From: Terramyces sp. JEL0728
Taxonomy: Eukaryota; Chytridiomycota; Chytridiomycetes; Rhizophydiales; Terramycetaceae
Length of the DNA: 64,000 bases
Reading direction: 5' to 3'
Assembly (NCBI GenBank): GCA_027603945.1
Contig: JADIIU010000059.1
Location: forward strand, 1 to 64,000
In this document: positions 1 to 64,000 of the stretch, in pieces
Position numbering within the stretch: the first letter of the stretch is position 1
How the letters are laid out: the number at the start of each line of letters is the position of its first letter
Position numbers and translations under genes: made by a program
The notes under the pieces: generated by a model
Databases searched by the model: none
What the model saw: only the letters and a program-made list of their open reading frames with translations
What the model was told of the DNA's origin: nothing

Positions 1-977
1 AAACTGTGTGAGATGGTTAGTTTTGTTAATCTCAGGTGAAGGAGCTGCTAGTGGAAGAATCAAACGTTCAGCCAGTCTGTTCTCCTGTTACAATTTGCGG
101 AGACATTCACGGACAATTTTATGACTTGCTAGAGTTATTTAGAGTGGGGGGAGAGATTCCAAACACCTCCTACATATTCATGGTACTTGAAATTAACCAA
201 AGGGTGATTTTGTGGACAGAGGATATTACAGCTTGGAAACATTTACATTATTACTTGCTCTCAAAGCCAGATACCCGGACAAGCTTACTTTGTTAAGAGG
301 GAATCACGAAAGTAGACAGATTACACAAGTATACGGTTTCTATGGTACGTTGCTATTAATTAAAGATGAATGCCAGACTAAATATGGGAATGCGAATGTA
401 TGGAAAGCATGTTGTAATGTATTTGACTTTATCACTCTTGCAGCTGTAAATATTCGTTAAATTAGATTGTTGATGGTCGTGTGCTTTGCGTACATGGTGG
501 ACTATCCCCAGATATCCGCACGCTGGACCAAATTCGAACCATTCAAAGATGCCAGGAAATTCCGCATGAAGGAGCATTCTGTGGTATCTATATTACTAAT
601 CGAGATTTAATGTGGTCTGACCCAGAAGATATCGACACTTGGGCAGTAAGTCCCAGAGGAGCCGGATGGCTGTTTGGACGCAAAGTAACACTTGAAGTAG
701 ATACTGTCTAACCTAGTTTTGCCAAGTTAATAATCTAACTTTGATTGCAAGAGCGCATCAACTAGTCCAAGAGGGCTACAAATTCATGTTTCCCGATGAC
801 AACCTAGTAACAGTATGGTCGGCGCCAAACTATTGTTATCGTTGTGGTAATGTTGCTTCAATATTGAATATCCAAAAGGACTTGAAAGTGACAGAGGAGA
901 ATTTCAAGATATTTTCCGCAGTACCGGATGATCAGCGAAATGTTCCAGCAAAAGCTACCACTCCATACTTTATGTGA
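1..977 (+). CDS. PPP6C: Ser/Thr protein phosphatase PP6-type catalytic subunit (5' partial)
   Basis: Catalytic subunit of a PP2A-family metallophosphatase, closest to PP6/Sit4, which removes phosphate from Ser/Thr in cell-cycle and signalling substrates. The gene enters from the left edge: the first five codons (KLCEM) end an upstream exon. Visible motifs are [43 protein letters not shown] and the C-terminal TPYFM, a variant of the methylatable PP2A-family tail. They join only after removing six introns at 16-35, 183-202, 345-365, 446-465, 584-604 and 697-716 (20-21 nt). The metal-binding Asp, His and Asn residues are all present. The PP6-like string [20 protein letters not shown] argues against PP4. 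The stop lies 33 bp before the next gene. Confidence 0.95.
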
Positions 978-1010
978 AAATAACTAATATAATATTTTTC
1001 GACATTTTTC

Positions 1011-2234
1011 ATGAAGCTCAGAGAAAACCAACAAACCCGGAAAATTTATGCTCTCCCAGGGTTAATACTTGCCGGAATAGTATTATACTTTTGCTTGGTC
1101 AGCAACCCATATCTCGAATTTAAAAGTAACCTTGAACGCGCGAAATGGATCATGTCTCGGAACCCAGTAGTAGATACTCACAATGATCTCCCCTGGAATT
1201 TAAAAACAAGGAATATTTCTAATGCAGACATAAGCGTCCTTCCAGATGGATTTGTAACCGACATCAAACGAATAAGAAAGGGGAAGCTGAGTGGTATTTT
1301 TTGGAGTGCATTCATTGAATGTACCATGGATTTGTCAAAACAGACGACAGCAGTGGTAGACACGCTTGTAATACTTGCTGATATAGAAACAAATTGATTT
1401 GATCAAGAGAATCGTTGATGAGAATGAAGATTTGGAATTTGCATACAGCAGTAGTGACATAAAACGTATCTTCAAGAAGGGAAAGATTGCATCCTTAATC
1501 GGAGTCGAGGGCGGCCATCAAATTGATGATTCGGTGGAGGTTTTGCGCACGTATTACGATCTTGGTGTGAGATACTTGACTCTGACTCACTTTTGTCCTA
1601 CTAATTGGGCTGATTCCAATGAAGTGGAAATCCATAATGGTCTAACTGATTTCGGAAAACAAATCGTGCAGGAAATGAACAGGTAAATGGCAATAACGCA
1701 GATTGGGCATGCTGGTCGACATTTCCCATGTTTCTCCAAAAGTTATGCGGGATGTTATTGCGATTTCGAAAGCACCGCTATTCGGCTCGCATTCTGCTAT
1801 TAAAGGAGCAAACCTGAAAAAGAATATGGTAATCTTGTTTAATACAGCCTGATGATGTCATCTTGGCAATGAAAGAAAAGGACGGAGTAGTGATGATCAA
1901 TTTCTTCAACGATATATATCCAGATGGCAGCCAAACTGATATTGACGAAGTGTTTGATAGATTCATGCATGTCATTAATCTAGTTGGGACAAACCACGTT
2001 GGATTGGGGTCTGATTTTGACGGACTGAGTAGCTATCCTAAAGGGCTGGAAGATGTCACTACCTACCCTGCCCTGGTTGCAAAATTCTATGACCACGGAT
2101 TCTCTGACAAGGATGTAATCAAAATCATTGGGGGAAACCTTCTGCGAGTCCTTGCAAAAACAGAAAAGGTTGCCAAGCAGGTTAAGTCCCAACAGCCTCT
2201 CATTCCTACTGTTTCTTTTAATAAACGCTGTTGA
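1011..2234 (+). CDS. Membrane dipeptidase (renal dipeptidase family, M19)
   Basis: Zinc metallopeptidase that hydrolyses dipeptides outside the cell or in the secretory pathway. About 388 aa after removal of three 19-nt introns (1368-1386, 1683-1701, 1829-1847). Residues about 15-32 form a hydrophobic signal or signal-anchor segment. Then come the metal-site motif DTHNDLPW, IGVEGGH, YLTLTHFC, VDISHVSP, an SHSA motif and GLGSDFDG, in the order known for mammalian DPEP1. The C-terminus ends basic (FNKRC) with no clear hydrophobic GPI signal, so anchoring probably relies on the N-terminal segment (inference). The start follows a short T-rich leader 33 bp after the phosphatase stop. Confidence 0.92.
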
Positions 2235-2281
2235 TATTTCAATTTGACCGCCACTATGTTTTCCAAAAAGCCAAAGCGAAA

Positions 2282-3923
2282 ATGGATCTTGTTGTGTCAG
2301 AAGAAGAGAAAAACCAGGATCCATATCAAGTATTTGAATTATTGGAAAAATTTGGATCAGGTTCGTATGGTACTGTATATAAGGCACTTCACAAATCCAG
2401 CGGGAGGATATGTGCAGTCAAACAAATTCCGGTGGAGAACGACTTGAACGATACCATAAGAGAAATCACCATTATGACTGGATTTGAATCTCAATACTTG
2501 GTCCACTTTTATGCCAGCTACTTGACTGACGAAGCACTGTGGATTGTGATGGAGCTGTGCGAGGCCGGATCAGTATCGGATGTGATGACAATCTGCGACA
2601 CTTGTTTATCGGAAGAAATGATTAGTTTGATTTGCTATGATGTGTTGAATGGGTTAAATTATTTACATGAAAAGAGAAAGATACATCGTGATATCAAAGC
2701 AGCGTAAAGATATTTTAAAGCAGAAACATACTGTTGAATTACAGAGGCGATGCAAAATTGGGAGATTTTGGAGTGACAGGACAGTTGGCAGATCATGCAG
2801 CAAAGCGGGTTACCTTTGTAGGAACTCCTTTTTGGATGGCGCCAGGTATTCGTCATTTGACAATAGAGGTTATTCAAGAAATCGGCCATGGTTACAAAGC
2901 GGATATTTGGTCACTGGGAATCACATGCATTGAGATGGCAGAGGGAAGGCCACCATACCACGATCTCCATCCTTTCAAGGCAATCTTTTTCATTCCCTCA
3001 AATCCACCACCAACATTTAGTACTTTTAATTTGATTACAGGCGACCCTGAACACTTTTCTCCAGAATTCAATGATTTCGTAAAGTGTTGTCTGCAGAAAA
3101 ATCCGAACGATCGGTTATCGGCTATTGAGCTGCTCAAAGTATTATAATTATAACGTAGCATCCATTCATAACAAAAAGCAAATCCCCCGAACACTCTGCC
3201 ATATTACAGCAACTAATAGATGATGCGTTATTCAGAATATCAAACGGATACCTGCAGCAACAAGTAAACAGCACTAACAAAGGAATCTGAAACTGAAACT
3301 GAGGATGAAGGAGATGAAGTGCGTGTTTTTGATGATGATGAAAACTATGATATGACTATCAAACAAAACCCGGTGTATAATATTCCCCAAGGGAATGACT
3401 ATGATGATACTGTAAAGCCAGAGACCTGTAACAAATATCTAATGCAGTTGCGGCTTTAAAGAAACAACAGCAGATATCAATCCCTCCAAAAGAAACCCAT
3501 TCGCAAGACCCAAGTGCAATGTCGCCCATGTCGCCAACTGAAGTATACCAGCAACATTCGCCAAAAAGTCCAACAAAACAGATAAGTTACGACCTCGAGC
3601 AAAGTCTTAATTTTGGCGTGCCATACAATGAGAGACCAATTTCGAGAAATATAATGGGAGACACTGCTCCTCAATCTAGTAACCCTGTATATTATACGCA
3701 AGAACGCCCGGCATCACAACTGTCTCGGGCAAGCAACAAGAGCAACAATGAACCTATTATTCAGTGGTCTCAGTATCTTCAGACCCTTTCAAAAGCAGAG
3801 TTGCAGGATTTCTTGGACATGATTGACCAAAGCGAATCCAAGCAGAAAGAAGCAATTTATAGCCAGTATCAGGAAAAACTCAAGCCAATATTGGACGGAA
3901 TTGAATATAAGCTGAAGCATTAA
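2282..3923 (+). CDS. Hippo/MST-type STE20 protein kinase with C-terminal SARAH domain
   Basis: STE20-family Ser/Thr kinase, MST1/2 (Hippo) class, about 506 aa. The N-terminal kinase domain shows [11 protein letters not shown] (P-loop), AVKQ (catalytic Lys), HRDIKAANIL (catalytic loop), DFG and GTPFWMAPE (activation segment). An acidic, low-complexity linker follows. The last about 55 residues (from IQWSQYLQ) match a SARAH coiled coil, the dimerisation module of Hippo kinases. Six introns: 2704-2723, 2846-2866, 3020-3040, 3139-3158, 3264-3282, 3428-3447. The stop TAA is fused to a poly(A) signal (TAATAAA at 3921-3927). It converges on the CBS-PB1 gene with 27 bp between stops. The kinase and SARAH regions are seen directly; Hippo-pathway function is inferred from the family. 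Confidence 0.93.
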
Positions 3924-3950
3924 TAAAGGAGCAAAATTTATTAAGAATCT

Positions 3951-5935
3951 TTATTTGATTCTAGCAATTTTAGTAATCATGTAGAACGCTACTACTACGA
4001 TACCGGCTGAAATAGCAACATTTACAGGAAGTGGAGCATCTTTGAGAGAATCAAAGATTGTATGAGGTGCTTCAGCAATTTGCTTGTTTTGGAGAGGGTA
4101 TGGCGAGGAGCTACGAAGATTTGGAGAAGCAGATCTAACAGAATTAGGGTTGGATAATAGCGGATTAGTGTTTGAAGGTGGATCTCCAAGATAAACCATC
4201 AAGCGGTTAGAACGAAGGGAAATAGACATTTGGACTGCTTCGTACACATCCTTGTCATTTTCTAACCCAACAATGTCACCATCTTCGTCGAGATAGCATA
4301 GCCGAGCACGAACGCCAGAAGCAGTGAGAATATCCAATGAATTATTGTTGTTTGCCTTATATCCGTGCTTGTATCCAGTTTTGGCACAAACGTTTTCGTA
4401 AACCTTTTCCAAAGAATCAAATGGGCAGGAGAATCTGTAGATTTTGCCTGATTTGTTAGTCATGTCCTTTAATTTGAAGGAGAACGAATCTTCCGCTGCC
4501 AAAGAATATCTTGAACTTGGTTCTGGGGACATGATACCTTCAGAGCGATGTAATTGTTTTTCCAACATTTGGGACCTGGAAAGTTCTACAGACCTATCTA
4601 TTGTTTGCGATCGGGAATAAGTAGACGACAGCCTCGAATCTGAAACTTGAGAAACTCTGTCCGACTCTACTTGGGAATGAGCAAATGTCGAGTTCCAAAA
4701 GTTGTTCCACATTGGTCCTTCTTCTCCCTGTTCAGCAGAATAGCCGCTCTTGGATATCTACTGTTAATGTATATTTACAAGGTAGTTGAGCATGGTAATG
4801 GTCAGCGTCATTACGTCAATTAGCCCTACTGGCACAGTGTTGTCGATGACAGGAAGGTGCAAGAAATGGCCAGCTAAATAAGAAACAAGTACCATGTAGT
4901 TTCTTTAGAGCATCCAGAATAGTAGCCTCAGAGGAAACATAGTCTGGGTGGGGAGTCTATCATTAAAAACTCTTACCATAACACGGATAACTGAAGTAGT
5001 ACCTGGATCAAGCGAAGCTGCAATAACTCTCAAGACAATGTCTTTGGTTGTGAAGATACCAGCAACTTTACCTTCGCCGTCTGGAGTACCAGTAACCAAT
5101 ACTGCAGTTCCATGGTAGGACTTCATTGCTTTTGCCGCATCTCGAACACTAGATTTTACACTGACGCCAGGAAAATCTCCAAATTCTTGATTAACCTTTG
5201 CAATAACAGACGCAACATCAGGACATTCGTGTTCATTGCGTAAAGTGTCAATTCTGTCAGAGTTTACAGTTCCCCTTCGTTCCAAGACATCCATGGCGCT
5301 GATAATACTCTGGTCTTCATTCACTTTACGTTCCAAATCATCTAGTCTCTCAAAAACGCACTTGGTAATATCCAACAACCCAACTACAGATTGCCCTTCT
5401 TCGTCGTCCCCATCGGATATAACCGGCAAGTGTCTAAACCGTCTAGAAACCATGATATTTAATGCTTCATTTCTACTTCCTTTGTCATAAACTGCAATTG
5501 GGTCTGCTGTCATTACGTCACTAACAACAGTAGTGCGAACGTCAAGTCCGTCAGCAACTACCCTGAAAGCAATATCTTTATCTGTTAGAATCCCGACCAA
5601 GTCGCCCTGTTCACTAACGACCAATACTGCGTCAATCCTTTTTGCAGCCATCAACTGGGCAGCTTGGATAATTTTTGCAGTTTCGATAATAATGATAGCC
5701 GGAGCAGGTTTAAGAGAAGAAACTGTCCCCCGTCTTGAATCTTTTGCTGGATTTATTGTATTTCGCTGCTTGGTTCTTTTCGACAGCTCTTGCTCGACCT
5801 TTGTCAATTATCGAATACCTTTTTTCTGATTTGGTCGTCTCTCCTTTTGTTCTTTGAACGCAAAACTTCATTTGCTCCTGCAGATCGTGTTGGAATACCA
5901 GTGGAGCTTAGGGACGAGCGTGGGTCTCCGTTCAT
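3951..5935 (-). CDS. Tail-anchored protein with four CBS motifs and a PB1 domain (Mug70-like)
   Basis: About 634 aa protein of a type found in fungi (S. pombe Mug70 class). Basic N-terminus, then four CBS motifs in two pairs (for example DAVLVVSEQGDLVGILTDKD, HLPVISDGDDEEGQSVVGLL, GTAVLVTGTPDGEGKVAGIF and HLPVIDNTVPVGLIDV). They likely bind adenosyl nucleotides. A PB1-like domain follows (GKIYRFSCPFDSLEKVYENV ... LCYLDEDGDIVGLENDKDV). The C-terminus is a single hydrophobic helix ending KIARIK, typical of a tail anchor. Four introns: 5799-5818, 4957-4976, 4874-4892, 4758-4778. The ATG at 5935 is chosen because the exon 1 frame joins the CBS frame only through the 20-nt intron at 5799. The in vivo role is unknown. 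Confidence 0.88.
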
Positions 5936-6189
5936 GTCGTTTTCGTCTTGAATTGTCGAGGTAAGTTTTTAAAGCGAAATTAACATCATGTGCCACACGC
6001 ATTTTAATTTAGCAAGCTGAGTAGGCGTTGCAGTAACTTGGAAGCTGCAGCGACAGTAAATGCATACGGATAGTCACAGACTGGCTAATCCTCTTTGCTC
6101 CAAGACTGTTAATACAAGGGATCCTCGTCTATTAAATAAAAAGGTTATAATTGTTTCTGCAAGTGAGAATTCTCTATGAAGCAAGGGAA

Positions 6190-6582
6190 ATGTTAGTGCC
6201 GAATGTGCAATATAAGTTGGATTTCCCATGGACTCGTTACATCTTTGTAGTCAATGCACAAGTATGGATATCGGCGGATAAAAGTAAAGCGCCTTTAGTT
6301 CAGATCGATTGGCTAATCTCTTTGCTCATGATGGACGAAAACTGCCAGAACGGATCCACAAACTCGAGCCTGGTACATGCAAAGAGAAAAAAGTGTGGAT
6401 TTCATTATATTACTAAGGACAAGTACTGGTGTGCATTTGGAATTGTATCCAATCTAAAAGACTTTGGGCATCTCCTCGGAAAGTTCTTTGGTGCTCAAAA
6501 AGGCAACTCTCCGAAGGCGCTCGAATATAAGAAGCAAAAAAATTGGGTTCACCTATGGCAGAGAAAGTCGCCAAAACAGTGA
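6190..6582 (+). CDS. Hypothetical protein, exon structure unresolved
   Basis: The frame is open from about 6151 to 6582, longer than expected by chance, but I could not build a convincing full gene. The first ATG is at 6190. The stretch around VQIDWLISLL loosely resembles the end of a BRCT domain; this is weak. Upstream, a second frame (ATG at 6060 to about 6166) might be an earlier exon, but no 19-25 nt intron joins the two cleanly. A possible 20-nt intron at 6484-6503 would give an earlier stop at 6528-6530, 24 bp before the next ATG, but it lacks a good branch point. Function unknown. Confidence 0.3.
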   Translation: MLVPNVQYKLDFPWTRYIFVVNAQVWISADKSKAPLVQIDWLISLLMMDENCQNGSTNSSLVHAKRKKCGFHYITKDKYWCAFGIVSNLKDFGHLLGKFFGAQKGNSPKALEYKKQKNWVHLWQRKSPKQ

Positions 6583-8586
6583 TGGATGCTGAAAAAGAAA
6601 TTGTAGGAGTGGAACAAGAATTCAATCTGCGGTCAAAGTTTACTGTCAAAGGTAGACAAGTCCGCGTTGTCAAGGAAGAAGAAGATATTGTTTCCAACAG
6701 GTTTGGAAGGGATGAACAAGTGCTCCTAGGTTCTAAAAAGCACTTGGAAAGTGTCAAAGCTGCCATTTCAGAAATTGACAACGACGTTCGAAGAATCCAA
6801 AGGCAGTCCAAGACCGATAGCACCAGTGTGCGGCTACTGAGCGCTGCAAAGATAGACAAACTTTCAAAGAAAAGGAAAGAGTTTGAAGATACTTTGGATT
6901 TCCTGTTGGACAATTTCAAGTACCTCGACGAAGAAAAGGAAGCTGAGGAAGACGAAAGCGAAATGCTTGAAGAAGATGATGACAACAATACCTTTGTGGT
7001 TACAAAAACCTCTGTTGCAGAATCCAACAAAGTCCATGATATTAGAATGTAATGTCGGAATTAATTGTAGTGTTAGAAAATGGACTGCTGGGCCTCAGAT
7101 CCGCCAATATTACATTGGGGACGATTTATATAGACAGCCAGGAGAAGTAGAAGTTCAATGGTTCGAGTAATTCGCTATTAATCATAGACTATTTCTTGAT
7201 TTGATTTATGTGGGTGGTGTTGCAAAGTGCGGTGAGCACATTGCCGAACAAAGTACATTTGCAAAGCCATTTGACTATCACTCGTTTGCGGAATTCACTC
7301 TAGTATTGATTCCGCTGCTCTTCCACTGGAACCATCTGTGTCTGCTGAACAACGCCATCTACCACAAGGGATATATCAGAAAAATCTTCAACTTTATCTT
7401 TATCGTGGCAGTGCTGTTTATGACTATTTCCATTTCATCTGCGTTTGAGCCGGAACTGGAAAAGAACACTGGGGCGATATTCTTGACGTTCCATGTTATT
7501 TCAATTTTTTTGATGGAAGCTTACACTACATATTCAATGTATAAATGTATTCCGGGTATTGGATCCTCTGCATTCTTGCATTTGTTTTGGGTAACATTAC
7601 AATCTGGAATGTACATGTCTATCTGGGCCTTCCCTCCTTTGGAAGAGGGTGCAGATCTGGTGGACGCTGAGCATCGCATTATGCTAAGAAAGTATATTTG
7701 GACGGCCTCGCTCATTTTTGAATATGCCAGTAGATTTGGGGTTGAATACTGGAAAAACCACTTTAAACAGCCACGCATTGCCGTCAATGTGGAACACTAT
7801 CATGAACGTTTCGGCGTGTTTATCGTGTTTATTATGGGCGAATTAGTTGTCAACCTATTCAAGAAAACGTACACACTAGAATACCAAGGGAAATTTTTGG
7901 CTTACTTGTTGGTTGTGTTTGTCGTATCGATGAACATCTTTTTCCTATACTTTAGATCGGAAGGTAACGAATACTTTGTCCATGCTCTGCGACGTAAGGC
8001 GCCAAGGTGGGCAACTATTTGGAGATTCATTCAATTACCATTTTCCGTTGCAATAGTCGGGTTAGGAGCTGCTAATGCCGCCATCCTACAAATCAGTGAA
8101 CTGAGAACCCTTGGCCCTAAAGATCAAGGGTTGCCTGACTGCGGATTTTTTACGGCTAGTGAATTGGGTACCACTAGCTTTGACAACTCTACCAGTTCGG
8201 GTAATAGCTCCTGTTCCGAGCCAGTGGTTGGATTACACATGCCTGATGTCTCAATTGAACTCCAAGATGTATTCTTTGCTTGTTTTGCTGGAGTTTATGC
8301 GTGTCTTGCTGTATTTGGTATGGTTCACAAAGAAAAGATCAGAGATGGACATCATCCATTGGTGCCGCTCAAGTATAGAGTTATGCACAGAATATTTTGG
8401 GCTGTTGTGTTTACTGCTGCAATCTGGCTGGTTCCTGCTATGAGATTTGGTGATAAGGAAACTCACCAGTTCAAATTGCTGTACTATGCTCTTGGAATTA
8501 CTAGCTTCTCTGTAGCCTTTGAGGAATTAGGAAGATATACCGTCAAAATTAAATCTGGCAAAGTTGACATTCTGAAGAGAGAATGA
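6555..8586 (+). CDS. LtrA-domain multi-pass membrane protein with N-terminal coiled-coil extension
   Basis: The C-terminal about 500 residues are a multi-pass membrane protein of the low-temperature-requirement A (LtrA) family. It begins with the family-like segment WFELFLDLIYVGGVAKCGEH and shows about eight or nine hydrophobic helices; bacterial and fungal members have no settled function. The 21-nt intron at 7167-7187 is needed to make this segment. A second candidate intron (7049-7070, 22 nt, good consensus) joins in frame to an upstream exon that starts at ATG 6555. That exon encodes about 165 residues of Glu/Lys-rich coiled coil ending in an acidic run. The spliced length (662 codons plus stop) is a multiple of three. 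The alternative is that LtrA starts at ATG 7036 (509 aa) and the coiled-coil frame is a separate gene ending at 7052. The LtrA part is sure; the fusion is less so. Confidence 0.72.
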
Positions 8587-8629
8587 AAAATACCATCAAT
8601 AAATATAGCAATTCACATCTATTATTCAT

Positions 8630-9560
8630 TTATTCAAGATTAACCATAGGCACATCATCATGCTTTGACCGGGTGGTTAAATAGGAAGTGGATTTAGCAG
8701 CCCCAGTGTAAGCACCTTTAATAATTTTGGCAACAGCATCTTTTGACAAGTATGCGTAAGCTTGACCTCTTGGACAGGTAGGAGAGTAGCAAATTGTACC
8801 AGGAGTGCAGGAAGGAGAATAGCAATCAATTTTTTGATGCTGGCCCTCTTCGATCAGAGCTGCAGCTCCCCATTTAGCATACCCTGCCAAACCACCCAAC
8901 AAAGTAGGAACTCCAGTTGCTGCAACTACACTCCCACCTAGTCTGATTCCTTTGGAGGCAATAGAGCCTAAACCCTGGCGTATTGAATGCGCAGTAGACT
9001 TGGTAGCATCCACCGCCCTTGGCGCAAAATCTAAAAACCCAGAATAATCCAACAATGAAGTTCCAGCAAGAGAGATTTGTCCTACTGCGTTTCTGATTGT
9101 AGAGTCATACCAGCTCCCAATAATTGGCATTTGCGAAATCAAATCTTGCGCAACTTGAATTTCAATTTGATCCACAATTCTAAAGAGGCCGTCATCGCAA
9201 TGTTCCAATTGTAACCTGAGGATATAATGCATATTGATTGAAATCGTTCCACCAAGAGCTTTTGGTTTCAAAATTTGCTGAACATCTGCCATTATTAACT
9301 GTTGGTCATTGTCGTAGCCTGTTTATTAATATTGAATTACTGATTGACCCGATAATGAGACCAAGCTCCATATTGTTCTTGGCCAAGGAGTTGTAGCTGC
9401 GAATAATTTCTTCCCTTCCTTGCAGAGCCAAATATGGATTCTGGAGATGGCAGCCCTCTTCATAAATTTTCTCAATAGCTTCTCTTTGTTTTTCCTGATC
9501 GATGCTGAGAATCTCTGTAAAGTATTCCCTAACTTGCAGAGTTAAATTTTCCTTGTCCAT
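8630..9560 (-). CDS. SigF-like NTF2-family protein with Cys-rich C-terminus
   Basis: About 302 aa. The N-terminal half has the NTF2/SnoaL-like fold pattern seen in fungal SigF-like proteins (GCHLQNPYLALQGREEIIRS, then ISINMHYILRLQLEHCDDG and FRIVDQIEIQV). One 22-nt intron at 9319-9340 joins the two frames. The C-terminal part has a Gly/Ala-rich amphipathic stretch and a paired Cys motif (CYSPSC...CYSPTCPRG) that might bind metal or sit at a membrane. Biochemical role unknown. ATG 9560 is the first in frame. It is divergent from the surface-protein gene at 9705 (144 bp between starts). Confidence 0.72.
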
Positions 9561-9704
9561 TTGACGGAAACCATATGAAAATCGTTCAGGGAATTTGATT
9601 CAAGCCACAAATTTCCAAAAGCAGAGGAAAGACTTTCAATTGATTCAATATCTGGTTAGTAGCAAGCTCTATGTTGAACGCGCCTATTTTATCCTTTTCA
9701 GAAA

Positions 9705-11171
9705 ATGCTTGCCTTGCAGATGCTAATACCATCCATGCACGCTCAGTGTGATTGTGCTACCACCGCATTATGCATTGGATGTCAAATATCGCTAGTATGT
9801 GACGGGAAAACAACAGCCAATTTATGTAGTGTCAACTCTACTGCTTCAACCTCTTGCGATACAGAGTGTCCTTTCTGGATATCTACCGGCCAATTTTGGA
9901 GTTCAGATAGTTGTCCAGGATCGAATTGTCAGGTCCAAATGATATGCAATTCCAATATGGATTCAGGGTTTTACAAACACGGGGAATGTGGAGCATTGAA
10001 TTCCCAAGGATGCGTGTACTGCTTCAACACTGGATTGGAAGCTCTTACCAGCACCGAATCTGCGTTCCACACTTCTATCGCTAATTCATTCCCATTAACT
10101 GGTACCAGCGCATCAGTTGAGTTGCTCACCACACAAAGGACTATCGCTATGGAGATATCTACTACCTCTGTTGAAATATCAAAGACCAGATCGATAGAAC
10201 TGTCAACTACTCAAAGTGTTGCCTCGGTCAATATAAACCCCACGCGAGGAATAGAAATGCCAAGCGCTCAAACAATTACTTTACCGCCAACCACTCAAAT
10301 AGCTACTTTACTGCCAACCACTCAAACAATTACTTTACCGCCAACCACTCAAATAGCTACAACCACTCAAACCGATACATCCGTTGAGATTTCCGCCAGC
10401 TCAAGCACAACAACGTCCAGCCCAATTGCCCTTTCGGTATCCAATTCAAGTACATCTCTATTGCTTATATTTGGAGTAGTTATACCCTTAATTGCAATCT
10501 TGGTTCTGGGAGCAATGATATGGAAAAAATGTTGTCAGAGATCGAGGGCAATTACACCAGAGAGACAGGATACCACGACAATCACTACAATCGGAACAGC
10601 CTCTACCAATTCCAAGTCAAACTTAATTAAACTGCATGAAGAAACTTCCAATAATACCATTCCCAACTTTGAATCTGAAATTTCTCGTCATTCAATCACA
10701 TCCATTTCGTCATTTAACATGGCTGGACGGCCATATTCATCGCCATTTGCAAATTTGAGAGAATTGGAAAACGTCGGTGGGTTTCAAAGATTCAAACGAG
10801 ATGTACTTGGATTTGATGATACAGAAGCTATCCATTCACAAGAGGATTTCCATAAAGTCTCAACAAGCAAACTACAGGCAACCAGGATAAAAGATCTGCC
10901 GAGAATGCAGACCCTTAAGGATAAATCATTCATACAAAAATCTTCATCAGCAGAACCTATGAAACTGGTAGATAGCGGGGCTGATTTACCTCGTATGGTT
11001 CCATTAAGAGAGTCACTGGCATTTCAATCAAAGAAAATGGTTTCAAGTGCAAGGATGGAGAATGACCTTGTCATTGACAACTTGGACGACGATCCGAGTT
11101 TGCCACCAGTATTCCAAATAACAAAGAAAATAGAGAACAAGCGTTTGGCTCCAATAGATGTAAAAAAATAA
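9705..11171 (+). CDS. Single-pass surface protein: Cys-rich ectodomain, Ser/Thr stalk
   Basis: 488 aa, intronless. A short hydrophobic N-terminus (LALQMLIPSMHAQC) may act as signal peptide. About 110 residues with many cysteines follow, then a Thr/Ser/Pro stalk with internal repeats that is probably O-glycosylated. There is one transmembrane helix (LLLIFGVVIPLIAILVLGAM) followed by basic WKKCCQRSR. The cytosolic tail of about 220 aa contains the repeated pattern DLPRM(Q/V)(T/P)L. The architecture resembles fungal wall sensors or adhesins; no known family was recognised. Its stop codon is 2 bp from the stop of the converging ALG3 gene. Confidence 0.75.
   Translation: MLALQMLIPSMHAQCDCATTALCIGCQISLVCDGKTTANLCSVNSTASTSCDTECPFWISTGQFWSSDSCPGSNCQVQMICNSNMDSGFYKHGECGALNSQGCVYCFNTGLEALTSTESAFHTSIANSFPLTGTSASVELLTTQRTIAMEISTTSVEISKTRSIELSTTQSVASVNINPTRGIEMPSAQTITLPPTTQIATLLPTTQTITLPPTTQIATTTQTDTSVEISASSSTTTSSPIALSVSNSSTSLLLIFGVVIPLIAILVLGAMIWKKCCQRSRAITPERQDTTTITTIGTASTNSKSNLIKLHEETSNNTIPNFESEISRHSITSISSFNMAGRPYSSPFANLRELENVGGFQRFKRDVLGFDDTEAIHSQEDFHKVSTSKLQATRIKDLPRMQTLKDKSFIQKSSSAEPMKLVDSGADLPRMVPLRESLAFQSKKMVSSARMENDLVIDNLDDDPSLPPVFQITKKIENKRLAPIDVKK
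10267..10360 (+). repeat. Direct 40-bp repeat in the stalk coding region
   Basis: Positions 10267-10306 and 10321-10360 are identical over 40 bp, a 54-bp (18-codon) period. They encode Thr/Pro-rich stalk units of the surface protein (ITLPPTTQIAT). The identity at DNA level suggests recent duplication or slippage that keeps frame, so stalk length may vary between strains. Confidence 0.85.
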
Positions 11172-11178
11172 ATTTATT
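11167..11178. terminator. Palindromic bidirectional poly(A) signal containing both stop codons
   Basis: The palindrome AATAAATTTATT reads AATAAA on both strands. The TAA of the plus-strand surface-protein gene (11169-11171) and the TAA of the minus-strand ALG3 gene (11174-11176) both lie inside it. Each transcript must therefore be cleaved within the coding region of its neighbour. The motif is seen directly; cleavage sites are inferred. Confidence 0.6.
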
Positions 11179-12525
11179 CTATCTTAGTTTTTTCAATTGT
11201 ATTACCAAAGTACACTCCAATCAAAATAGTAACATGCGAGACGAGCAGCAGTGAGGAAGACCATACAGTTGATGGATATATATTCCAGCAAAGCTCAATT
11301 GCAAAAAACAGAGCGATTTTAAAAACCATAGGGAATTTGGCAATCCACAACAAATACGGTATTGTGTGGAAATACCAGCTGTAAAATTGGTAGTGTAGAG
11401 ATCGCGCACATAAAATTCCGATAAAATTGCTGGTGAACAGCACAGTTAAAACATCTATCATTAACAGAATATACAGTCCGAAGGAAGCTTACGATTCTGC
11501 GCTTTAATGGTAAATCCATCCTTCGTTACTTTCCATAGACCACCAAACTGTCTGTTGTTAAGCAAAATTACTTTGTCCACAAAATGAGAAACGCCAGCAA
11601 TAAAACAATGTGCAGTGCCAGCAGTATTTTGGAAAATTCAGGACTCAAGAAATCCTGTTCGCCAACCATTCGCCAGTTCACTGTCCATTTGTAAAAGAAC
11701 TGGCGGGAGAATTCAAATGCCTTTGAAATATAGCTATTTGGCTGATGCATTAGGAACGGAAGACCGATTACTATTTGAATAGTAACTACAGCGATTGCAG
11801 CTAAAATAGAATATCCCAGACCTGTCCCTTGGTAATAAATCAGCGCATATCCCGGCGCAAAAAGCAAGGTATTCATTTTTACTGATATCGACAGGCTTCA
11901 TGAAAAACTGGTTACCTATAGAATATTGCAGATAGTAGCCATCTGCGTTTCAAAATCAAACTGATGCTCGCATACATGAAGACCATTGCAATGGGATCAT
12001 TGAATAACCGCAGTACAAAAATTGAATGAATTCGCTTTGAAAACAGTAATAGCACACAGGAAAATAAAGGTGCCTGCTTAAGTAGATGCTTACAATCCTT
12101 GACGTTCTGTATATCCTGCAAACCAAAAATATTGTTACTGCTGACATTAATGCATAGATGTATTGCGCCAAACGAATATTGGTTCCCCGTTCGGTTGCGT
12201 GCCAGAATATTGTAAATATGTATAGAAAGCCTCCAGGATATCTTGTTAGTAAAAACGTACACCAGCGGACCTGTATCCCCTTTCAATTCCAGGTAATCAT
12301 ACTGTCCACCGATAAATCCTTGCACTTGCTGCATATACGCCTTCCAATCAATCTCTGTATCTGGGTTACTCCTTGATTACATTTTATCTTGTCTATGATT
12401 GCAAAACAAAAGCATAATTCCACAAGCACAAGTGCAACTATAAACAGATTAGCGCGGTTCAACATTTTTTCCAAAGATTTCCATGGGAAAACCAAGCAGT
12501 CTTGCTCATTAAATCTGATATTCAT
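11174..12525 (-). CDS. ALG3: Dol-P-Man:Man5GlcNAc2-PP-Dol alpha-1,3-mannosyltransferase
   Basis: Multi-pass ER enzyme that adds the first lumenal mannose, from dolichol-phosphate mannose, to the N-glycan precursor. About 410 aa after removal of six introns (12361-12380, 12242-12260, 12074-12093, 11896-11915, 11552-11571, 11455-11474; all 19-20 nt). ALG3 hallmarks in order: IDWKAYMQQV, GPLVYPGGF, HSIFVLRLFNDP, VKMNTLLFAPG, FYKWTVNWR, FTSNFIGILCARSLHYQFYS and WNIYPST. Many hydrophobic helices. It ends without an obvious KKXX signal. Confidence 0.95.
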
Positions 12526-12615
12526 TTGGGTTATTCAGTGCGATGCACGATGGTGAACCTATGCAAATGGCGATTTCGCTTTGATTCGAAAATCAGATAA
12601 TCTCAATATTTTATT

Positions 12616-14681
12616 CTAAACGCTGGCAATAATTACCTGGGCGACCATTGCAACCATCAACAACAACGAAAAGGCAGCAATGTAATTCGCTCTACAGTAG
12701 TTATAGACAAAATCTGGCATTGCTCTGAAAGTGGACTCTTCCTTTACAACAATCAGCCCGTCAAATTCTCCAACATCATTCACTGAATATTGACTAAAAT
12801 CGTCGTCTTGATACTGGCGCAACGACGCACTTTTGAGTGCGGTTTGATTCAACTGAGAAAATCTCCTTGTATAAGTTCTACCAACTGGGTTTAGTGACTC
12901 TCTAGAAACGCTGGTTCCAACAGCTAGTGATTCCCTTCTGCTAAGCGACGCTGCATTTCCTCCTTTCAGATCTTTTTGTATATTAGAATGCGTGGACAGT
13001 TGGGTTCTGTTTCTACCTGTTTGTTGTCCAGCCAAGGACGGGTCCAGCATGCTCCTGATCTGTTTAATAGAATGCTTTGACGTGACGGATAGTTGAGCCA
13101 TAGAGTGATCTTTTTTCAGTTTAGAGAGGGAGCCGCCGATATTTTCTATTGTTTTGAATGGATCTCTTGGAATTATCCTGCTTGGATCGGCAGTTGGTAA
13201 ATGATAAATATAATCAAAATCATCATCCAAGTGTGTCTTTTTTATGCCTGCGCTGAGATCCAGAAATTCAAGCTAAATTAGTCAATTTCTACTTCGTCTA
13301 ATACAGATTGCGCGAGTTCAGTCTTTCTCTTTGACAAGAATAGGAAAATTAGGAAAGGTGCAAAGAAGTTGCAGCACGATTGAAATGTCAAACTTGTGTA
13401 GGTTCCAAAGGAGGAAATCCAACTTCCAGTTTGCATGGGAATTGCAATTAAAAAAGGCAGGTAAACCGAATAAAATGTAGCCGGTCCAGGCGATAAGATC
13501 TTTGCAGCCAAAAAGTTGAGTTTCGTAACCAGCATTGCAATAGGAATTGAGGTTACATAGGTCAAAATTGGGAAAATAAAGTAGATGATGGACATCCATG
13601 CAAATGAAGCTGAGGATAGCGTTGGGTCAGAATACATTGCTTGCAGAAGGTTCGACGAATCGCTAATCGTGTAACCAATCCCGCCTACCTTAATGAAAAA
13701 GTACCTATTATTCCGATGGAAATATACAAGAGAGTTGAAATGCCAATTGAATACCACACCACTCTTTTCGGATTGACCTGAGGATGCTTGACATTCATCC
13801 ATGACGGTATTGTATTCGCAAGCGCTAATATTAAATTAAAATACTGTAGTTGTATAGAACCTGCCCAATTACTGTTGCCGTACTATCGCCCACGATGTCA
13901 AGTGGAGTAATCTTCTGGTATGCAGTGGTGAAACATAAAGTAATCAAGAACAAAAAATTGTATAGCAAGGATACTGGATCAGTTATAGAGTACCGAACTG
14001 CAAAAACATATTATCGTTAAAATCCATGGCAGTAAGAGGAATAATCATTGTCGCACAAACGATGAACCCAAACGTAACTAGCATGTAGTTATCTCCAAAA
14101 GGAGAATTGGAACTTGTAACTTGGGTGACACAATAAAATCCAGATATTGGCGAAATTCCATAACCGCAGGTCCCTCCGAATAAAGACACGAATAAAGAAT
14201 CAAAAATCTGGATTAGCAAGGCGTACTTGAGCAGAACCAACAATGGAAGCAATATTTGTGCTTTGCAGAGATCCGTACAAAATAAACAAGAAGAAGTAAT
14301 ACACATATCGCCCGTAGAACTACGTTTAATCTCCAGTTACTTGATGTACCATGACTGTGAATTCAACATTTCGCTAATATTATGCTTGAATTACTTCAAA
14401 ATTCTCATTCCCTGGAAATCTGGAAGCTGATTCAACCACGAATAACCCCGCCAATCCTGAAAGTATTGCAATGACAATGAATGCTATCAAAGGACTAGAT
14501 TAGCAATAAATACAATAGCCATCCTGCAGACTGAAGTACCGTTGGGATTAGCACGATGCCTACATTAATAGGCGGAATACCTGGCCCGGTGATACTGGTG
14601 ATTAATACACTAACACTCCCAATAAATCCCCTATCCTTAACTATAACCGTACACATTCTTTGTATATCCGCCTTCAGACAT
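12616..14681 (-). CDS. AVT/SLC38-type amino-acid transporter
   Basis: Amino-acid/auxin permease family transporter, about 620 aa, likely vacuolar or plasma membrane. The N-terminal motif TGPGIVLIPTVLQSAGW appears only after two introns are spliced. About ten membrane helices follow (for example SGLAGLFVVESASRF, FTVMVHQFYGRYVYYFF). A hydrophilic, Ser/Arg-rich cytosolic tail of about 180 residues precedes a last hydrophobic helix. Ten introns, the most of any gene here: 14631-14652, 14560-14580, 14495-14513, 14374-14394, 14320-14340, 14208-14226, 13974-13993, 13825-13844, 13685-13704, 13273-13292. The first intron has two possible boundary sets (22 or 19 nt), both in frame. The ATG at 14681 is required by that splice. 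Substrate not predictable. Confidence 0.88.
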
Positions 14682-14728
14682 TTCAAGTTTTACGCGACAA
14701 TGATAAACTCAACACGCCAAATTCTTTA

Positions 14729-15498
<770 letters not shown>

Positions 15499-15567
15499 TT
15501 AAAATTTTCAAACAAAATTGAGTTTTTATATTTCAGCCACACAATTTAGTGACAATTTAATGTTCAT

Positions 15568-18505
<2,938 letters not shown>

Positions 18506-18702
18506 GGTATTTGTCCGAAGATAATTTGGGAAAAATAATTAACTAAAGTTTCCACTTTTAACGAATCTCAATAATTTCCATTCGGAATCCTTCTACTTGC
18601 GTCGAAGCGCTATGCCAATGTAACGTTTCTTCCAAATTTCTGGAAGCGCAACTTGGATTAAGATAATGCTTGGCCAAGAAGGATCCATCTTTCTTGAATT
18701 TA

Positions 18703-19579
18703 ATGGCAACGATCAAAATGTTTCCCTTTAGTTTTACATCTCAAATGACAATTCAAGAGCAGAGAAAAAACACTCTGCAGCTAAAACAAGAACTTGCCGA
18801 TCTGCTGGGAGATAGTGGAAAGGAATATTGGCAGCAACTAAGCGACTTTTTAAACAACAAATGTACAAAGCGAGCGCTGTATCAAATTTCTAACTTTAGC
18901 GATGAAACTGCATTAGCCGTATTTACCACACCACAACAAGCCAAAATCCACAATAAACTAATTTTATGCATTCTATACAATCTCTCTCCCCACTTGCCAC
19001 CGCCAGTAGGTGAAGACACTGACTTTGTGATAAAAAATCCAAACAAACGCAAACCGCATGTAATCGTATTTAAAATCAGGATTTACTAGTTGGGAGACAT
19101 GTAAAGAAAATGTTCAACACCAAATCTATCCTGGCTCTGAGCCAAGATGAACGGAGCCGGATTTTAAATTTAAAAGCTCAAAAACAAGAATCAGCCCAGC
19201 ATGTATATCCTAAAGGCATTGACGGAATTCCAAAGACCTGTCAGGAAGAAGGAGACATCCCAACGCACGAGGCACTGAGAACGCGAATGAAGTATTGTTT
19301 TCTAATGCAGGTTTATCAGCGCATTTCAAGGATTGGATGGATCGTTTTCGAATGATGCCGTGTTATTGTTGAACCAAGCGCTAGATGTAATATTTGCTAA
19401 TGTAGAATTACTTGAAGAATCTACTGAGCAACATGCTTCAAAAAACTCGCCCAATTTTGAACGATTCATTCCAAGACTCTGAAAATAAGAGAAAACTGGA
19501 TGTCAATCACCTGAGCTTTTCAATTGAAATGACTCCTCAGAAACTTGATGCAGATCTGGTTGAGGCGATTGTTCCATAA
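18703..19579 (+). CDS. HFI1: SAGA complex subunit Hfi1/Ada1 (TADA1)
   Basis: Histone-fold adaptor of the SAGA coactivator complex. About 272 aa if ATG 18703 is used; ATG 18745 is an alternative giving 258. The N-terminal region reads ELADLLGDSGKEYWQQLSDF, typical of the family. The histone-fold part is ISAFQGLDGSFSNDAVLLLN followed by ALDNYLKNLLSNML. Three introns (19060-19079, 19292-19310, 19387-19405) restore these motifs from three frames. Stop fused to the poly(A) signal (TAATAAA at 19577). The next gene starts 35 bp downstream. Confidence 0.87.
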
Positions 19580-19614
19580 TAAATTTGGCTTTGTAAATTT
19601 TCATTTTCTTTTGG

Positions 19615-20126
19615 ATGCCAAAATATCAATTGAACTGGAAGGCAGAACTCGCAAACATCACCAACCTCAGGATCAAAAATATCGACGAATTCGAATGGGG
19701 GCTCAAACTAATGTGTACCAATTGCCATGAAGGCAACGATTCGGTTGTATCGCTGAAGGCATCAGATGAGGTAGAACAACACAACAGTAGAGGAGTAGCA
19801 AACCTAGTGATGAAGTGCAAGTTTTGCAAAAAGGAGGGAACTCTGGATATCCAAAAGCAAACGTTGAAATCTTACTCTATCGAAAACAACAATCAATTCC
19901 AGCCACTAGTAGTAATCGAAGGAAGAGGATGGGAACCTGTTGGATGGATTTTAAAAGTAACAATGGATTAATATAGAATGGCTTTGCTGCAGAAGGAGAA
20001 GAATCAGGAACAGCATTTGACGATATCGCACTTGATGAAGACTGGGTGGAGTATGATGAAAAGCAAGGGGAGTCTGTAGAAATCATGAATATCGCATTTA
20101 ACGTTGTCAAGGCAAAAGGGAAATAA
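19615..20126 (+). CDS. CZIB: CXXC-motif zinc-binding protein (DUF866, C1orf123/CZIB)
   Basis: About 163 aa, the full family length. Two zinc-ligand pairs are visible: CTNC near residue 40 and CKFC near residue 68. The C-terminal family pattern GFAAEG...DWVEYDEK appears after the 20-nt intron at 19957-19976. Eukaryote-wide conserved beta-sandwich protein with poorly known function. One position differs from the metazoan pattern: GRGWEPVGW in place of RGLEP. Confidence 0.9.
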
Positions 20127-20319
20127 AATGAATTTCCGCGTGTTCGATATCTGCTCCTTTGGTAATCTCTAACGGGCATCTTTTGTGCTTCAAGTGGACT
20201 CTACCTTCGTGGATGTCCATTGTTGGCATTGTCTCGTAAAAATATTGTTTACGTCAGAGCGATTTCCTTTTCATTAAGAAGCTTCTCCTTAGCATAATCC
20301 TGTTATATAATACAAAGAT

Positions 20320-23300
20320 ATGGCCAACAACGGCCCTGCGACATTGAATGGAGAACCAGAGTTACCTTCAGCATTTGGAGAGATATTTTCAAACGAGGAA
20401 AAGTTACAAACTAAATCAAAAGGAGAACCAAAAAGGAATGGCTTGCAATCACTAGCAGATACAGAAAGGTTATTTTGGAATTAAATGCAGGAAATGGAAG
20501 AATCATGCGAGTAGAATAAAAGAGAGAACATACGATGTCAATCTGTCAACAACCAATATGCTTCCTTATGACCCATTAGCGGACGAGCATTTGCAAGACT
20601 ATTTCAATAGTCCACATACAAGGGACCACTTAATCAAGTTGGGTCTAGTATTTCATTATTGACTTTAGATTGACCAGGAAGGAAATATCATTGATGAAAA
20701 GAAATTCAAGAAAAATCAGATACAACTGGATAAAAAAGCTCACGAAGAGAAAATCTTGGGTCAGCAGCTGGAAAGAGAGCTTGACCACGATATTGAGGTA
20801 ACCATGTATTTAAGACAGGTGGTGTTGCGGATGCAAGCCAGGAAAACCACTGAAAAACGCAGTAGATTACAGCAGGTAACTCTTAATTAAATCTTTAGCC
20901 TGGCGAAGGTATCCCTGGACGCATTGCAGCCAAATACCCCGTTTCTATGCAGAAAACGGCTCTAATATATACAGCCTCAAATCCCTTGCATTCGACAGAC
21001 GCAGGGGTATTGAATAGGTTAAAGGACCAGCCCCCTAGCAAGCTTGCAGCACTTGGAACCAGCAAGAAACAAGTCCTGGCCAGGTTGAAGAAAATTCGGG
21101 AAAAGAGACCTCAAACTGCACCTGTTTCTCAACACGAAAAAGCTCTTGTACTTGGCAGCAGTTCTCTAGTAGATTTATTTGAAAAAGCAAAGAAAGACTA
21201 CCAAGATGGAAAGTTGAAAACTGCCAAAGAAGACTTACGTACGTTGCTCAGAAAAGTTGAGGCGAAAACTGCTGCTGGACCGTCAAAGCAAGATACTGAC
21301 GATGAAAAAAAGTCGATTAAAAAAAATACCAGATTAAAGCGTCCAAAGAGTGCAAGACCGACTAGAAACTCTGCTTTCCCTGTGTCATCGGCATTCAGCG
21401 AGTGTGACAGTGATGCGGAGGAAGAATTTGAAGAAGACGGGATTCTTGAAGACCTGGAAGAGAGTATTGATATTACTCCAAAAGACCAAAAGGTTGAAAA
21501 GACAGAAAGTAAACCTGAAAAAATTGAAAACAAAAAGTCTCCAAAGGCTAAAGCTGACACAGATGCTGGCCCTCGTGCACAATCTAGAGCTCAGTCTGAA
21601 ATCTCCGTTTCCGAGAAATCACATAAAAAACCAGCACAAAAAAGACCCGCTACTGCAAAGCCAACTGGTGGTAATGCAAAGGTTTCAGTGCAAAGTAAGG
21701 AAGCTCCAAAGCCCTCACCAAAATCAAAAGTAGAAACTCTCCCTGAAAGAGCGGCAAAGGCACCAGCACAAACTCAAGCTGCTTCTTCAAAACCTACAGA
21801 AAACGTGGTCACTATACCTGATATGCCAAGCTCAGCAATTTCAAAACCAGCTGCCAATGATTTTGAAAAGACTCCTGCCACCTCAAAAAGAGACATTGAT
21901 GCCAGTGTGAGCTTAAAAGGAGCAGATAAAAAGGTTGAAGCGGATTACAACGACGACTTTGAGTCACCTACTACGAACAACTTGGGGGATGTGCATCCAG
22001 AGGCAGATCAACCCAAAGTGCCTGGACAAACTTCCCAAGAAAATCACAGTGAAAAATATAATGAAGATTTTATTTCAGAAAACACACCCAACGCTGTGCC
22101 TACAGCAGAGCAACATCAACCCACCACAAAGACACAAACTTCAAGATCCAAAACAAACCTAAACGGCTCTCCCAAATCATCCATGAAGAAATCGCAAGAA
22201 AATTTGGCAAAGAATTCAAAAAGTGCATCCAAAAATTTAAATCAGGTACCGTTAGGCGAATCGCAAAACAATGGAAACTCATCCAACAATCTCAACAAAA
22301 GCCTTTCGAATGTAGCCGGTGCTAATCGAATGTCACAAAATAATATTCCTGGTGTACAGCGCGCTCCAAGTGTAAAGTTTGCAGATGAAGTGCCGGATTC
22401 CAATAAAGGTTTTCAATGAACTTATTTTCTAGATGTCTACCACCAAAACATTGAAGCAGACACACAAATGGATGTAAAAACAGAACCAGCCCAGAGTAGC
22501 AACAAAAAAGAAACCAATGAAAAAAACTCTAGCCAGTATGCAGATGAATTTGAACAGGATATTTCTGGGACGGTTGAAATGGGAAATCATCAACACAATG
22601 CAATCCCAGAATCCACATCTAATGAAAGCAGAAAAGAAAATACGACTGCCAGACCATTTAGTGCGAAAAACTCGAAAACTAATTTGAAAGAGAACACCCT
22701 TAGCGCAACTAATTTGGACAAATCTTTGGCTAGTAAAAAAAGCTCGTCAAATAATTTAAAAAATGCCAATAGTTTGAATGATCTCAATACTGCGAAAAAG
22801 TCTAATGATTCTTCATTAACTAGACAGGCTGGCAGCGAAGGAAAATTAAAAGACAGCCAGGCTTTGGCTTCTTCCAAAAAGTCCTTGAGTAAAGGTAGCA
22901 ATCAATTAAAATAGATATAGGAAACAATAATTCAAGTTCTGCCGACTTAATTCGAGCACAGAAGGTAACCCTTCCCTCCAGTGCACCAATGTCAAGGGAA
23001 GGAAGTAACCAAAATCTTTCTAGACCAAAGCCAGAATCAAATAGAACTAGTCGAACAAATTCCAAGAGTAAAGTAGCCAATGAATTCGAAAATGGAAGCA
23101 AGATCTCTAAAAAAGAATCGCTGGGAAACTTGTCTAAGCCAACCTCAAAATCGGCAACCCCAAAAAATAGCAATTACGACTTGTCTAGAGCAAAGGACAT
23201 TCCGCTTCCTGGCAGTGCACCACTTTCTAGACATGGATCAACAACCCTACATGGGGTTAAAGAAGAGATTGATGCAAGTGACGAGCTGGGATCCAAAGAT

Positions 23301-23738
23301 ATCATTTACTCTTCAGTAGGCCAAGGTGAAGATGATTTGGAGCTTCCACAAAATGAAAATAAGGCAGTTGGCGAAAACAATATTGATGTGAACAAATCTC
23401 GTAGTAATTTTGGCTCGATGGACATAATAAGATCAAGCATGGAAGGAGAAAGCGATAAGTCAGAGATAGAACGTGATGGCCAAGTAAGTGCTGAAGGGAC
23501 GGCAAATCCTACACAAGCAAAAAACACGGAAAACAAAAATGAAGATTCGAAATTGGTAACCAATGTACCACTTGAGCCAGTGCATACCCCAGATCAACTT
23601 CATTCAGAGGGCGAAACTCATCATATAGTACCAAAACCAATACGAAATGTATTAGAACTTAATGATTCTACCGTGGGACGGTCCAGATCAGTTAGGAGCT
23701 CGATTAGTAGGAAGCCAATGAAAGGTATCGCAGAGTGA
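20320..23738 (+). CDS. ERICH3-like ciliary protein with long disordered tail
   Basis: About 1,100 aa. Residues about 65-150 match the conserved N-terminal region of ERICH3 (LADEHLQDYFNSPHTRDHLI followed by LGLIDQEGNI and a long charged helix), a protein linked to ciliary tips. After PGRIAAKYPVSMQKTA comes a Lys/Ser/Asn-rich disordered tail. It contains repeats of a short S-x-x-N-L type (SKTNL, SKNLN, SNNLNKSLS, ATNLDKSL) and acidic-aromatic F motifs (YNDDFES, YNEDFIS, YADEFEQ). Introns: 20469-20490, 20648-20668, 20876-20898, 22409-22432 (24 nt), 22895-22914. A further 21-nt, stop-free, in-frame candidate lies at 20798-20818. Presence agrees with a flagellated organism. Function in this lineage is inferred. 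Confidence 0.8.
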
Positions 23739-23795
23739 GCTACTGGCCGAATAAATATATGATTATGAATAAAGATACTATACAACTGATCTTTA

Positions 23796-24261
23796 TTATT
23801 GTTTCTTTGTTCTATGTCGCTCCTTTTTCTTCTTTGAGCCATTGCTATTCTCTACTTTTTTCTTTGAATGCAGTTTCGCGACAGATCCGCGACCAGAAAC
23901 AGCTCTAGTTCCGTCCCGTAATCGCTTTCTGTTAAATTTACTCTTGCGTTTCGGAAATGTAGCTGTGGGCTTCTGGGATATATGTGTCACCTTATCTGCC
24001 CACTGCGGCTGGTATGCTTTCGCTTCATTAAAAATATCCTCCATTGTAACTGCTACCTGGTCAAACAAATGGGTGTTATCCCTATCATTCAGATTTAAAT
24101 TACTCTAACACTTCATATTCCCTTTCAGGGACAAAATACACCGATTCCTCTTCTTCAGTGATTTTCTGTGGGGCAGTGTTAAATAATCGAAATCCCTCAT
24201 TGGCCGTAGCTTCCTCCTCATGCTGAATTTCCACAATTTCAAATTCAAAGTCCAGGTCCAT
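23796..24261 (-). CDS. Small protein, acidic N-terminus and basic C-terminus
   Basis: About 147 aa after one 22-nt intron (24082-24103). The N-terminal half is acidic and contains FRLFNTAP and VYFVPEREYEVLE. The C-terminal third is strongly basic (RKSKFNRKRLRDGTR and KKKKERHRTKKQ), suggesting a nuclear or nucleolar location. The FRLF pattern recalls a fungal domain of unknown function (DUF2011-like), a tentative match from memory. Its stop is fused to the poly(A) signal on the minus strand (23792-23798). Confidence 0.7.
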
Positions 24262-24284
24262 GGAAAACTTTTTTCTTCAAAAAA
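24262..24284. promoter_or_regulatory. 23-bp bidirectional start region
   Basis: Only 23 bp separate the start codons of the small minus-strand gene and the first Nab2 paralog. The spacer is a T-run followed by an A-run, so each strand sees T-tract then A-rich leader before ATG. Core promoter elements must overlap one or both coding regions or sit in this poly(dA:dT) tract (inference). Confidence 0.55.
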
Positions 24285-25280
24285 ATGGCTCTGATCTCTA
24301 GGGAAGCACTAAACAACAAATTACGGCAATTGAATTCAGAATTTGTGGATTCTGATATGTTATTTGATTTTGTTATGGTGATGGTAGAGAACCAGAAACC
24401 AAAGGATTATATCACAGCTCAATTATTGGATCTTACAACAGAAGAAGAGGCCAAGGCGATTGGAGACTGGATATTTGAAAATTTAAACAAGCCGTCATTA
24501 GGTATGTCCATATTTATCCCAGTTCCACCTGTGAAATTGTTACAGACTGCCTTGCAACAAACTACCCAAAACGAAAATCAAGACAAGAATGATTTACGGA
24601 ACTTACTGCGGTCCGGTAAGACAGGTTCACGTTACTCAGACAGTAATGAGCGTAGATCCAATAGAAGTTCGCCATACTCTATCAAGAAAAAAGAACGGAA
24701 GGAACAGTCAGTTCCTCGATGCACATTTTTCCCAAACTGCACCAGGGAAGACTGTCAGTTCTTTCACCCAACCGAGCCATGTCCTGATGGAGAGCATTGT
24801 TCCAAAGGACCAGCTTGCAGGTATATCCACGAATCGGTGGCTGCAGTTAAATCAACTGTTGCTTGCAAATTTCAAGAACACTGTACAAACCCAAACTGTA
24901 CATTTTCCCATCCTTCACCAGCAGCATTGGCCTATACAGCCGCAGCATCTAAAGCGGCTCAGCAATGTAAATTTTATCCAAATTGTTTAAATGCATACTG
25001 CCCATTTTACCATCCACCAGCAACTGTGCAGCAGGCTGCTCAAGAAAATATACCGCAAGATCCTGCTAAACCCGCTGATCCTGCTGTTGCACAGATCCCA
25101 TGCAAATACGACGCATTCTGCAAACGTCCAAACTGTCACTTTTTCCATCAGTCAAGAAACGGTCCTCCTCAATCGAAAAACATGGTATTAATTGTGGGAA
25201 ATACATCGGCAAGAACATACGCACTGCCTGAAAATGAAGTGGAGAGAGTAGAGGTAAATAATATGGAAGTAGATTCATAA
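24285..25280 (+). CDS. Nab2/ZC3H14-type CCCH zinc-finger RNA-binding protein, copy A
   Basis: Poly(A)-RNA-binding protein family controlling poly(A) tail length and mRNA export. About 324 aa. The N-terminal about 75 residues are a helical, PWI-like Nab2-type domain (NNKLRQLNSEFVDSDMLFDF). The C-terminal half has a tandem CCCH array of the C-x5-C-x4-6-C-x3-H type; the clearest fingers are CTFFPNCTREDCQFFH, CKFQEHCTNPNCTFSH, CKFYPNCLNAYCPFYH and CKYDAFCKRPNCHFFH. A 21-nt stop-free intron is called at 24502-24522 because copy B has one at the matching site. The stop is fused to AATAAA (25278). Adjacent paralog B lies 34 bp downstream. Confidence 0.87.
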   Translation: MALISREALNNKLRQLNSEFVDSDMLFDFVMVMVENQKPKDYITAQLLDLTTEEEAKAIGDWIFENLNKPSLGMSIFIPVPPVKLLQTALQQTTQNENQDKNDLRNLLRSGKTGSRYSDSNERRSNRSSPYSIKKKERKEQSVPRCTFFPNCTREDCQFFHPTEPCPDGEHCSKGPACRYIHESVAAVKSTVACKFQEHCTNPNCTFSHPSPAALAYTAAASKAAQQCKFYPNCLNAYCPFYHPPATVQQAAQENIPQDPAKPADPAVAQIPCKYDAFCKRPNCHFFHQSRNGPPQSKNMVLIVGNTSARTYALPENEVERVEVNNMEVDS

Positions 25281-25314
25281 TAAAAATCTCGCGTGGATCT
25301 TTTTTTTTTTAAAA

Positions 25315-26262
25315 ATGTTGAGCGAAATGAAGGAAGCTCTTTTTGATCAATTGAGAGAAATGAAGTCTGAATTTGCTGAATCGGACATGCTTGTTGATTT
25401 TGTTGGAGTGATGCTGGAAAACAACAAGCCAAGGGAATACATTAGGGATCAGTTGATGGATTTGACCACAAATGAAGAATCGCAAGTAATAACAGATTGG
25501 ATTTTCAATTACATTCAAAATAACCGAATTGGTATTCTTCATATTAATATAGAAGCTTTGGAGGACGAAAGGGGTAGGAGACGGGAAGATCGAAAAAGCT
25601 TTTCCCCTGATAGACGGTACAATCGTCGCAGATCCTATGATAGAGGGGATAGATATAAGAGAGACAGGTATGAATACAGGGACAGATCTGGTAGAAGGGG
25701 AAGACACGCTCCGTATAAGCGTGAAAAGAAAGAACTCTCAGTTCCTCGATGCACATTTTTCCCAAACTGCACCAGAGAGGACTGCAAATTCTTTCACCCG
25801 ACCGAGCCATGTCCTGAAGGTAGTGCTTGTACTAAAGGCCCTGCCTGCAGATTTATCCACCAAGTTGCACCTCCCAGCGTTTGCAAATTTGGGGCAAGCT
25901 GTATCAATCCAAACTGTACCTTTGCACACCCCTCACCTGCTGTATTATCACTAACAAATGTGCAATGTAGATTTTACCCTAATTGCTTAAACCAATTCTG
26001 CACCTACTATCACCCTGAACCAAGGCCACAGTCTGATGAAAGCTCTCAAAAAGCTCCTCAAACAGTACCAGATCCTATATCCATTCCATGCAAATATGAT
26101 GCTTACTGCAAGCGTCCAGATTGTCATTTCTTTCATCCATCAAAAAGCAAAACTTCAAAGAATAAGGTATTGATTGTCAACTATTCAACGCACACCGCAG
26201 ATAGAATCTACGCATTACCAGAACAGCAAGCGGAGCGTGTAGTTATGGATGTTGATTCTTAA
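25315..26262 (+). CDS. Nab2/ZC3H14-type CCCH zinc-finger protein, copy B
   Basis: Tandem paralog of the preceding gene, about 308 aa. Same order: helical N-terminal domain (DQLREMKSEFAESDMLVDF), a linker that here is Arg/Asp/Tyr-rich (RGDRYKRDRYEYRDRSGRRG), then CCCH fingers (CTFFPNCTREDCKFFH, CKFGASCINPNCTFAH, CRFYPNCLNQFCTYYH, CKYDAYCKRPDCHFFH). Intron at 25532-25552 (21 nt, stop-free). The linker is the main difference from copy A and suggests divergence in RNA or protein contacts. The start follows a ten-base T-run and AAAA. Confidence 0.87.
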   Translation: MLSEMKEALFDQLREMKSEFAESDMLVDFVGVMLENNKPREYIRDQLMDLTTNEESQVITDWIFNYIQNNRIGILHINIEALEDERGRRREDRKSFSPDRRYNRRRSYDRGDRYKRDRYEYRDRSGRRGRHAPYKREKKELSVPRCTFFPNCTREDCKFFHPTEPCPEGSACTKGPACRFIHQVAPPSVCKFGASCINPNCTFAHPSPAVLSLTNVQCRFYPNCLNQFCTYYHPEPRPQSDESSQKAPQTVPDPISIPCKYDAYCKRPDCHFFHPSKSKTSKNKVLIVNYSTHTADRIYALPEQQAERVVMDVDS

Positions 26263-26313
26263 TATAATTAATGGCTTTAACGTTTTTTCCTTTGCTTTTG
26301 CTGAATCAAAAAC

Positions 26314-27602
26314 ATGGATCTGAGGAGAAGAATGGTACCTCAAGTGTCATCGCCAGCAAATGAGCTTCTATCAACATTAAAAAGTTATGACGCTTATGCG
26401 AAGCCATTGGAGGATTTTAGAATTAAAACGTTAACAGGCGCATCAGGTAACATATTTTAAACTGCAGTGACTCTCGTATCGACATTTATTATATTCTTTT
26501 TGGTTCTATCTGAATTTGCAGACTGGGTTAATGTGGAAATGGTGCCGTCGTTAACAGTTGATACTTCGAGAATGGACAAGATGCAAATCAACATAGACAT
26601 GACTTTTCCAAAAATCCCATGCTTTTTACTCAGTATTGATGTTATGGATGTTGCTGGTGAGCATCAAAATGGAGCCGACCATTTAATGCACAAATCAAGG
26701 TTGGATCAAAATGGAAAACTGGTTGAAAAGAAAAAAGGAAGTATTGTCGATCTAATGTAGCTCTTGGTGACGCCAACAAGGAAATGAATGATGCCAGAAA
26801 CAAAACTTTGACTCCTGGATACTGTGGAAGTTGTTACGGTGCGGTTATGCCAAATAACGGTTGTTGCAATACCTGTGATGATGTAAGATTGGCGTATCAG
26901 AAGTCGGGATGGGGGTTTGAAGACCCAGACAAATATGAACAGTGTGTACACGAAGGATATTCAAAAATGATAAAGGAGCAAGCACACGAAGGTTGTAATC
27001 TTTCGGGCTATGTCCAAGTTAGTAAAGTCCAGGGGAATTTCCATTTTGCCCCAGGTCCTTCTTTTGAAATCCAAGGTATGCATGCACACGATTTGAATGA
27101 CTATCGAAACCACAAGCAGGACTGGGATTTCACCCACACAATTAATCATTTATCCTTTGGGCAGAATGCGGGATTTACAAACCCTTTGAATGAAGTGTCA
27201 AAGAAAGCAACTGGAGGTGAATTTGAATCTAATGACAGCCTATAACACTTTCCAGTATTATGTTAAAGTGGTTTCCACCGAGTTCACATATCGAAACGGC
27301 TCTAAACTACTCACAAATCAGTTTGCGGCAACCGAACATCAAAGAGATGTTACTCCAATGTTTGGAAACATCCCGACAACCATGCCAGGTATTTGACAAT
27401 AACAATAGGTGTGTTTTTTAACTATGACATCTCACCCATGCTCATTCAATACAAGGAATATCGCAAACCATTCACTCATTTTATCACAGACTTATGCGCG
27501 ATAGTTGGCGGTGTTTTCACGGTCGCGGGGATGGTTGATGGGTTGCTGTATACTGCCGAAAAGCGGCTGTTGAATAAAGCTGAATTGGGCAAGCAAGGAT
27601 AA
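26314..27602 (+). CDS. ERV46: ERGIC3/Erv46 COPII-vesicle cargo receptor subunit
   Basis: ER-Golgi cycling membrane protein that, with Erv41, retrieves and exports cargo. About 401 aa. The N-terminal LKSYDAYAKPLEDFRIKT leads into the first membrane helix. The large lumenal domain has the Cys signature YCGSCYGA...GCCNTCDDVR, FHFAPG and DFTHTINHLSFG. The second helix includes FFNYDISPMLIQY and ends ITDLCAIVGGVFTVAGMVDG. Introns: 26447-26467, 26741-26760, 27217-27238 (GTG start), 27389-27408. The C-terminus ends in KQG rather than a typical di-lysine motif. Confidence 0.95.
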
Positions 27603-27705
27603 AAATAAAGAATGTTCATTAATTTTCTCTAGCGCGACTTTTGTTTATATTACATCATGTATCATTTTCATTCGCGTTAGAGTGTGTTTGTACTTGACTT
27701 TTTAG

Positions 27706-28803
27706 ATGGCAGAAAGCGGTTTTACAGAAATTAAAGATTCAGCAGCTCATAGCCCTGACAAACTCGAGGAAGGGGGTGTTCAAGACTTTGACGATGTCGA
27801 ACAAGTACCTCTGGACGAAAAATGGTCGTGGAATCCTGTCGATTGGGCCAAGGGCATTTACCATGAAATCGCTACATTCAACTTGGAAATGACTGAAAAG
27901 AAACGAATTGTACATGGCGAACTAACTATAGCTATTAAGAGCGGTATTTGGCGAAGGACTAGTGACTTTTCTATTTCTCTTTGTTGCAATGGCGACAGCC
28001 GTGAACAACGGACGGCAAGAAGTTCCTGAAAGTTTAGTATTAAGCGCCATCGCAACAGCATTCTCAGCAGTAGCGCTCATCTACTCTTTTGCCGATGTTT
28101 CCGGTGCGCACTTTAACCCAGCAGTAACATTCGCGACAATGGTAACAGGCAAAGTGTCTGTACGCAAAGGTAAGCAAATTCTAAAGTCAGGCGTTGCTTA
28201 TATTGGAATTCAACTATTTGCTGCGGTATTCGCAACCCTGGCATTGCTGGTCGTGTTCCCAGGAGTTGGAAACAGTACAACGAGTATTCCAGCCTTTGTT
28301 GTAGTTGACTTGCATCCTGAATCGCACATAGTGAACGCATTCTTCATGGAACTAATCTTGACATTTATTTTGGTTTATGTAATCTTTGCAACTGCTTTTG
28401 ACACAGGTACGATGTTCTTTAACAAAAGTTGATACAAAGGGCGTCAAAGTTGCAGCTGAAGATGGCGGTAAAGAACGTTCAGGAAACAACTTGACGATTT
28501 ATGTAAGTTTGATTATTAATTCTCCAGACAACCTCTGGTAATACAAAAGCAGGTTTCGCTCCTTTGGCTATTGGGTTCACACTAGGATTTTTATGCTTTA
28601 TTGGAGGCACTGTATCTGGTGGAGCGTTTAATCCAGCGAGAGCATTTGGGCCAGCGTTGGTTTCAGGCCAAGGATGGAATAATCACTGGATCTACTGGGT
28701 TGGAGATTTGACTGGGGCTGCACTAGCAGGATATACCCAATCCTGCTTTGCTCACGAAGCCCAGCAATCTTCCTCCCATATTAAAACTAGTAAAGCAAAG
28801 TAA
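27706..28803 (+). CDS. Aquaporin (MIP family channel)
   Basis: Six-helix water or small-solute channel, about 343 aa. Both NPA boxes are present: HFNPAVTF and AFNPARAF, the second with the selectivity-filter Arg. An acidic N-terminal cytosolic extension of about 85 residues precedes helix 1. Introns: 27944-27962, 28407-28428, 28503-28527 (25 nt, one of the longest here). A hydrophilic loop between helices 4 and 5 (VDTKGVKVAAEDGGKERSGN) is longer than usual. Without a model I cannot separate strict aquaporin from aquaglyceroporin. Confidence 0.93.
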
Positions 28804-30672
28804 CTTGCTAATATATTGATTTGTTAAAATATAAAGTTAAACCTTAATCGTGAATTTAACATCAGCACATACTGCAATGTAATGGGTATATTAGGCACGA
28901 ATTCGGGAAAGAAGACCATAAAACTCCATTCTCTGGACGCCGTATTCCAAGAGAAGCAGCTATATTCCTGGACGCATATCGCCTATATTTCCTTCTACAA
29001 GTGAATGAGAATTGGTTGTGTTGAAGTGCAATTATTAAGATTTCATTCATGGCTTCCAAGCAATTTTCCCGAGCGATACCTTTCAAACCACCAACATGTA
29101 TAATAAATCATGTCAAAATTCAGCTGCAGACCTGCTTTGTTGAACTACAAATTGAGTATAACGATAATACTCTAATGATGAGATTTGTTTTTGAAATAAA
29201 GTATTCATTAATCCAGGATTACATAAAAAACTTAGAGACAGATGAATTATCCAAATTGAATACTTGTTTAGAAAGGATAGTTTAATTTAAATCAAATGTC
29301 AATTTCTATGACTTTTCAATGTAACAACTCTACTTTCAATATATTATTAAAGTAATCCTCATCAAATGCTACTAAAAAACCAAAATAGTAAAGAGTAAAA
29401 CACAAATTTGTAATTGTATGAAATCTCATTATACCAAACACCTAAATGTGAATCTTTTTAGCAGTAGTTGAAGTTTTTCTTAAAAAAGGTAGCTTTAGGT
29501 TATGACAAGAGTTAATAATCAGATTCGCAATATCTACCCTTTATGCTTATTATATGTGAAATTACTTGAACAAAGACGATCGTAGCTTTGTGATGAACTA
29601 CAGAATACTTGAAGTTAAATATCAATCTATATTTCAATGTAGTTATTTACATATAAAATGTATCTATTTCAATAAAGTGATATTTAGAACGTTGTTTTCT
29701 GTGATTGAATTAACTGGAGGGCAAACCATTTGATGTAATACTAATATCACTTTAAGTTTAGCGTTCGACACAAACATGCAAAATTGGATCTATATATTAA
29801 ACATTTCAATATCTGCTAATTCCCCCAGTTATCCCAACAAAATGATCGGATTATGTCGTACAAGCTCTTCCGTTCAAATGCATGGAAATTAATAGCGCAA
29901 TTTATCCTGTTCTTCCAGGTTTACTTTTATCATGAATATTCTATATCTAATCTCAGCTTGATTAAATTATAAAATCATTTTTACATTTATTACATCAATG
30001 TTTTGCATTAACGGCATTTTTGTATTTTGTACAATTAGTGGACAACTATTAGAGTGAACGAACAACCTTCGACTGGGATTCCAAAGGCTGTATTTAATTT
30101 ATCAAATATTTCCTCAACACTCGTTATAAATTGTAATGTGTATTATATCGTCATCTATGCTGTTCATAATTAAATATTTGAATTTCTTTTGTGCTGGTTA
30201 ATTTCTGAAGGTGGGGTTTCGTGTTTTCTTGATTAACTGCTTCAGATTTGGTTTGTTGTTCAAGCAAAATGCCTCCACCTTATTTGGCCATTATCCATGT
30301 TGCCAGCCAAACTTTTTATTGCCTACTAAGATGTGTCAATTCCAATTGGAATGGGTGACTTTTGATGTAAAATTTAGTGATATGAATTGAATACTTGTTT
30401 GGAGAGGTTAACTATATTATTATATGATACTTATGAGTAGTTTATTGCCAAAATTATCATTCTAACGATGCTCAATATTCTAATTTCAACATAATATTTC
30501 TAACTTGACGAACAGGATCACCTGGTAAAGTATTTGCTAACTTCTATTTGACGGGACATAAAATTTTATCTGCTGAAATCTTTCCAATTAATACCTTTAA
30601 TTTTAATCTGTAAATATATTCTAAAATTGTATTTTAATTTAATTTGTATGTGAGGAATGAAATAACTTAATT
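28804..30672. other. AT-rich, almost gene-free island
   Basis: A 1.87-kb stretch with no convincing gene in a window where spacers are mostly under 220 bp. Base composition is visibly more AT-rich than the flanks from about 29,100 on. It contains a frame open 29049-29285 (78 codons, no recognised motif) and a somewhat GC-richer patch at 28869-29016 with short open frames on both strands. An imperfect 26-bp repeat occurs at 29255-29280 and 30385-30410 (core TTGAATACTTGTTT). No tRNA, rRNA or transposon motif was seen. It could be an origin, a centromere-related element or a decayed gene. Confidence 0.5.
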
Positions 30673-31626
30673 TCAAAGGGATCGAAACATGTTGGTGGTA
30701 GATTCATAAACCAAAAAAGTGATACAAGTACCAGGTAATACCCTTATCATATTTACACCAAGCCCTTTATAAAATCCAAACACTCCTTCATTTCTAGATT
30801 AATCAAAATTACTTGGATATTGTCACACAAGATTGCCAAACACCAGCATATTCTCGTAGAACATACTTTGATTCAATTTGCATCCTCGCTTTAACCAATT
30901 GATATGGATATGTGCAAAGAGTTGCAAATAATTTTGAGGCACTAGCTACACCGATTGTCCCAACAGGATTCTAACAGTTAACTATTTTGTACTGAATCTA
31001 GAGGATAAGATTTTTTCAGTTCCTCGTATGTCATGAATTGAATGGCTCCATGCGATACTCCAAACAAAGCTGGAACTATCTATATTAACCATAAATACCC
31101 CACGATAAAGACCGCGAATTCCTTCATTCCGGTAAAGTTTCCAGAGTCCATCTTGGGTTAGATAGTATATACCTAAAACACCTTTGTAGGCAGTGGCATC
31201 GGAGGGTGACTGAGTAAATATTCTTGTTTTGACAACCCAGATCGGGTTTGTAGCCAAAGAAGTGAGAGCGCCTGGTGTTACTTACGTGCTACCTGCTCCG
31301 GCGGATGCTGTCAGATGTTCAAAAGGCGAAAGCTTTGTTCTTTCAGTGGTTCTATAAAAGTCTTTCAAGTGAGAGTACCAAAAAAAGTACAATCCCCAGG
31401 ACACAGTTGACCCAACAAAATTGGGGGACAGTCCTCTATAGAAGCCCCTAATTCCTTCTTTTTTTTTAATATCAGAAAATATTTTCAACAAACCGAAATT
31501 TGAATTTTCTTTTACTTGCATTTTTGTTTTTAAGATGTCGAATGGATGCATGAGCAAGGTAGAGGAAGCGCCTGCAAGAAATCCGGATAATGCTTGGTCA
31601 GTCGATTGGCTTCCTGTGAGCCCCAT
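30673..31626 (-). CDS. Mitochondrial carrier, SLC25A32/FLX1-like (folate/FAD/NAD type)
   Basis: Inner-membrane solute carrier, about 290 aa with three repeats. Carrier signatures: PFDILKTKMQV, PIWVVKTRIF and PYQLVKARMQ, with FYRGLSPNF, GLYRGIVPALFGVSHGAIQF and GFYKGLGVNM. The Trp in the second signature points to the nucleotide/folate/FAD/NAD branch (established for that subgroup). Introns: 31272-31292, 31080-31098, 30971-30992, 30794-30812. The downstream half looks decayed until these are removed. ATG 31626 lies 25 bp from the divergent neighbour's ATG. Confidence 0.92.
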
Positions 31627-31651
31627 TTTTGAATTTGCTTCTTTTTTTGCA
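31627..31651. promoter_or_regulatory. 25-bp bidirectional start region
   Basis: Start codons of the mitochondrial carrier (minus) and the DUF2470-like gene (plus) are separated by 25 bp containing a T-run next to the plus-strand ATG. There is no room for conventional separate promoters, so transcription probably starts inside the opposite gene's leader or coding region (inference). Confidence 0.5.
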
Positions 31652-32395
31652 ATGATCTCTGAAGAAGAATTTAAGGAAATCCTAGAAGAGTATAACGCCA
31701 AACCCAATGTTTTGATTCTATTCTGCAGATATTTTGGTAATGCAAAGTCTGCAATTGGAGCTGTAATGTCTGATATTGATTCGAAAGGTTCGTTCCCAAA
31801 CTCAGTTTAGGATGTACTCTGGAATATGTTGAAAGAACTGACCAGGGTTTGCAGAGAAAGGAAGTAACGGTTCAATTCGGTGGTCAGCAAGCCCAAACAG
31901 TGAATCAATTATATCAGAAACTGCAAAGTCTCGTAAAAGAGGCAGAGGGCGGAATGAGACTGGTGGATGATGAATTAATCTTAGAATCAGGAAGTAGATA
32001 AAACTTATGTCCCACCCGGACGTAAATCCAACGTATTAACATTGTATGAAGGTCCGGCTCAGTTGGAAATAATTTTAATAGTTATATGGTGGACCACGCT
32101 CTTGGTTTTAGCATTTGTTCCTTTCCCAGAACCGTTAAATTTATTGTTTGATCAATATATCGGCAGATCAAGTGTGGTTAACACGCTAATCGCGCTGTGT
32201 ACGGTAAATGTTGGTCTGGCATTGACTGTCGGTGGACTGTGTGTATATGCAGAATTCCCGTTAGAAATAATCTCAAAATGGATATTCATGACTCTGTTAT
32301 TCGGGTTTTTGGCTGTTTCCAAAGTGGTGAAGATTGCATACAAAAGGCGAGAACAGCTAGATGCAGCAGACGATATTGGCTACAGTAGTAAATAA
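31652..32395 (+). CDS. DUF2470-like protein with C-terminal membrane helices
   Basis: About 232 aa. The N-terminal about 100 residues (LILFCRYFGNAKSAIGAVMS followed by DIDSKGCTLEY) resemble a DUF2470 domain, the module known from haem-utilisation proteins; this is a pattern match only. After PPGRKSNVLTLYEGPAQLE come three or more hydrophobic helices ending in a charged tail. Introns at 31788-31810 (23 nt) and 31963-31984 (22 nt, GTG start). The second is needed to restore NQEVDKTYVPPGRKSN. Stop codon 7 bp from the converging CARNMT1 stop. Confidence 0.65.
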
Positions 32396-32402
32396 ATGGA
32401 TA

Positions 32403-33476
32403 TTAATTTTTATTCAAAATCGCCTTGAAAAAGTAGTTGTGATAAACGTAGTGCATCATTGATTCTCTGCAAGCTGAATAGGTTGAATCCACATACGATT
32501 CGGTTTGTATTAAGAATCCATAGGCTGAAACAAGTTCTTTGAATTCTTCCAAAGTATATTCGAACGCATTATCAGAACCTTCAAAGTGGTACAGCAGCGG
32601 TCCTAGATTTATCCAAGTTCCACCGTTTTTCAGACAGAATTTCAGCACTTTTAAATAATCCAACAAGTTTTTCGCTGTGTCTACAAAGTAGCAAGTGACA
32701 ACTACATCCCATTTAGATTCTTGGTGTAGCTCGGAATATACCTCTGTGAAATCACCGGCAACCATAGAGAAATCTGCAGTTTTTGGGAATGAATCGTAAA
32801 TTTGGACATCTGGAAATGTAACCAATTTGGTTTGTATCTGTGCTGAGGGCATGTTGCTGAATTGATGAATGTAGGGATAGATCTCTGCTGAGTTAGGTTT
32901 CTCGATTTGATTCAAGATAAAATTAGAAGTAAGCAGCTAAGGATTAGCAATGAGTACCATGAAAAATGAAAATTCGTTTCCTTGACAGGAAAACCCTCTC
33001 TGCACGATTTCAAATACCAACCTGCCCAGTCCAGCACCTGGGCATAACACTTTTATCGCACCTCTATTTTCTATTAAAGTATCCTTGTAAACTGATTCCA
33101 ACATATGCAGTATTGGGATGTACGTTTGGTTTCTTTCCTGTTCCCCATCAGCACTCCAATCCCTGACAATTTGCTTGAGTGTTGAGCGGACTTTGTCATG
33201 ATCCTGTTCCGATATTGGATCCAATTGAATACCATCTTGCTTTTCGATAAAGACAGGATGCTCTTCAATAATGCGGTGAAATAAAAATGAATTAATGTTG
33301 ATGCACTCAAAATGGTTTGTTAACCGGTCAATTAATTGTTGCTTCAAGTGAGTTGGAATTGAATCCAAGCTTTTGATCTTGTGGTTGAGGATGGTATTTG
33401 AATGCTTACGATAACCAGCAAATGCTTCAACGACTTTGTGGAAATGTTTTTGCTCCTCATTCTGCTCTGTGGTCAT
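32403..33476 (-). CDS. CARNMT1: Carnosine N-methyltransferase-type SAM methyltransferase (N2227-like)
   Basis: SAM-dependent methyltransferase of the CARNMT1/YNL092W family, about 350 aa. Motifs: IRDWS-like segment IVRDWSADGEQER, SAM loop VLCPGAGLGRLVFEI, QGNEFSFFMLLTSNFIL, VAGDFTEVY, WDVVVTCYFVDTA and TWINLGPLLYHF. One 21-nt intron (32937-32957). The poly(A) hexamer AATAAA lies within its last codons (Asn-Lys), because the stop sits 7 bp from the neighbour's stop. Substrate in microbes is not established. Confidence 0.93.
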
Positions 33477-33649
33477 TTATGGTGGAATTTTTTCTCAACA
33501 AAATGGGAAAATTTCGAGCCGTCAATTATTTAAAATATTTTCCCTTGGTAATAGTATTCCAAGTTACCTTTTGGTCCACTTTTGTTTGATGAAACACAAA
33601 TCGGTGTGGCTGATTTAGTTGATTTTTCAAGCAAAAATCTTTACAAAAA

Positions 33650-34779
33650 ATGCTAGTTATAGAAAGACAAATTCAAGAAGAAGACGGCCAATCACACTGT
33701 TCAATGGAATCCGCAGTACCACAAGTTGACCTCACGATTAATCCCGAATTTCTCCTAAAGGATAGTCAAATTGTTGTCAACGCACTCTTCCCAGAGTGGA
33801 ATGAAGACGATTTGGTTCTCTCAGTTTGCACTAATGGAATTACAAATAAACTTGTAAAAGCAACCCACAAGGAAACCCACGATGTTATTTTAATCAGAAC
33901 TTATGGTCGTGGAAGCAGTGTTTTGATTAACCGCCCCCAAGAAATCCTTGTAAGCGGAAATTAATATTAGAATATAGTTGCTTTATCAGAAGCGGGTTTA
34001 TGTCCTCCGTTACATGGTCGTTTCAACAATGGGATAGTTTATGGCTATGTAGCTGGCGACGTATATTCAGTAAAGGATATGGGCAATCCGCACCGGTCCG
34101 GGTTGGTTGCTAGAACAATGGCAAAATGGCATAACAGCTTGAAGGATATGAATTCTAAACCAGGTCTCTTTACGACTATGTGGAAATGGATCAACTCTGT
34201 TCCCCAAACCTACAGTAACTCTGCCAAGCAACAAAGCTTTAAGGAATCTGGCTTTACTCTTAATCAACTTCGAGAAGAATTACTTGAATTGCAATCGCAC
34301 CTTGAAAAATTAGAATCCCCGGTTGTCTTTTGTCATAATGATTTGTTGTCGGGCAATTTAATTTATAATTCCGAACAAGGTACTATCCTATTAAGTTAGA
34401 TTCGTGCGCATTTATTGATTATGAATATGGCTGTCCAAACTACCGCGGCTTTGACATTGGCAACCACTTTTGTGAATTTGGCGGGTTTGATTGCGACTGG
34501 ACCAAATACCCAGACGAAGCTTTCCAAAAGGCTTGGTTAAAGGAATACCTGAGTGCCAAAGGTGAAGGGGTTGTCGGCGATGCCAAATTAGATGCGGTTT
34601 ATAGAGAAGTGTTGGCATTCTCGTTGGCAGCCCACTTCTTTTGGTCTCTCTGGGCATTGGTAAGCGTATCCTGACCATAGATTCAAGCTGAAATTAGTGA
34701 TATTGATTTTGACTATATTGAATATGCAGTAATGAGATTGCAAGAGTACTACAGAAGAAAAGACGAATGGTTGATGTAA
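33650..34779 (+). CDS. Choline/ethanolamine kinase, copy A
   Basis: Phosphorylates choline or ethanolamine, the first step of the Kennedy pathway. About 355 aa. Motifs: ITNKLVKATHKE, VILIRTYGRGS, FCHNDLLSGNLIY (Brenner motif), FIDYEYGCPNYRGFDIGNHF and HFFWSLWAL. Three introns: 33950-33970, 34380-34399, 34660-34680. The first lies at the same site as an intron in copy B. The C-terminus ends YYRRKDEWLM. Choline versus ethanolamine preference cannot be told from motifs. Confidence 0.94.
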
Positions 34780-35144
34780 CTTTAATATACTTTTAATTGA
34801 ACTATCACGCTATGATAAGCGCCGGAATTCAGCATCTTTCTTGCCCCAGATTTGAACGCTAGTAGGCGCTCAGACAACCTGTTTTGCTAGCGACAATCAT
34901 TTAAGACGCTTAAGAGATTCAGCATGTCCGAACCTGTCGATTTGCTAACAGAGCCAACTATCATAAGGATTGAATTGGTACGATAATAGTAATATCGATC
35001 GTGCGCAATGGGCTACTCGACATCCCTTTTTCATACCCTAGACATAGTATTCTGGAGCACTTTCCCTTTAGTGCCTCATTGGCTATTCCTTATGTAATCA
35101 GCGGTCTATTTTAAAATAAAAATGCACGTGACAATATTGGGACA
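34780..35144. other. Spacer between choline-kinase paralogs
   Basis: A 365-bp gap with no open gene. An E-box palindrome CACGTG lies at 35125-35130, about 15 bp before the copy B start, within a short AT-rich leader. A stretch at 34820-34870 has GCGCC/GGCGC ends and a T-loop-like string but does not fold as tRNA. No other signal seen. Confidence 0.4.
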
Positions 35145-36320
35145 ATGGAGAATTCAAGATTTTTCACAAAAATGATGGAGAAGGAAAAAATCCAGGATGA
35201 TGATCAGCTATCCAGCTATTCCACAGAAGCTGACTTGGCGCATTTTGATTTAACTATCAATCCCGAATTCTTGCTCAAGGATACGCAAATTGTAGTTAAT
35301 GCGTTCTTCTCTGATTGGACTGAAAATGATATTAAACTATCTCGCTGCACCGATGGAACTACAAATCAGCTTGTTAAAGCTACTCACAAAGAAACCAAGC
35401 AATCTATCCTTATCCGTACATATGGAAGAGGAACGTCAGTTCTTATAGATAGAAACCAAGAAATTTTGGTAATACTGGACTAATGTAGAATATAAGAGCA
35501 TTGTCCCTTGAGGGATTATGTCCGCCATTATACGGTAGCTTCAATAATGGTATAGTGTATGGATACGTCGATGGGCTAGTATATACAATTAAAGGTAACT
35601 AGTCATCTAACAAGACATGCTGGATGGCAAGAAAAGCAAATTGATAGCCAAAGCAGTTGCTAAATGGCACAATAGCATGGCCGTTCCAAATGCAAAGCCG
35701 CAATTATTCACCACCATGTGGAAGTGGGCAAATGCTGTTCCCCAGACTTATAGTAACTCTTCAAAACAAGAAAGACTCAAAAAATCTGGATACAATTTGA
35801 ATTTGTTGCGAGAAGAATTAGTTGAGCTGCAATCTCACTTGGAAAAACTTGAATCGCCAGTCGTATTTTGCCATAACGACCTTAACGCTGCTAATTTGAT
35901 TTACAACCCAGAAAAAGGTAAGCTTCTTTAATTTTAGATTGTTGCTCGCTTATTGATTACGAATATGGATGCCATAGCTATAGAGGGTTTGACATTGGAA
36001 ACTTTTTCTGCGAATTTGGGGGAATCGAATGTGATTTTACAAAATACCCAAATGAGCAGATACAGAAAGAATGGATAAAAGAGTATCTGAAAGAAAAAGA
36101 TGGACAGGATATTATTTCTGACAATGAATTACACACGATATACAGAGAAGTGTTGGCCTTCTCGCTTGCGTCCCACTTTTTCTGGTCTCTCTGGGCATTG
36201 GTAAGTTTATCCTGACCATAGATTCAAGCGGAAATTAGTGTTATTGATTTTGATTATATTGGATATGCATTGAAGCGCTTGGACGAGTACTATGCTAGGA
36301 AGGAGGAATGGTTAGCATAA
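35145..36320 (+). CDS. Choline/ethanolamine kinase, copy B
   Basis: Tandem paralog of copy A, about 364 aa, with the same motifs: TNQLVKATHKET, ILIRTYGRGT, FCHNDLNAANLIY, LIDYEYGCHSYRGFDIGNFF and HFFWSLWAL. Four introns: 35469-35488, 35595-35614, 35918-35937, 36201-36221. The second has no counterpart in copy A. The last intron and its flanks are nearly identical to copy A. The Brenner motif Asn and Asp and the DYEY motif are intact, so both copies should be active. ATG 35145 precedes a Lys/Asp-rich N-terminus. Confidence 0.94.
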
Positions 36321-36457
36321 GCTGTTTCATAATAATAAATATAGATTTGCCGACTCCAGTGGATGCTCACAGAAAGATCTAGTCTGATTCCCTATATATT
36401 AGTAATTCTGAGTCATCGTGCGTTTTAGTTAAAACCTGAAAACACGAGCACATTTTC

Positions 36458-37493
36458 ATGCCAAACAACCAATTACACAAGACGTTAACAGATTACAAAT
36501 GTGCAGATCTCATCAACCCGGAATCTTCTCTATTCCAGCATATTTCCCACTATGGTGCAGTGCCAGCAAAGCCAATCACTTTGGGTTCGAGCATATCTGT
36601 CCGAGAAGCTTGCCATACCCTAGCAACCAGCAGGATCACTTCTGCACCTATTCTTGATGGATCGCAACTGATTGGTAATTATATTGTAACAAAGGTCAAC
36701 TAGATTACTTTGACTTGGTTTTGTATCTTTTGCAAGCACTAAACAACATTACGCTAGCGAATATGGATGAACCAGAATGGACTGTCAAAGATATTCTCTC
36801 CCATGTAATCACAACCAGCGACCCTCTTTCCAGTTTAACAACCCACAAGAAGCTGGTTGGTATCCAGCAAGATGCTCCTTTATTGGATGTGCTTGACGAG
36901 TTTATTCGATCAAAATGCCACCGATTAGCTGTATTTGACGGTGCGGCATTTAATGGAGTAGTTTCCCAAAGCTCATTAGTAGCGCTTGTGGTCCATAAAT
37001 TTGGCCTCAAGAAGGAAAAAGGAGTTGAATGGGATTTGGGCAACAAATCCATCAAGGAATTAGGGGTAATACGAAAGAATGTCATTTTCGTGAATGAAAA
37101 GAACACTGTCATTGATGCATTGTATCGCATGCACGTCCATCAAATTTCCTCAGTCGCTATTATTGAAAATGGAGTTGTAATTGCTTGTTAAATTAGTTGC
37201 GAGGATCCATTGGTTTATCAGACATCAAGCTAATTCTTGCAGAGCCAAACGGAGTAAAACTGTTGACAAACTCCTGCAAGCAATTCTTCCAAGAAATCCG
37301 AAAAAAACAAAGTTTGGACCATGCAGAAGACACTCGTGTCCCAAACTATGTCGTTGGACCAGAAACTACTCTAATTTTTGCAATGGAGAAAATGATTGCT
37401 ACTCACAGTCACAGAGTCTGGGTAGTTGAAAATCACGACAAAGTTGTTGGCTTACTGTCCATTTCTGATTGCATTCCTTTGCTTCGTTCATAA
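36458..37493 (+). CDS. Four-CBS-domain protein (AMPK-gamma/Sds23-like)
   Basis: About 331 aa made almost wholly of two CBS pairs (ACHTLATSRITSAPILDGSQ; FIRSKCHRLAVFDGAAFNGV; YRMHVHQISSVAIIENGVVL; ATHSHRVWVVENHDKVVGLL). Such proteins bind AMP/ATP and regulate kinases or phosphatases; candidates are SNF1/AMPK gamma or Sds23, undecided. Introns at 36675-36694 and 37177-37196. Stop fused to AATAAA (37491). Its stop is 36 bp from the converging small gene. Confidence 0.82.
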
Positions 37494-37529
37494 TAAAGGC
37501 TTGATTAAAATGCGAATTATATATTCATT

Positions 37530-37779
37530 TTAGACATAATCAAATCGTTTCTCCCATAACCCGGCCCTCTCGGTCTCTGCTGTGATTTCCCTTTCTTTAG
37601 TCTAAAAAATTTCATCAATGGTTAGTAAAGGATACCTTTAGTTTTTGAACCAATCCTTGACTTTTCCTAGAGTACTTTGGGAGAATATATGAAGGAAGCT
37701 TTTGGAAATGGGTTGCGTATTTGGCTCCTCTTACAATAATTTGTGGTTGAAATGTCAGGCTGCCAAGTATTCCAAACAT
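37530..37779 (-). CDS. Small mitochondrial-like basic protein
   Basis: 71 aa after removal of a 34-nt intron (37602-37635), the longest intron in the window; the spliced length is a multiple of three. The N-terminus (MFGILGSLTFQPQIIVRGAK) looks like a mitochondrial presequence. The body is basic (PKYSRKSQGLVQKLKTKERE) and the end reads AGLWEKRFDYV. This fits a mitochondrial ribosomal or assembly factor, but no family is assigned. ATG 37779 is 27 bp from the divergent remodeler start. Confidence 0.6.
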
Positions 37780-37806
37780 TTTTGTTGAAAAAAAATTAAA
37801 GATCAA
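37780..37806. promoter_or_regulatory. 27-bp bidirectional start region
   Basis: Divergent start codons of the small mitochondrial-like gene (minus) and the Fun30-like remodeler (plus) are 27 bp apart. The spacer carries TTTTTGTTG followed by an A-run of eight, the same T-then-A layout as the 24262 and 31627 spacers. Confidence 0.5.
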
Positions 37807-40380
37807 ATGTTTTCGTCACCAAACAATAAACCAATTATCATTATACCAGAAACGCCGATCGTAGAAACCAAAAAGATCGCAAAGCCTAATAGAGTCCCTC
37901 TATTTGCAGAATATGAGCAATCGCTAATTTCCGCTTCGAAATTATTTGAGGATGTGTATGGAGATTCAGACGTGCCCAAAAGAGATGCTGATATCCTCAA
38001 TACCTCATCCAAAAAAAATACAACAGTGCACGATGGAGAAGACGAAAACATATTTTTGTTAACAGATTACAACTTCAAGTGCAAGGACACGCAGCAAGGA
38101 AGCTCTTCAGATGTGATCTTTGTCGACGACCAAATCGCCCAGATTGATTCAGACAAAGAGGTCCCAAAGAAACGGAGGAAGCTTGTCCGCAAAGATCAAT
38201 TGAAATCTCAAGAAAGCCAAGGAATTTCCAGCAGTGTAAAATCAACACCTGAAGAGAAAGACGATATTGAAATTATTGAAGAGATATCAAAAGTCAGTGT
38301 TGTTCAAGACAGCGATGAAGACCAAATCAATGAGCATATTGGAAGTATAATCACCAAGCTGCTAAATACAGAAAGTTTGGCAAATATCCAGGAGTCATTA
38401 CTATGCAGTGAATCGCAGGCACAGTATATCATCAATCATAGACCTCAAAATAGTTATCTGGATTGGCTGGAAGTAACGGATAAAGGGGTGAAAAAGCTAA
38501 TTACTAAACATTATACCAAGCTGATTGAGTTTCAGAGTGTTGAAGATATCTTTATTCACTGTGACGATGTCAGTCAAGAGATCAGTGGGATTTTGGAGTC
38601 TTGGAATGCAAAGACCTCTGCTTCCAAGTACCCTTGCTTGCAGGCACAACCTGATTTTGTCACAAAAGAGTTTAGTTTATTTTCCTATCAATTAATAGGA
38701 GTTAGTTGGTTGTACTTGCTTTATACGAAAGGTTTAGGTGGTATCCTCGCTGGTAATCAATTGCTAATCCAGGTTGATTCGTTTTAATTTAGATGAAATG
38801 GGACTAGGAAAAAGTTGTCAAATCGTTACATTTCTAGGGCTACTTAAATCCAAAGGCGAAGGTGGTTTGAATTTAATTATTGTCCCTGCAACTGTTTTGG
38901 GTATGTGTCGGCTAATTAAGATAACTGGGTTAGAGAGCTCAATATGTGGGTTCCTACGTTAAATGTGATCGCTTATACCGGAGACCAGAACGAGCGGAGA
39001 GACTGGCAATTGTATATTATGGAAAATCAGGATCTTGATGTAATAGTAACGACTTACAATCAAGCGTCGGGAACTATGGATAGAAGATTTTTGCGGTCTC
39101 TCAAATGTAAAACTTTAATCTTGGATGAAGGACGTAACTTTTGCTAATATAGATATGATCAAGAATTCGTCATCTCAGAGGGCAGTCCATTTAAAAAATT
39201 TGAATATTCCATTCAGATTGCTATTAACTGGCACTCCACTTCAAAACAACCTGAAAGAATTACTTGCGCTCCTTACTTTTATCATGCCAGAATTGTTTGG
39301 ACCATGTTTTGATCAGTTGTCGATAATATTTGATGACCAAAAGAGTAAATCGTACAGGGACGTGATTTCCAAGCTCCAAATTGAAAGGGCAAAGAAAATG
39401 ATGTCGCCATTTATACTTCAGAGACTTAAACAAGATGTACAGAGCAGCTTACCCCCCAAAATCCATAAAACAGAGTATTGTATACGTAATTCTGTTCAAA
39501 CTGAAATGTATGAGGTAAATTTCTTGTTGACGATAGAGAGTATTGCGATCTTCCAAGGATTCCTGTCAGAAATTGTCAAACGTGCTGATGGAATTGCGCA
39601 AGTTATCAAACCATCAGCTGCTGCTTAGGCATCATTATCAAGACAATACACTGAAGGCTATAGCGAAAACTCTCATGTCTGTAATTATTTATAACGATAG
39701 GAAATTGATTTCTTTGATAGTAACGAAGTTTATATCTTTGAAGATCTGCAAGTGATGAATGATTTTGAAATACACAAGCTATGTCGCAAATATTTGAAAA
39801 CCAAAAAGTACCAACTCGACGAAAACCACTGGATGGATTCTGGCAAGATTTCCTGCTTGTCAGAACTGTTGAAAACTTTGAAAAGACAAGGGGATAGGGT
39901 TTTATTATTCAGCCAGTTTGTAATTATGTTGGATATCTTGGAACTGGTTCTGGATACTCTTGGGATCAAATTCCTTCGGCTAGATGGATCGACCCCGAGT
40001 GGAGACCGCATACAGCTAATTGACAGTTACAACAAGACTCCAGAAATCACTGTGTTTTTACTGTCTACAAAGGCGTGTGGTCTCGGAATCAATCTGACTT
40101 CGGCCAATGTTGTCATTCTTTATGATATGGATTTCAACCCACATAACGATATACAAGTAAGTCTTTTTAATCCCAGGCCGAAGATCGAGCACACAGACTT
40201 GGACAGACTAGACCCGTCACCATTTACAGATTGATTTTGAAAGATACAGTTGAAGAGCATATTTTGAACCTAGTAAATTCCAAGCTGTTGCTGAACGGGA
40301 AACTTAAAGAAAAGGATTCGTCAAAGCTGATTGAGTCTGGGCTGATGGATATTATCCAACATGATATTGAAAATATATAA
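37807..40380 (+). CDS. SNF2-family chromatin remodeler, Fun30/SMARCAD1 type
   Basis: ATP-dependent nucleosome remodeler active in heterochromatin and DNA-end resection. About 810 aa. The N-terminal about 290 residues are acidic and disordered with a basic KKRRKLVRK patch. The ATPase has [25 protein letters not shown] (Walker A), [21 protein letters not shown] (DEAH-like), [24 protein letters not shown] and [11 protein letters not shown]. Introns: a 40-nt double unit at 38753-38792, then 38901-38920, 39134-39152, 39515-39536, 39681-39700, 40157-40176. Assignment to Fun30 rests on the DEGH box and overall layout. Confidence 0.92.
38753..38792 (+). other. Two abutting 20-nt introns inside the SNF2 gene
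   Basis: Between GGILA and DEMGLGK the genomic DNA carries GTAATCAATTGCTAATCCAG directly followed by GTTGATTCGTTTTAATTTAG. Each unit alone has GT, a TAAT-type branch point and AG at standard 20-nt size. Removing both restores the Walker A segment exactly. This could be one 40-nt intron or two introns with a zero-length exon spliced stepwise. Confidence 0.75.
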
Positions 40381-40434
40381 TATAACTAATAATACCGATC
40401 GATTAGCATCTATTCTGCTACGAGATCTTCAACA

Positions 40435-40539
40435 ATGGAATCGAGAGCTAAAGCAAAGGAGTACTTGCCTTTGAAATATACAAGGTACCAAGTAATATTT
40501 TTGGTTTTCATCTTTGCAGCTTTCGAAATAGTACAGTAA
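40435..40539 (+). CDS. Possible small membrane protein, interrupted or mis-spliced
   Basis: A 34-codon frame starts at 40435 (MESRAKAKEYLPLKYTRYQV followed by a hydrophobic run) and ends at TAA 40537-40539. The same frame continues beyond that TAA as IYHIYPLALGDEIGKTVGH to a second TAA at 40597. No 19-25 nt intron removes the first stop. It may be a real one-helix protein with an unseen splice, a readthrough case, or a chance frame. Confidence 0.35.
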   Translation: MESRAKAKEYLPLKYTRYQVIFLVFIFAAFEIVQ

Positions 40540-40633
40540 ATATACCATATTTATCCACTTGCTCTCGGTGACGAGATTGGTAAAACTGTGGGACACTAAT
40601 TAAAAACTAACATAAACTTTATCAAGTAAATAG

Positions 40634-41242
40634 CTATGCAAAAATATATGCAAATCCCATCAACACAAAGCCAAGGATTCCAGAAACGCTGATGGTTTCG
40701 CCGGCATTCTGGCTACTAGATCCAGTGCCAGATCCGGTAGTTCCATTTGATGAGCCAGTAGTCCCGTTAGTAGAGCCAGTGGTTCCATTAGCACTGGTGG
40801 CATTCGGTACTACAGCTGCTCCAATCTGACCAAGAACCGACGACTCGCCAGCATTGTCAGTACCGCACGAGTATTTAGCGTGGCAATTTGCACTGCAGGT
40901 TGCAATGTTTTGAGACCCAACGCAAGCATTTACACAGTTTAGATCTTCAGCTTGGCATTCATAGAATTGAACAGGCATCGCATGAAAGTTGAGGGTTGGT
41001 GCAACGCCTTTAGGAAGCGGTAGACCGGTTTTTGGATCTACTACTGCACCATTTGATGGATTGCATTGGCATTGAAAGAACATTGTATTTGGATCACAAC
41101 TATTTGCTAATACTGAAGTAAAACAAGATACCGAGCAATAGGACAGTTGTAAGGCACAGATTCCTTGTTTCGTAACCATATCTTGTTGAGGTAGTGGGTT
41201 AATGGCATTTACCGCTGCAAGTAAAGTTAAAATTGTTGCCAT
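40634..41242 (-). CDS. Cys-rich secreted/GPI-anchored surface protein
   Basis: 202 aa, intronless. N-terminal signal peptide (MATILTLLAAVNA). A central domain has about fourteen cysteines in paired patterns (CSVSCFTS, CQCNP, CVNACVG, CSANCHAKYSC) resembling fungal CFEM-like GPI proteins. A Gly/Thr/Ser stretch with NGTTGS repeats (N-glycosylation sequons) precedes a C-terminal hydrophobic segment (ISVSGILGFVLMGFAYIFA) typical of a GPI signal. Likely at the cell surface. Confidence 0.82.
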   Translation of the reverse strand: MATILTLLAAVNAINPLPQQDMVTKQGICALQLSYCSVSCFTSVLANSCDPNTMFFQCQCNPSNGAVVDPKTGLPLPKGVAPTLNFHAMPVQFYECQAEDLNCVNACVGSQNIATCSANCHAKYSCGTDNAGESSVLGQIGAAVVPNATSANGTTGSTNGTTGSSNGTTGSGTGSSSQNAGETISVSGILGFVLMGFAYIFA

Positions 41243-41497
41243 TTGGGAGAAAATTAAAAAATTAACACAATGGAAACTCAGCAACGAACAATTGCAAGTG
41301 ATATTGGTTTATGCAAATTAATTTATTTAACTTAATTAAACTGGCTAATTTAAAGATAAACGGGATCGAAAGCAATTGTGTTGAACAATCAGATCTAGAT
41401 TAAATGCCGTAGATTCAGTCTAAATAATGAAATAAATATCCAACTGCTGTTATTTAGTATTTCTGGACATTAATTTCCCACACTTTTCTTGATCTCT

Positions 41498-42793
41498 ATG
41501 ATTACCAGAAAGCGAAATTCGAAAAAAAGAAAGAATGAAATCAGTGCTTCATGGTATGTGGGATACGCCGAAGATGAAGAGTCGGTAGCAGCGATCATGA
41601 AGAAATTCAAAGAGCTGGAAGATTTTCAGAACGAATCAAATATCAAAGAGGAAGATGGACTAACCACGGAGCAATTGGAGGAGGTATTCAAAAGAACATC
41701 TGCATTTACATTAAAGTCTGCTCGGTTGGATGAAGAATACAATGCGCTTGAAATATTTAGATATGAGAATGGGATCGATGAGGAATGGAACGAAGAAGAG
41801 TAATCTCCATGTAATTTAGCGACTACCAAATCGCAGATGATGCATTTTGGGATTCATTGCTAGGTCAAAAACCCAAAGGAAAGAGAAAGAAGGAAAAGTC
41901 AGAGAAAGTTGAAAAAGAGAAACCAAGCTTATTAGCAAAATACAAAGTAATGTCTGTTCAAGTGCAAGACCGCACTGGAAATTACTTTTGTTTAAAGAAG
42001 CGTGTCCAGATTGCTGATCCTAATCTTCCAACATATATCAGAATACCTGCTGCCCCACTGTCTCGATCTTGGGCGAGGATAATCCAGCAAAAAAAAGAAA
42101 ACACGCTGCTAAATCATCGTTTAATACATGCAAACATTTTGGAGTATGACTTTGAACAGCTTGGAGACGATTTTCAAGGTAACTGTTGCTTATTCAGCGG
42201 TTTACATGGATCCACCTATTATTCTAGAAGATGAAATACAAAGCCAAGGCCGAATTACCGTTGAGCAATTCGTAAACTTTACTAAATTAGCAAAATTTGA
42301 ATCTTTCCCAGTTGGTTAAATCAGGGTTTCTGTTTATATGGGTAGAAAAGGAACTCTATGTAAGCTCAACTTAACCAAGGCAAAAGTGATTAAAGTAACA
42401 GAAAAATGGGGGTTTCGGTATGTTGAAAATATCGCTTGGGTTAAAAAGAATTTGAATAACACGATTGCTGTTCAGCCCTCTAAATACTTTAATAAGAGCA
42501 AATCTACTTGTTTGATTTTCAGGAAGGCAATTTATATTTAATCTAGGAGGGCGAATTGGAGCTGCGACATCAGAGAAACCCAGATGTGGAGTTTGATTTC
42601 ATTAAACCACCTGCTAATGGTAACTTGTACTCACCTAGACTATCTGAACGAAAGAAAACCAAAGTTTATCTACTCGATCATTGAAACACTGCTGCCTACC
42701 GCTCTAGCTGGCGAAAAACCAAAACTATTGGAGCTGTGGGCAAGGCAAGGAAGTGAGAGGAATCACTGGACTACAGTTGTGAATATACCGTAA
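41498..42793 (+). CDS. MT-A70 family (METTL3/14-like) protein with DPPI in place of DPPW
   Basis: About 392 aa. The N-terminus is Lys/Glu-rich. The MT-A70 fold follows: ANILEYDFEQL, YMDPPI (catalytic-box position, normally DPPW), LVKSGFLFIWVEKE, WGFRYVENIAWVKKN, KSKSTCLIFRKEGELELRHQ and FIYSIIETLLPTA. Introns: 41800-41819, 42179-42197, 42272-42290, 42360-42379, 42527-42546 (GC-AG) and 42620-42638. The family methylates adenosine N6 in RNA or DNA, but the missing Trp makes activity uncertain; METTL14 is a known inactive partner. Stop 8 bp from the converging NDC80 stop. Confidence 0.85.
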
Positions 42794-42801
42794 AAAATTT
42801 A

Positions 42802-44647
42802 TTATAATTCAATAGCTGTCAAGTTATCTAGTTCTTCTTGACACTGTTTTTCAAATTCATTCAAACTATGCGAAACATGCTGTTCAAATGAAAATGAAAC
42901 CGTAAGAGACTTTATGACTTGGGCCATCAACTGTTCTCGCTGTGCGTTGAGGGTTTTAAAGGTCTCTTGATATTTCTTGCTTGCTACTTGTAGTTTTTGC
43001 TGCGAAGAGTACATTACTTGGTGAGCTTCCTTTTTCAATTGTTGGATTTCTCTCTCCATATTTTCCATCTCTTTCGTAGTGTTCATTAAGCCATTACCGA
43101 TTTGTTCTTTTTCTTGATTGTATCTGTCACTCAATAAATGGATCTTTGATTCGATACTTTGAATCTCTTCCCTCTTTTTGATAACATTCCAGTTAAATGA
43201 ATCCAGTTTTTCGGATAGTGCAATGCACTCATCGGTGATTTTAAAGAATGCATTCTTGTAGCTTTCAATCAGGACAAACAATGATGGCTTTGTTAAAAGT
43301 CAAACTACCTTGACCTGCTTTCTTAAGTTAATAGAGACCATAGCATCAACTTTGGATTGCTGAACATCAATCTTTAATTCTTGGGATAGGGCAGAGAATT
43401 TTGGATTGGATCGCCCCAATAAATCCAGTTTGTACAGCAATGAATTGAATTTTTCACAACTCCTTTCCAAAGAATCCATCTTTTTCTGAACAGCGATTTC
43501 CTTGTTCCAGACTGCTTTGTTAATATCATCCAACTGAACGCTTAGCTTTTGCAAGTTCTTTGACAGTTGATCGCGTTCAGCATTCATTCGGTCAACGTCA
43601 GTAGGAGATAATTCTTGGGCATCTACTGTTGCATTCAAATGAGCTCTTTCCGAGGTCAGGTTCTTTACAGTTTCCTCTACAGTCAAGAAAAGTTACCAGA
43701 AGCTTCAAATTCTTGCTGCAAGAATAGCACAGACTCATACAACTTTTGCTTTTTGGCTTCAATATGAGCAATATAGTTTTGAAATTTCTCTTTGTCGGAC
43801 AGCAGCAAACCTTCTTCGCGTTCAAGGAGAGTGAGCGGAGATTCGCTCTTTCTTAGAGTGTTCCATTCCTTTTCCAAAATTTCGTATTCCTTGTTAAGCT
43901 TTTCAATGTCTTTCTTGTTCTTTTCATCTTTACGCTCAAAGTTCTCGAGTAAAGTGCGATCAATGATATCCAAATCATTTGCGCCTGACAACCATAACGA
44001 ATATGCTTTCGTAAGGTATTCGAAAAACATTTTTTCAGCCTGTTCATTTTCATTGAGATCGCTGCTGTCCTCATCTAGATGATCTACACATAAAATCAAC
44101 TCCATCTGCATTAATAATAATTACCATCCAAATTAACATTGCTAAAAGAGTAGGCCAAGCATGAAGCGAGCCAACTGTAAATAAATTTGATTTGGAAATT
44201 TGATCTGCGAACGGATATCTTAATCCTTTCAAAATAACAGGAACTTCCTCTTCGAATTTCTTTTGAAATTCAAAATAAGGATCTAATTGCGCATACAAGA
44301 ATTTGAAAATCGTTTGGAAATCTTTTGAAGTTGGCGGGGTTAATGTTTTTGGAGAAACAGGATGTGGATATCCAGAATTTACAAGAAAAGTGATTAAACG
44401 ATTGATAGCGTTTGCTTGCCACCTATATCAGAGCTGATTACTTTTTGTCTTTGATCGGACGTGGATCCTTTGCTATTTGAGGAGTATTCATCGATAGAGA
44501 CTGTCTCCCATAAATACTTTGACGGCCAGTAATCGAGGAGCGCAATCCCATTGTTGCTCGTCTGTCTAGCCCGTTGATATTCAAGCCTGCGAAAGAGTCT
44601 GCCAGCTGGTTCCTTGCTTTAGCTGGAGCGAGTGATTGTCTGGACAT
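42802..44647 (-). CDS. NDC80: Kinetochore protein NDC80/HEC1
   Basis: Microtubule-binding subunit of the outer-kinetochore Ndc80 complex, about 588 aa. The basic N-terminal tail has repeated Arg-x-Ser sites (MSRQSLA, RRATM, GRQSIYGRQS), likely Aurora B targets. The calponin-homology domain follows (FLVNSGYPHPVSPKTLTPPT, FQTIFKFLYAQLDPYFEFQ, VPVILKGLRYPFADQISKSN, SLHAWPTLLAMLIWM). The rest is long coiled coil. Introns: 44423-44441, 44106-44124, 43677-43696, 43288-43308. Stop fused to AATAAA on the minus strand (42798-42804). Confidence 0.95.
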
Positions 44648-44864
44648 TATTTTTGGACAAATGAAATTTGAAATCGAGAAATAAAAACCACACCACATAC
44701 CCTGGAACTGCACTGATGGCTAGTTTATGTGGTGTGTATAATTACAGTAAGGATGAGGTCTACTTTGCCAGTCTAATCCGAGCTTAGGATTCCCGATCTA
44801 GGGAACTTGAGTTAAATTAAGTTTATTAATTCATCCAAGTAGCTTGAATTTTTTCCAGTAAAAA

Positions 44865-45530
44865 ATGGAAGATGAGTTTGCAAAACCCTTACTCCCAGTA
44901 GCGCAAAAAGCACCTCAGAGAATCCCTCAATCAGGGGAAGAATATCTTGCTCAAGTAAGACAGCAAGCGCAGAAAATACCGGATTGGACATCTTCCAAAA
45001 CAGAAATCCTTGGAAAGACAAACTCAATTTTAAACAACCCCAGAGAATTATTTCAACAGTCCAACAATCCACACAAGATACCAGCAGAGCATTGTCCCTC
45101 GCCAGGTTGGATCAATGAGAGAATACAGGATTTTAAGAAGCTACGCCAGTTACTTTCCACATTCCCAAAGGGCTTAAAACCAAGCATAAAAAATGCTAAC
45201 CAAGAATGGAAAAAACTAATGTACAATGCCAACAAACAACCTTCAATTAGGGCTATTTCTGCGCTGGATCAAAATAGAACAATCAAGCTCCTGGAATGCC
45301 ATTACCAGTGGTATTCAAATTATCAGAAAAATATGGATCAGTGGATATACGCCTTGCTGTTGCGGTGTGATAATCTGCTGGAAGCAGGCGATATCCATAC
45401 CCTTCGAAGGTTGTGTGCGAAAATTAAAGAGCGAAGATTTGGCTTGGAATATGGAAACGAATTTATCGGTTGTACGCTTTTAATTGCAATTATTGCAGAT
45501 TTCTTTGGGCAGAAAGACTTGGCTGATTAA
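44865..45530 (+). CDS. GEMIN2: Gemin2/SIP1 family SMN-complex protein
   Basis: Core assembly factor that loads Sm proteins onto spliceosomal snRNAs. 221 aa with no intron needed. Family marks: PQSGEEYLAQVRQQAQKIPD at residues about 25-44, then helical segments such as RTIKLLECHYQW, QWIYALLLRCDNLLEAGDIH and LRRLCAKIKERR. Short for the family but complete-looking. Stop fused to AATAAA (45528). Presence of a Gemin2 homolog fits heavy reliance on splicing in this genome (inference). Confidence 0.88.
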   Translation: MEDEFAKPLLPVAQKAPQRIPQSGEEYLAQVRQQAQKIPDWTSSKTEILGKTNSILNNPRELFQQSNNPHKIPAEHCPSPGWINERIQDFKKLRQLLSTFPKGLKPSIKNANQEWKKLMYNANKQPSIRAISALDQNRTIKLLECHYQWYSNYQKNMDQWIYALLLRCDNLLEAGDIHTLRRLCAKIKERRFGLEYGNEFIGCTLLIAIIADFFGQKDLAD

Positions 45531-45597
45531 TAAAGAACTCTTTTATAATCCTTTGTGTTATTTCTGATCATTGGGTCAGCGGCAAGTTTAATTTACC

Positions 45598-46038
45598 ATG
45601 CAATCTCTTCGACGTCTCTCTACACTTCGGCCATTCCATCTAGCATTTCCAGTAAAGGATCTTGAAAGAGCAAGACACTTTTACAAGAATGTAATGAAAT
45701 GTCCGCAAGGCCGAGAATCTCTGGATTGGATCGATTTCGATTTCTTTGGACACCAAATAGTCTGCCATAAATCACCAAATACCAAACCAGAATCTAGAAA
45801 CCACGTCGACGGACACCACGTACCAATTCCGCATTTTGGAGTTGTATTGGAATGGGACAAGTTTCATGAATTGGCACAAAACATCAAAGATGGTGGAGTC
45901 AAGTTTGAAATTGAACCTTACTTGAGGTTTGAAGGGAAACCAGGAGAACAAGTAACAATGTTCTTTTACGATTCCGAGGGAAATGCGCTGGAATTCAAGG
46001 CATTTAAACACGACTCAATGTTGTTTGAAACTCAATAA
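45598..46038 (+). CDS. VOC-superfamily (glyoxalase/dioxygenase-like) protein
   Basis: 146 aa, intronless. The start is a likely mitochondrial presequence (MQSLRRLSTLRP). The VOC fold follows: PFHLAFPVKDLERARHFYKN with a candidate metal His, PHFGVVLEW with a second His, and EGNALEFKAF with a Glu ligand. It resembles bacterial VOC proteins annotated as glyoxalase/bleomycin-resistance/dioxygenase. Substrate unknown. Lack of introns would fit bacterial origin, but several eukaryote-type neighbours also lack introns. Confidence 0.8.
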   Translation: MQSLRRLSTLRPFHLAFPVKDLERARHFYKNVMKCPQGRESLDWIDFDFFGHQIVCHKSPNTKPESRNHVDGHHVPIPHFGVVLEWDKFHELAQNIKDGGVKFEIEPYLRFEGKPGEQVTMFFYDSEGNALEFKAFKHDSMLFETQ

Positions 46039-46254
46039 ATAATTGTTGATTTCGAGTAGCGAGTTGCTGCTTGTAACATTGTCCTGAGCCATTCGGCAAC
46101 TCTTTCGTAGCTTCACTCGTCAAATTCAGAGAACAAGCCCAAATTAATAATACCCACGCCTTGGAACCTACTGGGATGGCGATATTGCATGCGTCATAGA
46201 AGATAGTGATGGAACTAGCTGTCTGGCAAAAGGGATATTTATTGAAGATTTAAT

Positions 46255-47208
46255 TTAAAAGATGAAATCAGAAAACATGTCCTGATCATCTTCAGGAATT
46301 GGGCTTGGAGTTTTATGGTCTAAAGAAAACAGAGAGGGGAGGGGATTATCCAACAGCTGCATCAAGTTATTTTGTGCAGCTGTTGGAGGGGAATTGTCAT
46401 TTACAGAAAAAGCTTGTTGGAATTTTGCCCATTGAGCGCCAAAATCCATTGGTTGGCAGGTAACTTCCTCCTCTTTTACATCTGGCATTGCTGGGAATTG
46501 TGATGGCTGGTCATAATAAATTGCGCCTGGATTGTTCATTGCAAGCGGATAGTAGGGAGACTGGATAGCCATTTGAGGTCGTTGATCCAGTGTCATTTGT
46601 GGCATTTGATTAATCTGAGGAGCTGCCATTTGCGGTTGAACCATTTGCGGTTGAGTACCATGAAGTGGAACAAGCATTTGCGGCTGAGTATTGAAAAGAG
46701 GTGTGTTGTTAAACAAGTTGTTGCACACTGATTCAGATTCCTTTGGGCTTGCAGATCCCGCTGTTGGTTTTGGTCTGAACTGCGCAGACAAATGCCCTTC
46801 AACCTTACTTTTTTGGTATTTATTTTGGAACCAAATATCGATGCTCTTTACTGAAATTCCAACTTGTTCTGATAGACTAGTCAATATTTGTTCAGCTGGC
46901 TGGGGGTTCGTTTGATAAGCTTCGTTTAAAATAGAAAGGGTAGCTTCCTTTTTGGACGCCAAAGACTCCAAAGCAGATCTATTTTCCTCCAATTTCAACT
47001 TTTGCCTTCGGTTTTGAAACCAAATTTGGATAGAACGGGAAGAAAGTCCAACGATTTGGGAAAGCATCTCTCTGTAAGCAGCGCATGGCATAGGATCAAG
47101 AGTATATGCTTCCTGCAGAATTGCTAGTTGCTGAATAGAAGTGCGCGGTCTACGTTTTCGAGGCTGTGTTGGTGCAGAGTTATGAATTTGATGTGAAAGA
47201 CTATACAT
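46255..47208 (-). CDS. Protein with two homeodomains and Gln/Pro/Met-rich tail
   Basis: 317 aa, intronless. First homeodomain at residues about 18-75 (RKRRPRTSIQQLAILQEAY ... IQIWFQNRRQKLK) with the canonical WFQNRR recognition helix. A second, diverged homeodomain at about 87-145 ends IDIWFQNKYQKSK. The linker is short. The C-terminal half is rich in Met, Pro and Gln (PQM repeats), suggesting an activation domain, and ends acidic (DDQDMFSDFIF). Transcription factor by inference; targets unknown. Confidence 0.85.
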   Translation of the reverse strand: MYSLSHQIHNSAPTQPRKRRPRTSIQQLAILQEAYTLDPMPCAAYREMLSQIVGLSSRSIQIWFQNRRQKLKLEENRSALESLASKKEATLSILNEAYQTNPQPAEQILTSLSEQVGISVKSIDIWFQNKYQKSKVEGHLSAQFRPKPTAGSASPKESESVCNNLFNNTPLFNTQPQMLVPLHGTQPQMVQPQMAAPQINQMPQMTLDQRPQMAIQSPYYPLAMNNPGAIYYDQPSQFPAMPDVKEEEVTCQPMDFGAQWAKFQQAFSVNDNSPPTAAQNNLMQLLDNPLPSLFSLDHKTPSPIPEDDQDMFSDFIF

Positions 47209-47621
47209 GCCTCCGAGATGACTGAAAATTTTTCAAAATTTTTCGATTTGAACAGCGATCACGCACAGAGCGGCCCATCCACTTTTTACGCCCCTGCATC
47301 CTTAGGATACCAAAACGGGACTAATGAAAAAACAAGGGCACTTGAGATAGTGTGATAAGCTCAGTTGAATCTATTATGCGAAACTTTGTATCGGCCGCAA
47401 ATGCTGTGGTAGACGTAATCTGTCCGTAAATCCAGTATTTGGATTGGATTCACAAAAACGCTCAATCTGGCCAAGTCGGACGTGGCCCAAGTCACACAAG
47501 CGTTGAACAAAAGTTCACGTTTGCAAAGATGTACGAGGACTGTTCCTTATCAAGTCATATCTGGCCAGAAGAAATACACACATAAATCAAGTATATTAAG
47601 ATATAATGCCGCTAGATCTTA
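47209..47621. other. Spacer upstream of the homeodomain gene
   Basis: A 413-bp gap between the homeodomain gene start and the PARN stop (both minus strand). No coding frame with recognisable content. A perfect 6-bp inverted repeat (AATCCA/TGGATT, 5-bp loop) lies at 47429-47445. Probably holds the promoter of the homeodomain gene and the PARN terminator. Confidence 0.4.
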
Positions 47622-49315
47622 CTAACTTATGATGCAGTTAGACCTCGTCTCAGTAACGCCTTCATTTTCAGATTCCTTGCGAGGTTTTTTCTTTGCTGGT
47701 TCAGTTTCCAAGTGATCTGCACTTCGTTTAGTCGAAATTTCATCCTGGTAAACTTCGAGTTTGAATTTGGAAGACTTTTTAGTCTTTCTGGAGCATATTT
47801 CCAGTGCTTTAGGTACTTTTGCCAAATCCTTGACAACTACCAAGCAGCTTTGATCATCGATCCATTTGACAGTCACAGAGCCCAGATCTTGCAGATTTTC
47901 TTGGATATCCTGAAACTTCCAAGCAATAGGGAAACCGGATAATTTAAAGACGTTTTTTGTTATTGCCTTTTCTGTAATTAGCTAAAAGAACCTTCTGGAC
48001 CTTCAATATTCACAAAAGGGATATTGGAATACATTAAATAGACTCTGTTGACAAACTTTGACAAGGATGCACTGTTCAAATCTAATTGCTGGCTCTTTTC
48101 AGATTTGAACGAACAAAACTTTAAAAAGCAATATCCAGTAATGTAGGCGTCATATCCGGCTTCATGCTGGCTGTCGGATTCCTGATACTTTGTGAATTCT
48201 CTTCCACAAGCTAGCGTTAATTAACAGCTTACTAATATAAGGGAATCGGTAAGAGCCTGCTCTGGCTGCATCGTATAGCTTTTCCAACGCGGTATTGCTT
48301 ACTGACCCATCCAGTTCGGTGGAGCAATGGGTAATGTATTTTGTGTCATAAATTTTCGGAAATTCTTGGTGCAAGGCTTTCTTGAAATCTTCATAAGCAG
48401 GAGGAAGTCTTTTGATAAAGTGGTGATATATATAGCAGATATCTAAAAACAAATTGTGGCCAACAATTGGAGCTTTCTTTTGGGCGATGGCGTCCACCAC
48501 TTTTCTAAATCCGACCAATACGTCTATTTCAGTCTAAATTAGCTCCAATTACTCTCTGGCTGGCCAATTTTGATTTTACATTGGCCAGGAATGAGTCTCG
48601 TTCTTCTACAGTTCTTTTTGAAATTTCAACACAAGTTCGCTTAGAGCTACATGCCAAAAATCCATTATAGCTGGATTAATAATAAATTACGCTCTTCCCA
48701 CTGCTTGATGAATCACCCTCTTATGTGCAGAAGATGGGGTTTTTATCGCAAAAATTTTATCGGTACCGTTCTGCATGAAATCATTAATGTTTAAGAGAGA
48801 TTCTTGAACATAATCATAGAGGTTATGATCTTTTTCTAGTGGTGCATCATAGTTGATCACATCCAGCTTTTCGAGAATTCTTTCCTCATCCTGTCTATTC
48901 AGGTAGGGCACACCTACATCAATAACAAAGAACCCTTTGTCCACTTTTGAATATCAAAGTTATTTTGCAATAGGAATTCCAAACATGATAATTGCACCTG
49001 AAAAGTCCGATCTAAACCAAATTGTTTGGATCCAGTTTTTGGAAATACATAGATATTGTATGGATGGCACACATACATGTTTTGCTTGTGATCATACTTG
49101 AAAATCCCAAGCCCGACCTGCATTGGAAGGAATTGCGAAGCTACAGTGGAGATTTTTTGATACCGCTCCTCGATGCTGTCCATCATATCATTCCTAACTG
49201 CATTTCCTAGCCCCAATCCTGAAAACTCTGTGTCAAACGAAATGAATTCGGCTTCTTCAATGTCTTGAAGTATGTGTGGCAGCAGCACTTCAAAATTGTC
49301 ACCTCGCACTTCCAT
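47622..49315 (-). CDS. PARN: Poly(A)-specific ribonuclease PARN
   Basis: DEDD-family 3' exonuclease that trims poly(A) tails and matures small RNAs. About 530 aa. Catalytic residues: Asp and Glu in FISFDTEFSG, Asp in GHNLFLDICY, Asp in EAGYDAYIT. Also EERYQKISTVASQFLPMQVG, GVPYLNRQDEER and KRVIHQAVG. An RRM-like region and a basic tail (KKKPRKES) follow. Introns: 48914-48933, 48671-48690, 48534-48552, 48211-48232, 47972-47991. Two introns begin GTTC rather than GTA. The R3H domain of animal PARN is not obvious. Confidence 0.94.
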
Positions 49316-49500
49316 TAAAACCAAAAAAAATTAAAAAGGAAAAAAAGATTGGGATAATTAAGCTTTGAATATCTAAAGTTCATCGAGTCATATTCATCAC
49401 GAAGTAGTGATGTCATCAACGCGAAATAACTTGAGGAGGAGTTAAAAAAGTTTACAACTCTCCCGCTTCAAATAGATGTTTGAAAAAATTAACCGTAGAT

Positions 49501-52500
49501 ATGTCTGAAGAAAAAAAGGGAGACAAGAAGGACGAAGAAGCCGTTGTCGTACCTGTCGACGCCAGAGTAATGTGGTTCGAAGACAAGGTATGCGCGGCCC
49601 TCAAAGTCAAATCGGATAAATTTAAGAAAATGACAGTGAATGGAGAATATGTGTATTTTAAGCTTGATGTTAGGGATATCATTTATCAATTCCTTGACAA
49701 GGAACCAAACACAATCCTATTCTATTTAAACCAAAAGGAAGAAATCGTTCCAGCAGTTAAATTTCCCTCTCAGATGAAGAGGAAAGCTATCTATTACCTC
49801 AAAAGAAGATTAGGCGCGCAGATAACTGAGAAACTCGAACAAGAGCTGATTTTGGGCGACCTGTCTGCAAATCCTTTAGAGTTTTTGTCGGCACTGCTCG
49901 AGGAAGTATATCTACCAATCCTCACCAATACAAAGAACTTGGAAAGCTGGCCAGAAGTAGTAGCAAGTGACGTCTTGAGACATTTTCATATGTTAAATGG
50001 TGCCGTATATGTGATTTCAGGAAAAGCCAAGGTAACTATCATCTAAGCTCAGGGTAAAACGATGCTACCCCTTCCACATGGTGCTAAACTCAACGCTGAG
50101 AACGATAAAAGCCTACTGCACACACTTGAAACCGCAGTCATTGACTGGACCCATCAAATCAAGGAAGTTATCAAGAGCAGCTCAGCAACTCCTTTAGAAG
50201 AAGGACTAAATCCTGGACCAATGGTTGAAATTGACTTTTGGACCGCAAAAGCCGCCAATTTAAAATCTATTCACCAACAGTTGACGGATCAAAAAATTCA
50301 AAAGATCTCGCAAGTACTGAAAGCAAGCAACAGTACCTATTACCCTGCCTTCCAACTGATCTTTGACGAGGTTGTATTTGGTAAATGCTGATTCATTTTA
50401 GCTTTGGAAGAAGCCAGTGATATCAGCACATTCTTGAAAGCTCTACGACCAAAGATCGAGTCAGTAGAAGGGGTAAACGAATTCATTGAATTGGCCCAGA
50501 TATTCCCAGGATTAATGAAAACCATATTATTGATCTGGAAATGTTCAAAGCACTACAATACACCTACTAGATTGGCTGTATTGCTACAAGAAATCGGCAA
50601 CGACATTATTGACGCAGCAAGAAACCACATCCAGCCTGCCGAGTTATTTACCAGTGAGCCAGAAGAAGCGGCCGAGAGATTACGTGTAGTTTTGAAAGTC
50701 TGCAATGCTTTTAAAGCTACCTACTTTGAATTTAAAGCACAAACTGCACACACTGCAAGACCATGGAACTTTGATTCAAAGCTAGTGTTTTCGCGGCTTG
50801 ACACTTTTTTGATCCGTGTTCAGCAAATCCTTGACCTGTTTGACACTATCATGGAATTTAACAGACTGGAAAAGATTGAAATTGGCGGCACCAAGGTAAT
50901 ATCAACATAACCCCAGGGCAAAATCCTCAGTTCTCAAGTTGCACAGATTTTTACCGAATTTACATCCGCTTTGCGACAATTCGCTGGGATCAAGTATGAT
51001 ATTTTGGATATTGCTTCTCCAGAGTTTACCGTTGACAACAGCAAATTCAAAGAACTCATCACAGACTTGGATAAACGCATCAGTACTATTTTGAATCAAG
51101 CATTTGATGACTGCTCGGGCTTGTACTCGTGCTTCAGACTGCTAGAATCATTTGGAGGCTTATTAAACCGCCCAAACATTATATGCGACTTTGAACAAAA
51201 GTATTTTGAACTCTTGCGTATCTATTCAAAAGATTTAGAAGACGTAAGCATCATCTTTGTTCGAAACAAAGAAAATTGCCCAATTCATTACAATATGGCA
51301 CCTGTAACTGGCGCCGTTGCATGGGTCCATGAATTGAAAGATCGAATTGGAAAAGCAATGGAAAAATTGAAAACCGTACTGCCTCTTTAATTGTAGCTGA
51401 ATCATTCTGTTATGCAATCGGAAGAAGCTGCTGTTGTCAAAACAAAATACAATGAAATTTATGCAGCGTTAGAATCGTATGAACAATCAATCTTTTCCAA
51501 ATGGAGTGCGTCTATTACCGACGAATCTGAGGCTAATTTACAAAAACCAATTTTGATTCGGGCTGGCGGTTTGCTCCAAGTCAATTTCGATCCAAAAGTT
51601 GTCGCACTTCTTCGAGAAGTCAAATATTTTGGAGCTCTTACTGTACAGCCCCCAGAAGCAGCTGTAGATATTTATTCTAAATCTGAAACTTTTAGAAAGT
51701 ACATCTTTTCCCTGGATAATATTTCAAACACTTACAATTCTATCATTAAAGGCGTGCTCGATGTCGAACGGCCTTTAATTCAAAGGAAAGTTGATGAAAT
51801 TGACTCTCAAATAGAAATTGGGATGACTCAGTTAAACTGGAAGTCTCCAGATATCGATAGCTATATCGATAAAATATCTTCTTCTGTAGGCAACCTTTCA
51901 TCTATTTTACAAGTCATGAAGAACAATCTCAATCAAATCAACAAAATGCTCAAGCAATGGTCTGCCAATCCTTTGATTGAGCGCAAAGATGGCAAAAAGC
52001 TTCTTAATCTGGATGAAAAGGAAGCAAAACTTGCTGCTGCTTCAGAAATTATCAAGAAAGACGGCCAATCCCTTCTTCAATTGGTATTGCAAACTCGAAC
52101 TACAGTGGAAGCCGAGGAAGAATCCGAGGCATGGCTAAACTACCGAGAATTTATTGACGGTATCGTAAAGAAGGGATTCCGCGCTGTCATCAAAACAAGT
52201 TTGGATTTCATCTATCAAAACATAGACAAAGAGAGAGTCAGCGATTTTGGTCCTCTTATTGAAGCAAAATTGGAGCTGGAGCACGAAACGCTTACTTTCA
52301 CGCCTTCCATGGATGAAGACGCTCCAGGATCCCTCAAGATGATAGTTGAAGATTTGATCGAGGACATTTTCACCGTGTCATCATTGATGCCTCGTGTTGC
52401 CCCTCTTGAAATCAAAGCAAAGGCAAAGCCAACAACCGCTGATTCTAACGACGAACACCATAAAGATGATAAAAATGATAAGGCAATGGAGGAATTCGCC

Positions 52501-55500
52501 AACTCTACCTATTTGGCCGAAATGCGCCAGGATGAGACATTGGATAATCTTCGCGTTGGTATTGTTGAAAGGGTTTCAGTCATTATTGAAAACTGCCTTC
52601 AGTTCAAAGAAGGATTTGATCAATACTCTTACTTGTGGACCGAAAACCGCCAACAGTATATGAAAACCTTTTTGGCTCCACCAAAGAATTTAGATGAACC
52701 TGAAAAGGAACCCGAAACGCAAGCACCAAGTGTTCAACTGGAGAAATTTGAATCCGAAATTCGTAAATTTGAAGCCATACACAAAACTGTAATGGCGTTT
52801 GATCCCGAAGTTGTATTTAATGGCTGGTTCAGAGTAGATGTTCGTCCATTTAAGCAAGCCCTTAATGTTACTGTCAAGAAATGGAGTTTCACTTTGACAA
52901 AATACCTATTCGATGATACCATAAGCACGTTGAATGAATTAAGCCAATTCACCAAGGAAAACAAAAATGGGCTGAATGTCAAAATTGATGAAGGAGACTA
53001 TGATGGGTTGATTGGCGCGATGGGGCTACTGCACGCAATTAAACATAGACAAAACGCAATCGACACAATGTTCGAGCCTCTTCGAAAAACTGTCAATCTT
53101 CTTCGTCAATTTGGTGTTGAGTTTGACGAAAGCATTCACAAGTTGCTAAACGATCTTCCAGAACAATGGTCCGATGTAAAGAAGCTTTCTGTTTCCATCA
53201 AAGATCAGGTAGCACCTCTGCAAGCAAAAGAAGTGGATGTTTTGCAGCAAAAGTGCAACAGATTTGACATGAAAAACCACAACTTCCGCGAAGAGTTTAG
53301 AAAAAAAGCGCCATTTAAATTTGAAATTGGCCCTGCAACCGCTTACACATTGATTGATACGAATCATTTTGATGTTGTGGCTATGGAAACCGAAGCAATT
53401 GCTTTGAAAAAGTCTTGCGAACTGTTTGAACTTGCAGTCCCAACTTACCGACAACTGTCCGACTGCAGAAGAGATATTAGTATGCTCAAATCCATTTGGG
53501 ACATTGTTGGTTTGGTAACATTCATGTTCGGCCAATGGAAAACGACACTGTGGACTGAAATTGACACAGATGCAATGGAAAATAGGTGCAGAGAACTGTC
53601 AAAAGAGCTACGAAAAATGGACAAGGAAATCAAAGGCTGGGATGTTTACACTGGTCTTGACCAAACTGTTAAAGATATGGTTACAAGTTTGCGAGCTGTT
53701 GGAGAGCTTAGAAGCAATGCAATTCGAGAACGTCATTGGAAGCAATTGATGAAAACCACTGGCGTTACCTTTGTTTTGACAAAAGACATGAAGTTCCAAG
53801 ATCTCTTGAGTCTCCAATTGCACAAATTTGAAGATGATGTAAAAGTTATTGTAGACAGGGCTACCAAAGAATTAGCCATGGAAAAGGTTTTGAACGATTT
53901 AGACAAAACTTGGTCTGCTATGGAATTTACGTATGAAGCGCACGAAGCAGCAAAGACTGTCCTACTGAGAAGCTCCGAAGAATTAATCGAAACCCTCGAA
54001 GATAACCAAGTAATGCTACAAACAATGATGACATCTAAATACGTCGCACACTTTGAAGAACAGATTACAAAATGGCAAATAGCATTGTCCACCGTCGACT
54101 CTGTAATTGTTTTGTGGTTAGAAGTTCAACAAACATGGTCGCACTTGGAAAATATTTTCATTGGTTCAGAAGACATTAGAGTGCAGCTGCCAGAAGACTC
54201 AAAGAGATTTGATGGAATCGATGCTGACTACAAGGTTTTGATGAAGGAGGCACAAAAAATACCAAACTGCGTCAAATGTTGTACCAGAGAAGGGCTGTAT
54301 GATCAACTAGAACATTTGCAAGGGCAACTTGCTCTCTGCGAAAAATCATTGGCTGAATATCTTGAAACCAAACGACTGGCATTCCCACGTTTCTATTTCG
54401 TATCCGCTTCTGATCTGTTGGATATTCTCGCAAAAGGAAACCAGCCGTTGGCTGTAGCCGAACATCTCCCAAAATTATTTGACAACATTGCTAGACTAGA
54501 GTTTTCAAAGAGTGCAAATGGAGAGCCAACTAAAAGCGCGATTGGTATGTATTCCCTGCAAGAAGAATATGTAGAGTTTAAAGATCCATGTGATTGTACC
54601 GGGGCTGTCGAAAATTGGTTGAACAGATTGATCAAATGCATGCGAGACACTTTGCGAAACCTACTAGGAGAATCTGTTGCATCATACGAAGAAAAACCAA
54701 GAGAGCAGTGGATTTTCGACTTCCCAGCTCAGATTGTACTTGCAGGGTCTCAAATTTGGTGGACCACCGAAGTCAATGCCGCATTTGCAAGATTGGAAGA
54801 AGGTTATGAAAACTCTTTGAAGGACTACTACAAGAAACAAGTCAATCAGCTAACTGCTCTTATTGGATTGATTCAAGGGGAACTGAAGAGAGGAGACCGT
54901 CAAATGATCATGTCTCTGTGTACTTTGGATGTTCACGCCAGAGATATGGTAACCAAACTAATTGTGGAAAAAGCTGAAAATTCGCAGTGTTTTACCTGGC
55001 AATCCCAGTTAAGATTGAGATGGGATGATGTACAAGAAAATGACTGCTTTATTAACATCTGTGATGCGGTTTTCCGTTACAACTACGAATACCTGGGAAA
55101 TACTCCACGTTTGGTCATTACTGCCCTCACCGACAGATGTTACATTACGCTTACACAGTCTCTTCACTTAATTATGGGTGGTGCTCCTGCTGGGCCTGCT
55201 GGAACCGGTAAGACTGAGACAGTAAAGGATTTGGGTAAAGCGTTGGCTATCATGGTTTACGTTTTCAATTGTTCAGAGCAAATGGATTATAAATCTATCG
55301 GAAACATCTTCAAAGGTCTCGCACAATCTGGTACCTGGGGCTGCTTCGACGAATTCAATAGAATTGCTGTCGAAGTGCTTTCGGTCGTAGCTACACAAGT
55401 AAAATCTATTCAAGATGCCCTCCGAGCGAAAAAGAAGAGATTTATCTTCCAAGGAGAGGAAATTGGTATAGTCCGTACTGTGGGTGAATGGATTACCATG

Positions 55501-58500
55501 AATCCAGGTAAAATGTGATTAAAAACTAGGTTATGCCGGCAGAACAGAATTGCCAGAAAACATCAAGGCACTATTCAGACCATGTTCCATGTGTGTGCCC
55601 AACTTGGAGTTAATCTGCGAAATTATGTTGATGGCCGAAGGATTCATAGAAGCAAGCTCCCTTGCAAGGAAATTCAACACCTTGTACAAACTAAATAGAG
55701 AATTGTTGTCCAAGCAAGATCATTATGACTGGGGTCTAAGGGCCATCAAATCTGTACTAGTCGTCGCAGGCAGTTTGAAACGCCAAGATCCAAACGTGCC
55801 AGAAGAACATGTCCTCATGAGAGCGCTTCGTGATTTCAACTTGCCAAAAATCGTTACGGACGACTTGCAAGTTTTCCACGGTCTAATTGGTGATCTGTTC
55901 CCAAAATGCGAAGTTGCAAGAAAAAGGGACGAAAAACTTGAAACAGAAATCAAAAAGGCTACAGTTGAAAGTGGACTTCAGGCTGAAGAAATATTTGTGC
56001 TAAAAGTTGTGCAGCTAGAGGAACTGCTTGCTGTCAGACATTGTGTATTCATTATTGGCAACAGCGGCACCGGCAAATCGCAAATTTGGAAGATCTTGTG
56101 CAAAACATATCAAAATATGGGCAGAAAATGTACTGCTTGGGATCTAAATCCAAAGGCAGTCAGCACTGATGACCTTTATGGCTGTATCAACCCGGCTACC
56201 AGAGAATGGAAGGACGGGCTTTTCTCCTCCATCTTAAGAGAAATGGCTAGCGCACAAGGCACAGACCCCAAGTGGATGATCCTTGACGGTGATATTGATC
56301 CAAACTGGATTGAAAGTTTGAACACGGTCATGGATGACAACAAGATGTTGACGCTTGCTTCTAACGAACGTATTCCAGTCAAACCGCACATGCGTTTGAT
56401 TTTCGAAATTGCAAACTTAAAATACGCTACACCAGCTACAGTTTCTAGAGCTGGTATACTATATTTAAATACCACCGATCTAGGATGGAACCCATACGTT
56501 CAATCTTGGCTAGAAAAGCGTGAAGATGCTGCTGAAAAGACCAATTTATCTGTTCTGTTTGACAGATATGTGAACCCATGCCTGGATGTTCTAAGATCTG
56601 GAAAGTTTAAAATGGCGTTTGTTGAAGAATTTTCAATGGTTATGGCGCTTTGTAATATCCTTGAAGGTTTGTTGACACCTCAAAATACTCCAAAAGGATG
56701 CGAAAAAGAGTGGTTTGAAATCTATTTTGTGTTCTCAGCTGTATGGGCATTTGGCGGATGCATCTACCAAGACCAGCTTGTCGATCACAGAAATGAATTC
56801 AGCAAATGGTGGAACAATGAATTTAAAGTAGTAAAATTCCCACCAAGCGGAACAATCTTTGACTACTATATCGAACAAGAAACCAAAAGATTTGTTCCTT
56901 GGACAGACAGAGTACCAGTTTTTGAATTTGACTCGGAGGTTCCACTTCAAGCAGTGCTAGTCCACACTCCTGAAACCACAAGATTAAGATACTTTATCGA
57001 TTTGCTTGCTGATAATGGAAAGCCTGTGTTGCTTATTGGTAGCGCAGGTGGTGGGAAAACCGTGTTAATGCAAGACAAGCTGAATTCATATGGTGACGAC
57101 AAGCTATGCATCAATGTTCCATTCAACTTCTATACAACTTCGACTTCGTTACAGCTTGTTCTTGAAAAACCACTTGAAAAGAAGGCCGGTAAGAACTATG
57201 GGCCGCCTGGCAATAGAAAAATTATTTACTTCTTGGATGATCTTAATATGCCCGAAGTCGACAAGTACGGTACTGCAAGTCCCCATACCCTTTTGAGACA
57301 GCATCTGGATTATCGCCATTGGTACGACAGACAAAAACTGACTCTCAAAGAAATCCACAACTGCCAATACGTCGCGTGTATGAATCCAACTGCTGGTTCC
57401 TTTGTAATAGATACAAGATTACAAAGACACTTTGCCTCATTCGTAGTCAATTTCCCAGGCGTTGACTCTTTGCAAAGCATTTACCTGCAAATATTGAACG
57501 GGCACTTGCGCTCCTTTACCCCTTCAGTCCAAAAGATAAGCGAACGAGTTGTTGCAGCAGCTCTTTCTTTGCACAAAAAAGTGACATCTACCTTCCTACC
57601 AACTGCAATCAAGTTCCATTATGTATTTAACTTGCGTGACCTCAGTAACATCTTCCAAGGAATCCTATTTTCATCCAAAGAAAAAATCAAGGACAATATC
57701 GAGTTTGTCCGATTATTACTTCACGAAAGTACGAGAACTTATGGGGACAAGTTGGTGGATGAAAGCGACCGTGTGATGTTGCTGAAAGTCCAAGAGGAAA
57801 TTATCAAGAAAAGCTTTGATGACATGGACCAGACAGCAATTAAACAAGAGCCAATTCTTTTCACCCACTTTTGCAACGGTATGGGCGAGCCAAAGTACGG
57901 TGCGGTGAAAGACTGGGTAGTTCTGAAAAAGCTTCTGGACGAAGCTCAAACGCAGTATGAAGAATCCAACGCTGCAATGGGACTGGTTCTATTCGAAGAT
58001 GCCATGAGCCACATTTGCAGAATCAACAGGATCTTAGAATCTCCAAGAGGAAATGCGCTACTAGTTGGGGTTGGTGGTAGCGGTAAACAATCACTTTCGA
58101 GAATGGCGGCCTTTATTTCGGGGATGGAGGTCTTCCAAATCACTTTAAAGAAAGGATATTCTGTTGCAGATTTGAAAGTAGATTTGGCAGCTCTATATGT
58201 AAAAACTGGCCAAAAAAAGCAGTCAATCATGTTCTTGTTGACCGACTCGCAGATTGCAGACGAGAAGTTCCTAGTTCTTATAAATGATTTGCTGGCGTCT
58301 GGCAACATCCCAGGTCTCTTCCCAGATGAAGATGTGGATAACATTATTTCATCAATGCGCGGGGAGGCAAAAACATTAGGTCTACAAGATACCCGAGAAA
58401 TATGTTGGGATATTTTCATTAGATTTGTCAGAAAGAACCTCAAAGTAGTATTGTGCTTTTCTCCTGTCGGAAATGCTCTGAGATCCCGATGCAGAAAGTT

Positions 58501-61500
58501 CCCAGCAATTGTCAATTGCACAATCATTGATTGGTTCCAAGAATGGCCCGAAGAAGCGCTGACTTCTGTTGCAAATCGATTTATAGCACCATTTGAACTA
58601 GTACCAGACAAGCTGAAGGTTCCAGTTACCAAGTTTATGTCTTTTGCGCATATTGGGGTAAATACAGTGTCCAAAAAGTACTTGGCAAATGAAAAACGGT
58701 ACAACTACACAACTCCAAAGTCATTCCTAGCGCTGATTTCAATCTATCAAGACATGCTCGAAAAGAAGGCTCTCGAGCTGACAAAGAGTATGGACCGTTT
58801 AGAAAACGGTTTGACCAAATTGCAGGCTACAGCAGGACAAGTAGATGACCTGAAGGCAAAGTTGGCAACTCAAGAAGTAGAATTGAAAGCAAAGAACGAA
58901 GAAGCCAATCTGTTGATTGAAAGAGTCGCGGTTGATACTGAAAGGGTCAACAAAGAGAAGGCGATTGCAGCAGGTGAAGAAATCAAAGTTGATTTGGTGA
59001 CCAAAGAAGTCGGAGAGAAACGTGCGTCTTGTGAAAAAGATTTGGCAGCTGCTGAACCTGCGTTGGCAGCCGCAGCGGCAGCGTTGAATACCCTCAACAA
59101 AGCCAACTTGACAGAATTAAAATCTTTTGGTTCCCCTTCAGATGAAGTCAAGAATGTCACAGCAGCTGTTATGGTTTTGCTCAGCCCTGCCGGTAAAATA
59201 GCAAAGGACAGAAGTTGGAAAGCGTCCAAGAATATGATGGCAAAAGTAGATTCTTTCTTGGATCAGCTGATCAACTTTGACAAAGAAAATATTGACGCAT
59301 CCAACTTGGAAGCAATCAAGCCATATTTAGCTGACCCTAACTTTAACGAAAACTTTATTAGGAGCAAATCTTCTGCTGCTGCGTCACTTTGTGCTTGGGT
59401 GGTCAACATTGTTATGTTCTATCACGTTTTCTGTGATGTAGAGCCAAAGAGAAAGTCTCTTGAAGCTGCAAACGCTGAATTAGCCTCCTCACAAGCGAGA
59501 CTTAAGGAAATTCAAGGCAAGATCACTGATTTAGACAACAATCTTGCAGATCTCAAGGCCAAGTTCGAGAAGGCTACGGCAGATAAGCTGCGTTGTGAAG
59601 AAGAAGCCCAAAGCACCCAAGTTACAATTGAATTGGCCAACAGACTAGTCAACGGATTGGCATCTGAAAAGGTTCGTTGGAGTGAAGCAGTAGCCAAATT
59701 CAAAGAACAAGAAAAAACGCTTGCTGGTGATGTTTTGCTATCGGCCGCATTCGTTTCGTATGTTGGCGGTTTCACCAAAAGATATAGAGAAGAAATGATT
59801 GAAAACTGGTTCAAGTATTTGAAAGATGAAAACAATCCATTTAAAATACCACTATCAGATAACCTGGACCCGCTTAATATTATGACAAATGCCGCGGAAA
59901 TTGCCAGATGGAATAATGAAGGTCTGCCTACAGACAGAGTATCCTTGGAAAATGCAACTATGGTAACCAGCTGTAAGCGATGGCCATTAATTATTGATCC
60001 TCAGCTACAAGGTGTTACCTGGATTAAAAATCGGGAAGGCAGCAAACTAAAGACTGTGAGACTTGGAGCAAAAGGATACTTGGATGCCATAGAAAAAGCA
60101 GTGTCGTCCGGCGATGTAGTTTTGATTGAAGATATCGCTGAATCGATCGATGCTGTGCTAAATCCTTTACTTGGCCGTGAAACTATCAAAAAGGGAAGAT
60201 ATATCAAAATGGGGGATAAGGAAGTAGAATATGATCCATCTTTCAGATTAATCTTGCAGACAAGATTGGCAAACCCCCACTATCCACCAGAAATTCAAGC
60301 ACAAACAACGCTGATCAATTTCACTGTGACATTGCTCGGTTTGGAGGATCAACTGCTTGCCGACGTTGTGAACATTGAAAGACCTGATTTGGAGAAAACC
60401 AAGGCTGAATTGACAAAGCAACAAAATGAATTCAAAATTAGATTACTGGAACTAGAAGATGCCTTGCTCTCTAGACTCTCTGCAGCCGAAGGAAATTTCC
60501 TTGGCGACACTGCCTTGGTTGAAAACTTGGAAATTACTAAAGTCACCGCAATTGATATTGAACAGAAAGTGGAAGAGGCAAAGAAAACTGAAAAGAAAAT
60601 CAACGAAACTAGAGAACTGTACCGACCTGTAGCTGCTAGATCTTCTCTTTTGTACTTTTTACTCAATGACTTGTGGCAGATCCACCCAATGTATCAATAC
60701 TCACTTAATGCATTCAAAGTAGTGTTTAAAAATGCAATCAACAGGGCAGAATCGTCTGAAGAATTGAAGGAAAGAGTGCGCAACCTAATCGACTCTATTA
60801 CCTACATGGTATTTGTATATACCACAAGAGGGCTGTTTGAAAGGGACAAGCTCATTTTCACTGCGCAGATGACCTTCCAAATCCTGCTTGCTGCGCAGGA
60901 CATTGACTTTGTTGAACTTGATTTCTTGCTGAGAGGTCCGCGTATGATTGGCGTGGTCAGCACATTGGATTGGCTATCTCAGGTTTCTTGGGGTATGATC
61001 AAATCGCTCTCAAATCTTGAAGTGTTTAGAACACTGGCATCCGACATTGAAGGCTCTTCGAAACAATGGAAAAAGTACTGTGAAAATGAGATTCCAGAAA
61101 ACGAAAAATTACCACAGGTATCTAAAAACTCACAATAGGAATGGAAAAACAAGAACCCTCTTCAAAAGATGTGTATTCTAAGATGTCTAAGACCCGACAG
61201 AATGACCTACGCAGTAAAGAACTTTATCGGACTAAAAATGGGAGACAGATACATTATGTCTGCTCGGGTGCCAATTGCGCAAAGTTTCTTGGAATCTGGC
61301 CCAGCTACGCCAATCTTCTTTATTTTGTCTCCTGGTGTAGACCCAGTCAAAGAAGTGGAACTGCTAGGTAAATCGCATGGTGTATCGGAAGACTTGGGCA
61401 ATTTCCACAACGTATCTCTTGGACAAGGACAGGAAGTTATTGCAGAACAAAAGCTAGAGATTGCATACAAGAATGGCGGATGGGTGATGCTGGAAAATAT

Positions 61501-63076
61501 CCACTTGGTTGCAAAATGGCTGCCAATTTTGGAAAAGAAATTGGAAGCTTTATCTGTTGGGGCAAACCCTTCCTTCAGAGTTTTCCTTTCAGCCGAGCCT
61601 GCAGGCGATCCTGCGTACCATATTATTCCAATCTCCATTCTTCAAGCTTCTATTAAGATAACCAACGAGCCTCCAACGGGAATGCAGGCAAATATCCACA
61701 GAGCTCTGGATAACTTTACTCAAGAGAGCATAGAAAGATGCTCAAAGGATGCTGAATTTAGAACCATCCTGTTTGCTTTATGCTATTTCCATGCTGTAGT
61801 GCTTGAAAGACGAAAGTTTGGCACTCAGGGTTGGAACAAAGGTTATCCATTTAGCACTGGCGATTTGATGATTTCAACAGATGTGCTCTACAACTACCTG
61901 GAAACCTTCTCTAAAGTGCCCTGGACCGATTTGCGATATATGTTTGGAGAAATTATGTATGGAGGCCATATCTCTGATGACTGGGATAGAATTTTATGTT
62001 CGAGTTACCTGGATGTGTATATTAGAGAGGAGATGCTTGAAGGAGGTTTCGAATTAGCTCCTGGGTTTGCCGCCCCTCCAACGTCAGACTACAAAGACTA
62101 CCATAGGTACATTGACGAAAATCTGCCACCAGAATCTCCAAACTTGTACGGCTTGCATCCAAATGCAGAAATCGGCGTCCTTTCCAAGATGGCAGATAAA
62201 ATGTTCAAAACAATTTTGGAAATGCAGCCTGGTGACACGTCTGGTGGTGGAGGTGCATCAAAGGAAGAAAAAGTGAAGGCATTCCTGGACGAAATCATGG
62301 AAAAATTGCCAGACAGCTTTAATGTGCAAGAATTAATGGCAAGAGTCGAAGAAAGAACTCCGTATATATCTGTTGCCCTGCAAGAATGTGATAGAATGAG
62401 CATGCTGACATCGGAAATTAGAAGGTCTTTGAAGGAACTAGAGTTGGGATTGAAAGGTGATTTGACAATCTCTGAAAATATGGAAATGCTGATGAACTCG
62501 CTATTCATGAATGAAATCCCAGCAAGATGGGACAAACTGGCGTATCCATCCATGCAACCACTCGGTGCTTGGTACGGAGATTTGCTCCAGAGAATTAGAG
62601 AGCTAGAACAATGGGTTGCAGAGTTTGCCCTTCCTTCCGTGGTATGGATGCCTGGTTTATTCAATCCCCAATCCTTCTTGACTGCTATTATGCAGACCAC
62701 TGCTCGTAAGAACGAATGGCCGTTGGATCGAATGGTTCTCACTGTCGATGTAATGAAGAAAGCCAAAGACGAATTTTCTGGGGCTCCAAGAGAAGGTGCA
62801 TACATCCATGGTCTATTTATGGAAGGAGCAAGGTGGGATACCGGTACTGGAATGATCCAAGAATCTCTATTGAAGGAATTAACCCCTTCGATGCCAGTCA
62901 TATATATTAAAGCGATCCCAGTGGACAAACGCGATATGAAAGGAGTGTATGAGTGCCCAGTATATAGAACTAGACAAAGAGGTCCAACGTTTGTATGGAC
63001 GTTTAACTTGAAAACAAAAGAACGGCCACAGAAATGGACATTGGCTGGTGTATGTCTGCTATGTTCTGCAGAGTAA
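49501..63076 (+). CDS. Axonemal outer-arm dynein heavy chain (beta type, DNAH9/11/17-like)
   Basis: Motor of the flagellar outer dynein arm, about 4,482 aa and complete. The N-terminal tail has family marks WPEVVASDVLRHFHMLNGAV and GKTMLPLPHG. The motor has four P-loops: AAA1 GPAGTGKTET (about 55195), AAA2 GNSGTGKSQIW (about 56060), AAA3 GSAGGGKTVL (about 57043) and AAA4 GVGGSGKQSLSR (about 58068). A coiled-coil stalk spans about 58760-59700, followed by AAA5, AAA6 and a C-terminal domain. Introns: 50032-50052, 50381-50401, 50896-50916, 51376-51396, 55508-55529, 61118-61138. ATG 49501 is the first in frame. Strong evidence for a motile flagellum. Confidence 0.96.
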
Positions 63077-63120
63077 TAAATAGCAAGTTATTTTAATGAA
63101 TATTTATTTACACTTTAGAG

Positions 63121-63999
63121 TTAATAGTAAGCCCTATCCGGTTTGAATTTGACGACGTCTTTTTTGTTTCCAAAGATAAGCTTGCCAAGTGGATCCATTA
63201 CCGTGCGTCTATCTTCCCCATACCGTATTTTGCATAAATCCCAACTGTCTTGGTCAAAACATGGGTTGTAGGTTTTGGAAACAAATTCAGAAATACTTTC
63301 CAGGTTTTCTTTTCCGGGATGCAATAGGTTTGAAAGCTTTCGAAGCAATAGGTCGCTTGCAAGGTTTAATTTGACCAGATCAATTGTGATCAATAGGATA
63401 GCAAATACTATGCAGAATGCCGAAATCAGTATCGTAGTAATTTTTAACCCAATATTGATATTTAGGATTTCTGCAGTGTCAATATTCATTGTCGGTACAA
63501 TTACATCCTCGGTATAAAATTGATTAGCTACCCCCATAATTATCATAGAGATCGGCAGCAGTAACATGTCGCTAAAATATTCATCGTCGATAACGCTTCC
63601 TGGGTTGGGGAAGAGGGACGCATCAGAAACAAAATTCTTGTTGATTGTAATACTCGCGTTGGAGAATATCGGGTAGGTCAAACTATACAGTATATCGCTT
63701 CTAAGCGGGTCATTCACGCAGCAAGAGGCTAGATAATAGCAACTTGAAGCGTTTACTGGATTTATCGATGTAATTTCTGTTTTCTTTGCGTTTGTAACCA
63801 AATCCGTGCTGTAAAATGTCATCACTTCGGCACTGACTGCTCTCAAGTAAATTTCACATCTTCTAGTTACCATATCGGGAGACGCTTCAGATTGGCCAGT
63901 TAGGAACATTTTTGCAATGACCGTGTTTAATCCGTATTGATACTTGTCTGTTTGAATCAGGATATTTGAGGTAGAGGCTGTCGGTGTGTAGAGTGTCAT
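63121..63999 (-). CDS. Membrane protein of unknown family (probably 5' partial)
   Basis: 292 codons running to the right edge; an ATG at 63999 could be internal. The sequence is mostly hydrophilic with several cysteines (ASSCYYLASCCVND) and N-glycosylation sites, consistent with an outside-facing domain. One strong transmembrane helix (ITTILISAFCIVFAILLITI) follows, then a short basic cytosolic tail of about 90 residues ending FKPDRAYY. No family recognised. Its stop is 44 bp from the converging dynein stop. Confidence 0.7.
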   Translation of the reverse strand: MTLYTPTASTSNILIQTDKYQYGLNTVIAKMFLTGQSEASPDMVTRRCEIYLRAVSAEVMTFYSTDLVTNAKKTEITSINPVNASSCYYLASCCVNDPLRSDILYSLTYPIFSNASITINKNFVSDASLFPNPGSVIDDEYFSDMLLLPISMIIMGVANQFYTEDVIVPTMNIDTAEILNINIGLKITTILISAFCIVFAILLITIDLVKLNLASDLLLRKLSNLLHPGKENLESISEFVSKTYNPCFDQDSWDLCKIRYGEDRRTVMDPLGKLIFGNKKDVVKFKPDRAYY

Positions 64000-64000
64000 A

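What the first reader, a model, noticed from the sequence alone, without database searches (positions are those of the whole stretch)
1..61138. Genome-wide use of 19-22 nt spliceosomal introns
About 110 introns reconstructed across roughly 30 genes are almost all 19-22 nt (extremes 23-25 and one 34). Typical form is GTA..., a TAAY element, 3-5 nt, then AG. After removal every complete multi-exon gene has a length divisible by three, and conserved motifs are restored, for example in PP6, ALG3, RecQ, NDC80 and PARN. Introns this small are known from a few ciliates and nucleomorphs. Finding them throughout a flagellated fungus-like genome suggests an unusually adapted spliceosome.
Basis: partly seen in the sequence, partly recalled or inferred. 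Interest (0 to 1): 0.92.

Follow-up and report, generated by a model that had tools for sequence, protein, structure and literature searches.

The report
Chytrid genome with only tiny introns
A chytrid fungus appears to interrupt its genes almost only with introns of 19-22 letters, much shorter than usual, which makes it a good organism for asking how small an intron the splicing machine can handle.

Summary
Confirmed, and general across the 264 kb examined. A gene finder told only "GT...AG, length 12-100" put 142 of 240 introns at 19-22 nt; 11 control dinucleotide pairs put 5-19 of 173-200 there. A refined model gives 101 introns in 28 window genes (one judged a false join), 98 of them 19-22 nt. 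Alignments expose five more, stop-free, 21-nt introns. The genome is the public assembly of Terramyces sp. JEL0728, a chytrid. A model capped at 26 nt, with GC-AG and GT-TG allowed, scores higher than one allowing 150 nt. The branch A lies 13-15 nt from the donor and 5-6 nt before the intron end. Two longer introns look like two tiny introns back to back and one like a nested pair. A GT-TG intron in Sec23 is fixed by alignment. U2, U5, SF1 and U2AF65 look conventional; U1 and U6 were not found, which may be an assembly gap. The "unusually adapted spliceosome" is thus inferred, not shown. No RNA evidence was available. Ten paper searches listed no description of this in a fungus.

The parts
1..977 (+). 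PP6/PP2A-type phosphatase (partial); introns 16-35, 183-202, 446-465, 697-716 (20 nt each) plus two stop-free 21-nt introns 345-365 and 584-604
   Evidence: alignment to PP2A shows two exact 7-residue inserts at the 21-nt introns
1011..2234 (+). membrane dipeptidase-like gene (name by eye); introns 1368-1386, 1683-1701, 1829-1847 (19 nt)
   Evidence: gene model; the tiny-only model joins it to the next gene through 2211-2230, judged a false join
2282..3923 (+). MST/Ste20 kinase; introns 2704-2723, 3139-3158, 3264-3282, 3428-3447 plus stop-free 21-nt introns 2846-2866 and 3020-3040
   Evidence: two exact 7-residue inserts against STK3 at the 21-nt introns
3951..5935 (-). CBS/PB1-domain gene (name by eye); introns 5799-5818, 4957-4976, 4874-4892, 4758-4778
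6555..8586 (+). membrane protein gene (by eye); introns 7049-7070, 7167-7187
8630..9560 (-). gene with intron 9319-9340 (22 nt)
11174..12525 (-). ALG3-like mannosyltransferase (name by eye); introns 12361-12380, 11896-11915, 11552-11571, 11455-11474
   Evidence: low coding score, 8
12616..14656 (-). transporter-like gene (by eye); introns 14495-14513, 14374-14394, 14320-14340, 14208-14226, 13974-13993, 13825-13844, 13685-13704, 13273-13292
14729..15498 (-). isopentenyl-diphosphate isomerase; introns 15361-15380, 15251-15272, 15127-15146 plus stop-free 21-nt intron 14968-14988
   Evidence: one exact 7-residue insert against IDI1, otherwise ungapped
15568..18505 (-). RecQ helicase; introns 17162-17181, 16824-16843, 16620-16641, 16123-16142, 15820-15840; likely stop-free 21-nt intron 16716-16736 (restores [12 protein letters not shown], by eye), possible 17443-17463
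   Evidence: Pfam DEAD, Helicase_C, RQC, RecQ_Zn_bind, HRDC
18703..19579 (+). gene with introns 19060-19079, 19292-19310, 19387-19405
19615..20126 (+). DUF866-like gene (name by eye); intron 19957-19976
20320..22419 (+). gene with introns 20469-20490, 20648-20668, 20876-20898 (23 nt)
22468..23738 (+). gene with intron 22895-22914
23796..24261 (-). gene with intron 24082-24103 (22 nt; low coding score)
24285..26262 (+). two CCCH zinc-finger copies (by eye), joined or separate; introns 25254-25272 and 25532-25552
26314..27602 (+). ERGIC-like gene (name by eye); introns 26447-26467, 26741-26760, 27217-27238, 27389-27408
27706..28803 (+). aquaporin-like gene (name by eye); introns 27910-27931, 28407-28428, 28503-28527 (25 nt, longest single intron kept in the window)
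30673..31626 (-). low-scoring gene model with introns 31272-31292, 31080-31098, 30971-30992, 30794-30812
   Evidence: weak
31535..32395 (+). gene with introns 31788-31810, 31963-31984 (low coding score)
32403..33476 (-). N2227-like methyltransferase (name by eye); intron 32937-32957
33650..34779 (+). choline/ethanolamine kinase-like copy 1 (by eye); introns 33950-33970, 34380-34399, 34660-34680
35145..36320 (+). choline/ethanolamine kinase-like copy 2 (by eye); introns 35469-35488, 35595-35614, 35918-35937, 36201-36221
36458..37493 (+). AMPK-gamma-like CBS protein (name by eye); introns 36675-36694, 37177-37196
37807..40380 (+). SMARCAD1/Fft3-type remodeller; introns 38753-38772, 38773-38792, 38901-38920, 39134-39152, 39515-39536, 39681-39700, 40157-40176
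   Evidence: alignment to SMARCAD1 over query residues 169-786
38753..38792 (+). two complete 20-nt introns back to back with a zero-length exon between (GTAATCAATTGCTAATCCAG, GTTGATTCGTTTTAATTTAG)
   Evidence: removing all 40 nt gives [12 protein letters not shown], ungapped against SMARCAD1
41498..42793 (+). MT-A70/METTL-like gene (name by eye); introns 41800-41819, 42179-42197, 42272-42290, 42360-42379, 42527-42546, 42620-42638
42527..42546 (+). 20-nt GC-AG intron GCAATTTATATTTAATCTAG (end type judged by eye, not aligned)
42802..44647 (-). NDC80; introns 44423-44441, 44106-44124, 43677-43696, 43288-43308
   Evidence: Pfam Ndc80_HEC 171 bits and NDC80_loop
47622..49315 (-). PARN; introns 48914-48933, 48671-48690, 48534-48552, 48211-48232, 47972-47991
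   Evidence: the public protein P0001 agrees at four of five junctions; the Boothiomyces model has a 7-residue insert at the fifth
49501..63076 (+). 4483-aa dynein-heavy-chain-like gene (name by eye; its first exon alone gave no Pfam match); introns 50032-50052, 50381-50401, 50896-50916, 51376-51396, 55508-55529, 61118-61138

Best explanation
The segments are U2-type spliceosomal introns, and 19-22 nt (19-25 at the extremes) is effectively the only intron size class of Terramyces sp. JEL0728. Each intron typically has a GTA donor, a YTAAY branch site whose A sits 13-15 nt after the first G, and a 3' end 5-6 nt beyond that A, usually TAG or CAG. Shown: sequence architecture, sampling over 18 contigs, protein collinearity, and conventional U2, U5, SF1 and U2AF65. 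Inferred: the intron itself acts as the recognition unit (intron definition). SF1 and U2 find the branch site, and the fixed spacing, rather than a polypyrimidine tract or the first AG, sets the 3' end. The spliceosome must then tolerate a 5'SS-branch distance about a quarter of the ~52 nt estimated for the human B complex. Longer insertions are tolerated only as two unit-size introns, removed one after the other.
For: Motif-free detection peaks at 19-22 nt: 142 of 240, against 19 of 184 in the control pair with most such introns (Fisher p ~1e-26). Refined: 387 introns over window plus 200 kb, 378 of them 19-22 nt. The tiny-only model out-scores the long-allowed one, 8961 to 8668. Spacing: A at index 13-15 in 328 of 341, 5-6 nt after A in 299 of 341. 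Alignments to PP2A, IDI1, PARN, SMARCAD1, STK3 and Sec23. The public Terramyces PARN protein agrees with four of my five junctions. U2 140 bits, U5 86 bits, SF1-HH 113 bits, U2AF_lg 334 bits. The GT-TG intron in Sec23 restores RFLQP with no gap, while an AG ending 3 nt past the branch A is skipped; the end used lies 7 nt past it (sequence).
Against: No transcript reads were available. Only 264 kb of 15.0 Mb was modelled (349.9 kb, partly overlapping). U1 and U6 were not identified, so the 5' splice-site half of the machine is unseen. The intron and codon models were trained on this genome, and the 8961 versus 8668 comparison is not nested, because the tiny-only model also had two extra end types. 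In the any-length run 31 of 372 introns lay outside 19-22 nt: five of 23 nt and 26 others, of which I read 16 and did not look at 10 one by one. Sequential removal and a distance-set 3' end rest on three composites, one of them alignment-tested, and one aligned TG intron.
Confidence: 0.85

Rival explanations
1. Artefact: the segments are frame repairs chosen by the model (or reader) to mend sequencing errors, pseudogenes or non-coding gaps.
For: Length divisible by three is forced by the method, and control dinucleotide pairs also let the model place 173-200 'introns', so a part of any such set is spurious.
Against: Only GT-AG gives a strong length peak. The branch motif and fixed spacing emerge unasked. 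Excision restores known proteins, with no gap at nearly all junctions checked.
Confidence: 0.02
2. The segments are removed, but not by the spliceosome, or are skipped at translation or eliminated as DNA.
For: The human B complex is estimated to need ~52 nt between 5'SS and branch site (PMC6692369, passages), and U1 and U6 were not found.
Against: GT-AG ends, a YTAAY branch site that fits U2 GUAGUA, and U2, U5, SF1 and U2AF65 are all present. Even shorter introns, 16-17 nt, are transcript-supported in mikrocytids (PMC10245619, passages).
Confidence: 0.03
3. Tiny introns dominate, but a real minority of ordinary introns (27-150 nt) also exists.
For: The any-length model kept 22 introns over 26 nt, and 9 of the 10 unread outliers belong to them or to the very short ones.
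Against: Of the 16 outliers read, two are single introns of 24 and 25 nt, three are composites of tiny introns, and the rest resolve into GT-TG or GC-AG tiny introns or false joins of genes. The tiny-only model scores higher.
Confidence: 0.12

Closest known systems
Bigelowiella natans (chlorarachniophyte) nucleomorph introns, 18-21 nt (PMC6461891, section 24 read)
   Same: same size range, GT ends, about 3 introns/kb there against 1.8/kb of coding sequence here, U2 with a canonical branch-binding site
   Different: those introns lack a clear donor or branch motif and the nucleomorph U1 and U5 are shortened; here the branch motif and spacing are strong, U5 is full length, and the genome is a 15 Mb fungal one
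Stentor coeruleus 15-16 nt introns (PMC9505925, passages)
   Same: one narrow size class, GUA donor, branch A at a fixed position, U2-type machinery with U2AF retained
   Different: 15-16 nt with no strong branch consensus, and all five snRNAs identified; here 19-22 nt with YTAAY, and U1/U6 not found
Mikrocytid introns, 16-17 nt (PMC10245619, passages)
   Same: nearly invariant tiny length with conserved sequence
   Different: parasites with few introns (224) and a very reduced spliceosome; here of the order of 20,000 introns by extrapolation, with SF1 and U2AF65 present
Paramecium and Nyctotherus ~25 nt introns (PMC5014332, passages)
   Same: ultra-short introns as the only class
   Different: Paramecium shows strong selection on 3n introns, which are rich in in-frame stops; here at most a weak tendency (p ~0.02)
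Fixed branch-AG spacing in Yarrowia, Trichomonas and Giardia (PMC2483917, passages)
   Same: branch site anchored a few nt before the 3' end, no polypyrimidine tract
   Different: the passages tie such anchoring to intron-poor species; this genome is intron-rich
Stwintrons of filamentous fungi (recalled, no call)
   Same: two introns that must be removed one after the other
   Different: classical stwintrons have an internal intron that splits a splice element of the outer one; here two of three cases lie simply back to back

Membership tests
U2-type spliceosomal introns | GT-AG ends with a U2-complementary branch site | tested here: met
   329 of 342 GT-AG; branch motif YTAAY; U2 carries GUAGUA
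U2-type spliceosomal introns | host encodes U1, U2, U4, U5 and U6 | tested here: inconclusive
   U2 and U5 found; U1 and U6 not found; U4 not searched
U2-type spliceosomal introns | removed from mRNA through a lariat | not testable with these tools
   no RNA data
Genomes with a single tiny-intron class (nucleomorph, Stentor, mikrocytid) | narrow length class under about 26 nt, genome-wide | tested here: met
   378 of 387 at 19-22 nt over window plus 200 kb, under a model capped at 26 nt; 341 of 372 when lengths to 150 were allowed. Sample is 264 kb of 15.0 Mb
Genomes with a single tiny-intron class (nucleomorph, Stentor, mikrocytid) | transcript-confirmed splicing | not testable with these tools
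   no reads; public protein models agree in part
Nucleomorph-type machinery | shortened U1 and U5 | tested here: not met
   U5 matches the full Rfam model, 115 nt, 85.9 bits; U1 not found, so that half is open
Paramecium-type translational surveillance of introns | deficit of stop-free 3n introns | tested here: inconclusive
   21-nt introns are under-represented in phase 1 (p 0.02), but stop-free ones are harder to detect
Stwintrons | inner intron interrupts a splice element of the outer intron | tested here: inconclusive
   L019:3736-3777 decomposes into a 22-nt inner and a 20-nt outer intron, but the inner one lies between donor and branch site; the definition is recalled

The most novel reading that the evidence does not exclude
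Terramyces has a ruler-type spliceosome: it excises only units of about 19-23 nt, chooses the 3' end by distance from the branch A (so that TG can serve when AG is misplaced), and can remove a larger insertion only when it is made of unit-size introns, back to back or nested, excised one after the other.
Probability: 0.4. Interest if true: 0.9.

Novelty: new variant of a known kind. Interest (0 to 1): 0.74.

Why it matters
Tiny-only intron sets are known from nucleomorphs, some ciliates and a reduced parasite group. Here the same regime sits in a fungus that keeps SF1 and U2AF65, so tiny introns need neither loss of those factors nor ciliate ancestry. The donor-branch spacing is about a quarter of what the human B complex is estimated to need, which makes the minimum-intron problem testable in a fungus. 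It also shows why public gene models of these chytrids lose exons: the Sec23 models of both Terramyces and Boothiomyces drop the same conserved stretch after a TG-ending intron.

Tried and rejected
Structured 'hairpin' introns: L013:5189-5231 and L025:2767-2819 looked like long introns with a hairpin that shortens the path, but they seem to lie between two fused genes and are more likely terminators (read by eye). U6: one 3-mismatch match lies in sequence without U6 features. Thirteen places matching a degenerate core, against eight for the reversed control pattern, gave no Rfam match. Nine places matching a 5' pattern with two mismatches, two for the control, could not be read because their DNA was not cut out. 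Two 27-bit Rfam matches (gathering score 44) look like chance. The Rfam searches scored only 48 of 1328 (U6) and 41 of 233 (U1) first-look candidates, and the U1 answer says that it does not show absence. Rfam at gathering scores found nothing in the window or in L010-L016; a plasmid search with the first 20 kb found nothing. Inserts in other Sec23 proteins as a sign of retained tiny introns gave nothing clear outside Terramycetaceae. Nested introns: 0 in each of six controls, 1 with GT-AG 19-22 (L039 and L045 left out, and some loci overlap). Non-canonical ends: GT-TG 6, all others 1-3 each; GC-AG stands at 2, no more than noise by count alone. Of eight GT-TG calls one (L012) is fixed by alignment; two (L027:4762-4781, 2859-2878) look right by the leucine-rich-repeat pattern, by eye; one (window 2211-2230) is a false join; four were not tested. 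Of five GC-AG calls, two (window 42527, L022:9461) look right by eye, one lies at a gene boundary, two are untested. The SF1 gene model contains a doubtful 15-nt intron. SSU rRNA was asked for ten times and never answered; the host was identified from proteins instead.
Full report
What was tested. The window is contig C59:1-64000 of a 15.0 Mb, 231-contig assembly. I fetched 20 further stretches of 10 kb from 17 contigs and wrote a Viterbi gene finder with codon statistics from 44 long open frames.

Chance control. With introns defined only as GT...AG, flat length 12-100 and no motif, window plus sample gave 240 introns, 142 at 19-22 nt; no other length had more than 5. Eleven other end pairs gave 173-200 'introns' with 5-19 at 19-22 nt. 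Unasked, 139 of 149 introns of 18-24 nt began GTA, and a TAAY-like element stood just before the end. So the length class is real and not a frame-repair artefact, although some single calls must be spurious.

Refined picture. After training donor, branch and acceptor models, 341 of 372 introns were 19-22 nt with lengths allowed to 150. Of the other 31, five are 23 nt; I read 16 of the remaining 26. Two are single introns of 24 and 25 nt, three are composites, and the rest dissolve into false joins of neighbouring genes or GC-AG or GT-TG tiny introns. Ten were not looked at one by one. A model restricted to 17-26 nt, with GC-AG and GT-TG at a penalty, scored 8961 against 8668 for the any-length GT-AG model. 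The two are not nested, since the first has extra end types. It yields 387 introns, 378 of them 19-22 nt: 101 in 28 of 34 window models, and 1.79 introns per kb of coding sequence in genes scoring 15 or more. By simple proportion the genome would hold of the order of 20,000.

Anatomy. Among 341 introns of 18-24 nt, the branch A lies at index 13, 14 or 15 from the donor G in 328, with 5 or 6 nt after it in 299. Position +3 is A in 312 of 341; +5 is T in 154 and G in only 55. The stretch between donor and branch is T-rich (41%, against 27% in coding sequence). There is no room for a polypyrimidine tract between branch and 3' end.

Protein evidence. PP6, IDI1, PARN, SMARCAD1 and STK3/MST alignments run across the excised positions; small gaps lie near some, for instance in the SMARCAD1 homologue near residue 548. 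Each of the five PARN junctions is ungapped within 4 residues against at least one of two relatives, and all seven Sec23 junctions against both relatives tried. The alignments also show exact 7-residue inserts, two in PP6, one in IDI1 and two in MST; each is a 21-nt intron-like stretch without an in-frame stop that the finder had left in. In 191 kb of coding sequence 18 retained 21-nt candidates stand against 1-4 at the other lengths from 18 to 24 nt and up to 7 at longer ones, so stop-free 21-nt introns are under-called. Corrected for that, 21-nt introns are somewhat poor in phase 1, the phase that mostly escapes stops (p 0.02), a weak hint of surveillance at most.

Host. The PARN query matches HDV01_006157 of Terramyces sp. 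JEL0728, identical over the shared part apart from one 9-residue gap and a fusion with the neighbouring homeobox gene in the public model. The Terramyces Sec23 record lies on a contig of 520,119 bases, the exact length of C1. Boothiomyces macroporosus is close (79% in PARN, 87% in Sec23). Its PARN model has a 7-residue insert at the site of the fifth Terramyces intron, so the regime is probably shared within Terramycetaceae. The two public Terramyces proteins that I saw already agree with many of these introns.

Unusual members. (a) Window 38753-38792 and L014:5234-5277 are two introns back to back with a zero-length exon (20+20, 21+23); in genes scoring 15 or more no exon of 1-18 nt was called between two introns. 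The first lies in the ATP-binding motif (recalled) of the SMARCAD1 homologue, and removal of all 40 nt gives an ungapped match. The second was not tested by alignment. (b) L019:3736-3777 splits into a 22-nt intron inside a 20-nt one; six control definitions gave none; also not aligned. (c) In Sec23 the intron L012:8461-8481 ends in TG. With it removed, GYARFLQPVAECEYNL aligns without a gap to Globomyces and Batrachochytrium, whereas the public Terramyces and Boothiomyces models both drop the same 55 residues there. This suggests the TG acceptor is shared. An AG ending 3 nt after the branch A is not used; the TG end lies 7 nt after it, which fits a 3' end set by distance.

Machinery. U2 is full length with GUGUAGUA; U5 is full length. 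SF1 has its helix-hairpin, KH and zinc-knuckle domains. U2AF65 passes its family cut-off after splicing (334 against 310 bits) and aligns to human U2AF65. U1 was not found by Rfam or pattern, and U6 not by Rfam or four patterns; nine weak matches of the last pattern could not be read. I draw no conclusion.

Mechanism. The human B complex is estimated to need about 52 nt between 5'SS and branch site (PMC6692369, passages), and efficient U2AF-dependent splicing is said to need at least eight pyrimidines, with SPF45 taking over on short tracts (PMC8363638, passages). Neither condition can hold here. I infer intron definition with branch recognition first, early hand-over of the 5' end, and a distance-set 3' end. 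SPF45 and Smu1/RED are natural candidates for the adaptation; I did not search for them.

Comparison and novelty. Known tiny-only sets are nucleomorphs (18-21 nt, PMC6461891), Stentor (15-16, PMC9505925), mikrocytids (16-17, PMC10245619) and Paramecium/Nyctotherus (~25, PMC5014332); for these I saw passages, and section 24 of the first. A survey of 644 fungal genomes gives Cryptococcus (mean 63 bp) as its example of short introns (PMC8476143, passages). Ten searches of the open-access library listed no paper that, by title and abstract start, describes tiny introns in chytrids. Long hit lists were cut, subscription papers and preprints are not covered, and two chytrid genome papers searched for 'intron' gave nothing on length (PMC5364385, PMC13391722).

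Limits. No RNA; 264 kb of 15 Mb modelled; gene names marked 'by eye' come from no call; of three composites one is alignment-tested, and of eight GT-TG calls one.

Noticed in passing
G000 whole assembly: U1 and U6, the two snRNAs that pair with the 5' splice site (recalled), were not found although U2 and U5 were.
   Followed up: partly
L012:6754-9095: The public Sec23 models of Terramyces and Boothiomyces both lack the 55 residues after the GT-TG intron, so the annotation loses a conserved stretch there.
   Followed up: yes
window 46255-49315: The public model HDV01_006157 fuses PARN with the neighbouring homeobox gene on the same strand.
   Followed up: no
G000:C18, C3, C26, C42: Kinase matches with equal or nearly equal scores recur 29-62 kb apart within one contig, which suggests large segmental duplications or joined haplotypes.
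   Followed up: no
window 33650-36320 and 24285-26262: Tandem duplicate pairs: two choline/ethanolamine kinase-like genes and two CCCH zinc-finger stretches side by side (read by eye).
   Followed up: no
L013:5189-5231 and L025:2767-2819: Hairpin-like stretches at what look like gene boundaries, possibly terminators.
   Followed up: partly
L030:1501-1606 and L031:1501-1605: Two near-identical loci on different contigs score 27 bits as U6 and contain ACAGAGA; probably a repeat with a chance match.
   Followed up: partly
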